Assembly: GCA_023375675.1 (NCBI GenBank)
Contig: JALQBC010000042.1
Coordinates: 186,001-250,000 of the forward strand
Direction of reading: 5' to 3'
Length of the DNA stretch: 64,000 nucleotides
Source of the DNA: Cytospora piceicola
Lineage: Eukaryota > Ascomycota > Sordariomycetes > Diaporthales > Cytosporaceae
Below the pieces are notes generated by a model, which searched no databases, had not been told where the DNA came from, and was given only the letters and a program-made list of their open reading frames with translations. This document shows positions 1 to 64,000 of this stretch, in pieces. The stretch's first letter is position 1. Every line of letters begins with the position of its first letter. The translations under genes and the position numbers were made by a program.

Positions 1-1005
1 TCAAAAGCCCGGCATAAGGATGACTTTCCTCTGGCCTTTGCACCAGTTATGGCTGAGGCAATTGCAACTGCATACAAGGGAGCCACTCCCGACGTGCAGA
101 ACAAACTTCGTAGAGTTGTTGAGGTTTGGAGAGATCGAGGTGTCTTTGAGGTATCCGTTCAGAGTAACATCGAGGCTCGCATCGACGGTAAGTCGGGTTC
201 CGATCTTTTTGGCTTGAAATGATCACTGACCAAGTATACAGATCTGGACAAGGTCAGAGGTGCCGGTAAGAGCGGCCTGGGCAACTCTAGTATAGGAAGT
301 CCATCCGTGCCATCGGAACTTGCACCTTTGGTCACCCCAGCGCAAAATGTTACCAAGCTGGCGCTGTCAATCAAGGCAAAGACCACCGCAGCCGAGCAGG
401 ACTACATCAAGAACACAGATTCAAACCAGCCGACACCATCCGCCCCGGTCTATGCGGCCCGCCTGAATGGCTTGTTGAAGACGCTTGCCACCGCCGAGGG
501 CGCGGTTGCCGAGTGCGTCAAAGCCAGGAAGGAGCTGATCGGGGCCCTCGAGAGGCTTCTCGATACGAACAAGGCTAGCTTGGAGGCCGAGGAGAAGCAG
601 CTGGCAGAGCTCGAGGGCAGGAAAGCTACCATCGACCAGAAGAAGCAGGACGTCGAGATGGCCATCATGCGAGGCCTGGCCGACCAGGATCCGATGAACC
701 GCGACGGCCAGTCAGCTAGCCCTGTGCCTGAGCCCGATAGGCCTGAGGTCGAGGCTTTGACGCCCCCTCCCATCGACGAGTCCGACAGGTACGAGCCTGA
801 GTTCGATGCTGCTCCGGAACAACAGCCCACCTCAGGCCTGGACGCTCTCTCAAGCCTGGCCTCTCAATACCCTGCCGTGCCGGTCTCGACAAACGGGGCG
901 AATGGAGCAAACAAGAAGCGGAAGATCGATGCCAGGGACGAGATTCCTGATCTAGGCAACGACGATGGCATCGACCCCGACATCGATGAGATGATTCGCC
1001 AGTAG
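1..1005 (+). CDS. Rtt103-like CID-domain protein, 3' part
   Basis: The 5' end lies outside the window. Exon 1..187 reads in frame 1 as the end of a CTD-interaction domain (PVMAEAIATAYKG, then NKLRRVVEVWRDRGVF). A GTAAGT intron spans 188-241 and ends in TACAG. Exon 242-1005 restores the frame (ARIDDLDKVRG). In total 316 residues are visible. After the CID come a coiled, Lys/Glu-rich segment (LEAEEKQLAELEGRK), a long Pro/Ser-rich disordered stretch, a basic KKRKID nuclear-localisation-like motif and an acidic tail ending in DIDEMIRQ. CID proteins of this layout (Rtt103 in yeast, RPRD in animals) bind the Ser2-phosphorylated RNA polymerase II tail and act in 3'-end processing and termination in the nucleus. 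The family call rests on the CID end plus the coiled-coil order; assignment to Rtt103 rather than another CID protein is inference. Confidence 0.8.
188..241 (+). other. Spliceosomal intron (54 bp) in the CID gene
   Basis: The donor is GTAAGT and the acceptor TACAG, with an ACTGACC branch-like site about 15 bases before the acceptor. Removing the intron joins IDG|AT as Ile-Asp-Asp and keeps the frame open to the stop at 1005. Confidence 0.85.
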
Positions 1006-2470
1006 AAATGAGGCGAACATGTCGCGTTCTAAGGGTATGGAGATGAACTCAAATCCATGGATGGGCTTAGCGTGTTGCGGGATCGAAGGCGTCCCTCGTG
1101 GACCGGTCTAATTTCTACTATTTCGTTGCGCTCTTTCATATCTGAGAGAAACATGCCGCGCTCTCCATTGTTTGTTAGGAACATCAATTTACTTCACTTA
1201 TGCATCATCTCCACCATGTCTTCTCTCCATCGGTGCGTGCTCAACATGTATACACGACGGCCACTATCACCAGGTGGCCCGTACACATCTCGCCGACTTT
1301 GACGAGCGTGCTCAGTCATGCCGCACAGACTGGGAAGGTTTTGAGAACCAGTATGCAATGCATGGGCGATTTCCAACACGGTGGACTACAACGACAGTCA
1401 ACTCATCCCATTCTATCCGCCAAAGAGACAAGGCGCGGCCAACACTATCAGATGAGATGTAACGCCTCTGGGCGGATCGGTCACTTCGCTGCCATGGTTG
1501 TGGCCGGGTTAATGGTGAAGGTCTGGGTCGGAAACAAAAGACTCCGGTCTAGTATATCAAAGAATATAGTGTAATCCAATACCTACTCCGGATTGCTCCT
1601 GAAGAATCGGAATTTGGAACCAAAGTCGGTCTGGCAAAGTAACCATGGCGCCGTAAAAGATGCACTGTCACCAAGTGTTGAGACAAAGCGCCCTTGCAAA
1701 TAAGGTCTGACTTCAGTACCCAAGTGGCAAGGTAGAGAAGCCTGGTCTGCTGCGGAAGCGGACACAATCAAGGACCAACAGGTGGGAACAGTGCTGTGGA
1801 CCAGCTGGATGAAGTGGTGAAGAGTGTGGAAGAGCCGTGGCGGGAAATCCCTGATATAACAGAAGACAGTCACTCCACAGGTACTGGGCAGCATCATCCG
1901 CAAGACATATCTAGCACTCAGGAGACAACGGGCGAAAGGAAGACGGTTGGAGAGGTAGCGAAACGGGGCGGTGAGGCTGGAGAGCAAGATACGGACCGAA
2001 GGAGCTCTTCATATATCATGGACAACCGAGTTATGAGGGGAGTGGTGCCTTTAATCCTCTGTCAATGGCTATCCGTCCTCTGTAAAAATCTGGACGAATT
2101 AGAAATTATTGACGTCCGGATCTCGACCCCAAACATCGGCATGGTCCTCGCAGCTTGATGCTTATGGGGATTAGTAGGATATTGGGCGATTACAAGGTTT
2201 CAGCTATAGATCTTCCAACTCCGCTGTGGTATTGTTGTTTCTTATGCACGCGCCTCGCAACCTATTTATAATCAACAGATGCCAAGGCAAATGGCGCCGT
2301 GCCGACGTCGAGTGGAGCTTTGTCCACCGTTTATGACAATATTGATACATGGTATTCCTGAGATCTCTTTCCCCAAGACGATGCCTCCCTGGACAATGGC
2401 ACAGATGCGTTACTTTTTACACCATGAGAGGAGAAGAATACCAAACATGCCGTCTCCTCGTCAATCCTAT
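1006..2470. other. Intergenic, convergent genes
   Basis: This lies between the 3' ends of the CID gene and the ABC transporter gene, so it holds two 3' UTRs. The small open frames here overlap one another, show no protein-like composition and have no convincing introns. I see no tRNA or repeat. Confidence 0.5.
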
Positions 2471-4912
2471 CTAATCCCTCTTCTCCTTGGTCACCAACTC
2501 TTCCTCCTTCTCCCCGACCTCCTCGTCGTCCATCTGCTCCAGATCTTCCTCGACCTCCTCCGCCTCGGTGACAACCGGAGGCGGCTTGGAAGTCGCCTCC
2601 CCGCCGCTCATCTGCCACTCCATCAGCTTGGAGAAGGCGCTCTCGGGGTCCGCGCTCAGCTGGTTGTAGCTGCCGACCTCGGCGACGGTGCCGTCGCTCG
2701 ACAGCACGATGATCTGGTCCGACCGCTTGATGGTCGACAGCCGGTGTGCGATCGAGATGGTCGTGCTCCGGCCCCTGAGCAGCGCCGCGAGCGCCGCGTT
2801 GACGAGCGTCTCGGACTCTGCGTCTAGCGCGCTCGTGGCCTCGTCGAGGATGAGGATGTCCGGGTCCTTCAGGAGCGCCCTCGCGATGGCGATACGCTGC
2901 TTCTGTCCACCGGATAGCTGTGCGCCACGCGCGCCGACCTGTGTGTCCAGGCCTTCAGGGAAGTCGCTGATGAACCCGCAGTTGGCCTTGCGCGCGGCTG
3001 CGACGATGTCCGTACTAGACGCCTGCGGTCTGCCGTAGGCTATGTTCTCGGCTACAGAGCCGGAGAAAAGTACGGGCTCCTGGGCGACCATGCCGATGCG
3101 CCGCCGCAGAGACTTGACGTTCATGTCTTTGATATCCTTGCCGTTGATGGTGATGGTGCCTTCGGTGGGGTTGTAGAAACGAAGAAGGAGGGAGGCGACG
3201 GTTGATTTGCCACCGCCTGATGGGCCCACGATACATACGTTTGAGCCGGAAGGGATCTCGAAGTCGAGGCCGTTGAATATAGAGACGGCTGGTCTGGTAG
3301 GATAAGCGAAGCTAACCTTTGAGAACTTGATGGGTCCTTGGGCAGAGATAACCTTGGATCCGACAGTAGCTGGGATAGTGGGGTGTCTATCTTGCAGCTC
3401 GAAGAGTCGCGAGGCAGCACCAACGCCCTTCATGAGCTCTGAGTAGAACCCGGACACGCCGAAGAGACTGGATCCTGCGAATACCGTGTACATCATGAAG
3501 GACGTCAGGTCGCCCAGACTCATAGCATCTGATCTCACGAGGTTTCCGCCTACTACCAGTAGAGCCAGGATTGTCATGTTTCCCGCCCATCCTGTAGACC
3601 CGTAAAAGGTGGCCGCTATTATCGACTCTCTTCGACCGAGGGCGAAGATTCTCCGAACTTGCTTGTTATAGCGGCCGATTTCTTGAATCTCTCCAGCAAA
3701 TGCCTGGCTGGTCTTGATGTTGCCTAGACGTTCCTCGGCGATCTTGGTCAGGGTACCCAAGTTCTTCTGGATCTGCCGACTGATGTTTCTTATGGTTCGA
3801 CCGTAGAAGAAAGCTCCTATAGCGATGGGTGGAAACATCAGCAGAATTACGGAAGTCAACTGAGGGCTCAGCCATGCCATAGCGCCAAATCCAGTTGCAC
3901 CGCTCACAATGGCTCTGAGACCATCTGAGATGTTCTGTGTAATACTCTTGCCAACAACAACGGTATCGGAACTCAGCCGGGAGATTAAGTCACCGACTCG
4001 GTTGGCGTCAAAGAACTCGGCATCCTGGACATATGTTCTCCGGTACAGCTGGGTCCTCAGCCTAGCAACGACTCTCTCGCCGACGATGCGGAGGAGCACC
4101 ACGCGGCCGAAATTTGCTACAGCACCGAGGGTCATGAAGGCCGCAAAGCCAACGAAGAACTGTGTCAGGGTCAGGCCCAGAACCGTGGGCTCGTCCTTCT
4201 TCGCGGTAGCAATATCCAATATGCGGCCAACCGAGAATGGGATGGACATGGTAACAGCCGAGGAAATGAGGAGGAAGATGCAAGATATGCCGAGCCACCT
4301 GACCTCGGGCTTTGCAATCTTGACGAGCCGGACTATCTCAGACCATCCGCCCTGTCCTGAGCTCTTGCCCTCCTTCGAAAGTCGCGCGGCCATGTTGACC
4401 TGGGCTGCTTTTTTGGCCCGCTCGCTTTGTTGGAAGCCATTCGCATTGAGTTCGTTCTCTTGCTCGGCGGCCTGTTTGCTCGCGTCGCTCTCCAGTTCCT
4501 TGTCGATAGACTCCTTCGTGTGTTTTGCCGCCGTCCCTTTCGTTGCCTGAGAGGCCTCCTGTCGTAGTACCGTACCAGTAGAGAAATTTCGTGAAAAATT
4601 ACATCGCGATGTCCCTTGTGCCCTTTGCGCCGTGCAGAATGCCCTAGAATACACCCGTGCCGCGATACCCGATGCCGTCGGCCGTTGGGGGGCCAAGAGG
4701 GCTCGAGAGGAAGATAAGGGCCGGATAAAGGCCGTGGAGGTTACGGATCGGCGTGAGGAAGCGTCAGAAGAAAGCTGGCCAATGTCCAGCAGCTGCGGTA
4801 TGCGAAAGCTCCCCGTCGACAGCCCCAGGCCTACACCGGAGGCGGAGGTGCGTTGTGGGAGCAGCTGATGGAGAGCTTGGTATGCCCGGCGGGCTGCCGC
4901 TCCCGAAACCAT
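2471..4912 (-). CDS. MDL1: Mitochondrial ABC half-transporter (Mdl1/ABCB10-like)
   Basis: An uninterrupted 813-residue frame. Residues 1-130 are Arg/Ser-rich without acidic runs, as in a mitochondrial presequence (SRNFSTGT at about 107-114). Residues 150-185 form a charged linker, 200-500 a six-helix type-1 exporter domain, and 525-770 the ATPase. Visible ATPase motifs are Walker A GPSGGGKST (563-571), Q-loop Gln611, signature LSGGQ (666-670), Walker B ILILDE (686-691) and H-loop His723. The C-terminus is a Glu-rich tail (785-813). The family acts as a homodimer in the mitochondrial inner membrane; yeast Mdl1 exports peptides produced by matrix proteases. One TMD plus one NBD, the presequence and the length fit Mdl1 better than Atm1 or Mdl2, but Mdl2 cannot be excluded by eye. 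All catalytic residues are present, so the gene looks functional. The start is the first ATG upstream of the presequence. Confidence 0.88.
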   Translation of the reverse strand: MVSGAAARRAYQALHQLLPQRTSASGVGLGLSTGSFRIPQLLDIGQLSSDASSRRSVTSTAFIRPLSSSRALLAPQRPTASGIAARVYSRAFCTAQRAQGTSRCNFSRNFSTGTVLRQEASQATKGTAAKHTKESIDKELESDASKQAAEQENELNANGFQQSERAKKAAQVNMAARLSKEGKSSGQGGWSEIVRLVKIAKPEVRWLGISCIFLLISSAVTMSIPFSVGRILDIATAKKDEPTVLGLTLTQFFVGFAAFMTLGAVANFGRVVLLRIVGERVVARLRTQLYRRTYVQDAEFFDANRVGDLISRLSSDTVVVGKSITQNISDGLRAIVSGATGFGAMAWLSPQLTSVILLMFPPIAIGAFFYGRTIRNISRQIQKNLGTLTKIAEERLGNIKTSQAFAGEIQEIGRYNKQVRRIFALGRRESIIAATFYGSTGWAGNMTILALLVVGGNLVRSDAMSLGDLTSFMMYTVFAGSSLFGVSGFYSELMKGVGAASRLFELQDRHPTIPATVGSKVISAQGPIKFSKVSFAYPTRPAVSIFNGLDFEIPSGSNVCIVGPSGGGKSTVASLLLRFYNPTEGTITINGKDIKDMNVKSLRRRIGMVAQEPVLFSGSVAENIAYGRPQASSTDIVAAARKANCGFISDFPEGLDTQVGARGAQLSGGQKQRIAIARALLKDPDILILDEATSALDAESETLVNAALAALLRGRSTTISIAHRLSTIKRSDQIIVLSSDGTVAEVGSYNQLSADPESAFSKLMEWQMSGGEATSKPPPVVTEAEEVEEDLEQMDDEEVGEKEEELVTKEKRD

Positions 4913-6386
4913 TGTAACGGGACAGTTGGTGTTGGGAGATCAAAATCTACCTGTTGTTGGTTTATGGAGGTTTGCGACTCATGATCATCGCTGCTTGTTC
5001 CGACAAGAGGTGTCCATGGCGATAAAGACTGTGAAGTTGGTATAGTAGCGAGCTCACGTTTCCTGGGCTGACAATGAAGTTCCGATGTCGTAAAGTTTTA
5101 CGGGTCATCGATGCTCGTCATTGAGTGGGCCACGGCGCGCTAACGCCTAACAGAACGCAGTACAGATCTGCATACTATCGCGTTTGGCACCTTTCGCCCT
5201 TGATGAATCAGGCTAAGATGCTCGGCATCAGGGTTTAACCCTGAATGCCGAGCGATGATTGTTCATTTACACTTACACATTGTTACGACTCCTATCTATT
5301 CAACGGATCTGGAAACTACCTAGACATGGCCGTCAAAGCGAGAAACTCGAAACCATATGTCAATCCAGGCATACTGGCGTCCTCAATGCAAGACAACGAG
5401 TACATACACGAAGGCTTCTGTCGAGTCTCTTCACCAAAAGCAGTGAGCGTTTAGAACATCACATCACCCCATTCTATCTACCTCTTTCCCTAGTCACATC
5501 TGCCTAGTCACGTTATCAATATGAAGGCTCTATTATCAATCAAGGATCACTCGCCTGGCATGCCAGTTATACACGGCGTTTCTGAATAGTGGTCCAACAT
5601 TGGAAAGGCTCTCATGCAATATCCACGACCTATTGCTGGAAGCATTCGGACCTTCTAAGGATGTGGCTGCAGCCTCGAGACTCAGCTGGGATCAAAGTCG
5701 ACGACAAACTCTATCCATCTGACCACACTATCCTGCCTTGGTGACCTGATAATGTAAATCCAAAGCGGCCAGTGACTCTCCCCAACCGTGGGGCTACGCT
5801 GTCGTTGTTCCATGTCTCCTCAGCAACAACACGGATGATATGGTTCGCGGTGAAGGTCAGGGTAGTCTTCTAGGCCTTGTGAGAATGTTTACTTGATCCA
5901 AGTAGACGGAGGCAAAGATGAATACGAAGGTGGCCGAGGACGGTGGTGTGAACACCCCCTTCCATTCTCGGTGAGCCGCATCTATTGTTACCTCTCGCTT
6001 CCACATATTGACGCCACTGGCTTGAATTTGCAGCCAGCTATTGACAAAGAGGAAGCAGGCAAATGTCGGTGTCGCGGTTCATTGGTCTTTTCTGTTCAGC
6101 ATCAGCATCAGCTGATAGTTATATGCATGCCAGCGTGTTCCTTTAATGCAGTTTGGACATGGAGACCGTAGAGCCTCGTCGGATCATGATGCGTTTATGT
6201 CGCCGAGGTTTATTATCCTCTACACCCTACGAATGTATGAGTGGCAGGATGGATATTCTTCCCAGTAGTATCTTTCCTCAATCACAAGCGGAAGTGAACT
6301 TCTATACATGGTGACACGTCGCGCGCCGTTGTTTGCCAGATTCTCTAGTCTCCAACATTGGGCTCATCGGGCAAACATTCTTCGGT
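4913..6386. other. Intergenic between divergent genes, with one inverted repeat
   Basis: This is the promoter side of both the ABC transporter gene (-) and the HET gene (+). Apart from the inverted repeat at 5221-5252 I see no gene. The open frames at 5245-5507 and 5893-6171 lack recognisable features. An in-frame TTG at 6333 precedes the likely HET ATG at 6387. Confidence 0.5.
5221..5252. repeat. Near-perfect inverted repeat
   Basis: The arms are CTCGGCATCAGGGTT and AACCCTGAATGCCGAG, complementary except for one extra base in the right arm, and they abut with almost no loop. This could be a cruciform or hairpin, a miniature-element remnant, or a binding site for a dimeric regulator between two divergent genes. 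No flanking target duplication is obvious. Confidence 0.7.
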
Positions 6387-7955
6387 ATGGCACCAAACCA
6401 GGGGATGGACTCAGCCATGAGTCGACAGAGACTTACAATCGACAATAACGTCTATGAACTCGTGAGCACTGCCGACATCTCGCGGGGAGAGCGCTCGCGG
6501 GTAACTACGTACAACGACCCCGAACTCATGTCTATGAGGCCTTACAAGTTTGACCCACTGCGTTCGATGCGGAGGCGGATCAGACTCCTTCGTCTGTACG
6601 GTGGCATTCTGTCTAATCCGGAAATCTCTTGCAAGCTATTTGAGGTCGAGTACGACAAGGACAATGGGAACATCGTTCGAAAGATTTCTAAAGATAACGA
6701 GTATCCCTCCAGCAAGGCAAAGAGGCACAAATCCAGCCTACCAACACGCAGTCAACCTGAGCATATACAGACAGCCGCCAGCGACGGCCCAGACTACGGT
6801 GAAATCGTCGAATACGAAGCTCTGTCCTGGTGTTGGGGCACGCAGGATAAGAAGGACTTTGCTGTTAAAATCAAGAAAGGGGATGAATATTGCCGCCTTG
6901 CCGTCACCAAAGAGCTCAGCTTGGCGCTCAAATATCTCAGGCGTCCCATCGGACACCGAGATCTATGGATAGATGCATTGTGTATCGATCAGACGAACCA
7001 CGAAGAACGGAACCATCAAGTCCAGATGATGTCTCGCATATACACCGGCGCAAAGCAGGCTTGTATCTGGCTGGGAGAAGACAACGACGATTCAACGCAA
7101 GCCATTCAGTTCATCCGTGAGATCATGAAACTCGAGAACTTCGACTTCATACTGGAAAACAAGGATAACGCGCCGAGATGGCAGTCCTTGTTGCTACTCA
7201 TGCAACGACCTTGGTTCTCCCGTCGCTGGGTGGTACAGGAGATTGCACTGGCTAGAACTGCCACAATATACTGCGGGACGGACGAAATACCTTGGGAAAA
7301 CTTTGCTGTCGCTGTTGAGCTATTTGTTGAAGTCGAGACAGCTACACATCGACTTTCAGAAGTCATACGGAAGGATGAGCAATTTGGACATGTCCCTCAA
7401 TGGTTCGAACACGTCTCGGAGCTTGGAGCTAGTGTCCTCGTGCAAGCCACCGGCAAGGTATTTCGCAGAGATGGCAGTCAACGAACCAACTCGGCAGAGG
7501 AGAACAAGTCCATCACACAGACTCGAAGTCATAAATCAAAGCACAAGTCTGGCAAGAAGACCAATGTGGAAGATACACCATCGAGTTCGTCGAAGTCATC
7601 AGATTGGTCGCCGCAAAGGCCGCTTTTAAGTCTTGAATATCTTGTTTCGAGCCTGACTGTGTTCGAGGCGTCGCAACCTCGTGACGCGATATATTCATTG
7701 CTTGCCATTGCACGAGATACGGCGCCGTTCGCTGAGCTCCAGACTGTATCCGCGGATGGCTCCGAGGAGGCGATCATTATGTCGACAGTGTCAAGTTTCC
7801 TCGAGCGCAAGCCATTCAAGGTCGACTACAGCCGACCATACAGCGATATATGCAAAGACTTTATATCCTTCTGCATTGAAAGAAGTTGGAAGTCGGAACC
7901 TACAAGAGCCTTGGATATACTGTGTCGCCCGTGCCTCGACAACGAGAGGCGGTAA
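6387..7955 (+). pseudogene. HET-domain incompatibility protein, N-terminal half (truncated)
   Basis: A 522-residue frame counted from the first ATG; an upstream in-frame TTG at 6333 is not a likely start. The HET core is clear: YEALSWCWG (143-151), LWIDALCIDQ (193-202) and RPWFSRRWVVQE (274-285), followed by a Ser/Lys-rich linker and the conserved block ending RALDILCRPC. HET domains trigger vegetative-incompatibility cell death in Pezizomycotina. In full-length relatives the text after 'DILCRP' continues towards an LPSW block. Here it stops after LDNERR at 7955, next to the terminal inverted repeat of the AT-rich island. The missing half is found at about 42399-44297 on the same strand. The coding sequence itself is not RIP-mutated. 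A shortened HET protein might still be made; that is inference. Confidence 0.85.
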
Positions 7956-7966
7956 TTTCCGATTTT

Positions 7967-8085
7967 GGCAGGTTTCGGCTCCTGAGACACTGTTTCTAGA
8001 GTGCATTCTCGAGTCTGATACAGTTTCTGGAGTGCATTTTCGAGTGTGATACATGTATCGTGAGTTGAAACTTTGTTTCTGGAGT
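7967..8085 (+). repeat. Left terminal inverted repeat (119 bp)
   Basis: It begins GGCAGGTTTCGGCTCCTGAG, includes TGTATCGTGAGTTGAAACTT and ends TTTCTGGAGT. The reverse complement of 42280-42398 matches along the full 119 bases without net length change, differing mainly by C/T and G/A transitions. Within it, a block of about 31 bases starting GTTTCTRGAGTGCATT is repeated. Weaker mirror similarity continues outward to about 7941, so the true edge may lie a few bases further out. This copy keeps several CpA and TpG, unlike the right copy. Confidence 0.85.
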
Positions 8086-8092
8086 ATATCCT

Positions 8093-8197
8093 CGACCTTG
8101 ACCACTGACCTCGACCTCGACCACTGACCTCGACCTTGACCACTGACCTCGGCCTTAACCACTGACCTCGACCTCGACCTTAACCTTAACCTTAACC
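8093..8197. repeat. Left subterminal 19-bp tandem array and TTAACC tract
   Basis: Four copies of a 19-bp unit (CGACCTTGACCACTGACCT and variants) occupy 8093-8168. They pass into CGACCTCGACC and three TTAACC units ending at 8197. Related GGTCGAGGTCGAG and AAGGTCGAAGGTCG sequence lies just inside the right TIR (about 42198-42216). Such subterminal arrays are often transposase-binding sites; that role is inference. Confidence 0.8.
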
Positions 8198-8572
8198 ACG
8201 ATGCTTCGTACACCCGGCAACACAACAAAAGAAGCCGTAACCAATAACAGAAACAGCTATCAGCTAGTAAGCAGACACTAAAATGCGATATAAACGACGT
8301 AGGAATCGTCGCCTGAAGGTTAGTTATAAAAGGCCCCCGGCGTAAAAAGGATAAAAGGGAAGGCTATTCGATTAAATACTAAAGGCGACAAAAGCAACAA
8401 ATTATTATAATCGTTCGTATAATATCCTAACGCCTAAAATTCACATATCTTAATCTAAATATCCTTACCCTTATTTATTATAAAGTCATCATCGTCATCA
8501 CCTTATCACTATCAAAGCTATTGTTTACCCTTAGAACCATCGTCACTATCGTCGGCATAGTCAACCTTAGAG

Positions 8573-8626
8573 CCCTCTCTAGCCTCAGAACCCTCTCTAG
8601 CCTTAAAACCCTCTCTAGCCTCAGAA
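8573..8626. repeat. 18-bp tandem repeat (three copies)
   Basis: Three copies of CCCTCTCTAGCCTCAGAA (the middle copy with two transitions). On the minus strand it encodes the GSEAREG hexapeptide repeats of the decayed left-end gene, so it is an in-frame coding minisatellite. Confidence 0.85.
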
Positions 8627-11600
8627 CCATCGTCGGTATAGTCAGCCTCAAAACTATCGCTACTGTCGCTACCGGCGCTGTCCTTACCCTCGTTTATAAT
8701 ATCGTCTAACGCTACCGCCTGTATTAGTAGCGATATACTGCTACTCGACGGCTGAAGGGCGGCTAGCCGTAATGAGCGCCGATGTGTAGTAGTCTCGATT
8801 TCGTTACCTGATTCTACCTCCGGAGACTAACGCTTTAAAGATCTCTCCGAGGAGTAATCATCGTCAGAATTACGACGTTTCAAGGTTAGCTTCCTGATGC
8901 TCGAAACCGGCTGTTATCTAGCAACACCTGCACTAGTAAAGACACCTCTAGCAGATGCCTAACCTTCTCCTCTGAGATATACACGCGCCTTTATATAGGC
9001 GATCGAAAGGTCGTTATCGATCGACTTAAGTATATCGCGGTTTATATAGTATATACCTGTTAAGCGGTGTTTTATAACATTTACTAGCTAGCGAAAAGAA
9101 CTACTAAGGCAGTTAATATATACGTGTTCCTTTAGGTCGGTAGGGATACTATCGTTACTCGAAAGGATATCTCGAAGCTTCTTAAAGAAGTTTTTAACCT
9201 TTCTTATAAGGTCTAACGGCTTAATCTTAGGTGCTAAATAGCACTCTACAGTATATTTTTTCGACCGGTAAAGGATGTTCGTCTCGAAGTCGTAAAGCTA
9301 ATAATAATACCTTCGTGGTAATAGGACAGAAGTAGGATCTCGGAATTCGTGTTCTGCAGATTTAAAATATTTATTACGATTATATATATACCGAAAGCTT
9401 AGTTTATAAGCTTAATATATAAGGGGTTTGTTTTTTTATTCGTCGCTTTAGCCTCTCTTCTGTAAAACGCGATCCTACGTAGCCTTACGGTTATTTTAAA
9501 CATCTTCAAGTGCTTAGGATAAAGAAGGCTTTAAAGCCTGGCCGGCTTTTTACTCTTAAACGGTAGCCTTATTAATAATATTAAAGTTGCCCTTAAGACG
9601 GAGGTTAGAATAAAAAACGACCTTTTTATAGGTTTCCGAACTTTTATATCTTTTTTAGTTATACTAAACGTTAGTTTCGAGATAGTAGATCGAGTATTAG
9701 TACTTTTTCGATAGCCTTTAGTTAAGCTTACCGCGGTCGTTTATATACTATTAATAGAATCGGAAGGATTAATACTAGCTAAGAACACTTATTTTATCCG
9801 TTTAAAAAAAGCCGTATTCGTAAACTATCGTCGAAGGCGATCGTTCTTTTAAAGGTATATAACTTTAGCGGTATTAATTTAGGTTTCCTTTATCTTTAAA
9901 TCTCTCTTACCTTTTAGTATAATCGATATAGTCGTAACGGAGGTATTTCTAAAAGAACTCGTAAACTTAATCGAGAACCCCTTCCGTATCGAAATAAGAG
10001 TTAATATCCCGATAAGCTTTTAAAGCTTTCTAGTTAAAGAATAACCTTTAGTAATTATTATACCTATACCTTTACTCGCTATAAAAGTAGTTAAAGTAGT
10101 ACTAAAGCTAGCTAACGTCGAGGTTACCGGTAATATAATTAAGGTACCGGAAAGAGAGAAGCTAGTCTTAACTATCTATAAGTTAGGCATATAAAGGGTC
10201 TAGCAGGTTAAGGTTTGTAAACGACGAATCGGGAGCTTTTATATTAACGTGTTCTCCGGGTAAAGCCTATCGCTCTCTCTTAAGTTTAAGGTCGAGCTTT
10301 TAAAACGGACTATTTATTAGGATTTATAATAGGTAAGTAAACTAAGCTAGCTAAAACAAGGGATTGTATATACTTATCACCTTATTAGTGATATTGCTAT
10401 CCTAGGTAACGCTACGAAACTTATCTTAAAAGCTTTCGACCGGATCGAATAGGTCCAGGTACTTAATAAGTCTAACTACCGGTAATAAAAAACTCTAATA
10501 CTTTAAAAATATTACCGAGTTCGGAGGTCTTTATATAGTAGTAACGTGCCGGAAAGGGTTAAGCTCGAACGGTACGATCGGGAAGCTTTAACGGTCTGTA
10601 ATCGACTACTAAACTTCAAATATAAAGTCTAGCGAGTAGCGGTCTTTACTTAGCCGCTAGTTACTAACCTTTTAAACGGCTTAAGCAACTTATTATAAGA
10701 CGTCGTGAATAATCTAGAAAAGGAATCGCTCTTAATAGATACTTAGTTCGGGCTTATAAAAGTCGAAGCGTACCGCAGCTTTATTATATTACGTATAGAA
10801 ATCTAACGAGACTAGTAAAGTATATAAAATGCCGATCGTATAGCCGATAAAGCATAGCTAGCTATAGTAAGAGATATAGAAGGGATAAATCGTACCGTTA
10901 AAAAGTATATAGGCTTTAAATTCCGATTCGCTAAGGCTATAGCTTTTGAAAATAGCTAGGCAGCCTTATTAGATCCGGGCTACCTCTTAAGTTAATATAT
11001 TATCGACTAATCTGCCTTTCTGTCGAAGGTTAAAAAGAGGGCTATTATTTCGTTTAGCCTTTACGAGCTTCTCTTTTAAAATCCGTGTCTTTCTTTTAGT
11101 AGAGACGGTCTTAAGAACTATTTCTAGGTCCTCGTTCGTTATATTAGCCTATTACTTTAGCCGAGCTTAACGTTTCCGGTTACTAAGCTTTAGCAGAAGT
11201 CGAGCTATCGTAAGGTTTTTTATAGCAACGGTAAGCTATTAGAGAACGGGAAGGCGTTAATCTTAAAGCGTTTCGAAATCTTATAAGACCTTTTATTAAC
11301 AGGCGGCGACTATAAGGTTTAAAATAAATATATCCGGGCCTTTTACTTAGTTAAAAAAGCTTATAATAACTACGAGATTAGCCTTCGTATAGTAATATAA
11401 GGCCTTTTAACGAAGAACGAATAGTATAAAAGCTTTTAGGGATATAATAAATAAGGATATAAGGAATAATACGTTTTAGCTAGTTAAAGAGTCGAAGGCT
11501 TATAGCTTTAGGAATTCGTTAGCTTCCGCCGAAGTAATATTAACTAACAAGATCTTATATAAGTTATACCGGAAGCTGTTTATAACGTTTTTAAAGCGTT

Positions 11601-11928
11601 TATTATACTCTTGTTAAAAAAGGCCGAGTATATATACGTTATTCTTATTAAAATGCTTCCGAAGGTCTTTAAACTTTAGTTTCGACGTAAAAACGTCTTT
11701 AAAACCGACCGGAAACACTTTATCGCTAACCTTCTAGTTAAAGACTGCTTTAGCGATAATTACGTATCTATCTTTAATAACGTAAGGCTAGAATAAATCC
11801 TCGGGTATCGTATAAGACTAGTCGGCTAGTTAGTCGGCTAGTTAGTTCTCTTCTTAAGGGGTTAGCTTTAGCTAGGATTATTAGTATTAATCCGTCGAGA
11901 TAAAGGATAAGATATTTTCTAACTCACT

Positions 11929-12000
11929 GTCGATAGCTTAGTCGATAGCTTAGTCGATGGCTTAGTCGATAGCTTAGTCGATAGCTTAGTCGATAACTAG
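11929..12000. repeat. 12-bp tandem repeat (six copies)
   Basis: Six copies of GTCGATAGCTTA with single changes. In the minus-strand phase of the neighbouring decayed gene this reads as Q-A-I-D repeats (Gln seen as TAA), consistent with an N-terminal coding repeat. Confidence 0.85.
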
Positions 12001-12499
12001 CTAGGTATCGTATAAGGTTAGTCGGCTATTAAGTGGTCTTCTCGGGGGGTTAGCTACAAAGCAGATAGAATTAGTATTAAGACGAAGTAAGTGTTCGATA
12101 AAGGTTATAAGTTACCGTAAATAATATACTAGATAACGTATAGCCGAACGTTTAGTTAATTATTAATATTTACTAACATGTCGGCTTCGGAGCTAGCTTA
12201 AGAGGTAGTCTATCGCGTTTACCTATAATGGCAGTAGTTTAGGGTCGGAATGTCTAATAAGAGTCTAGATATTTAATATTATTAGGGTAATGTATGCGTA
12301 GTATACGTTACGAAAAGTATAAGAAAGTAGGTAAAGTTATAAAAGGTTAAATAAAGGAGGTAAGGTTACGAGAAGTATAAAGTATAAAAGAGGTAATTAC
12401 GTAAGGTATAAAGTTTAAGTATATAAGGCGTTTATTTAAAAAAGCCTTTGTTAAAGGATAGTAAGTACCGGAATAGAGCCGAGTTACCGAGATGTGTTT

Positions 12500-12778
12500 A
12501 GAAACTACGATTAGCCTTTTTAGTATATGATTCGTACGTAATTCGAAACAGCTTACTAGCTATATAGTAGTTCTCTTAAACGAATAAAGAGCTTAAGACT
12601 TATAATATAAAATAGTACGAGGTAATAAAACTACGTCTAGAAACTACGATTAGCTTTTTTAGTATATAATTCGTACGTAATTCGAAATAGCCTGCTAGCT
12701 ATATAGTAGTTCTTTTAGACAAATAAAGAGCTTAAGACTTATAATATAAAATAGCACAAGGTAATAAGACGGCGTCTA
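12500..12778. repeat. 139-bp tandem duplication
   Basis: Two head-to-tail copies start at GAAACTACGATTAGC (12501 and 12640, period 139). They share TTCGTACGTAATTCGAAA, CTAGCTATATAGTAGTTCT and GCTTAAGACTTATAATATA. Most differences are transitions, so the duplication predates or accompanied RIP. Confidence 0.85.
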
Positions 12779-13039
12779 AAAAGCCGTACTTAATAGAGGT
12801 ACTTAAAAAAGGTGTCCGATAAAGGTATTTAAAAAAGCTGTTTAATAGTCTGTTATTACTACGTATCGAAATAAGCAGTTTATAGTCGATAATCGAGGTT
12901 TTCTATCTTTAAGCCTACTACTTTCGACAGACACGAATATAACCTTTAAAGACTAAAAGCCGACTCTATCGAGATTTATTCTCGTATAAAAGACGGCTAA
13001 AAGGATAATACCGTCGACTAAGTATAACCTCCGCCGTTT

Positions 13040-14560
13040 TACTAATTAGCAAAAGATTTTAAATAAGGCCGACCGTAGCCGTTTAATAGTTCTCTTAACG
13101 CTATAAGAATTTATACTACTATAAGATAACCCTCTCGTAGAAAAGCTGTTACCCCTTATAGACCTGTTAATTAAAGAGATTAAAGACCGCACTCTAAAGC
13201 TAAAATACTAAACGAAAAGAGGTACCGTTTCAGGTTATATTACGGTTTATACCCTTTCCCTTATATCTATTTAAGGTTATACTAATATTTTATTAGTCTG
13301 AGCTTTAAAAACAGGACCGGCTTAATATAATATAGCATATATAGCCTTTTTTTAATAAGCCGAAAAAACTATTCGATATAACAGTTCCGGAGCTACGCTA
13401 ATAGATTATCGAACGGCGTATTCCTTTAAATAAAAGCTAAAAGACGTAATAGCACAGACCGCTTTTTACTAATTTACTAATCGTCGATACCTTAGCTTAT
13501 AAGAACTTACGATATAACGTAAATATATACCGTATACTACTACTTAAGGTCTTCGATATTATCGTTATAAACTACTAGAGTATATATATATACGTAAAAC
13601 GTAGAAGAATACAGTCGGTATCCGATATATCGCAGGAAGAGCTTACTAGGTTAATTGTATAAGATTTAAAAGTAAAGTCTCCTTTCCTAATAATTATAAA
13701 TAAACCCGTTCGTAAACTAGTATATAAAACGATCCCTTAATATAATAAACCCGACCGGCTATTAGTAAATAATACGATAGTTATTCCGCCGAAACGTAAA
13801 CTTCTATAAAAGGGGAATTAACTACGAAGACGAAGCTACGCCTTTATAGTTATCTCGCTAAAGCAGAAGCTCCCTTTAAATAAAAGCTCCTTCGACAGGG
13901 TAGGAATATACGTTAACTCGTATAAAAGCTAGCCCCGAACCGCTTTAACGGCTATTTCGCTTAAATAAACGCTGCTTTAAAAAAGAAACACTATATAGCT
14001 ATAATAAAAGCTAAAACAGTTCGTTTTTAAATAGCTAACGTAGTTAGAAATTATCGATATACCTACTATATTTTTCGTCCCGGACTAAAAGTTATTAACC
14101 GATAACACCTTCGTAGATCTCCCTTATGCTAAAAGACATACGCTTCCCGTATACTAAAAGACCGGTATCGAGCCTTTATAGCTTAAAGCAGAGCCGAAAA
14201 AAGGTATTTTTTCTTAAACGCTAAGCTAATTCTAAAAAAAGCTCGACTAAAAGGGTATTCTATACTTCGTCGACGGAAAGAAAAGTAAAAAAAAGGTAAA
14301 GCTAGTTACACGACTTTTACTAAACGATAAGAGTATCTCTCTTAACACGCTAATATATAACAAAGTTTTACTTATCTTAAAAGGCACTTTTAAATAAAGG
14401 TACCCGGATATATTAATATAAACACGGCGGAAAGGGATTCTATATATTAGTCTCTTTTATAACAATAGAAAGCCTTTTACTAAACGTATTATTTAAAATA
14501 TTTTATAAAAGATAAAAAGATCGGGTATAAGTATAGGTATAGAACCGACTAAAGAATAAC
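13040..14560 (+). pseudogene. Decayed coding block, family unknown
   Basis: In one plus-strand phase the text reads as protein with RIP-type stops only. Segments include KLLTDNTFVDLPYAKRHTLP (14.09 kb), GILYFVDGKKSKKKVKLVTR (14.25 kb) and RRKGILYISLFYNNRKPFTK (14.43 kb). The antisense phase is also fairly open, so the strand is probable rather than certain. I recognise no domain. Confidence 0.3.
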
Positions 14561-15019
14561 AGAGATAATCGAAAAGCGGAAAGTAAATAGGATTTATCTT
14601 ACTTTTATTTAGTAAACTTGTAAACTAGTATTATATTACTTATATTTTAATTCGAGTAGGTAAATACCGGTATTAAAAATAAATATCTACCTTTATAATT
14701 AAGTCGGTCTAACCTAATTATAAAAATAAAGTTAAAGCTTAAATAGAGTTAAAATAATAAGGCTAAACGTATCCTTTTAGTACGTAGCTAGTAGTACGTA
14801 TACCGTTCTTTTTAAATAAACGTTAAGTTATAAAGCTATTACTATCTCTATTATACTATACTATATCCTTCTCTTACTACGCCGTACCGGATATTATAAC
14901 GATCGGTCGGAGGTATTACGGTCGGGGCTATCGAGGCGCGAAAGGTTAATTAGAGAACGGCAGATAAGGAGGTCGTATAAGGTTATCGTTTAAGGTTGGA
15001 AATTATTATATAATCGGTT

Positions 15020-15215
15020 AAATGAATATCGCGGTTAAAGAGATCGCGGTTAAAGGGATTGCGGTTAAAGAGATCGCGGTTAAAAGGATCGTAGTTAAAG
15101 ATATCGCGGTTAAAGATATTACTATCGAAGGCTGTTAAGGCTTAAGATATTAAGGATATCGCGGTTAAAGATATCGTAGTTAAAGATATTACTGTCGAAG
15201 GCTGTTAAAGCTTAA
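15020..15215. repeat. 15-bp minisatellite (GCGGTTAAAGAGATC family)
   Basis: About eight imperfect copies of ATCGCGGTTAAAGAG, followed by a second-order duplication containing GATATTACTATCGAAGGCTG. The length is a multiple of three and reads as I-A-V-K-E on the plus strand, so it could be a coding repeat. CpG in GCGG is preserved while other contexts have mutated. Confidence 0.85.
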
Positions 15216-17880
15216 AATATTAGTTAAGAAACGGTAAAGCGAAGGTTATTATTTTAAATCTTATCGGGTTTCCGTACTTTCTAACCGCCGTAATAATCCT
15301 CGAGGAGTTAAAAAAGTATACCTAAATTATAGTACTTAATCTATCCCGACTCTCGAACTAGTATTCTATAGTATACTAACTACGCTTCTTATAGTATTTC
15401 GTACCTTATATATTTTAGCTTTTATCTCCGAAACCGCTTTATCCGCGACCTCCGTTTTATAGTCTGCTTAAAAGCTCTATAGTTCGACTTCTATTAAGGC
15501 CTTCGAAATCGAATTAATAACCTTTACTAAGTAACACTCCCGTTCTCCTATTTATATACTATAAGCCTCGATAAACTACTCGTTCCGTTTAAAGATATAA
15601 GCTCTCTTATCTAACTGCTTATTTTTAGCTTCGACGTAACGCTTTCTTTCGGAAAGCCGACGTTCTTAGTTAAAGATATAACGCTCCTTTTCGGCTAAGT
15701 AATAGCCGAGATCTTAAAGCCGCCTCTTTCTATCTATAAGGTAAAAAGAAAAATCTTAAAGGTATATCGCTTTTTTATCGATATCGGATAACGTAATACC
15801 GTACTTTATAAAGCTAAACTTAAAGTAACCGTCTTAAATAATCCGGATAAAGTAAATAAAAATACTAAAAGTATCGTCTAGGTTTTTATATAAATACTTA
15901 CGAAAAGCTTAAGCCTTACCGGTTATATTGTCTACGACGGCCTTCGGTCGGCCTAATATTAATATTTAAAGTAGTTAGATCTGCTAATCAAGGCTTTATA
16001 TATAAGTCCTATATTAAATATAAGTATAGAAAAAGCTATATAAACTCGATAAATTAAAATTAAGTATTTATATACTTATAAAGGTATACTAAGCTTAATT
16101 AAACCAGATATTAAATACCCCGGGTTTACTCGTTATCTTACTTTAATAACTTTAAGATTAAATTATAACACCGAGATAGTAACTACTAACGATACTTAAC
16201 GTTTACTTATCCTACCTTAACCCTATATAATATATTATTATATAGACTCCCGGAAGGCTTAATAGCCTTATACGTATACGGCGTTTATAAAATCGATCGT
16301 AAGGAATACTATAGCTATAAGAGATTACTACTATAATTATTATAACTAGCTAAATTAAAAGCACTTTTCTTAGTAAATCCGAGGCAGAGGCTAATAGTAG
16401 TTTAACTAAATATAGTAAACGTAACTTAAATTATATATAATACATAGGTAATTTAAGCCTTTCCCGGTAAGTCCGGAGCAAAGTTCTTAATTATACGTTA
16501 GCCCGATACGGTAAACGTTATTTATATATAGCCTTTCCTTATAAATCCGGGACAGAGGTAAATAATAGTCTAACTCGATATAGTAAACGTAACTTATATA
16601 AAACGGTAAGTAATTTAAGCCTCTCTCGGTAAGTCCGGGGCGGAATTCTTAGTTATAAATTAGCCCGATACGGTAAACGTTATTTATATATAGCCTTTCT
16701 TTACAGATCCAGGACAAAGACTAGTAATAGCTTAACTCGATATAGTAAGCGTTATCTAGCTGCTTTTAATATAAGCTAACTTTTACTACTTAATTAAAGG
16801 TATTATTCTTAGTCTTAAGTTTTTATCTGTTAAAATAATTTATCAGATCGGTTTAAAAGGATATTAGAAATATAGTATATACTATTTATTTTTTAACAGC
16901 TTACTTTTAAATAATATATACTAATTTATCGGTCTCTGTTATAAGGAGGTCGCTTATAATAGTATAGTTAGTTAATATTAAGAAAGCTACCTACTTAATA
17001 AATATCGAAACTTACCTTAGCTAAATCGAAAATAATAGCTACTTTTATTTTAAGCTAAAAACTAATAAAACTAAAACTATTATTACTATAGTCGGCGTAT
17101 TATCTATCGGTTATATTAGTAATAACCTTACTATTGTTACTCGACCGGAGAACTACGTATTAGCCGTAAAAGGTATAATAACTATTTAGTATAGCGACAA
17201 TATATTAAAGATACAAGATTATTAAGTAGTAAAACCCTTTACGTCTTTAAAAACCGCGCTCCCTTTAAACACGGTTAGCTATATCCCTTTTAATATAATT
17301 TAATTATCTCGTATACTATTAAGACTTACGGTATAGTTAAATCCTAACGTTTCCGAGATATTACTATATTTCGACCTATTAAAAGCGTAATATATATATT
17401 TAAAACCGTATCTATTTATATTAACAGACGTTAAAAGATATAGTACTTTAAACTTTAAATAAATTATTTTACTTTTATTTTATCTCTTTACTAGTCTTAA
17501 CTATAATTCTAAAGTCGGACCTTATTATTACCGGGACTTAATTTATACTTTACTATACTTTATTCTTAACTATATATTCTTACCTTCCTACCTTTAGTCG
17601 CGGATTAAACGTATGCTATTCGAAAACCTAACTATATAAGGCCGGAAGCTTAGCTTAAATTATAGCTATTAAAAGTCGTCTGTTAACCTAAGTTAGTTAC
17701 CTTTAACTATAATTTACCGTCTTTTATACTAACCCTCCTTTCGATACTTACCTTTTAATATATTCTCCTTATAAAGCTATATCGAACCTTTAGCTAAGGC
17801 TTACGTTAACTACTAAAGTACCTTCGACTTTACGTTATATTATAAAAAGTATATACTCCTAAAGCTTAACGTCGACCTAA
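15215..17880. other. RIP-degraded region with a CCGGGGC-type repeat cluster
   Basis: I can follow no convincing gene here. The cluster at 16330-16760 contains about five copies of two alternating motifs, one near AATCCGGGACAGAGG...TATAGTAAACGT and one near GGTAAGTCCGGGGCGGAATTC...CGGTAAACGTTATTTATATA. Confidence 0.5.
16330..16760. repeat. CCGGGGC-centred repeat cluster, copy 1
   Basis: Repeated blocks built on AGCCTTTC-(N)-TCCGGGGCRGAGG...CGATATAGTAARCGT, spaced about 60-90 bases. The same family, in the same orientation, recurs at 32140-32375. It is too short and dispersed to be an LTR pair. It could be subterminal repeats of a nested element or a regulatory array. Confidence 0.7.
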
Positions 17881-19240
17881 AAAAATAAACTAAAAAAAAG
17901 CTACTACTATACGCCGCTATATACGATATAGGTATACCGTAAAGGCTTTTCTAATCGGTATACAAAAAGGTAAAAAAGGCTTTAAACCTAAACTTTAAAC
18001 TTATATAAATATTTATAAAAGATAAGTACGGCCTATAAGTAGATATAAAAGCTATAAAAGTACAGATTCTCGAAAGTATTATCTGTAAAGTTATTAAGCG
18101 ACTATAGCCGGCAGCTCCCTTTACAACGACGTCTGCCCTAACGCTACCTGCTTAAGCCTTTAAAAAAGACTATTCCTCTTTTAACATCTTCCTCTTCTTA
18201 TAATAAAAGCCTAGTAGTATATTCGATATTATTAACTTTAATCCCGCCCGCCGGGTAATAGTTATACTCGATATATTTCTAACTACCTCGAAAACGTTAG
18301 CCTCGGAGCTTATTAACAGCTAAAGCTCCTCGCCGGTACCGGGTAAGCTTTATAAACTATCGACTCTTTTCTTAAGGCGGCCGATATACTAAAGGTATAT
18401 AGGCGCGGATATATCTTAACAGATTTCGAACGTAATAAACGTACTCTTTATTAACTTTACTCCGGACTTTAGCCGTAACCGCTCCGTCCTTATTATCTTA
18501 AGCTAAGGGGCGGCTATATAAAAAAGCTTTACACGGCCTTAAAGACCCTACAGACGTAATAAAAACCTTAAAACCTTAATGTCTTTAGTCTAAGAGAACC
18601 CGTCGCAGGCCTAAAACTTACTACTCGACTTTATCGAAGTTATCGATATTAAATACCCGGATATTACCGCTATCCTAATAGGCGGGGAGAGTAGTTAAAA
18701 TAAAGCTATATAAGTCTTTCTTTAAAGTATAACGGATATTAATAAGCAGGCCTTTATAATAAAGATATATACTATAAACACTCGGCAAACCGTGTTAAAC
18801 TAAGTCGACGTCCTCTTAAATATTATTAAAAATACAAACTAAGTAAGTAAAACGATAAACTAAATAGTTAATAAAATAAAGCGTTTTAGTATAACGATCT
18901 TTAACAATAACGACGAGGAATCCGATAACGCCGATTATAATAAACCCGTTAAGTATAAAGCCTATTATAGCGATATAATAAAAACGTAATATTAGACTAA
19001 TAGTTATAGTAAAGTAATAAAGTATTAAGGTCTGTTATATATAATATACTATTCTTACCTAATTTACCTTACTTATAAATTCTAATACCGTTATAGCTAT
19101 AGTCCGAGTATACCTGCTATGTATCTCGCTTATTAGTTAATTATTAAAGATACAGTAAATAAATCTATCGCGTTTCTATATTATATCGAAAGTCTACTTA
19201 AAAAAGAAACAGTCGGGGTATTAGACTAAGTTAAATCGAT
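17880..19240 (+). pseudogene. Decayed coding block, family unknown
   Basis: One plus-strand phase (for example codon start 18108) reads well for over a kilobase: LLLDFIEVIDIKYPDITAIL (about 18.62-18.68 kb), QSITDINKQAFIIKIYTINT (about 18.74-18.78 kb), then an acidic FNNNDEESDNADYNKPVK (18.90-18.96 kb). Stops are TAA/TAG only. The acidic low-complexity stretch strongly favours this strand. No domain is recognised. Confidence 0.4.
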
Positions 19241-21000
19241 TTAAATTAGTTTAACCTAATAAATCTTATATTTAAGCTAAAAACAGCCCCCGGCGTACTT
19301 AAGCTATATACCCTTAAATCTTTAATCTAGTCCGACCGGGTTAAAATACTGCCGAAATCCGCGTTTTCTACTTAAATTTAATAAGTATAGTAGTCATTTT
19401 ATAGTAATTAGACTAATTTATCTAATTACTCTTATTCTAAGTTATATAATAAGGCTATCGTATACCTTTTATAATTTTTCTTTATAAGTAAAGGGTATTA
19501 TAAAGTTAAATGGATAGCGGCTATATCTGTTATAAAGACTACCGCCTATATACCGGCCTCGAAAGTTACTTAGCTACTATATAGCGTTATTATACCTACC
19601 GGGCGGGATATATAACGGTAAATATTACTACTATATTAGGTAAGCGAAGGATAGAGAGTAATTATTATAGTACTTAAAGCTAATATCGTAATTAATATCG
19701 TAGTTAATATTAAGGTTAAGGTTAAAAGACATTAAAATTAGTATCTTTATAGGCTGTTAATAGTATTACCTGTTATATTTTATAGCTAAAAGACTATACA
19801 TATAGGTTTTAAATAATTAATTTCTCGTACCTTATACTAAAATATAAACTATATATTTCCGGATAGCGTAGCGTTTATATATACTCGGTCCCGAGTATTA
19901 GCCTTACTTAACCTGTTAGGTTATAAGCAGATATACTTTAAAGCTCGATAAAACTAGCTAAATAAGGTAAAAAGTTTAAAGACTATCTATTCTGAAATCC
20001 TCCTTAGACTATTAAGAAAGTATTTTATACTTAATATCTATACCTACCTTTTTAAATTCTAGTCTTTAATATAGTACTACTTAAAACCTAAGCTTAATAC
20101 CTATTATACCTTCTTCGCCGTCGGGTTACTTAACGATAGCTTTAATAACGCTTTTAAGTATTACTTTTACGTTATCGCCGAAACCTAGACTTCGACGAGC
20201 CGGCTTACCTTTAACGTATCGTAATAATAGAAAAAGAGATAACCTTAGTAAGTAATAACCCTAGTAAACGACTTAATCCTAATATAAAAAAGGTAGATTA
20301 GCTATAGCCGGTCGAGTTTCCTTTAAATTCCTATCGGGTTATAAAACTAACTAAAATCTATAATAACGGTAACGTTAAATAAAACCAGCAGCTTATACTT
20401 AAAAGAAAAGAACGTATATTACTATAACTATAGCGTTACTAGGCTATTTATAATCCCTTTAGCTTTTCTTAATACTTAAATCTAAAGTAAAACGCGTTTA
20501 AAAGTCGTTAATACCGTATACTACTATATATATTAATATATACTTACCTTACGTCGGAAAAAGGTCTCGGCCCGGCTTACCTATAAGAAATAAAGCGGTT
20601 TATACTTAAAATATACCTACGGTATAAATAGTTTACTTTAGCGTAAAAAAAAAGCGTAGTTATAATATTTCGTCCGGTTTTAGTTTTCGTAGTATAGCTT
20701 TTAAGTAATATAATAAAAGTTAATATAAAATAAGTTATAGTATATATAACTACCGTTATACCTAATAAACGGCCTATACTTAATAAGGTTATTAAGCTAA
20801 ATACCGTTATATAATTAAACTAAAAACTAAGCCTACGCTTTAAACAGTAAAGTAATATAATCCCCTTTCTTATAAAACTTATTACTATTAGTTTCAGGCG
20901 GTATACCGGCGCGATAAACGATATTTAAACTTACTATATACAGCGCGATTAGCTTCGGGTACGCTACCGGGTTAAATTTCTACGTTAAAATATCCGGTAA
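19240..21000. other. RIP-degraded DNA, no gene resolved
   Basis: Same composition as the rest of the island. A short GGTTAAGGTTAA tract lies at about 19.70-19.73 kb. I could not pick a strand or frame with confidence. Confidence 0.4.
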
Positions 21001-22960
21001 TACCGTCTCTTACTTAAAAATTAAAAAGATATAGGTATTAACGTATTTACCTGTTACGCCTTATAAGTTTATTAGCTACGTAACGCGCCGGTATAACCTA
21101 TACTTTACCTTATATATAAGCTATACGACCTCTTTTTACTATTTCGAAACTTTATTTAACCTTTTAATATCGTAGGCAGGTATAACTTCGGAGTAGTTAA
21201 AATAATAGTTTTAACGTTTCCTTAAAGTATAAGTTTTAAGCTTTATACTACGTTCCGGTAAAAGGCTTATTTAAGCTATAAGGTTAAATAAAATGCCGAC
21301 CGGGATTTACCGATATATCTTATCGCTTTAAAAGTATAGGTACTCTTCTTTAGCTAGTAACGCTTAAACAGAACAAATATAAGAATAAAGTACTATTAAG
21401 TTAACAGCGACGAAAGTATAGCTTATAACGTTACTATAGGTTTCCTTCTAATAGTATATACGTACGTAACGGTATAGGTTTTATAACCGCGAGAACAGCC
21501 TTTTATAAGCGATACCGTTAAACTATATCTTATAATAGCGATATATAACGCTTCGAGTATTACCGCTTATAATACTATACTATATATACTATTACTAGGT
21601 ATACTAACCTTTATAGATAGACTTTTAAAGCTATCGTCGTCGGTTTTATTTACCTTCCGGTACCCTTCGGCGCGTTTAAAGCTATAATATAAAGCTAAGT
21701 AAGAAAATGTTTTTAAATATCGAGGCTTAGTAGGTTACCTTTAATTTCGTCTTTAATTTTCGATAACTTTATCGTATAAAGAGATACGTCTTATTTACTG
21801 CCTCCGAGGTATAACCGTACTAGTAAGTTAATTTAGAAATAATATAATAGTAATAAACGAACTCTTTTATTTCGGTTTCGAGCTAATAAACGTAACTATT
21901 TTATAGAAAAGCAAACGATAATATATAAGAATACCCTATTTATAAACCTAACTTTAATCCTCGAGTCCTTTACGTCGCGAAATACATACCTTTTCTGCCG
22001 TTTCCGATATATAAAATACAGTATATTAAATATATTAATACGTCGAGCTAAAAATAATACACTAGTTATAAACAGCCTTTTAGTTTCGGTCTTTAACTAA
22101 TAAACGTAAATATCTTAAAAAAAAGAGTTATAATTAAGAATACTATATAGCTAAGTAGAAAAAGACTACTTTCGCTTATCTTTTTTCCTTTAGCTTAAAT
22201 AAAGGCTCGATAACGTAAACTAAACAATTTAGTTAATATAAAGTATAGAGAAATAAGAAACGAATAAATACCTTAAAGTAGCCTTACTCGCGTAGTCCGA
22301 CCTCGACTACAGCCTTTTCGGAATCCTCGACTTCTTTATCCTCTTTATCCTCTTCGGTATCTTCTTAAGCCTTACCGGCTAACCTATACGTACTATCTTT
22401 ACGTTCCGACCTTTAAATAATAGCCTAACCGGAAATAAAAGCTTTAAAAGTACGAAGCACGTCTTTTACCTAACGTTAAAAGATAACTTTTAAATTATAG
22501 TTAAGTATATCTATAATATCCGAAAGGCTTAGTAACTCTTTACAGTCTATATAACGTAAAAGCATATAGACTATCCGCTAACGGTTTTCAGCCTACTTCT
22601 TAAACAAATAAATAAAAACTAAGTTATTAACGGTACCGACTTATAAAATAAAGAAACCGGTAATATAGTTTAAGCTTATACTTACTATACCGTTAGCAAC
22701 ACGCGTATAATAAAACTTACAGATATCGTCTCCGCCGCTTATTAGCCTTTACCGGAAAGGGTCGTTAAACCTAATACTATACTAATCGAAGGCGTTACCG
22801 GTAACTAATTTTATCTTATTATTCGACAGAGCGGTATAGTTTTTATCTTTCTACGATATCTTATAATACAGAAAAGTATAAAATACCTCGGTCTTAAAGT
22901 ATAAAGGCTTAATCTAATACTACAGACTATCTTTAAAGTTATAAAAAAAGTTTACAGCTA
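21000..22960 (-). pseudogene. Decayed gene with acidic linker, family unknown
   Basis: The minus strand reads in one phase from about 22.96 kb down to about 21.4 kb: IKPLYFKTEVFYTFLYYKIS, NKIKLVTGNAFD, RLISGGDDICKFYYTRVANG, RIVYMLLRYIDCKELLSLSD, KDVLRTFKAFISG, then an acidic QEDTEEDKEDKEVEDSEK linker (about 22.31-22.37 kb), and further on ISETAEKVCISRRKGLEDQS. Interruptions are TAA/TAG, plausible as former Gln or Trp. About 600-700 codons. I recognise no known domain. The coding call is firm on composition; the identity is open. Confidence 0.5.
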
Positions 22961-23411
22961 ATATTATCGACAAGCTAACGAAGTTAAAGTAAATATTTCG
23001 GTATCGGTCTATAACAGAGATAAAAAGCTTAAGTAAAACAGAAGACGTTAAAAGCAATAAAATTACGAAAGCAGATAAGCTATACGATAAGTAAATATTT
23101 ATATATTTTATCGACCTTTAGGTTTTTAACGTACTTTCTTATTTACTTATAGTAATACTACGACTTTCGTTTATTTTCTATTTAAGTTTTTACTATAGAC
23201 TAATATAAAAGCACCTATAAGTAACTACCGGCAAAGGTAGCTATATCTAAGTATACATTAATTATACGCTCCCGATCGCTTTAACCGTATTATAATCGCT
23301 TAATAATAAAATATATAAGTAGCTAGCCTAACACTTTAGTACTAAGTACTTACAGATCCTTTCTACCCTTTATTTATTTTATATATATACCCGTTCTTCC
23401 TATAAGTCTTA

Positions 23412-23720
23412 GCCCGAAATCTTTACGCCGTCCTATATTATACTTAACAACTACTAAAACTTATCGGTTCTAATCTCTAAACGGCTAACCCTAAACACTA
23501 AACCTAATATATTCTATAAATATACCGTTCGAAACTATTTAATCTAACGTCTTAGTTCGAAGTATATCCTATAACATTTTATAGCCCCGAAATCTCTACG
23601 CCGGTCTATATTACGAACTTAATAACTACTTAAACGTATTAAAATCTAGTCTCCGGGCGGCTAACCTTAAAGACTAAAGTAACACGTTCTATATAATCGT
23701 ATTATTTAAAAGTAGTCACT
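23412..23720. repeat. Tandem duplication of about 173 bp
   Basis: Two copies of a unit containing CCCGAAATCTYTACGCCG, CTATATTA, TTAAYAACTACT and CGGCTAACCYTAAA. The CCGAAATC anchors are 173 bases apart (near 23416 and 23589). The differences are mostly transitions. Confidence 0.75.
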
Positions 23721-25061
23721 CCTTTAACCCCTTTATTTAAAACAGATTATATAATAAATCGCTGCTCTAACCTTTTATTCGAAGTATAGTTAAAACTATA
23801 GTAAAACGCTTAGTCTATATTACTATTCGCCTTATCGTTATAGTAATCTGTAATATCCGTTATTAACACGCTAGTACCCGAGGCTTAACGCTATACCTCG
23901 GGTTAGCGTAAACTAGTTTTAATAGATTTATTTAATACCTTTAGCCTTAAGCTTCTTAGTAAGTTACTTTATTATCTGTTTATTTAGTAACGTAGTTTAT
24001 TCGGTATCTAACTAATCTCTCTAATTAGTTTATTTTAGCTTAAACTCGTTAAGTATTAAAAACTCGCCGGATAGTAGTTTTATATATAAGTATATATTTT
24101 ATATTTTATTTTTCCGGTTTAATTTTTTTAAATATCGAAGAAGATCGTATTTATAGTAATAAAGGCTTCAGGCTATAATAGTAAGTATTAACGAAAGACA
24201 TATAAGGTAGTAGTATATATTTTAAATTATAGTACCGAGTAGTTTTATCTTATACTATTAAACTATATTATCGTAACGAAAGGTATATAAGTATTAATAA
24301 TTAATTTTAATTATAGTCGCTAAGTAGTAATAAGATATACTATCGTTAAGTATAACGAACGTTATTATTAAGGCCGTAATAAGCCTTTTTAATTATAGTC
24401 TTCGTTCGGCTTAAATATATATATTATTAAGACTTTTATACCGCTTATTTAAGTATCCGCCTACTAAATAGCTAAGGTTATACGTTATATAATGTATATT
24501 TTTACCTATATCTCTCGAGACCGATTATTTCTCGTTCGGTAAAATATTATTCGGGTACTTTACCTTTTCGGAGAGATATTTAACTTTAAAAGATATTATC
24601 TTTAAACTATATCTTAATATATAACAGAACATACACGACGTAAAAACGATTATAAACGGCGATCCCGGCTCTTATAAAAGTAACGGCCTATATATTAAAA
24701 ATAATATATAAAATATAATCTTACTATTTTCTTACCTTTAGCTTTATAACTTAATAACCTCTTTAAGACCTTTATTCTTTAACGTTATTACTTATATCTG
24801 TTCCTTATAAGCCTTACTACCTTAGTTTTATTAAGATACTGCTATAACTACTAGGCCGACTCCTTCTATAGTATAGAAAAAAAGAATAAAGCTTACGGCC
24901 TTTTATTTATTATTAACAACCTTACCTATAACCGCTATAACTATATAGCTTTCTACGTTATATATAACTTAAACGTACTATAAGCTCTTTATAAAATAGT
25001 CTTTTACTTCGTTCGGCCTACCGTCTTCTTTTAAAAGAACAGTATAATTTAAAACGTTTAA

Positions 25062-25379
25062 AAGCGTTTTAAAGTTAAATTTACCGATAAGGAAAAAAAG
25101 GATATACTCTTTACTATTATACGCGCTACCGTAAACGTAGTTAAGTCGCACTTTACAAATAAGTTTAACGTAACTATCCCGAGCCTTAATAATAAGTCGA
25201 CTAACCTATTTAAAAAGACTATAAATAGCCTTTCGACTAATATTATCGGAAATATTATAAACGGTAACTCGACTAACGCCTTCGGAAACATTATAAAAAA
25301 AAGGCCGGCTAATATCTTCGAGAGGATTATAAGTAAGAGGCCGACGATTACTTTTAACGGCCTTTATACCTTTAGTAAG
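25062..25379 (+). pseudogene. Longest stop-free stretch of the island (106 codons)
   Basis: A plus-strand frame with no start codon but no stop for 106 codons, bracketed by RIP-type TAA and TAG. It reads KFTDKEKKDILFTIIRATVN and then Asn/Ile-rich near-repeats (STNIIGNIINGNSTNAFGNI). The 77-codon ATG-initiated frame on the minus strand here (25058-25291) is its antisense and is hydrophobic in an artefactual way. I take the plus strand as the original coding strand of an unknown protein whose flanks (about 24.7-25.85 kb) are also decayed coding. Confidence 0.35.
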
Positions 25380-25849
25380 TAGCTTTTATAGCCGGGCTTT
25401 TTTAACGTTAATACCGGTATAAGCTTTCCGATTAAGTTATCTGCTAATACCTATTAAACCCCGGTAAGTCTTCCGCCCCCCCCCGAAACGACGTTTCCTT
25501 ACTAATATAAAGCAGCCGGAAAACACCTTACTCCTTCTCGACGATAAAACTAAAGGCTTAAATATAAAAACCGGTCGGGATAAAAGTAAAATACTAAAAA
25601 GCTAGGCCGCTACCTATATCGAAGCTAAAAAAACGACTAAAAAGGTAGTATTAGCTAGCCTTAATACTTCCGACTAAAAGCGTATAATTAAAATAATCGA
25701 GTTAATTAGTAAGTCTTTCCACGTTTTCGTAAAAGCCGTCGCTAAAATAACGCTAGTATATCGCCTCTTTTTAGCTTTATAAGCTAATACTAACTTCGTA
25801 TAAAACGACGGAGATAATTTAAACGATAGAGATAAGATCTTATAAGCCA

Positions 25850-27290
25850 GGTTTTTTTTTATATCTAAATAATTACCTTAGCCTACGAGTAGAAGCCGTA
25901 GGTTATATACGATAGCAGAGTTTAATAGTATAAGGTAGAGTAAATAAACTATAGTAAACTAATTATTCTAACCGTTATTAAGTATCTACTAAGTTAAAAT
26001 AAAGTATATAGTATAAAGGTTTACCTCTATCGACCTTTATTCTTACTAATAATACCTTTTAATCTCTTAAGCTTACTTATATAAACCTTAATTTCTCAGG
26101 CTTACTTATATAGACCCTAATCTCTCCGCCTTACTTATATAAACCTTAATCTTACTCCTTTATCTTTTCTCTACTATCTTCGTTCTACTTACTTATCGTT
26201 TTATCGTACTACTACCTACGAAATCTATTAACGTAGTTATTACTTTCGATACCGATTACTACTTACTATAAATACTACGTAAAAGTCTCCGACCTTTTAT
26301 ATAGCCTATAATAAAAAGGCGGTTACGGCTATTAGTATATCGTCGAGAGTCTTATACTTATAAAACTTTTTTAGTAGCAGTTCGGCCTTATATTAGGCGT
26401 CGTACTATATAAACTTCGGGTTGCTTAAAAAGAGGTAAGTAGCGTAGTCGGTAAGATTATTTACGATTTTCTTTTAGTATTATTATAAGTCTTTTATAGT
26501 TAAGGTACGGGGAAAGGGGCTAAAAGTTATTATTTAATATATAAAAAGCTTTTCGAAGAGGTCTGTATTTACTATTAGCCGCCTAGTAGTTATAGCGATT
26601 AAGTCGCGCTAGCTTTATTAGATTTTAAAGACTATAGCTACGGCTTTTCGTAGCTATTAATATAAATTATACGCTTTCTCTTAACGGTTTATCGAGTTTA
26701 TTACTAAGTTTAAGCGGTCGGCGTTAAGCTATACCTTTATGTATTAGTTATCTAGATTTATAGCCGGGTAGGTTATCTTCTTTTTATAGTATTAAAAGCA
26801 CGCTTTAGCCTTATTCTTCGAGCCTATCTTATATTAAAAGAGTAAAGCCGTTAGTTAATTTACCGTAGGAGCTTACTAATATAGTTATAATAACGTTTAT
26901 TTTAAAAACCGCCGTCAGTATTATAAAGTTTTAATAAAACGTATCGTAAGTATAGTATATCCTTTTTAACGTTTCGATTAAAGGCTTAATTATCCGATAT
27001 AATATATTATAATCGTAATAACCGTTACTGTATACTAAGTCTGTTTAATAAAGAGAAACTATTAAGTAAATAAAGCCGATTATTATTAGTTTAAAAGAAA
27101 GTTCGAAAGCTTATACTACACGGCTAACCTATAGTTAAGAATAATATTTTATAAGTATTACCGAAATTAAAGATTCCGTTTTGTTAGTATTAATAAGTAC
27201 TTTAAACACAGATAGTATAATTATATAGGTAACTTACAGGTTCTTAAGCCTAACTCTTTTAACCTTAAAGATTTTCTACTAACGATATTA
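25850..27290. other. RIP-degraded DNA, no gene resolved
   Basis: Contains short imperfect repeats of CTTACTTATATAAACCYTAAT near 26.06-26.15 kb. No frame could be followed. Confidence 0.4.
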
Positions 27291-28008
27291 TTTCGTTTAT
27301 ATTAACCTTTTCTTTATTATCTTCCCCCTCCTCCTTTATAAACGCCCTTTTCCTTTTACTTATTCCTTACGAAATATCTTTAAAGGACCGAAGCTTTAAT
27401 AGCTCGGCGGTAGCGCTAACGTTAACGGCGACATATCTCCTTTCGGCCTTTTTTAACGCTTTTTTTTTTTCTTTAAACTCGCCGTCCGCTATAGCTATAT
27501 ACCGCCCGACGTAGTCTTTTATCGAAGGCTAAAAAGATATAGCCGCCGTAAGCGGCGTATATTTATAATACGCCTTTTTACTATTATAAAAGTAAGATAA
27601 GCACTTCCTATAAAATATATCCTTTTTAAAACCCTTTTTAATAAACGCTTACCTATAAGTCGTCTAAATACCGTTACCGGCGGCGTAGCTATTGTAAAAC
27701 ACCTTATATATAAAGTTAGTCTTTAATTACTTAAGTTTATAAATATTCGAAAGTATAAACACTAACTAGGCGGTAATACCGGTAGCTTAAGCTAACGTAG
27801 CTTTAACGTTTTAGTTTTAACGGTTAAAAGTATTACCGATTTTAAACTTTCGTTCGACTTTCGTTTTTTTCTTACCTTTACTTTTATCGATAACGTTTAA
27901 TATTAAGATATCTTTTTTAGCAGATAGCTCGGCTAAATACTTGATTTTTAAGTTAGCCGGTAAAAAGTTAAATACAACGGCGATCTCGGGGTACACTTAA
28001 AAAACAGC
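27290..28008 (-). pseudogene. Decayed lysine-rich gene, family unknown
   Basis: One minus-strand phase of about 240 codons has few stops: VYPEIAVVFNFLPANLKIKY, SKGKKKTKVERKFKIGNTFN, YKVFYNSYAAGNG, IADGEFKEKKKALKKAERRY, and a C-terminal KEEGEDNKEKVN tail at about 27.29 kb. Charged, Lys-rich composition fits a nucleic-acid-binding protein. No domain is recognised. Confidence 0.45.
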
Positions 28009-31000
28009 TTTTTAAGTAGTTTTTATATTAATATAAGCAAGCTTAACGCTTTAACCTCTAAGCTTTTTTTAACGACTTATAAGGTAATAGTAAAGGAAAA
28101 GAAAGGGACGGCGCGGTAAAAAGGGAGAGGAAATCGTAAATATTACGTTTATAAGATATTTTTATATTAATTTTAAAGAGTTAGCGGAAAGTAAGTATAT
28201 CGTAATAATATTAGCTATTAAGGTAAAACGGTTTTATAAGAAGTAGCCGCTAATAACCTGTTAGCTACTTCGTAGCTATTTTCTCTTTTATATAATAGCC
28301 TTATACATATAAGCTACTATAATATTATTTATATAATAAAGTAAATAAGTATACTACTATTTATCTTTATTAACTTAGTTATATATTTTAGTATCTTTAT
28401 ACTTTACTTTATTAAAGGTATAAGTGCTTTATATATATAAGCTATTAAAACAGCCGGCCTAGTATATAACTTAAGATTTATAATTATCGTTATACTCTTT
28501 TACGGATATATATATAAAGAAGGTTAAATATTAATATATCTTTACTACCTATATAGTTATTCCGGTCGTCGTTTAAGATTATATCTTATTACTACGCTTT
28601 TAACGCTTTTACCTTATTATCTAACGCTTTTAAGCTACCCGGTTAAAACTATATACTAAATAAGTTAGTTTTAATCTAAAGTATTTAAAAATAAGAATAG
28701 AAATACCTTATAAGTAGTTATCGCTTTTTCGAGGATATTATCCCTTCGTTATTTAATACAGCTAGGTAAGTTATATAGCTAAAAGGTATAGGTATAAACT
28801 AAAGGTAACTTATAATATTTACATTCTAATTAAAGTCGGGTACCTAAGGCGTTAAATAAGTCTTCGATATAACTCGCGTCGGATCCGATAAAGCTAAACG
28901 TATTAATACCGATATCTTCACTAAAAAGTATAACAGTACCGATATAATAAAGGTTAAGATAGTTTCGCAAATATCCTTCTTACTTAATATTAAAAGTAGT
29001 ATCTGTAAAGTATAGTAGCTTGTTAATCTCTTAAAAGGTAAAGCTAAAATAAGATATAGGTAACTATACCGAGATAATCTCCTTTAAGTTTAAAAAACCT
29101 TTAAAGATATTAAATAGTTCCGTTAAGCTTAAAAAGCTATTCGCGTTGAAAACCGTAATTTTAATAATCGCTATAACGTTTTAAAAAACCGGTAAGTCGA
29201 ACCTTTAGTTATAATACTAATAAAAAGCGATAAAGATAATATTATACTCGGTTAACTAACGAAGATTTACTATTTCTATTATAATTATATTAGTTTACAG
29301 ACGTTTTCTATATATTTATTTACTTACCTAACTACCCTTCCGACCTTTTATATCTTATCGTCTCTACCGGCGTATAATATCTAACCTTTTATAAATAAAA
29401 CTTACGAAAAGCCTTATTCGCTTATATAATACCCGGGGAAAGAAACTCCTTTTTTAGTCGTAAGTCGAAGAACCTCTTCGAGGCGGATATATCGATAACT
29501 TCGTTAAGTAGCTTATATAGTAGGTAGCTAAATATAATAAACTAGTCCTCCGAGGCTTACCTTTTTATAATTTAAATATTATAGTTAAAGATATTAATAT
29601 CAAAAACGCGGTAATCTAAAAGATCGTCGACGATACCGTTATCGAAAAGGCTATAGTTTATAAGGATACCGTATTTCGGAAGCTTATTATCAGTATCGTT
29701 ATCGAAGATATTACGGTTATAGAGTTTACCTTTAAAGTAGTTACTATCGGCTTTAGTAAACAGGTCGGATTCCGACGGTAATAAAGGATTCCCTCCCTCT
29801 TAAGCTATTTTAAAATTATAGTTAAGAAGTTTATATTATATTAGGTTTTATCGCGTCGTAAAAGATAGTGATCGAGCTGTAAACAGTCTTATAAGCTAAG
29901 TTTAGGTAAATAAGATTACTTTCTTTTACCGACTTTTAGATATTCTATCGAATATAGAAGTATTAAAATACTTTCGAAAATATTAGGTATATCTACTATA
30001 TACTTAGGAAATACAGTTTAAACGCTTTTTTATTAATTTATATAGCAGGATGTTTATAAGACCTTACCGCCTTAAGTATAAGTATTACAGGCTAAAGTCT
30101 TAAACCTATAATACTAACAGGTAAGTATATATACGGTTATATTACTACCTTTCTTATTCCGATCTACGTATTTCTATACTTAGGTTTTAACTAACGTTAA
30201 AAGCGTAAACGCGGCTTAACTACTTTTAAGGTAGATAAGGTAATAATAAGATTTTATTAGCCGAGGCGACTACGTACTATAAATACTTTTTATAACTATA
30301 AAACAGGAAATATAAAGTATAAGGTACTTTTTTTAAAGCGAACTAGTAGTAAAGATAGTAATATAGTCTTAATAATAAAAGTATATATTCGAAAGAGATA
30401 AAATTAATATTAAAATTAAAATAATAATCTACCTTTATATATATAACCTTTAGCCGTAAAGTATAATCTTTATATAGATTAAATAACTATACTACCTTTC
30501 CGTTATATCTTACGCCTTTTTCTATTATACCTGAGGCTTATATTATCCGGACTACTAAGAGAAAGAGTTACTCCTTTTATTTAGAATATAATACAGAGAT
30601 AATATACCTTAGCTATAGTTATTTAGCTTTAGTAAAGAGAGATCGTATTACGTCGACGTTTAATACAGTTTAAGAAGTTAGCGTTTTAAATAACGTAAAA
30701 GCGAATAGCTAAGTAGTCGTAGTTATTATTATAATCGCCGAGATCGCTAAGTAACTACTACCTATTATAATCGCCGAGCTAGTTATAAAACTACTACCGA
30801 ATATCTCTAAAAATATTTTCTAAGCCGAGCCGGGCTTCTTTAAACTTATATAGCTTTCTATACTATCTTTTAATCTCCCGCGCGATTTCTTTTAAAGTTT
30901 TATAAATATAAAGACGTAAAATATCTTATATAACATCTTAGCCGTTAATCGTAATCGTGCCGAAACAGTAAAAACCCTTTTAGCCTTTTAGCTAGCCTAT

Positions 31001-34000
31001 CTACTCCTTATTAAAAGTAACGTCTGTAAAGCTTAAAAGATCGTCTATAGCTAAGTAACTATATACCTTAAAGACTAAGCTAGTTAAGATTACCTCCTTT
31101 AGGTTTAATAAGGCCTTTAAGAGCTCGGTCTAGCTTTTTATCGTATAAACGTTATATATAGCGACCTGTTCGATAGCCGCCGCCTTTTCGATTACTATCT
31201 CGGAACCGCTTTAAAACTAGGTATATTCGAATAAAAGGATATCGTTTTTAATAAGCTACTTTAGGCAGATTTTTTATACTATAGTTAGGTTAATATATAT
31301 AAAGGTATAGTATCCTACCCGGTTTATACTTACCGTTATAGTCTGTTTAGTTACTCGATATCGAGGTTATATCCTCCTCCGGCTTTAAAAACAACAGGGT
31401 CGTTGATAATAATACTTTTATATTTATAATATAAAGGTCGAGCTAGTATAAGCTTACGATATTTAAAAAAGAGAAGTATTCCTTTAGCTTTAAGTCGAAA
31501 AATCTAAAAAGGACAGGAATAAAAATAGATATATTAATAATATATTTAATATATTTATAATAGATAGTTAAATATAAATGTTTATCTTCCGAATATTAAT
31601 CTATAGTAAAGTAGTTAATAAAAACTTATAATTTTAAAGATAAAGCTTTAACCTTTTAAGAAAATATCTTAAAAAAGCATCTATAAACCTTTAGACTACC
31701 GTCCGCCTATTCTTATAAACAGGCTTAAATAGATATATTCTAGTTAAAGCATCTATTTATAAGACTTATTCTAGATATACCCTTTTACTTATAGCAGTCC
31801 GTACTTAATAATAACTATATCTTATAAATACTTTCGCGATCGGCTTAAATTTATAGTTAATATATTTTAACGTTATAGATAGTTATTAAAGGTTACTTAC
31901 TAGGGCTTACTCTATTTTAACTTAAATATCTGCTGTTTAGTATACGACGGATAATTATAAAGGATAACTAACTAATGCCTATATATTTCGAAACCTATAT
32001 AAGAAACCTATAAGCCTCTCGGTCGGGTATAGATAATAAGACGTATTAAGCTTAAATAGGTACTGTTTAAAGGCTAATAAGGTCTAAATAAAGATTAATA
32101 GAGCATTTAAGCAATATAGGTAGTTAAGCTAATTTAACTAATTTAAGCCTCTCTTAACAGATCCGAGACGGGAGCTAAAAGTAAGCTAGCTTAATATAGT
32201 AAGCGTTACTCGGATTAAACAGTAAGTACTAAATTTAAGCCTCTCCTAGCAGATCCGGGGCGGAGGTTAGTAGTCTAAACTTAATATAGTAAGCGTAAAC
32301 AGTAATTAATTTAAACCTCTTTTAACAGATCCGGGGCAGACGTTAATAGTTTAACCTAATATAGTAAACGCTAATTATACTGTTTATAATCCCCGCCCGA
32401 TACTCGAATTCTATATACCTAGCTTTTAAATACTATAACTACCTAAGTAGTTAAGATAGAGATAACTTAACCTAATTATCGCTTCGGTTACTCTTATCGC
32501 TACGAAAACTTTTAGACTTATTATTACCGTGCTTTAAATTACTATAGTTACGATAGAATCTTACCGTTAAACGTTACCGATTATACCTACTATAACTAAA
32601 TATCTTATACGCTATATAGCACGTCTCTACTTAACGTATCCGATACGATAAAGTTAAGGCACTATAAGTTAGTAAAGGGAGGAAATAACGCGGTTAAGCG
32701 GCAATAGCTTTATAACCTAATCTAATACTTAAGACAGCGGTATATATAAGACGGTCTACTAGCTATATGCTAAATAGTCGCTTTAAGCCTAACTATACCT
32801 GTTCTTTAAGCTCTAGCTTTTCTTAAGACTAAGTCGGATCGACTTAGATCGATCTAACCCGAGAAATCTCGTTTTTACCTTAATATAGCTTTAAAGCGAG
32901 TCTTTAACCCTCCCCCTCCCCTTTTTAATATATTTATTTTTAGCTTTTTAGAAGTTACTTTTCTTACTTAGATTTAGTAAAGATAACGGTTATTTCCTAA
33001 TATTCTAACCGGTCTAATTATTTTCTTTTACTTTAAACTATATAATACTACCGTGTACGCCTCTTATAATTTTTAATATAAGTTAAAGATATCGTAAAGT
33101 TAGCCTGTTACCGGGCTTATCAGCGTAGGTATTATAAGGTCGAAGTTTAATACTATACTCGTTACCTATTTTATTTAATCTTACTTACTTTAAGCTATAT
33201 TATATTATCGCGTATACCTATAGTCTTTTTCGTAAGTTAACGATATCGAAAAGTTATACTTTAGTAGTATTAGGTATATAAGGCTTATAATACTTTTAGG
33301 TTTCTTATTATACTTCTTATTTAAATAAACACTTAGTTCTTTTACCTCTCTTAATATTACTTTATACCTTTTATGTTTTATTCGTATAATTTAAAATAAC
33401 CGTTTAAAAGGGTTTTATTAAACTAGCTTAATACTACTTCGGGCTAAAAAGAGACAACTTACCTAAATATAGTTATATCTTATAGCTAAACAGTTAATAT
33501 ATTCTTTATAATACTATAGCTATTTTATTTAAGTATATTATCTTTAAAGACTATCGACTTTTATTAACAGGAAAAATATAAATAGACGGCTGCTTTACCG
33601 TTATAATACTATAAGAAAGAAGATACTACTATAATAATACTTCTTATCTAGTTACCTACTCTTTTTTAACTATTATCTTAGTTAAAGCGGGTAGTAATAT
33701 TATACAGATTACGACTCCTTTAAGTTTTATAACGTAGGATTTATCGCCTACTTAAAGCCTAAAGATATAAAGACTTAGCCTTATACTATCGTATAGGTTA
33801 TATTATATACGCTTTATACCTATACTAACGCTATTATCGTTCTAACCGCCTTAAGGTAAAGATCTTACCGTATTTATACCTTTACGCCTTAACGTGTCGT
33901 CGGGGGTACGTAAATAATCTTATCGTAAAGTATTTTATACGCTTTTTTAAAGTTAGTCTTTATTATAGCCTCCTTCTTAGCTTAAAAGCCTTTTACCTTT

Positions 34001-34150
34001 ATTATAACCTTCTTTAAGAAAAGCTAATAACCTATCTTAATCCTTTTATACTACTAACAGTTCCGCTATACTAAATAACGTTAGTATATTATAATATAGC
34101 CGGGATCGAGTATGTACGGTTACTTAAAACGGTCGTTGCTATAACGTACT
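28008..34150. other. RIP-degraded DNA with one repeat cluster
   Basis: No frame could be followed with confidence in this 6-kb stretch. It contains the second CCGGGGC repeat cluster at 32140-32375. From 33.7 kb on, both strands give partly readable frames, so the strand is unresolved. Confidence 0.4.
32140..32375. repeat. CCGGGGC-centred repeat cluster, copy 2
   Basis: Three tandem-like units of about 75-90 bases, each with AGCCTCTC-(N)-ACAGATCCGGGGCGGAGGTT and TTAATATAGTAAGCGT. Same family and orientation as the cluster at 16330-16760. Confidence 0.75.
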
Positions 34151-34760
34151 AGTAGCTAGGATTATAATAACTATAGAAAAAGTATTTAATATAAGGCGTA
34201 ATACTAAGTCGATACCGGCTAAACAGACTAAGTAAGCTAGGCGGTTTAAGCCGTTTAAATATAGTACTATCGATATCGAAGCCTACTTCTACGACGTTCC
34301 TTTTAATACTACCGGTATATTCCGGTAAATTAAAAGAAGGTAGCGGCTATATTTATAACCGTATAAGAGGTATATCGACGTCCTTATCGAGCTCGGTAAA
34401 GCTAATTAATAAGCTTATAAACGTTATAAGTATCTACGCTATATTAGTACAGAACGGCTATAGCGTAAAAAGTAACGAAGTATACTTACGTTTATTAAAG
34501 TAAGCGGCCGGCTTAATAAACTTAACGTAGGCGGCGGCTTATTAGCTTTACGTAAACCTAATAGTAGTTAGTATTATAATATACTATATAATATTAGTCG
34601 GTATAAAAAACCTACCGGTAGCGGTAAATAGTATTTTAAAGAAAAAAGAGGCCGAGGTATTACGTAATACCTGCTATATTAAGAGAGAAAGGGGTAAGAT
34701 ATCGTTTAATGCCTACTTTAAAGAGATATTAATTTAAGTAAAAAACGGTAGTTTACTAAT
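34150..34760 (+). pseudogene. Decayed coding block upstream of the helicase
   Basis: The plus strand reads KYSTIDIEAYFYDVPFNTTG (about 34.26-34.32 kb), YKRYIDVLIELGKAN (34.36-34.41 kb) and SGRLNKLNVGGGLLALRKPN (34.50-34.56 kb), with RIP-type stops. Family unknown. It may be part of the same transcription unit as the SNF2-like gene or a separate gene. Confidence 0.35.
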
Positions 34761-35899
34761 AAACGTACTAAGCCCGCTAAAACAAAATATACGAGGAATA
34801 TTATATAGTATCGCCGCTAACCGTAATATAAGTAGCCGCGTTAAAAAAGCTACTAAACGTTTCTCTTAGCTATTATTACCGGTCTAATAACTAAAGACGT
34901 AACGTAATATATCTATTTTAATTCGATATTATAAAGCCTTTAAAATAAGTTAAGGTTAATAGAAGGGCGGCGAGGCAGAAAATCGTAACTACGTTTCCCC
35001 TTTAAGAAAGGTATAGTATTTAACGCCTAACCCCTTTCTTTTACTACTACTACTACTACTACCTTTACACCTTTAAAATCGTACCGACTAGCTTTTAGTT
35101 TCCTATCGTACTATCTTTTTATAGCTAACTTTCTATACCTTTACTTTTAATCTTTTACCGACTAGCCTTTAGCTTCTTATTATACCTACTACCCTTTACC
35201 TTCCTACCCTCTTTACTACTAGCCGGCTTTAATATCCGCGACAACCTATAACCGAAAGCTTTAATCTCTTTATATCGTAGCTATATAGTCGCCTTCGAAA
35301 CTACTAAGTTTTTACACTTAAAAATAAAGCCGGCGCCTTTACCCTGTTATCTTATTATCCTATTACCTCGTTACTACTTTACTACTTCGTAACACTTTAT
35401 AGTTTAAACCGATATCTACCTACACGTATACTTAGGCAAGCTATCGATAAAGTATAACTATCTCCGAGCCTTTAGCTAAGTATAAACCTCTTACCTACTC
35501 TTTCGCGTAATTAATATACCTCGCGATCGCGGTATATAACCTTACTATCGCGTCTTATCTTTTAACCTCGGCGTATATTTATAACGGTCGTAAAATCTTA
35601 TATATATTACTAACAGTTATTTTAAGCTATTAACACTCTCGTTACTAAAACTACACTATAACCTACTATATAATCAAACGCCTTAAGAGTTTCTAACCTC
35701 TATATCCTAAATTCTATAATAAATCTATCTAAAGGTTCTAAAGCCGTAAGCCGCTCGCGCGATATAGTAAGTCTAAACTTAAAGCAGCCGCCCGTTAAAC
35801 GATAGCGGTAGTAGTACTTTAATCTCGATTAGCTTATCCTTAAGTATAATACCGGCAAAAGGTTATTAACTATAGCCTTAAACGCCTTTACTAAGCTAA

Positions 35900-38800
35900 G
35901 CCTAACCTACGGTAAACTATATAATATATATTATTACAACTACGATTAGTTCCGTAAATAGCTTTTAAAAACCGTCGATATCCTCCGAAAGAAAGCCTTA
36001 AACACTATCTTAATTAACCTAAATAAAAAGACCTATATTTAAGTTATCGTTAATAAATAGAGCTTTAACAGTCTATTAAAGATAGTTAAAAACAGTATAT
36101 TTACAGCCTCTTTTTATACCGACTACGGCTATATCCTCTCGTTTAAGCCTTACAGTAAAAAGCTACCGGACACGCCTCCTAGCCTCTTAAAGAGGGCTTT
36201 AACGTAGCTCCCTCCCGCTACGCCCCCCGCTAAGTAACCTCCCGCTAAACAACCTCCCGCTAAACAACCTCCCGCTACACCCTCTACTAAATAACCTCCC
36301 GTTAAGTAACCTCCCGTTAAACAACCCCTTATAAAAGCCTTAAATAAAGCCGGACCCGAGGTTAGCTATATATAGTCCCCGACCTAATACGTTAATTACT
36401 ATAATATTATCCTATAGTCGATAATAAACTTAACCGCTACTAAAGGTAAGGCTATTATTATTAAAGAATAAAAGGAAGTACTCGCTAACGCTAATAATAT
36501 TAAAAACTAGCTAAACGCTATTACCGACCTCCTCGAAAACCTTTCGTAGACGGTAATTAACCTAACTACTTTTAAAGATAAAGCTATCGTTATTAAAGAA
36601 AAGGAAGAAGTACTTACTAACGCCGACAGTACTAAAGATTATAACTATCCGGACGCTACTATTTAGCTTACTAGTTTCGATAAAACATACCTTAGGTTCG
36701 GCTAAGCTCTCCGGTTCTTTTAAATAACCGAAAACCTTAACGGTAAATATACTATTAAGGATATTATACGATCTGTTTATATATACTAGCTATATATAAT
36801 ATACAGCCTTTTTATATCGCTTATTACTACCGGGGTAAATAACGCTTTAATAAGCTAAAACGTCGGGTTCGGAAAAACTATACTAATACTTTTATACCTT
36901 TATACCTAAGCTATACTCGCTTCGCTTTAAGCCGAAGTATAAACCGAGTAAAAAAGTAAGCTAACCCCCTACTTATATCTCTATAAAAATAGCTAAAAAC
37001 CCGATAACCGGTGTTTATCTTAGCTTAAGCTTATAGTCGAGTATTTATATATTAAATCCTCCGACTTTTACTATATCTGCTTAAGCTATCTTATAAACTT
37101 ACCTGCTTTAGTTATAATCTCTGTTAACCTAATATATAACTAGCTAAGTAAAGTAAGCACGGTTTATATATAAAGAAAACTAAAGACTAAGTCTATAAAG
37201 TTCTATACGTATATTTTTAAAGTAAAGTACTTTATAAATATACATATAGATTCGACCTACTTAATAAATATTATTAAAAATATAGCTAGTAAAGCTATCG
37301 ATATTAATATAAGCGATAACGGTAATAGTAAGTAGTATATAATAAGGTATATCGCTAACGGTATAAGCACGGTTATAAATATCTTCTTTATAAGCTCGAA
37401 GTCGGTCGAGCTATTAAAAAAAGAATACCCCTTTATAAAAAAGACGAAGTATAAACGCTTTACCGTAAGCGTTATAATTATAGATAAGCATTACTAATAT
37501 AAAAGCACAGGTACTATAAAATATTATAAAACAATCTTATTTAAGGTTTTTAAATATATCTGTTCGATAGCGTTATATCTTATTACGCTATTTACGCTAT
37601 ATAATACTACCTTTAAAAAAGGCCCTTTAACGTAACGAGCCTCGATTAAATACTTTAAAGATTAATAAAAAGAATTTAAGCTTTATATACTACGCCTTAT
37701 CGTTAAAGGCGAGTTCCTTATAACGATAAAAGCCTTTATAAGCGTTCGACGGTAGTATCTTAACTTAATATATAGGCTTACTACCTAGCTTACTATAACA
37801 GACGTAAAGATATATACGGAAATCCGTAAGCTTATCCGCTTTTTTAAACTTATTATATAGTACCTCCGGTAAGGTTAGCTTTATCGTAGTAAGAGGATTA
37901 ACCTGTTACCGTCTTACTAAGAAATCGATAAAGTACTCGAGCCTATTTAAAATAATATTATACGTTTTATATTTACTAACTTAGTATTAAGAGTTACTAG
38001 CTTCGTTAATTTAAAGCTTAAAAAGTAACGTAAAAAGTAAAAGATAGCTAATCGAGTAAACGCTAAGCTTATAAAAAAGTCTTTAATAAAAAAGCTAATA
38101 AGCGGTAAGCAAAAAACTTTAAATAAAGGGTTTACTAACCTATAACGCGCCTCGATATACTTATACGTAGCGGTCTTACAGAAAGTATTAAATATAAAGG
38201 CGTTTAACGCGGCGGTATATTAAAGGACCGCCTTTAAGTATTAAAAGAAGGTCTTTAACGGTATTCTTTTAAAAAGTGTTTTATAAAGGCTGTTTTAATA
38301 AAACTAGTTTACCTACCTAAATACGATTTAAAAAAACTCGGCTAAGTTTCGGAAGGTTAAAGTGTTAATCTAATAAATAATCTCGGATAAGAATAAAGAT
38401 ACTATACCGGCGGATAAGTCGGGTAAACGTTATACTATACTCTTTTATAGCTAGCCCTTAAACGTTATACTAATATACGTCCTCTTATTATACGACCTCG
38501 AGCTCCGAAGCGTTATAAAGCCGTTACTACTAAACTTTAGCTATACTATAGAAAACCGGGCTAAGATTATATACGAAATAAATAAAGATTATACTATAAA
38601 CAGCCTTAATAAAGTCCTCGTTGTTATTATAGCCGTCGTAACCGAAGGGTTTAATATCTAACAGGCGAATAACGTTTAATTTATAAAGCTATTAATTACT
38701 TTATTTAAAAAAGAGTAAGCTTAAAAGAAGGTATACCGATAAGGATAGAAAAAGAAGGTAAATATCGTTAAGCTTATAGAAAAGAGTAACCTAATAAAAG

Positions 38801-38950
38801 AGCTTAAATATAAATCTATAAAGGCTAAGTAAAGGGTTACCCGGCTTATTTATAGCGTCGAGCTATAAATTATTAAGCCTATAGAAATAAGGATCTTAAA
38901 AGGTTTACGATAAGATCGGATGGTTTTATAAGCGTAGGTTAATAAGAAAA
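35900..38950 (+). pseudogene. RIP-inactivated SNF2-family helicase/ATPase
   Basis: In a single plus-strand phase (codon starts at 1 mod 3), SNF2 motifs occur in the right order. Motif I is VGFGKT at 36862-36879. Motif Ia is PALVIISVNLIYN at 37102-37140, followed by a TAG that fits Trp. Motif II is IIID-K-H at 37474-37491, where GATAAGCAT is the RIP product expected from Asp-Glu-His. Motif V is TEGFNI-QQANNV at about 38641-38676. Motif VI is EQAQKKVYRQGQ at 38713-38748, followed by VNIVKLI. Spacing is 80 codons I to Ia, 207 I to II and 386 II to V. N-terminal to the ATPase are a Pro-rich PPAKQ repeat and a segment reading TASFYTDYGYILSFKP. Stops are frequent but all fit CAA, CAG or TGG. SNF2 proteins are DNA translocases that remodel chromatin or act in DNA repair; what this one did for the element is unknown. 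Confidence 0.78.
36231..36338. repeat. 15-bp coding minisatellite (PPAKQ)
   Basis: Six to seven copies of CCTCCCGCTAAACAA and variants, in frame with the SNF2-like gene. Some copies keep CAA (Gln) while others have TAA, so it records partial RIP copy by copy. Confidence 0.85.
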
Positions 38951-40251
38951 AAGAAAAGAAAGTAATAGTTCCGACGATACGTTCTTTTAAGGTAGCTTTC
39001 TTTCTTACTACTTATTTTCCTTATATTATTATTCTGTTCGGTTTATTTAGTTTTTCTTACTATCTTTTAGTTATATTCTTTTAAGCGGTATTAGTTTATA
39101 TAATATAAAGATAAAAGGAGGGCTATATATTAGCTTCGAGGTTTCGGCCTCGAAGGTAAAAGTACCTTTATACGAACGAAACAGTCGTATAAATCTTTCT
39201 ATATAGGTTTAGCTAAAAGGAAGGCGTAAAGTAGTACCGTTAAGAAAATATATATATAAACTAAGACGGCTTTATATAATTAAAAACGTATAAGTTTTTA
39301 ACTTAAACTTAAACTAACTATATATCGAGTAACTTTATATTAAGTATAGCTTATATTATTTAAATTAAATAAAAGATTAAACAGCTATTAATCTTTAAGC
39401 CTTAAGGTATATATTATTGTTTTATAACTAACGTTTCTGCTTAGTTAGTCGTAATATGGTATAGTGTATAGTATTTTTAAAGGATAAAGAAATCTGTTCT
39501 ATATCTCTATATATTTCTGTAAGGTATTATTACTCTACAGACTATATAAGAGAAGATCCGTTAGTTACCGATTATATTTAAAACCGCCGGTACTTTTAGT
39601 TAGCTTAAAACTCTTAAACTTTATATACTTATTCTCTTAAACCTAACCGGCTAAAAACTATAATACTTATCTAACGCTATTACTCGCTTACTTTATTAAT
39701 AAAATATCTAAAACCTAAGACTTAAATAAGACTAAAACTTTCTATAAGTATTACTTAGTTCCTTTTATATATATAAATACTTACAATACCTAGTCGGCTC
39801 CGGCCTTTATAAAGTCTTTTATAAAGCCTTTCCTGTAATAAACAACGTTTATAAGTTATTTAAAAAGCCTCGCGTACTAAGTATTAACGCCCTCGGTCTA
39901 GCTTTAAAGGATAACTAAAGTCGTGTTCGTACCTTTATCTTTAAAATATACTAAATACCCGCCTAAAATAAGCTAAGGCTATACCTTAAACGTAGATAAC
40001 ACGTTTAAATACAGATAACAAAAGTTAAAAAAAAGTACTATATATTTAACTAATAAGTCGGCGGTAGTATCGACTATACTATAATATATAGTCGTACCTG
40101 CTTTACGGCTATTAAGCTTACCGAGAGTAGTAAAGTTTACGATCGGTTGCTTTTTAATATCCCTCGAACTAGCTCTTCTAGCAGAATAGTATTATCGAAG
40201 CGTAAAAGGCTTACTATCGAGGAGGACAAAAAGGATAAGAACCGTTAGACG

Positions 40252-40338
40252 ACTAACGATAAAGATCGCTAAACTACTAACGATAAAGATCGCTAAACTA
40301 CTAACGATAAAGGCCGTTAAACTACTAATAATAAAGAG
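40252..40338. repeat. 24-bp tandem repeat (3.6 copies)
   Basis: ACTAACGATAAAGATCGCTA plus AACT, starting at 40252, 40276, 40300 and 40324. The last copy is partial and diverged. Confidence 0.85.
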
Positions 40339-40629
40339 TAAAGAGCAGTAAACAAACTAGTCCGCTAATTTAACAACCTACTATAAAACTTAAAACCAGA
40401 TAACTAAATAATTAACAATATAAAGGGTTACTATTATCGCTTTTATTACTTTAGCATTCCCCTTTTATCCCTTTTAAGCTTTTAATAAATAACCTTTAAA
40501 CAACAATTCCTAAGTCGTCTATATCGTATTCTAGCAGCTAGCTAATAGCTACTCTTCCCTCCGTTATATACCCGATGCCTCGTCTAATATTCCGGCCGAA
40601 TAAAGTATATAAAGCATCGTAGTCAGTAG

Positions 40630-40670
40630 TTAAGGTTAAAGGTTAAAGGTTAAAGGTTAAGGTTAAGGTC
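40630..40670. repeat. GGTTAAA/GGTTAA tract
   Basis: Five to six units of GGTTAA(A) followed by GGTCGA. This is the mirror image of the GACC(TTAACC)n tract at 8177-8197 near the left end, but it lies 1.7 kb from the right end instead of about 0.2 kb. Confidence 0.8.
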
Positions 40671-41857
40671 GAACATTTAAATTAATATAACCGGCTAATA
40701 AACCGGTTACTAAATTTAAAAGGCGAGCTTACTAACCGGCTATATCTGTATAGTTACTACCGTATTTAACAGCTATTATAGCTATTAGCTATTATTAACG
40801 GTCACTTAAAATAACTATTTCGGGACAGGCTATAGTTATATAACCTACGCTATTAGAATTTATATAAAGAGCCTATAGTGTTATCTAGCGCTATATATTT
40901 TTATTATTACCTTTTAATATATATAAAAGTTATATATCTAGGTTATTTAAACTCGTACCCCTATACTATATAACGCTCGAGTATCTACTTATACTAGCCT
41001 ACTTATTCGTTCTTACTTTACAGGCCGTCTTTAAGGCCTACCCTAGCTACGATATATATCTCCGCTCCGTCTATACCTAAACTGTATGGCCGTTTAACGT
41101 ATCGCGCTATCTAGCGATAGTGTTTAATATATAAGGCGTATATTTTATAGGTGTATCGAGATAAATCGCTATCTCTATTACTAACGAATACCTTTAAACT
41201 AGACTTAAACCTAAACCTAAACTAGAAAACTAACTAACTATTAACTCGATAAGCTAACAAAACCGAAAAGCGAAGTAAGAATAAGAACCTCGAATAAAAA
41301 TAAGATAAAAACCCCCGAACCGAAAAGAATAAATTAAGATTTATAATATTAAAAGTAAGGGTCTTTTATAATTTACCTCTTAATTAAGAGTAAAGGTCTT
41401 CTATAATATACCCTTTAACGTTAATATACCGCTACCTAAACAATATTACAACTAAGCCTTCGGGCTTAAAAATTTAAAGCTCTTCTAAAACGATACGATA
41501 CCTACGCCTATACTTAAGGTTACGCTTCTCTTCTTACTATTTTTATCTCTTTTACCAATATACTTTATCTTATAAAATATATATTATTTTATATATATAC
41601 CGTACTTAATATAATATAGTTTAAATAACCGTATATAATATTAAATTAAAACCGCTCGGCTACTAAGGCGATAGTCGTCTCTCTTTTTAATAGTATAAAT
41701 AAAGATATTATAATACCTTCGATTATATAACGCCTTTTAAGCGGATATCGCTTTTATCGCTCTTTCAATCAGCTATTACAGCTATTATAGCTATTATAGC
41801 TAAATTAGTCCTAGGGAAAGGTGCTATAGGTAGCTTAACTAGTCACGTGTTCTGTAG

Positions 41858-41985
41858 CGGACCGACCGTAAAAGGCATCGTAGCTATCGTAAATCTTCCG
41901 GGGCAGACCGACCGTAAAGGCATCGTAGCTATTATAGATCTTCCGGGGCGGACCGACCGTAAAGGCATCGTAGCTATTACCTAAA
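41858..41985. repeat. 45-bp tandem repeat (three copies)
   Basis: ACCGACCGTAAAGGCATCGT starts at 41861, 41907 and 41952, each followed by AGCTAT and, after the first two copies, CTTCCGGGGC. A fourth short echo (ACCGACCGTAAG) is at about 42104. The CCGGGGC core resembles the clusters at 16.3 and 32.1 kb. Confidence 0.85.
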
Positions 41986-42279
41986 CAGTTACTACCTAAG
42001 TAGTTACGTGTTCCGCGGCGGACCGAGTGTACGATATACTCTTTCCGTACAGCCTTTCCTACTCGGTATAGCCTAAGCCGACTATAGCGAACCGACCGTA
42101 AGATAAACTATAAATATACTACCGACACGGCTACGGTTAGATGAACAGAGGACTATTAGGCGTAATAGAAGCTAGACGATCAGGACTCGAAAGCCGAAGG
42201 TCGAAGGTCGAGGTCGAGATAGAGACAGTGATAGCTACGATTAGGACTCGAAGACTATGAGTCGAAGGCTCGAAGGTAA

Positions 42280-42398
42280 ACTCCAGAGACAAAGTTTCAA
42301 CTCACGATACATATATCACACCCGAGATACACTCTAAAAACAGGTTTCAAACTCGAAAATACACTCCAAAAATAGTGTCTCAGGAGTCAAGACCTGCC
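42280..42398 (-). repeat. Right terminal inverted repeat (119 bp)
   Basis: Its reverse complement matches 7967-8085 over the whole length: GGCAGGTCTTGACTCCTGAG at the outer edge, TGTATCGTGAGTTGAAACTT inside. Compared with the left copy it carries more C-to-T and G-to-A changes (for example TGTATT against TGCATT), as expected if RIP hit this copy harder. Confidence 0.85.
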
Positions 42399-44297
42399 GA
42401 AAATGGGAAAAAATCGCTCTCGGTTAACAAGGGGGCGCCTGATGGGACCGAAATACCCGGTAATGTGCCCCACAAGAAACCAGTTGCATACAGATTCTTG
42501 AAGCAGAGTGAGCAGAGTGAGCAGCATGAACAACGGGAGCCTCTCTGGACAAGAACCTGGGGCAACGGACCTGGTGATCGTGACACTACAGATCCCTGGA
42601 CAAGAAATCGGGATGGCGGACCAAGATACCGAGTTGTCATTGCGAGGGATGATCCGGATGACGATGTAAGGCAGCTTTCAGAGAACCCGGAAGAGCGTAC
42701 CGGGGCGCCGCCGAGGACTGAGAAACAACCGGATACCAGAAAGAAGGAAGAGTACTGGAAGGACTGTGTGGAAGACTGGAAACAGCTTGGTACCTACGCC
42801 ACATTCCAAAAGAACGTAGAGCCGTATCTCCCTGCAAAACCAAAACCACCTAAACGAAGGGCCGGGAGCGTCAACCAGGATGACTGCACCTCCAGCGACT
42901 CGAAAGATCCTGAGAGCGAGCAGGACGACCTGGATCAGGACATCGAGCTCCCTTCCTGGGTTTCTCGCATTTCAGGGGCCTCGTTTGCCCTCTTTCGCCT
43001 TCCTGGCATGAACAAAGGTGGCAGGATTGGAAGACAGAACGCGGACCCTTTGGTGGGCTCACCACAGGAAGGACATAAGAACTACAGCGCTGCGCAGGAT
43101 ACCAAGGTTGACTTGCGCTCCGACCGCCGCTTGAGATTCCGAAAACGGCCGGGTTCCCGCCAAGATCCAGCTCCAGGTCACTGCAGTCTCTATACGGAAG
43201 GGTTCATCTTGACCGAGGTCGACACAGTAGCTGAGCCAGCAAGGTTGGGAGGTATCCCCAAGACATGGACACAGATCGCGGGATGGAATGATGCTGTCGA
43301 TGGCGAGGGCGGACCACCTGCAGAATTCTGGAGGACTCTTGTCGCCGACAGAGGCAAGGATAACCGAAATCCTCCGTATTACTATGCTACTGCATGTAAA
43401 GAATCTGTTAGGAAAGGTGGCCTTCAAGGAGGCTCTGTTGACACAGGCGCCTTGATCAGCAGTGAGAGGAACTCAATAATAGCTGAGTTCTGCAGGCGGG
43501 TACAGGCTGTCATATGGAACCGTCGCCTGATCCGAACCAGAGGTCCTTCCAAGATCCTCGGGCTGGCTGGCGAAAACGTGCAGAAGGGCGACCATGTCTG
43601 CATCATCTCTGGCTGTACCGTCCCAGTCATTCTCCGGCAGCACAAGAAGGTCGAAGGAGACCTGGAGAAGGAACGGATGCAAGACTCTATAGAATCGATG
43701 AAAACTGCATTGTCAATATGCGAAGAAGCCTGCTTCCGCAAGGTCCGCTATCGGAAGCGATTGATGATGGAGCGCGAAAGGGGCCCTGAAATGGAGGAAC
43801 TCTGGAAACAAGAGGTGCAAGCGGAGATGCAAGCGGTCAACAAGCAGATGAGAGAATGGAGAGACCAGGAGAAGCTGGCCGTCACAGAAAAACAAAGGCG
43901 GGACGAGGAGCAGAAAACAAGGAAGAATGACGCGGAACGGCGTTCGAAAAACGCAAGGGCGAAGCGACGAAAGGCCGAAAACGCTGGCAAGACACACAAG
44001 CCAGGGAGGTCTGAAACCATGCCTGTCACGGGGTCGGGCCCCATGACCGGGCATCAAACGACGCTGGACGACGACGACGATGACGAAGATGCGCCCGAGG
44101 CCAAGAGCAAAGAGCAGGAAGAGAAGGAGGAAGAAGAGAGGAAGAGACAGGAAATGAAGGACAAGGCGAGGGAAGAGGATCCGAAGAAGTGGTACAAATT
44201 CATAGGTGAGGCATACATACACGGCATGATGGACGGAGAGGCTGTTCGGGTTCAGTTTATGGACGGGATTCCGATGCGTATGTTCGAGATCCGGTAG
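42399..44297 (+). pseudogene. HET-gene C-terminal half, separated from its N-terminus
   Basis: An open frame runs out of the right TIR (from a GTG at 42375) to the stop at 44297, with normal composition. Counting from 42375 (640 codons), it holds the C-terminal landmarks of large HET proteins: ELPSWVSRISGASFALF (191-207), NADPLVG (222-228), FWRTLVADRG (318-327), RVQAVIWNRRL (375-385), a Lys/Glu-rich coiled-coil segment (430-605) and YKFIGEAYIHGMMDGEA (607-623). There is no HET core, and the first in-frame ATG is 43008 (Met212), inside the conserved region. The N-terminal half is at 6387-7955 on the same strand. Whether it is still transcribed from the element's edge cannot be judged. Confidence 0.82.
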
Positions 44298-47200
44298 AGT
44301 AGTTTTGCGAGTAAAAAAGTTGATATTAGCAGTTCAAGTACAGGTTGCTATAACCAACATCAGGAATACACATGAGAGGATCTCTGGAAATCTGAAGAGG
44401 GGTGACCTGCATCATAGAAAGCCACGACAGGAATTCCCCGGGGGATATCTACCTAAGGGGAGGTGATTTACTAGGTGCTATGCTGTAGGCCTCGGGATCT
44501 AGACTGCAATTCCGCACATATCTTACCTTATTTAGTCTTGCCCCTACGACCATGGGTTGCAAACCGCCCAGCCTGTTTTCGACTCCTGTTCCAATTGTTA
44601 CATGCCTAGGTATCTAGAAACACTCCACCTATCCCAGAAAGACAGGGCAACAAAGGTCGTGGACGACAACCATACCTTTACTGCGATAGAGAGGGTACTA
44701 TGCTCCCAGTGAAATTGTGCCACAACTCCACATCATGGATATTAAGTGATCTTCTTTGAAGCACCATCCACAGTATCATGTCCATTTTGTTTGAGTTGCC
44801 CTCCAGCAACTCGTCCGGCAACTCTTGCGAGAAACGAATCGGCCCCCACCCACCGGGATATCATAGACGTCACAGGATACCGCACTCTGGTATCCTCTGT
44901 GGGTTCGTTCAGACACAATCCCTAAGGAAGCACCTCAGTCGACATGGAGACAGTATAATGAGGATCCAGCCGAGCAAAAGGTTTTCGGTAGAGGATGTGC
45001 GAGTTAGGGGCCAGAGTGTCCGGACAGCGCCACACTGCTATATCCGTATTGCTCGCGGAATGAAGCATGGCAGGCGACTTTCATCAAGCTAGCCGGTCCA
45101 TCTTGCTCCCAAGACAGAGGTACCCTCTCCTGGCCGTCTTCGTTGGCTCTTACTGAACAAGCACACCATGCCTACTCGGAGGAGCCCGCCATGTGGGAAT
45201 CAAGAGGTAGGAGTTGGGGTCCACGTCTACACACCCGGTCAAACAGACCAAGAGATGAGCGAAGGAGAATGGGGACTCCCGCCTTGTCATCAGTGAGGCT
45301 TGCTTCCAGTCCTTCGGGGCATTCCGTAGCCGGCGCGCTACACCCCCGTCCCCTCCTCAGGTTTGCATGTAGTCCCAGATAGCTCTGCTTGCGCGCAGAT
45401 ATCCTGTTCAAATGCCAATTGGACGTTGACTCGTCTTCCTTGCGCGCCAAAGCGCTCAGCACCTCTCTCCTCTGGTCTCTTCGCTCCCAGAAACAGTCCC
45501 CCTCCCCCACCCAACGGGAAAACTGGCAGGTGTTGCGAGCAAATGGGAACCGTAGCCTTCCCCCGTTCGACCGCCCGTGCCGCTCCGATATCAAGTCAGG
45601 GCCCCATATCCAAACAGACCACACACCAAGGCTCATATCTCAGCACGTCTCATGAAACGGAGGGGGCTCTCCGACAGCCCCTGACAGCACCATGTCCTAT
45701 CGCAAAGATTTCCCAGTGGCGAGTAGGCTGTCGGGTTGAGGCCGCGAAATGGATCAGGAAGTAAGTCCGGCAAGCGTGTTGACGGTGTGTGGTGGTTGGC
45801 CAGTCAGTAAGTAGAAACCTGGACATGATCAAGTCTGTCACGGGCAATAACAGGTATCTTTGCTATAGCTAGAGCGTTGTTAAGAAAAAAAAGAAAGATA
45901 GAAACAGAACAGAAACCCAAGCAGGGTACGCAGAGATGCCAAAAGGGAAATACTGATCGCTCTGTGGGTGTGTGTGAGAGAGAGAGTGTGTGAATGTAAC
46001 ATTACACCTGTAGTCTGGACAGGTCAGCCGCTCACTCAGGAGACCCCCCCCCCTCCGGGAAAAAAACAATCCCCCGGGCACCGGGCAGCATGGTTGTGTG
46101 GGTACAAAGTAGTGTCGTCTTGCAGATCAGATCCGGCCGAAAAAAACACGAAAACCTGCAAGGGCAAGGGGAGGGGAGGATCCATTCGCTCGCTTGCTGC
46201 TGCAACTTAATCCCCCGATCCCAGATTCGCGAGAGGTTTCATCAAAGTTTTGAACGGGCCGAGCCAGGCGAGAAGAGGGTGTGGGGGGGGGGAGGTCGGA
46301 CTTTCGCCAGCCCCTGTCCTACCTTATTCCCCGCCGTGAAGGGAAAAGGGCTGCCCAGTGAGATCCAAGAGATGAGAGTGAACCATTGCATGGAAGAGGC
46401 GCATAGGTGCATACGTACATATGCAAGGCAGGCAGGCGAGACTGGGATCCGGCCCCCTCCCTCCACCCATCCACCCCTCTCTCATGGGAAACGGGTGGTG
46501 CTGCAGCTTGCATATACATGTATGTACTGTACACACACACACACACTCCCTCTCTCTCTCTTACTCACTAGCATATGATTGGGGCGCCTTCCCCTGGCAC
46601 CAGCCAGGTACGTGCGAGGAGGTAGGGGTGGCAAGAGAATACTAGTGTACCGGTACAGCTGACCCAGAAGATAGAGCCTTGCAGATCCACCTCGATGTAC
46701 TGTGACTTCCAAGGTTTCCCAGATTTATGAATTTGAGGCGTGGGGGTCGGATCCAGGAGCCTTGTGGGTATTCCGTTTTGTACATTACCGGCCGTGGTGG
46801 AGTGATACCTCTTCTGGAGTGAGACCAGAGATGGACGGGGGGCGTTGCTATAGTCTGTAATCGGCGTCTGTCAACCATCGGTATGAAGCACTATATGCAC
46901 TATGCACTATATACCAAGTGTCTCTCATGTAAGCGACTTTGGTCATGGACAACCATATTGTTTCGGCGGCGTTCATTATTAAGCCTCACCTGACCGAAAA
47001 CATGGCTGAATGCGGTTACCGAAGTCGCAAGGGCGTTGCTCGCTCCATCTCATTCTGCTGCTGAGGAAAGGGGGCCTCTATAGGATCAGCAGTCTTGCAC
47101 AGGATTCGTTTGCGACTCGAGGCGACAGCCAAGCAGGCACACCGCGAGCCCTGTGGGTGAGCTCCCCCCCCCCCTGGACATTCGGGCTTCGGACTCCTGA

Positions 47201-48499
47201 CCAGCAGGATGTCCTTGGTGTCTCCGTCCGTCCTTGCGGCTCTTTCCGGACAGGTCTAGGACGGGGTCTTCATTACAAGATTTTCACCAAAGTCCATACA
47301 CAGGAGCACTGTAGCTCATTCCTAGCGAAACCGGGTGTGCCCGATTCATGCCCATCTTGCGAATAGGACTCTCTGCATTTCACGGTCACCGACAGTGGAA
47401 AGGATTCCCAGTCGGGCAGTCGGAAGAAGAGCGTGGCCTCACGACACACTGGAGAGGAGTGCCCACGGAATTGATGGCTCATCGCCGCGTTTTCGAGACT
47501 CGGGAATTCTTCTGAGAGGGGAGGCCCTGGTGAGACCGGTGAGCAGAGTGCGAGCCACGGCTTGTCTCTGGTGACCAGGTGACATACCACCCTCCCTTAT
47601 TGCCCCAGGAAATACTCTTGACTCCAGGGCTCGTTGAAGGGGGTGTGGCATCTTTCGGCATTGTTTCTGATGGGATTCTCCAGTCCGAATGGCAAGACAG
47701 ATCGGATCTGTAAATATGGATTTGTGTCGGGGGGTCCTTGTGGATCATGTCATCGCGCGTGCGCGCCAAAAAAAATAATAAAGTCAGGTTCGTTTGCTGG
47801 CCAGAGCGCTTGGGAGCGACCGGTGTGAGATTTCGTTTGTGATGTGTCAGAAAACCACAAGCGAGTGGATTCCTGGCTTGGGTTCCTGGGGGTTGGGAAA
47901 AGGCGCCGGGGTGCTTGACAGGAAAAGTAAGTATCTTGCATGTGTAAGTATGTAGTGTACACACCAAGTCATCCGTTACTGTATGTAACGTACCTACTCA
48001 TGCATGGAGGCGCATCAGCCAGCCCAGTTTTGACGACGCTTCAAGTCTCGGCCCAGCGGCTCTTGGACTTCTCCAGCAGAAGAATCATCGATGAGGCGGC
48101 TCCATGCCAAATCTTTTGAGGGATGGCCGCACCCCGGTGGCCAGGCAATAGCAACGCAGCGGTCCGGATCTGGCATGAGATCTGGTGTCGTGTCGCTCTG
48201 GCGTGGGGGGGATCTGGCAGAGCTGCGTTGAAGCTGGTTGGTTTGCCATCCACACACAGTAGATAATGTGGAATCCGTTCATCGGCAAACTGGGGAACCA
48301 GTAGGGCACTTTTCCCCCCGGTGCCATCCCTGTGGTTGTGGTTGTTTTTGAGAGGGTGTAGTTGTGCGACAGACAAGATCGGCCTTGGGTTCCAAAACGG
48401 CCTTGTCCTTGCGAAGGCCGGAGCCGGGAACAGTACAAATAAGAAATAAAAAAAAGGCCAGGGGCGAAAGGAACCTGCCGAAGATCGACAGCAACCAGG

Positions 48500-48570
48500 A
48501 CAGGGCAGAGCAGGGCAGGGCAGGACAGGGCAGAGCAGGGCAGGGCAGGGCCGGGGCCAGGGCCGGGGCC
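48500..48570. repeat. GGGCA-type simple repeat
   Basis: About twelve units of CAGGG/CAGAG passing into GGGGCCAGGGCC. Its translation produces Pro-Ala-Leu-Pro-Cys or Gly-Gln-Gly repeats in apparent frames. Confidence 0.85.
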
Positions 48571-49389
48571 AAGCTGCAGCTCGATCTCCTCGCTTTCCCA
48601 TTCCTTGCGGTTGTGGCTGGCTGCAAGAGTCGGGTGGCCGCAGAATAGGCGGCCAGGCCTCTTCTTTCAGGGCCCCTGGGGTCGGGTCGTCTCCTCCTCC
48701 CCACCCCCCCTTCCAATACCAGGTGCTACCTAGGTAGGTTTGGGGCTGCCGATGTGACAGGCCAGGATTTCCCAGATAGATAGAAATCAATCGAGTACAC
48801 TGTCCACCAAGGGTGTCACCTGAATTGGTCCGGGAATGGATGATGTCAATTTCTTCAGTGTCGTGGGTTCCTTTCGCCTCGAATGTATTGTAGTAGGTAC
48901 CTACTGTGTAGGTAAGTAAAGTAGTGCATGCAGCAGCGCCTGTATACTAGGGCTAGGTACAGTACCACAGTACGTACCATACTCAGATTCGTGTACCTAT
49001 ACCAGTACGTGCGTCGGTGGTCGTGAACCTTGAACAGTGGGCCACTTCAGAGTCACTGGCCTCCGGAATACCCGATGATTGATTGAGAAAGTGGTGCGAA
49101 GCTCATGTTGAACCAGAGGCCATTGTTTCAATGTGTTTTCATTTGGCAAATCAGTGGTTTGATGGATGGCATGTCGTCAAAAATAGCATGCCGAGCACCC
49201 GCGCCTTGAAGAACAATGTCTTTGTCTTTTTCGGTACCCGAGGCCGAGCTGCGGCCTTGCCTCAGCTGCGTTAGCTCCCGCTGGGCAACAACCGACGGCT
49301 GCCTGGCTGTTGCTGCTGCTGTTGGCGGTTGGACGGTTGGCACTTTCCCCCACAGCCTTGCAGCCTTGCTGGGGGGTCCCAAGGAAGTA

Positions 49390-49465
49390 ACGAGCTACCT
49401 CCTAAGTAAGTAGTTTTACCTAGGTAAGTACCTACCTAGGTGAGTACTTACTTAAGTAGGTAGGC
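49390..49465. repeat. Cluster of TAGGTACCTA/ACCTAGGT palindromes
   Basis: Overlapping copies of ACCTAGGT, AAGTACCTACCTAGGT and CTTAAGTAGGTAGG within about 75 bases. Similar elements recur at 48.89-49.00, 49.59-49.60 and 54.82-54.84 kb. Function unknown. Confidence 0.7.
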
Positions 49466-49754
49466 ATGGACACCAGACCCATGTCTCCTCTCTCTCTTTC
49501 CTCTTCAAGCCTGTCTCGATGTCAGTGAATCTCCCCAGAGGTGCCCACAGAGGCTGTTTCGAATTGTACATAGACCTGAACATTCCCTAGGTACCTAGGT
49601 AGTCACTAACGGTGGTCAACCATTGTATTTTCCAGGGCATTCAATCTATTTCTAACATACTCCCCTCTGTTTGTCGAAAGATGCCCCCCCCCCCTGGAGC
49701 CACACACACACACACACACACAAACACACAGACACTCAACCCCCCATCGCCATC

Positions 49755-49787
49755 CCGCCTCGCCTCGCCTCGCCTCGCCTCGCCTCA
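49755..49787. repeat. CGCCT pentamer array
   Basis: Six to seven tandem CGCCT units just downstream of a CA-dinucleotide run at 49.70-49.73 kb. Confidence 0.85.
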
Positions 49788-51741
49788 CCCCACCCCGCCT
49801 CGTTCGAATCGACTTCCCCAACCAGCCGACCCAGCGCCTCGGTAGGCCACTTCCCTGTCAACAATGGAACCACAGTATGGCGCTGACGGCACTGACAGCC
49901 TGGTTAACCCCATCTGTCATTCACACCCATTAGCCCATCCCCATCCCTTCATTGGGCACCATCATGCATCGACCTGACGAGGCTTCGGCTCCACTCCGTT
50001 CCACTCTCCACCCACCCACCCAGACACACTCTCTCACACACACACACTCTCTCTCTATACATAGTATATAGCACCCATGTCTCCCTCTCATAGAGGAAGG
50101 TGACCGAGTTATTGGTAACCATGTTTTATCCACAGACGAGGCCGTCATCCACGGGCCCCTCAGGAACCGGCCTGGCATGATTTACGCCCAACGCCTACCC
50201 ATCCCCCTCCCCCCCAGCTTCCCCAGGCCCCCAGGGGAAAGGATCGGCACGCGAGGCGTGCGGATGGTCTGATCGCGGCGATCATAAAACCGGCATCACC
50301 ATCACATATCAGAAAACCTTCTCGGTCCAAATATCTGGGTGTTTGGGTGTCGCAATGTCATCCATCATCATGTGAGCCCCCGAAAAAAACCGAAAGACAA
50401 GGCGAGGCAGCCCAACCTTAAAGCAAAGACAAGTGGCTGAACGTTGCGTGTCATACTTGCATGGTACCATTGTTTGCTCCCCGTCACGGTGGGCCCGGCT
50501 TTCTCATGCTGGGACTTTGACAAGTCTGGGGTTCTGGTCACATTTCACATCGGCGTCACATTGGCATCTATCACATTGGCATTGTCCCCGTCCCACTCCG
50601 TTTCCGCGGGCTCACGATGCTTTGGTACATTCCCCGTGTTTAGAATACACAACATCCCGTCCGTCTCCTTCGCCTTCACCCCCCCCCCCCTCTCCTTTGT
50701 CTTCCAATCGCATCAAAATACTTCTTTTTATCCCCTCTCGTCAAATACAGGGAAATTGAAACCGTCTAGCCATACCCATATCCTATCCACCCTCCATAAG
50801 CCTGGTAGCCTCATTCTCCTTTTGGTATCACAGATATGTAAGAGGGTGAGAGACAAAAAGACAGAAAGGAAAAGAAGGTGAAAGAAATTTAAAAGTCTAT
50901 GTACACGAACAACATCCCAAATATGTGGCAAAACCCCTCACCCTCCCCCCCCCCTTCTGTCGTACAACGGGTAAGGAGGAGCGTGCCACATCGGCAGATC
51001 GAAGAAGAAAAGAGTAGAAGAAAAAGTAGAATAAGAAAAAGAAAAATAAAGGCAAGTTAACATACGACCCATCCAACCGCCCACACACCTTGGCCCATCT
51101 ATATAGAGAACTGGCCACAGTTATCCGCCCGCCAACCCACCCCGTAATTTTTGTTTTCCTGGTAGCACCAAAGACAGGAAAGAGAGAAAGAGAGAGGTGA
51201 GGGAGAGAAAAGAGAGAAAGAACACTCGTACACACCAAGTCAAAATCTCCCGTGTGCTTGTTGCCCGTGAGGGCCCCTTTGATGACATTCTATACGCGAC
51301 TTTGAAAAAGAACACCTGTTTTGCCGGCTGTTTTGGGGGTTTCTCGTTGTTTGGTCGTCGAGAACGTTGCTATGCCGTAGCCCCGTGTCCAGCGCACCTT
51401 CACAAACCCTTGTCAACCATTGCCGTCCGCCGGACGCCTTCTAAAAAGGGATGCCTATCCCACCGCCACCCCCGGACCGCTCGCCCTGCCCTCGCCAAAA
51501 AAGCCCCAACCCCGCCAAAGCAAAGCCAAAAACCAATCTCGAGTATGCCCGAAGAGACATCACAGGATCATCTGACTCCCCCAGTCCCTCGGTGGATGGT
51601 TCGAGCCTGATCCATTGCAGGATACGTCGAGATTTTATTCGCAAAAAGAAGAACTTGAAACGTAAACCCCCCATGGTGTATAAAGCGCGCCTTCGTATGC
51701 TGGCGCTCGACATGGGAAGCGAGGCGCATGCGTCCGCAGAC

Positions 51742-53114
51742 TTATCGGCTGGAGCTTGCGGCTGGCACGCCATCGTCGGCTCCGTTGTATTGCTCGCAGC
51801 ACTCGAGTAGAACTGTATGGTCAAGAGTCAGCGGGCCAGGCCCAAATTTCCAAAGGGGATGCGGATACTTACCCTCCGTGATTTGCTCCTCCCACACTCC
51901 GTACTGGTAGTCAACGAGACCATGCCTTTCGATCCCATCACAGAGACGAACGAGCTCGTCACCCATCTTGTTCAGGCCCTCCAGTGTGATCCGACTCTGG
52001 GTTCTTCCCAGCTGCCGGCCTGACTCCATAACCTCTTTTTGAGCTTGAATGGTAGCAAGCCAAGCATGATTGAAGTCGTTCCATAACTTGATCCTGTCAC
52101 TGTGGAGGTTCTGATCGTCTGAAGTAAGCCCTGTAAATTGTGACCGCCTTGTTAGTTTGTCTAGTCATATACCAAGGAGACGCACTGCTTGCGTAATATA
52201 CAGGGTGTCTGCGTTCGGGCATGTAAAACATAGGGTTTGGGGTAAATGGATTAGGTATCCTTACCAAGTTCGTGAACGTGTGACAATAGCCACTCGGATA
52301 CACTCAGCAGCGACTCGCTGGCTGTCACCAGCGCTCCATCCCTGATGTTCTTGTATATCTCCTTCAGAGCATCCTGGTACTGAGTATAGGCTTGGTTAAG
52401 GTCAGCTCCTCCCGGGTACTCAGAGGACTCTTCCATCGTCACGTCGGGGGCTGCAGTGGTCGCTTGAGCTCCCATGGTTGGCATACCGGCCATCTGGCTG
52501 GGGTAGTTCATCATGGTATTTCTATCAGCCGAGCCCTGCTGATATACCGCCGCCGCCTGCGCGCTCGAGGGTTGCTGCTGCTGCATAGCCGACGCAGCCG
52601 CGGCGCTGGTTGGCTCGCTGGAGAAATACGGGGCTGCCGCCATGGTGGAATCCGTCGGCATCATCTGCGGAGCTGCAGGTTGCCGTAGTTCAAATGAGCC
52701 CGTATCGTAGACGGCACTTTGTGTGGCCGCCTGCGGTACATTGTACATCATGCCTGGGTTATACGGGCTGGCAAAGTTCTGTGTTTGCCGGGCATCTTGG
52801 CCATAGCTGGCCGCTGGCTGTTGGTAACCCATCGTGTTCTGATGCAGGCCGGCCGCGGGCGAGAAGCCGGCTGATGAGGGCTCTTGGTAGTATCCGCCAT
52901 ATCCAGCTGGCCCCCCGCTCATGCCCGGACGGGCTGCCCCCTGGGGAGACGTGTTGAGAGGCGCAGGTCGGTACCTCTCCGAGGGGGGGCCGGCCATGGT
53001 GCGGTGTGCCTGCTGTGCCTGCTGTGCCGGGTTCTGCACAGTCTGGTGGTATCTCGTGTTCGTGTGCTGGATGGGCGGTTCATTTTGCCTCCTGCGGCGA
53101 TTGTCGTCGTCCAT
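51742..53114 (-). CDS. Conserved fungal Gln/Pro-rich protein of unknown function
   Basis: Three exons on the minus strand: 53114-52265, 52130-51873 and 51812-51742, encoding 392 residues. Both introns are GT-AG (GTAAGG...TTTACAG and GTAAGT...CATACAG). Residues 1-250 are low complexity, rich in Gln, Pro, Ala, Met and Ser (AASAMQQQQPSSAQAA, for example). The rest is ordered and helical: QYQDALKEIYKNIRDG, LLSVSEWLLSHVHELG, then SDRIKLWNDFNHAWLA in exon 2, and LVRLCDGIERHGLVDYQYGV before the second intron. A disordered activation-like N-terminus plus a helical C-terminus suggests a nuclear co-regulator, but I do not recognise a named family. The start is ATG 53114; an earlier TTG at 53180 in the same frame is not used, and a TGA lies upstream. 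Confidence 0.75.
51813..51872 (-). other. Intron 2 of the Gln/Pro-rich gene (60 bp)
   Basis: Donor GTAAGT, branch-like GCTGACTC and acceptor CATACAG. Removal joins ITEG to VLLECCEQY and leads to the stop at 51742. Confidence 0.85.
52131..52264 (-). other. Intron 1 of the Gln/Pro-rich gene (134 bp)
   Basis: Donor GTAAGG, acceptor TTTACAG. Removal joins HVHELG to LTSDDQNLHSD in frame. Confidence 0.85.
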
Positions 53115-55434
53115 GCTCCAGTGGAGCGCGTCGGGACCTGATGCCTTGATTGGCGAGCTCGTTCGATGCTGCGCCGGCAACGGAGCTGGCGGGTACAGTA
53201 CGGCCAGTTTGCAAACGCGAACCGGTCACGCGACCGATGCTTTTAGGCAAGCACCTCACCGGCGAGGAAGTCGGGGAGATGGGATCCGCGGTCAAGAGGT
53301 GGCGCCGCAACGAAGGGCGACACGGCGCAAGCTCGATGGTCGTGCAGACGAGGGGAACCCTGGCCCTGAGTCGAACACGGGGCAAATTTCGCTGCGTACT
53401 TTCCAGGCAAACTTGCTGTTAGTTCGACTGGGGAGGAAACTCTCGCTAAGTCTCTGTCGTACAAGGTGTTGGTGATTGTGCGGGACAAGAATTTTGACGC
53501 AGTACAGGATATCCGGCTTTGTGCTGTGGGTGCACCAGGTGGTAGTCGTGCCTCGTGTTGTAGAGGCAAAAAGGACTCGATAAAAAGATCCGAGCAACGA
53601 GTACGGAGGGGTCGTGCCGAAGTTTAGTACGCGGTAGGGAAGTGACGGTGGAATTGCGCTAGACGGCGCAAGAGTATGCCTCGTTGGAAAGGTACAGGAC
53701 AACGAAGTCGCGAAGTCTCGAAGGCTCAAGGAAGGCGGCTCCCAAGCTCACAAACTAAGAAAACACTGACAGCAGATTGTGTAAATCCCGAAGATGACTG
53801 GTCAAAACGGCTGGCGGTTTTCAACTGGGAGGATCCTGGAGGCCCACGCTCCGAACCCCTCGCTCGGCAAGATGTGACCTTGAGAATATGTCCTCTGGGC
53901 AGAGAAAAGCGCACCAGGGTCTCACAGGAAGAAGTCGCAAGTCCGGACGACCCTGGCGTCCGATTCGCCTGCTTGATGCGCCGCAACTTTCAACGTGCTC
54001 TTCTGCTTTGCGCGCCCCTACACAGTACTCTTTGTGCGGCCTGTGATCTATCTTGTCGCGAACAGTGGGAAGACGAGAGGAACAGGATTTGGTGTGGCCC
54101 TAGAAGGGTAGACGGCAGAATTTCTGGCAGGGAGAGGCCGGCTTCAAGTAGTGCGGTTGGGCCGTGTCTTATACCAAAGGGGGGAAGGAAGGGGATAGTC
54201 CAGACGAGACGTGCTCCGGTGTTGGAGGGCTGTGAGGTCTGGATACCTGACCTACAAGCTTTCCCACTAGATCAGGCACATGGGACATGGGACATGGACA
54301 AGGTCATGGACGTTCGAAGGGAGTGTAGCTTCGATCATGCAGATCCCCAGGGCGGCTATCCAACGAGCGCAGCACAACAAGGAGGTAGACGACGTCGAAG
54401 ACGACGGCGACCACTACTGGCAAAAGAAAAGGTGAGGTCAAGATAGGGAGGCCGGAGTCGTACAGGATGTAAGTACCGGTGGTAGTATGCGAAAAATCGA
54501 AAAGGGTTTGGTGGTGCTGGGTAAGGTAGGGAGGGTAGACTTAAAAGAGAAGGGGGGGTGTGTGTGTGTGGTTGCATGAGGGTAGGGTAGGATAGGATAG
54601 GGTAGGGTAGGGTAGGGTAGGGTAGGGTAAAGTAGTTTGTCTTTTCCAAAGAAAGGCAGAGCTCGCACCAGGCAGGGGCCGGGGGGGAAGATAGGTACCG
54701 GTACGGATACCATGAGGTATCCACCCGATCGGCCCTTGGTCAATGGTCAATTTTCAATGGTCAATGGCTGTCCAGGTTGGTTTCGTGGCTACCGCGTATC
54801 GAGGTACCGCATTGTAGTGTACCTACCTACCTAGGTAGTTTATGTCTCGGCTGAAGGGGGGTCCACAGAAAAAGGGCACGGAATAGCGAGGGCGGGAGGC
54901 TAGAGAGCGGCGGCTTGGAACCAATGATTAATTAGTAGCAAGACGCCGGTAGTTTCGAGAACGAAGACAGACAGATGGAAGAGACTGTAAGGGAGGGGGG
55001 GTTGGTAGAGAAAGAAGGAAAAAAAAAGAAAGGGAAAATTGATAAGGATTACCACAGAAACAAGTGCAGTCACGGGTTGCAGCCACTCAGCTCAAAAAGC
55101 TCATGCTGTGTGTGGGATGGACACCCGGCAGTCTTGGATACAGTGTCTTGCCTCATCGTCATGTAAAACACTCGAGGTGAAGTTAACCTTATGATAGATG
55201 AGCAAGCACACTGGCAAATGGTATTGCATCCCCATTGACCAGCCACTCCTCCTGTATTTCGTCGTGAACCACCAAGAATCAGCCGGATGTGGTGGTGGAC
55301 AAATGGCCCCGATCCATTTACTAGTAGTAATCGAGAGGGGACGACGGAGTGGATGCCAGATACAAAAAGTTTTGTATTCAAGGTACACATAATACCGTAC
55401 TTGTATCATGTCAGTTCGGCTGCCGGAACGTTGC
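53115..55434. other. Upstream region of the Gln/Pro-rich gene; no gene supported
   Basis: A 256-codon plus-strand frame at 53676-54446 is Arg/Pro-rich without domains and lies across the presumed promoter and 5' UTR of the minus-strand gene, so I do not call it a gene. Contains a TG run (54559-54570) and a GGTAG pentamer array (54580-54629). Confidence 0.5.
54580..54629. repeat. GGTAG pentamer array
   Basis: About ten units, two of them GATAG, about 1.5 kb upstream of the Gln/Pro-rich gene's start. Confidence 0.85.
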
Positions 55435-55919
55435 TTAGAAGTAGAAGCGGTGTACGCAGCAATAAGCCGTAGTACACTGGCCACTTTTCTTGAGTTTGCC
55501 TATGCAAACACAAACAGCTGTGGCCCAAGGCACAAAGATGGAGTATGTGAGGCAGACTTTGATTGGAGTTAGTTGGTTGGGCAATTGATCTTGCACGATG
55601 CCCACATGCATCTGGAATCGAGGGCGGAAACTCACCACCGTTGCTTTGACACTGCCCGGTATGCACGAAGCCACATGGGCACACTGCAGATGGTAGTATG
55701 AGTTGCGACCCCATAAGCTTAATTTGCAAATCAGGCCACAGTACGTACATGCAGTAGCGAGCCCGAGGTCTCACTTGTGGCTGGACAGCACGTCATGAGG
55801 ACCACATTGTTAGGATGCCCCATATCGCGAGCCAGAGTATGTATAGAGGCTGATTCGTCAAGGTTGTAATGATATCGACTCCGCTCCTGTATGCGAATGT
55901 TGTTGCAAATGGCTGTCAT
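55435..55919 (-). CDS. Candidate small cysteine-rich protein (104 aa, three exons)
   Basis: Weak model: exons 55919-55775, 55683-55636 and 55556-55435. Intron 1 is GTGAGA...CTGCAG (91 bp). Intron 2 starts GTGAGT and ends in a less usual AAAG after CTAAC. The product has cysteines in a regular-looking C-terminal half (TCCPAT-MCPCGFVHTGQC, VCVCIGKLKKSGQC, YCCVH). The same frame continues upstream past a TAG at 55923-55925 into more protein-like text (NPQSRAVLANRMQFIERCTC), so this may instead be the remnant of a longer gene broken by one nonsense codon. No signal peptide is seen at the ATG used. Function unknown. Confidence 0.25.
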
Positions 55920-58900
55920 GTTCTAGATCGGGCATGTGCACCTCTCGATGAATTGCATCCGGTTCGCCAAAACCGCTCGTGACTGGGGGTTGGGTTCCGA
56001 ACTTGGCTGCTGTGGGTCAGGCTGGTCAATCATATCCATCAAGACGGAAAAAGCAAACCTCCTACGGATTACCTGCATATCAACCAAAAGCCAAGGCCTC
56101 AAGCCACCATGTTTCTCTTGTAAGCCCATCGATTTCAATTGAGACTATCTCATATAGCGGTCATCTTCTATTCGGCAAGACGATCCCACTTGGAGATGAT
56201 TAGTTGGACGACACATCGAAGCCCATTGGGTCTGCTCGCGTCGGGGATGCGCAAGTGCCTCGACTCCGGCAACAGAACGCGTGGGTCGAGGGCAGCGCAT
56301 GTTGCTATAGATCATTGCGAGCAACTTGGTAGTTCTGTACCTCAGTCAATCGAAGGTCAATAATAGCATTGTGTGGGTCTATCATCAGCACCGGCCGGGA
56401 GTTGGAGATTGATTGGCGCAGGAGATATTGGACTGACAGTACATACTCGAAAGCACGTATGAAGACGGTTAGGATGGCACGTACCTCATCCCGCTCGCCC
56501 TACCTAACAGTACGGACGTACATGGCCCAGAAACTCGTCGGAGGATGAGTAAACTTTAATCCAGCTGAGATGCTTGCCCCCTTGACCCGAGACCCAGTCG
56601 CTAGTGACTTTGTCTTGTTTTATGTTAAAACTTCCCGGCGTTTGGTAGAGCGGTGCTTTGATAGAAACCCCCATCTTGGTTCCTCGTGGGCTCATCAGGC
56701 TAACGTGGCAGAACAGACTTATCTGCAAGTCATCTCCTCCACCAGCGGCCCTCGCGAGCACTACCGTGTCTTAGTAGCCATGCAATGTTGCAGTCGCCCA
56801 TCTCCGAATCGCAACCTCGACGTCGGCTCAAGGATCACGGTGACGACTTCCTTTATCTCAAATCATGGGGCTATTCAGAACGTCGTTGGCGCGTTGACTT
56901 TGCTCAGTGAAGACCGGGTGATCGGGGCTTTCCTTTGACAATCCAAGGATGTCGTGTTGCCCTCTTGCGCTAATGTATGGCCACTAGCCACCATCTCCAG
57001 CAGAGAGCTTCGCTGGAGGTGGAATCAGATAAGCAGGGGCTGGAGGAAATAGAGGTCGGCCAATAGGCAAACGAAGCATAACTGTCTGCATTTCCGCCGG
57101 GTCACCCGTGCAGGCGTGGAGACAGCATGACGCCCAGACCAGGCAGGACAGGAGGTAGCTGTCTTCGACTCTTCAGCGAGGATTCACACAGCCGTGCAGC
57201 ATTGAATCGCTGCTGAAATAATGAACTTGTAGCAATTCGAGCTTTCTCGCATCCTTCTTTCCCGACAGGCAATGCCCAACAAGATTGCTCGTGCCTTGCC
57301 AGAAAGCGGTTGAAAATTCTGTCCCGTGTCTGCTCGGTCTCCAAATGCTGGATCCCCTGGGCGCAGTACCCAAGCAGGAGGGACTTACATTGGGGGTGAA
57401 ACGTACAACGCGGGCGCGCGGAGAGCGAACGGCCAAAAAGGTATCGGAAGAGAAGTAGCCGAGTACTTCTGTTAGTGGTCGATTGGTCGCGGCGAAAGAA
57501 CCTTGAACCATGTCATCGAGGGCACAGAAGGTGTCCAAGAAGCTGGGTGTGAGAATTGGGAGGATGGGATGTCGTCAAGAGCTGCAAGAGACAGATCCAC
57601 GACCGTGCAGAGTGGGACAGGCTGGCCAGGGTCCTGGCCCAGAGATCACCCCCCCCCCCTTTTGGCAGCAGCAAATCATGACTGAGGTCGAGAGCCCCGC
57701 TGGGTCGACGTGCCGAGCCAGGGTTGTACAGGTACCTCGGTGCCGTGGACCTGGCTGGTTTCAGCCTGCTGACTCGCATGGTTCAGAGGCGACCCGGCAA
57801 CTCGATGATGTTGGCGTTGACGTGCTGATTGGATCTGGTCCATCTCGTTTGCTTTGTTTTCATTTGTATTGAAATACCCGGGGGTCAGACTCAAGGCCGA
57901 CGACAGTACCTAGGTATGCTGGAGCCGCTCCATGTGGACCATGCAAGTTGGGGCTGGTTGCGACGCCATGCAGGACATGGTCGACTCGGGGGTCTGGCGG
58001 ACACGAGCTTCGAAGCATTGCTACCATGCAGCATAGTACTATACATACAGCGCGCTGTGGATCGATCCATCATCATCAGCGAAGCCTGCAAGCTCTCTCT
58101 GTAAAGTCGGATACACAAGCCCCTTGTGGCCGGCTTTTCATCTTGCGCGCGATAGAGTCGCCATGGAGCAGGCGGTGAGCTTGAGTGCTTGTCCTCGTAA
58201 TTCGGTCAGTTTGCCGAGCCGATGACTAAGAACTTATCAATCCATGCGAAGATTTGCAATAAGGCCATGGACACAAGAACGAAGCTGACGTGCTGTATGG
58301 CTGTGATATTATAAGACGATCTCCCAAATATCCCAAGACCGGCGTATCGGAATGCACGATTCGTCAACACCAGGTGAGGTGTTCGAATTAAGATACTAAC
58401 TAAGTGGATAAGAGGGGTGAATCGATAAACGTCTAGAGGGGAAAGAGGAGCCTCCCACAAGTAGTGTGTTTACTGTAGACGATATTTTCCACGCACCGGG
58501 GCACAACTTCCTGCAGTGCCAGATTACACGGACAGACGGGGCTAATCCCGTTGTTTTCCCCCTTCTTCTTTTCTTGTTCTTTCTTCTCCAGCTTATTCTT
58601 ACTATGTCATATGTACATATGTACATACTTGAAAAGTGCATGCCCAGATGCTAACCCGGAGTGGGGACCTGTCGTAAATAAGTCCATCCGCGAATCACCT
58701 TCGTCAGCCTGAGTCCGGGCGATCGTTCAGCCCCGACGAGGCGACCAGTCGCTGATCGTCCTCGATGAGGCGGCCGATGTCCCCACAACACTACCAGAAA
58801 AAGTCTGATGAGACGCGACCGCATCATGGCGCGGCAAATTCTGGCCAGGAGAAACTAGTAATTTTACTCTCGAAAACGGTGAGCCTTGACTAGTGGTGTG

Positions 58901-60350
58901 TCTAGTTCACTGTGTATTTACAGTACATGCAAGTACCAAGGCTAACTTTCCCGTGATATGCGGTAGCTATTTGAGTGATACAAAGTAGGAGACAACTTGT
59001 CCAAAAAGAGAACTTGTAGCCGTTTGGCTGTTTGGCTGTTGCCTGATTCCGGTCCGACCAGACGTTGGCATATTCAGGAGTTATTTGCATATTGCCAAGG
59101 TTATCCACATCCTTCTCTCGTGGCTTGACAAGAAACCTGCAGACCAGCGCCGCAAAACAAGCCGGGAGTCGGCGCCTTGAGCCAGACTCCAAAACATATT
59201 TTAGGCTCCTTGGCTGGCCCGTGGGCAAAAGGCCTTAGTAGAACCTTGGAAGCTAAGTGGGCTTGTGTTGTGCATGAACGCTGGAGACGGGAGCAGGGAC
59301 TCCATTGAGCTACAGTTCAATCCAGTCACGGGGTTTTGCGTGAGTTCAGTCCACTGTATAGTTGGCCCCGCCTGGCCTTGATGTTGATCAAGCGGTCCAT
59401 GACATGACAATTAATACAATAAATGTAGCAGGAAATAAAACACAGTGATGACCTGCCTGCTGTAGCCAAGAAGTCACCCTACCCACAGATGAACATGCAT
59501 ACCTGGTTCCGCCAGGATTGCTGCAACCATACTGCCATGGAGGACAAGCCGTGTTCTTAAAACATATTCCTTGGGTCCCTTCTACAATATTTACAAACAA
59601 AGGATCTCCCGACGATATTTCTGGATCTTCAAATTCATATGTCTGAGTTGCCGTGTGATCATGTGCTACGTTCATACACATAAGTAAAGATGTAAGCTGA
59701 CCAGAATCCATATACCAACATACATACTATGGGCATCATGTAGCACCAACGGTCAATATACTATGTTAGTTTGGGCGAAGATGGACGGGCTCTGCCGCCT
59801 GCTGGTGAAAAGGGAGAAAGAGCCCAAGGTTCGACTAGGCAACGGGGGTTTTTCGCGATGAGTTGTCGTTGCCTCCAGTTCCCATAATCATAGTGCTGAC
59901 TTTCGTTGAGAGTCCTGTGCGCCAGATAGGGAATGACGAGGACCCAAGAATGAACTTGAAGACCGCCACTGTGACGGTTCCTTATGAATGTCGCCGTCAT
60001 AATGGACTTCGGATTGCTTGCCGGCAGTATACCAAAGCAGCTTGGGAGGACCCATATCGTTATCGCCGCGCAACATGGTACTCATAGCCTTCTTTGTTGC
60101 ACAGTCGGGTTACACGGCCGGAGGCTGCCGTACAAACCAGTACATGGGTTGGAGAACGCCGAGCAGTCAGGGGCTTCAGGGTTACCCACGCCGTCGACGC
60201 AGCCCGGTCTACACCTCACATCACCTCACAGTTTGCGGACACATAGGATGGTTTGGTCCCCGAAGGCACAAGTCCAACATGGAACTGTCGATGCCATAAA
60301 CCGGATACTGATTGTGCATATATAATCCAAACAGTGAAGCTGCGACTCTT
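55920..60350. other. Gene-poor stretch, no gene supported
   Basis: Many short frames on both strands with no domains. The most protein-like text is on the minus strand at about 59.52-59.70 kb (FEDPEISSGDPLFVNIVEG, then CFKNTACPPWQYGCSNPGGT followed by a possible GTATGC donor). It could be an exon of a small cysteine-containing protein, but I could not build a gene model. Confidence 0.4.
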
Positions 60351-61446
60351 TTAACGCTTGACCCAGGCAGGCTTCTTCCTGGCCTTGAGGTGACCGTGCT
60401 TCTTTCTCTCCACGGTTCTTGGATCCCGGGTTACGCATCCAGCTAGGTGTTGTGTTAGCAAACCCTTGACACACTGTCGTGAAGACTATCGCGTTAATCA
60501 GAGGAAGGTTGGTCAGTGGCTTCTCACCTCGTCGAAGTACCGGCTTCAAGGCCGGCTCATGTGCCATCAGAGCCTTGGCAACAGCCAGCGTAAGAGCCTC
60601 CGCCTGGCCAGTCGTGCCTCCACCGTCCACCAGAGCCCACACATTGTACTTGTCCACCCTCTGTGATGCCTTCAGTGCCCACATGGCGCTTTCACGGTCG
60701 TGAACACGACCGAAGGCATCTGCCAGGTTCTTTCCATTGACAAGGACCTCGCCTGTTCCCTCCACCACCCACGCGCGAGCCGTCGAGGTTTTCCTCTTGC
60801 CCACGCCCAACGCCCTGCCGAACTTGTCGATGTAGATCGGCTTGGTAGTGTTGTTGTGTGGGTTGATGTCCCTCTTGAACTTGGCAATGGCGTCCTTGAC
60901 ACTTGCAGGCTGGAGAGTCGGGTGAATCTTGTGCAGCCGCTTGACGAGCGTCATGGCCTTTGCGTACTCTGAAGCCTTGATGTGCTCGCCAACTGCCAAT
61001 CGGTAGTCCCTCAGCGTCCTGAACGCCGCCTTCTCCAGCTGATCCGCTGTCACGGTCGGCAGGTGTGCGTATAGGCGCATCAGCTTCTGCAGCATGAGGT
61101 AGCTGTCGTTGAACTCTGGCTGTCGCGAGAAGTATGACGCCGACACTGGCAGGGCTCGGACGTGCGAGGGCATCTGAACCTCGGTGCTAGTAGCTGTCTT
61201 ATCTTCGCCTTCTCTCCTGTCCATGTCGTTAAACGCAGACTTCACCCTTCCCATGTTGAAGGCTGCAAACTGGTCTGGCGTTACGGAGTTATCGAACCCA
61301 GACGGCATTGTCGATACCGTTCTCGTGCTCCCGGCCTTGGAGCTGATCTGCAGGCCCTGCAGCATTCGTCGGAGTTGCTGCCATTGAGGCGCTGAGGCCT
61401 GGCACCGACCTCTCAATTGCGTAAAGGTCGGTCGTAGGGATGCCAT
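60351..61446 (-). CDS. MRPS9: Mitochondrial ribosomal protein uS9m
   Basis: Two exons on the minus strand: 61446-60528 and 60442-60351, encoding 336 residues. The intron has donor GTGAGA and acceptor CACCTAG. Removal joins KPVLRR to AGCVTRDPRTVERKKHGH and ends KPAWVKR, the basic tail typical of S9. Without splicing the frame runs on into a spurious tail. The uS9 core is clear: GRALGVGKRKTSTARAWV, GTGEVLVNGK, VDKYNVWALVDGGGTTGQAE, LTLAVAKALM. Residues 1-50 are Arg/Ser/Gln-rich without acids, as in a mitochondrial presequence. The protein belongs to the head of the small mitoribosomal subunit, where the C-terminal KR tail of uS9 approaches P-site tRNA. The fungal N-terminal extension (about 60-200) is usual. 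Confidence 0.92.
60443..60527 (-). other. Intron of uS9m gene (85 bp)
   Basis: Donor GTGAG, branch-like GCTAACAC and acceptor CACCTAG. Required to restore the conserved C-terminus. Confidence 0.9.
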
Positions 61447-61851
61447 GTTTGTTGTTTCGTCACCTCCTCATGACCTCAGTGTTGTTGCGGCGCGCGTCTG
61501 GCGGGTCGTTGCCGGCAGCTCCACGTCGCGAGATGATGGTCGAGCATCGAAAGGAGTCGAAGATTTTCAGATGCCTGCCGAGACGAGCTTTGGGCTGCCA
61601 GGCCGATTGGGAGCTTCAGGCCAATGACCGAGTGTGGCTTGATCAGACTGCTGCCTGTTAGCGTGACCTGCAAATCACAGGTTCTTGTACTAACACCTAA
61701 CTATTCAGGCAAATTCAGAGCCCGCCACACTTGTTGCCCCGCACTAAGGCTCTCTATAATTTTTTCTCGGGCTTGTTCAACCTCCCTCCTCCTCCTTTGA
61801 CTCACTTTCCCTCCCAACCACATATTACATTCTCCAGAGACAACCGCAAAG
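61447..61851. promoter_or_regulatory. Shared divergent promoter, uS9m / eEF1-gamma
   Basis: About 405 bp separate the two start codons. On the eEF1-gamma side there is a CTCTCTATAATTTTTTC TATA-like stretch (61748-61766), followed by a strongly pyrimidine-rich leader (CCTCCCTCCTCCTCC) up to about 50 bases before the ATG, a pattern common for highly expressed ribosomal and translation genes in filamentous fungi. The ATG context is CGCAAAGATGCC. Confidence 0.6.
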
Positions 61852-63510
61852 ATGCCTTTCGGAAAGCTCTACACATACGAGGTAAGCTCAAGCGCGTCTC
61901 GAAGCAGCCCAGAAACGAAGATGTACTGACGAGATGCGCTGCCACAGAACAACCCTCGCTCCACGGCCATTCGCGCCGTCGCGAAGGCCAACGAGCTCGA
62001 CCTCGAGATCGTTGAGGTCGACACCACCAAGCCTTCTGCTGAGTACCTGAAGCTCAACAAGCTCGGCAAGGTACCTACCTTCGAGGGCGACGATGGATAC
62101 GTTCTGTACGAGTCCATGGCTATTGCCATCTACAGTAGGTCAACCCTTTACCCCGCTTGTGCCTGAAACCCCCCCATTGCTACGTGATGATCAACCTTTC
62201 AAATTTAATACAGTTATCCCTGTCTAAATCACAACGTGTTGATATTCTATATCTGATCGCAATTACTGTCACCCATCTATGTACCACTTATTTGCATGAG
62301 GACATCAGCTAATTCGTCACAGTCACAGTATGTTACCCGTCGGTGGAGGTCACCCAGCATGTCCAACGACTCCTTGAGAATTTCCAAGGAGGATGGCGAC
62401 CATGATCACCCTGCAGTTGCTGACATCAACTCCAGTCTCAAAATGAGAAGACCACTCTGCTGGGCAAGACCAAGCAGGACTACGCTTCCATCCTCAAGTG
62501 GATGAGCTACTTCAACGTAAGCAGAAAACAGCCTTCTTTCTCTTGACCATGGCAATCGCTAACGTGGAATACTGCAGACTGAGATCCTCCCCAACCTGGG
62601 CAAGTGGTACCGCCCCCTGATCGGCCGCGACACCTACAACAAGAAGTCCGTTGATGAGGCTTCCAAGGCCGCCCTGAAGGCCATCGCTACCGTTGAGGAG
62701 CACCTCCTGCACAACACCTACCTGGTTGGCGAGCGCATCACGCTGGCTGACCTGTTCGCCGCTGGCATCATTGCCCGTGGCTTCGAGTTCTTCTTCGGCA
62801 AGCAGTGGCGCCAGGAGAACCCCAACGTTGCCCGGTGGTACGAGACTGTCTACAACCAGCCCATCTACTCTGCCGTTGCTCCCAAGTTCGAGCTCCTGGC
62901 TACCCCCAAGCTGGAGAACGTTGCCCCCAAGAAGCCTGAGGCCCCCAAGAAGGAGGCTGCCCCCAAGGCTGCCCCCAAGGCTGCCCCTGCCGCTGAGGCC
63001 CAGGAGGACGCACCGGCTCCTAAGCCCAAGCACCCTCTTGAGGCCCTGCCCCGGGCCACTTTCGCTCTTGATGAGTGGAAGCGATACTTCTCCAACCACG
63101 ATGAGGCTGAGTCTCTGAAGTGGTTCTGGGAGAACGTCAACTTCGAGGAGTACTCCATCTGGAAGGTCAAGTACAAGTACAACGATGAGCTCACCCTGAC
63201 TTTCATGTCCAACAACCTGATCGGTGGATTCAACACCCGTCTTGAGGGTTCCCGCAAGTACATCTTCGGATGTGCTTCCGTCTACGGCGAGAACAACGAC
63301 TCGGTCATCGAGGGTGCTTTCGTCATCCGTGGCCAGGAGTCCACCCCCGTTTTCGATGTCGCTCCCGACTACGAGAGCTACGACTTCGAGAAGCTCGACC
63401 CCACCAACCCTGAGCACCGTGCTTACGTCGAGGCTCAGTGGACCTGGGACAAGCCCGTCGTCGTTGGCGACAAGGAGTACAAGCACTCCGCCGGCAAGGT
63501 CTTCAAATAA
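61852..63510 (+). CDS. TEF3: Translation elongation factor 1-gamma (eEF1Bgamma)
   Basis: Five exons: 61852-61881, 61948-62134, 62323-62327, 62436-62516 and 62578-63510, encoding 411 residues. The 5-nt third exon (TCACA) is needed to read IYITSQNEKTTLLGK; joining exon 2 directly to exon 4 gives a stop at once. Domains: GST-N thioredoxin-like fold (1-80, PFGKLYTYENNPRSTAIRAV), GST-C (about 90-200, HLLHNTYLVGERITLADLFA), a Lys/Pro/Ala linker (PKAAPKAAPAAE), and the conserved EF1G C-terminal domain (about 250-411, ending HSAGKVFK). The factor scaffolds the eEF1B exchange complex that reloads eEF1A with GTP in the cytosol. Codon use is strongly C-ending, as expected for a highly expressed gene. 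TEF3 and CAM1 are the yeast names for this protein; TEF3 in some fungi also denotes eEF3, so the symbol needs care. Confidence 0.95.
61882..61947 (+). other. eEF1-gamma intron 1 (66 bp)
   Basis: Donor GTAAGC, branch-like TACTGAC and acceptor CCACAG. Joins KLYTYE to NNPRSTAIR. Confidence 0.9.
62135..62322 (+). other. eEF1-gamma intron 2 (188 bp), upstream of the microexon
   Basis: Donor GTAGGT, branch-like AGCTAATTC about 10 bases before acceptor TCACAG. Confidence 0.8.
62323..62327 (+). other. 5-nt microexon (TCACA) of eEF1-gamma
   Basis: Flanked by acceptor GTCACAG and donor GTATGT. With the preceding A and the following TCTCAA it codes Ile-Thr-Ser-Gln, the conserved text before NEKTTLLGK. 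No other combination of visible splice sites restores this frame. Confidence 0.8.
62328..62435 (+). other. eEF1-gamma intron 3 (108 bp), downstream of the microexon
   Basis: Donor GTATGT, branch GCTGACAT about 15 bases before acceptor CTCCAG. Confidence 0.8.
62517..62577 (+). other. eEF1-gamma intron 4 (61 bp)
   Basis: Donor GTAAGC, branch-like GCTAACG and acceptor CTGCAG. Joins KWMSYFN to TEILPNLGKW. Confidence 0.92.
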
Positions 63511-63839
63511 GCGATTTGCTCTTACGATTTGATGCTAGGGAAGGAAGGCGGATTCTAACGATTAATTGTGTCATGAATGAGAATCGAGATACCACGATGG
63601 CACTTGGGCGTTGCGCTCCTCTAGACTTCTATCTGTCGAGATTCCGATGAATAGAAATAAATGAATTGAAGGACAAACAAAACAAACAAACAAACAAATC
63701 AGTGCTTCTTTGTTCCACCCGTGCTAGCCTAATCTATCGGCTATTTACTGCTTTCGTGAACCAATGTTTTCATATACTCGCTCGTTACTCTAATGGGTAT
63801 GAGGCCTCCGCTGGACTCTTGCTGCTCTCTATCCCTTCC
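63511..63839. other. Intergenic between convergent 3' ends
   Basis: Holds the 3' UTRs of eEF1-gamma and of the last gene. A short AACAAACAAACAAACAAA run lies at about 63678-63698. Nothing else seen. Confidence 0.6.
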
Positions 63840-64000
63840 TTATGCCATCTTGAAAGGATTGGCCCGGATGTAAGTGCTTACATCCTCCTGGAAGCACAAC
63901 TCGTTCAGGTAATCATGGACCATGGGCAAAATCTCGGGAGCCGCGCTCATGTCGCCCGTAAACTCAGGTATCGTAATCGCGTTATGCGGCTCACTCCTCG
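63840..64000 (-). CDS. C-terminal end of an unrecognised protein
   Basis: The gene enters from the right edge. The last 52 complete codons on the minus strand read ...EPHNAITIPEFTGDMSAAPE, then PMVHDYLNELCFQEDVSTYI and end RANPFKMA before TAA (63842-63840). No stop interrupts the frame, and composition and third positions look coding. No family is recognised from so short a piece. Confidence 0.65.
   Translation of the reverse strand, partial: RSEPHNAITIPEFTGDMSAAPEILPMVHDYLNELCFQEDVSTYIRANPFKMA

What the first reader, a model, noticed from the sequence alone, without database searches (positions are those of the whole stretch)
7967..42398. A single 34-kb TIR-bounded element appears to explain the whole AT-rich island
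AT-rich RIP islands in fungi are usually taken for piles of dead retrotransposons. Here the outermost bases form a 119-bp inverted repeat of equal length on both sides, the flanks are the two halves of one gene, and the inside carries multi-gene decayed content including a helicase. Together this indicates one giant DNA element, or a composite mobilised as a unit, of a type I cannot match to a known superfamily.
Basis: partly seen in the sequence, partly recalled or inferred. Interest (0 to 1): 0.88.

Follow-up and report, generated by a model that had tools for sequence, protein, structure and literature searches.

The report
Family of giant RIP-silenced fungal transposons
The AT-rich island is one 34.5-kb mobile DNA element that split a fungal gene cleanly in two; copies and relatives of it lie elsewhere in the same genome, those examined are riddled with mutations from the fungus's own defence, and they do not match the known kinds of giant transposon by the tests possible here.

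Summary
Confirmed and extended. The island is one element, window 7934-42433 (34,500 bp). Three other loci of the same genome hold >33 kb colinear copies, 84-85% identical, with transitions outnumbering transversions 16-30 to 1: near-identical copies later degraded by RIP. Eighteen elements (18.8-53.9 kb) had both ends read, six of them whole. Each has an L-type and an R-type terminus. The largest gene occurs at 40 loci (scoring cap). HET homologues show that the host gene is restored exactly when the element is left out. There is no target duplication beyond at most one base. That base is G at both ends in 13/13 elements of R subtype 1 and A in 5/5 of subtype 2. No Starship captain (DUF3435) or Polinton polymerase was found in these elements, and the other genes matched nothing searched; but the RIPed helicase copies escaped Pfam too, so domain negatives are weak. 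Best reading: giant TIR transposons, neither Starship nor Polinton by the tests possible, moved by an unknown element-encoded recombinase, then killed by RIP. The host is Cytospora-like.

The parts
7934..42433 (+). whole element, L end to R end, 34,500 bp
   Evidence: ends set by comparison of 17 elements and by the restored HET reading frame; the last G (42433) may be target instead of element
7934..8099 (+). L-type terminus / left arm of the inverted repeat (CCTCGACAACGAGAGG... inwards)
42265..42433 (-). R-type terminus, subtype 1 / right arm (CCCTTGTTAACCGAGAG... inwards)
7992..8053 (+). two copies of a 31-bp subterminal repeat
8090..8179 (+). 19-bp subterminal tandem repeat, 4.7 copies
8800..12300 (-). 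protein C, at least 1167 residues, 96 stops in frame; candidate recombinase by position only
   Evidence: coding periodicity and conservation; 40 scored loci
9994..10068 (-). finger-like motif 1 of protein C (my reading of aligned copies, no database match)
9622..9702 (-). finger-like motif 2 of protein C (my reading, no database match)
12703..15003 (+). conserved block D; strand less certain
15009..16301 (-). conserved block F; strand uncertain
17400..19499 (+). protein B
   Evidence: third-position periodicity; copies
19501..22500 (-). protein A
   Evidence: periodicity; copies
22209..23408 (-). conserved block H
24733..26013 (+). conserved block I, with internal repeats
36679..38910 (+). 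decayed SNF2-type helicase/ATPase; motifs read at 36859-36879, 37471-37494, 38641-38658, 38725-38739
39100..40998 (+). conserved block G (best conserved around 39760-40266)
6333..7933 (+). left part of the interrupted host HET gene (ORF as listed; true start not determined)
42434..44297 (+). right part of the interrupted host HET gene

Best explanation
It is one copy of a family of giant (about 19-54 kb) DNA transposons with long, asymmetric terminal inverted repeats. Shown: copies of this element moved as one unit; each of 18 elements has one L and one R terminus; in the window the insertion is exact, without loss and with at most one duplicated base; the base next to L goes with the subtype of R (G, mostly TG, for subtype 1; A for subtype 2); the four colinear copies differ mainly by RIP-type transitions. 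Inferred: an element-encoded recombinase recognises the two ends and joins them to the target with a stagger of 0-1 base; the best candidate is the large protein C next to the L end, on position and conservation alone; the SNF2-type ATPase near the R end helps access or remodel DNA; subterminal 31-bp and 19-bp repeats are binding sites. RIP then broke the genes of every copy that was examined.
For: Four colinear copies over >33 kb at C39, C28, C21, C5; 163-283 transversions against 4595-4972 transitions between them. Both termini of 17 elements plus one more on C26, always one L and one R. Empty site restored in HET homologues: 15 of 16 examined read RPWAP, one RHWAP. G/G in 13 of 13 and A/A in 4 of 4, A/A also on C26. 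Protein C at 40 scored loci, the cap; it lies 0.9-3.7 kb from the L end and reads towards it in all 15 of the 18 elements for which one search lists it. SNF2-type motifs; the less mutated homologue in element C1a hits Helicase_C, E 2.1e-6, and FUN30, E 1e-4. Subterminal repeats.
Against: No recombinase was recognised, so the enzyme and its chemistry are guesses. In E79 protein C is about 11.9 kb from the L end and reads the other way; for C64 and C26 one search lists no protein C. The G/G and A/A agreement is a contrast between only two subtypes and could be element sequence rather than duplicated target. Exact insertion is shown by homologues at one site only; the frame test over 17 joined flanks is weak (11 open at the exact join, 9 and 7 at shifted joins). 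Twelve of the 18 elements were paired by position without reading their interior, and at least 20 further terminus matches were left unpaired or unread. No intact or recently moved copy was seen.
Confidence: 0.62

Rival explanations
1. It is a Starship whose captain (tyrosine recombinase, DUF3435) has decayed beyond recognition or diverged.
For: Size in the Starship range of 15-700 kb; Starships sometimes carry TIRs and some are RIPed (PMC12134995, passages). Host is Cytospora-like. A SNF2-type gene would pass as cargo. RIPed domains can be missed: the helicase in four copies gave no Pfam hit.
Against: DUF3435, searched with stops read through, gives only two neighbouring pieces at C51:181.9-182.7 kb, even at E<=10, although those pieces are RIPed themselves. 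Protein C beside the end reads outwards; that captains read inwards is recalled. Target repeat of 0-1 bp. Several colinear near-identical copies.
Confidence: 0.18
2. It is an endogenous large DNA virus or Polinton-like element (a provirus).
For: 34.5 kb, TIRs, many genes without recognised relatives, an SNF2-type ATPase.
Against: DNA_pol_B_2 gives no match in the genome at E<=1 (weak in RIPed DNA). No duplication of 2-8 bp above shuffles. No relative of proteins C or A confirmed in IMG/VR (a pattern search with RIPed queries, hence insensitive). No viral family among the Pfam matches (weak negatives).
Confidence: 0.1
3. It is a very large member of a known cut-and-paste (DDE) superfamily with unusual target duplication, for example Spy-like (no duplication) or Academ-like (helicase).
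For: TIRs on both ends. The PHIS groups differ in their target duplications (PMC4482050, search listing only); that Spy has none and that Academ carries a helicase is recalled.
Against: No transposase domain found (weak negatives). Size far above those superfamilies as I recall them.
Confidence: 0.08
4. The island is a pile of separately inserted, RIPed retroelements, the usual reading of such islands.
For: AT-rich, RIPed, with internal tandem repeats.
Against: The same >33 kb in the same order at four sites with matching termini; one exact insertion into HET.
Confidence: 0.02

Closest known systems
Starship giant transposons (Pezizomycotina)
   Same: Giant multi-gene DNA elements with an empty site; sometimes TIRs; some are RIPed (PMC12506042 and PMC12134995, passages).
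   Different: No DUF3435 captain found in the elements; at most 1-bp target repeat; several near-identical colinear copies; end gene reads outwards.
Cryptons (tyrosine recombinase transposons)
   Same: Short or no target repeat.
   Different: Cryptons have neither TIRs nor long direct repeats, but 4- or 6-bp direct repeats (PMC3212892, passages); here long TIRs and 34.5 kb.
Polinton/Maverick elements
   Same: Size range, TIRs, many genes.
   Different: No DNA_pol_B_2 match; no 6-bp target duplication (the 6-bp figure is recalled).
Helitrons
   Same: No clear target duplication; a hairpin-capable L end, only slightly better than shuffles (z -1.79).
   Different: Long TIRs; SNF2-type rather than PIF1 helicase; PIF1 matches in this genome lie outside the 18 mapped elements.
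Spy group of PHIS transposons
   Same: TIR elements without target duplication (recalled; the paper PMC4482050 was seen in a listing only).
   Different: No PHIS transposase found; far larger.

Membership tests
Starship | DUF3435 tyrosine recombinase (captain) as first gene at the 5' edge | tested here: not met
   PF11917 in the whole genome: only C51:181911-182709, none in the window element or the other 17 mapped elements. Sensitivity is limited in RIPed DNA.
Starship | direct repeats of target at both edges | tested here: inconclusive
   At most 1 bp; Starship repeats vary in length (PMC12506042).
Starship | empty insertion site | tested here: met
   Inferred for the window from HET homologues of other species; no strain comparison possible.
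Starship | accessory genes such as DUF3723 | tested here: not met
   PF12520 only at C51:146 kb and C23:310 kb, neither in the 18 mapped elements; other accessory families not tested one by one.
Crypton | no TIRs, 4-6 bp direct repeats | tested here: not met
   Long TIRs; no repeat of 2-8 bp above shuffles.
Polinton/Maverick | protein-primed DNA polymerase B | tested here: not met
   PF03175: 0 matches in the genome at E<=1. Sensitivity is limited in RIPed DNA.
Polinton/Maverick | 6-bp target site duplication (recalled) | tested here: not met
   No duplication of 2-8 bp above shuffles in 17 pairs.
Helitron | Rep/PIF1 helicase | tested here: not met
   PF05970: 14 matches, none inside the 18 mapped elements; some RIPed copies may be missed.
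DDE cut-and-paste superfamilies | DDE transposase | tested here: inconclusive
   No credible Pfam match in six-frame and gene-wise scans, but the RIPed helicase was missed the same way.
Any tyrosine recombinase element | recombinase fold | not testable with these tools

The most novel reading that the evidence does not exclude
A new superfamily of giant eukaryotic DNA transposons, with an unknown recombinase (perhaps the large protein beside the L end), asymmetric termini of which one is palindrome-like, a choice of target base that differs between two subtypes, and insertion with essentially no target duplication.
Probability: 0.4. Interest if true: 0.88.

Novelty: new variant of a known kind. 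Interest (0 to 1): 0.7.

Why it matters
As I know the field, giant fungal transposons are at present almost synonymous with Starships. A second, abundant kind (18 elements with both ends read; the largest gene at 40 loci) that leaves exact insertions almost without duplication would be easy to overlook, because RIP erases its genes and annotation would file it under AT-rich repeats. It makes it testable how such large DNA is cut and joined, and shows that RIP islands should be read for termini, not only for domains.

Tried and rejected
Target duplication: tested 2-8 bp with boundary offsets on 17 pairs; the best case was 7 of 17 against a shuffled mean of 3.8 and maximum of 7. Frame continuity of joined flanks as a family-wide test: only weakly favourable, 11 of 17 against 9 and 7. 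Reading frames free of shared stops: gave one stretch of 179 codons only, because C before A is lost in nearly all columns. Pfam scans of six frames of the window element and of gene blocks, stops as X or Q/W: no credible hit. PDB profiles for proteins A, B, C, D, G: nothing. Protein database searches with profiles of C and A: none among 7996 and 7994 scored candidates; the same database does hold related fungi, since the HET query found them. IMG/VR: none confirmed for C or A. Literature: searches listed no paper whose title or abstract start describes such elements; the lists were partial (for example 12 of 123), and subscription journals and preprints are not held. I first took the missing Pfam hits as informative (note); the helicase showed that this was too strong.

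Full report
Observation. The window is C39:186001-250000 of a 43.6-Mb genome in 99 contigs. GC is 0.316 in 7934-42433 against 0.535 in the rest of the window, with strong RIP indices. An inverted repeat joins the two edges, 130 of 160 positions, E 8e-35.

A family, not a single case. The left end has 52 matches and the right end 55 in the genome (lower bounds, and one end can give several matches), many as inverted pairs tens of kilobases apart. I fetched five other elements whole and compared them with the window's. Three of the five (C28, C21, C5) are colinear with it over more than 33 kb at 84-85% identity; the other two (C36, C79) are rearranged relatives sharing blocks. Between the four colinear copies there are 4595-4972 transitions and 163-283 transversions per pair, a ratio of 16 to 30. 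From the transversions I infer that they were more than 99% alike before RIP. C before A is kept in all four copies at only 15 alignment columns.

Ends. I read both ends of 17 elements and of one more on C26 (L002, L066). Six were read whole; the other twelve were paired by position. I chose them as inverted pairs; at least 20 further terminus matches there (among them a possible 60-kb pair on C58) were left unpaired or unread. Each of the 18 has one L-type terminus (CCTCGACAWCGAGAGG..., diverged in C22 and C64) and one R-type terminus, reading inwards CCCTTGTYAACCGAGAGCG... (13 elements, subtype 1, with small variants such as E79 and E21) or CCCTGTYAAGCGAGAGTAAA... (5 elements, subtype 2). 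Lengths are 18.8 to 53.9 kb, the window's 34,500 bp; the C26 element is about 33.5 kb by its two coordinates. In the lists I see no inward-facing pair closer than 18.8 kb.

Insertion. The HET query made from the joined flanks found 1170 proteins among 7987 scored, best Cytospora schulzeri at 74%, so the host is Cytospora-like on the evidence of one gene. Of the 16 homologues that I examined at the junction, 15 read RPWAP and one (P0032) RHWAP. Of all 119 homologues held, 61 contain RPWAP, one R-x-WAP and 57 neither; those 57, mostly more distant or partial, were not inspected one by one. The window's flanks, joined without the element, read CGC CCG TGG GCG CCT GAT, i.e. R-P-W-A-P-D, so the insertion is exact. 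In 17 elements no duplication of 2-8 bp exceeds shuffles. The base before L and the base at the end of R agree in all: G in 13 of 13 of subtype 1, A in 4 of 4 of subtype 2, and A on C26. L follows TG in 12 of 13 and CG in one; in subtype 2 it follows TA, CA, TA, GA, and TA on C26. In the window this TG belongs to a conserved tryptophan codon, hence to the target. Whether the R-side base is a one-base duplication or element sequence cannot be told here, and the contrast rests on two subtypes. Open frames across the exact join are seen in 11 of 17 against 9 and 7 for shifted joins, which is weak.

Genes. Comparison with E36 and E79 shows codon periodicity and conserved blocks. Protein C (8800-12300, minus; at least 1167 residues) was found at 40 scored loci, the cap of that search, with 73-102 stops each, nearly all TAA or TAG. 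In the 15 of the 18 elements for which one search lists it, it lies 0.9-3.7 kb from the L end and reads towards it; in E79 it lies about 11.9 kb away and reads the other way, and for C64 and C26 none is listed. Its two finger-like motifs (9994-10068, 9622-9702) are my reading of the aligned copies, not a database match. Proteins B and A have 9 close copies each, the window's included (76-100% and 67-100%), and more distant ones. The SNF2-type gene lies at 36679-38910: motif I at 36859-36879, a decayed DEAH box at 37471-37494, motifs V and VI at 38641-38739 (the motif names are my reading). It is invisible to Pfam in four RIPed copies, but its homologue in element C1a (600 bases fetched, GC 0.485, about 50% identical in protein) matches Helicase_C with E 2.1e-6 and FUN30 with E 1e-4. 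The profile of the four copies plus that homologue matches helicase-like and SWI/SNF-related proteins with E 0.007-0.025, over the C-terminal motifs only.

Known kinds. DUF3435 occurs only on C51, DUF3723 on C51 and C23, DNA_pol_B_2 nowhere, PIF1 at 14 places, none inside the 18 mapped elements. Papers on Starships define them by a first gene at the 5' edge with DUF3435, direct repeats and an empty site (PMC12506042, passages), sizes 15-700 kb and sometimes TIRs (PMC12134995, passages). Cryptons have no TIRs and 4- or 6-bp direct repeats (PMC3212892, passages). The passages seen of PMC6431247, PMC9911072, PMC9910759 (outline and passages) and PMC12289983, and the outline of PMC12730594, describe nothing like this. 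Other papers were seen in listings only.

Mechanism. Shown: unit mobility of the four-copy element, exact insertion in the window, L and R termini, a target base that goes with the R subtype, RIP. Inferred: an element-encoded recombinase, perhaps protein C, acting on the ends with a 0-1 base stagger; the role of the SNF2-type ATPase; the function of the subterminal repeats (7992-8053, 8090-8179). The palindrome-like L end folds only slightly better than shuffles (z -1.79; R end z -0.43), so little weight is put on a hairpin.

Limits. RIP lowers the sensitivity of every protein search; the helicase shows this directly. Structure prediction was off, only six elements were read whole, and no other strain or species could be searched for DNA.

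Noticed in passing
G000 C51:146323-147192 and 181911-182709: RIPed DUF3723 and DUF3435 pieces, i.e. a possible decayed Starship, lying between a terminus match at C51:118826 and this family's proteins A and B at 185-209 kb; it may be nested in an element of this family.
   Followed up: partly
G000 C26:348095-348098 (L002): Two L-type termini head to head, sharing a single TA between them; one belongs to an element ending at C26:381586, the R end of the other was not found.
   Followed up: partly
G000 C1:1380601-1381200 (L073): Helicase segment in element C1a has GC 0.485 and few stops, much less RIPed than the other copies seen, perhaps because it was not repeated closely enough.
   Followed up: partly
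G000 C5:179063-272468: R-type termini of different subtypes 93 kb apart in inverted orientation, with two sets of family genes between: probably several elements nested or adjacent.
   Followed up: partly
genome-wide: Ten PIF1 helicase matches with 11 or more stops each, outside the mapped elements, possibly old Helitrons.
   Followed up: no
window 62176-62263 +: snoR38 C/D box snoRNA, 51.1 bits.
   Followed up: no
window 12499-12782 and 16364-16752: Tandem duplications with units of 139 bp and 162 bp inside the element; the second has relatives around 32135-32390.
   Followed up: no
window 2471-4912 -: Intact 813-aa ORF that looks like an ABC transporter (my reading, no search).
   Followed up: no
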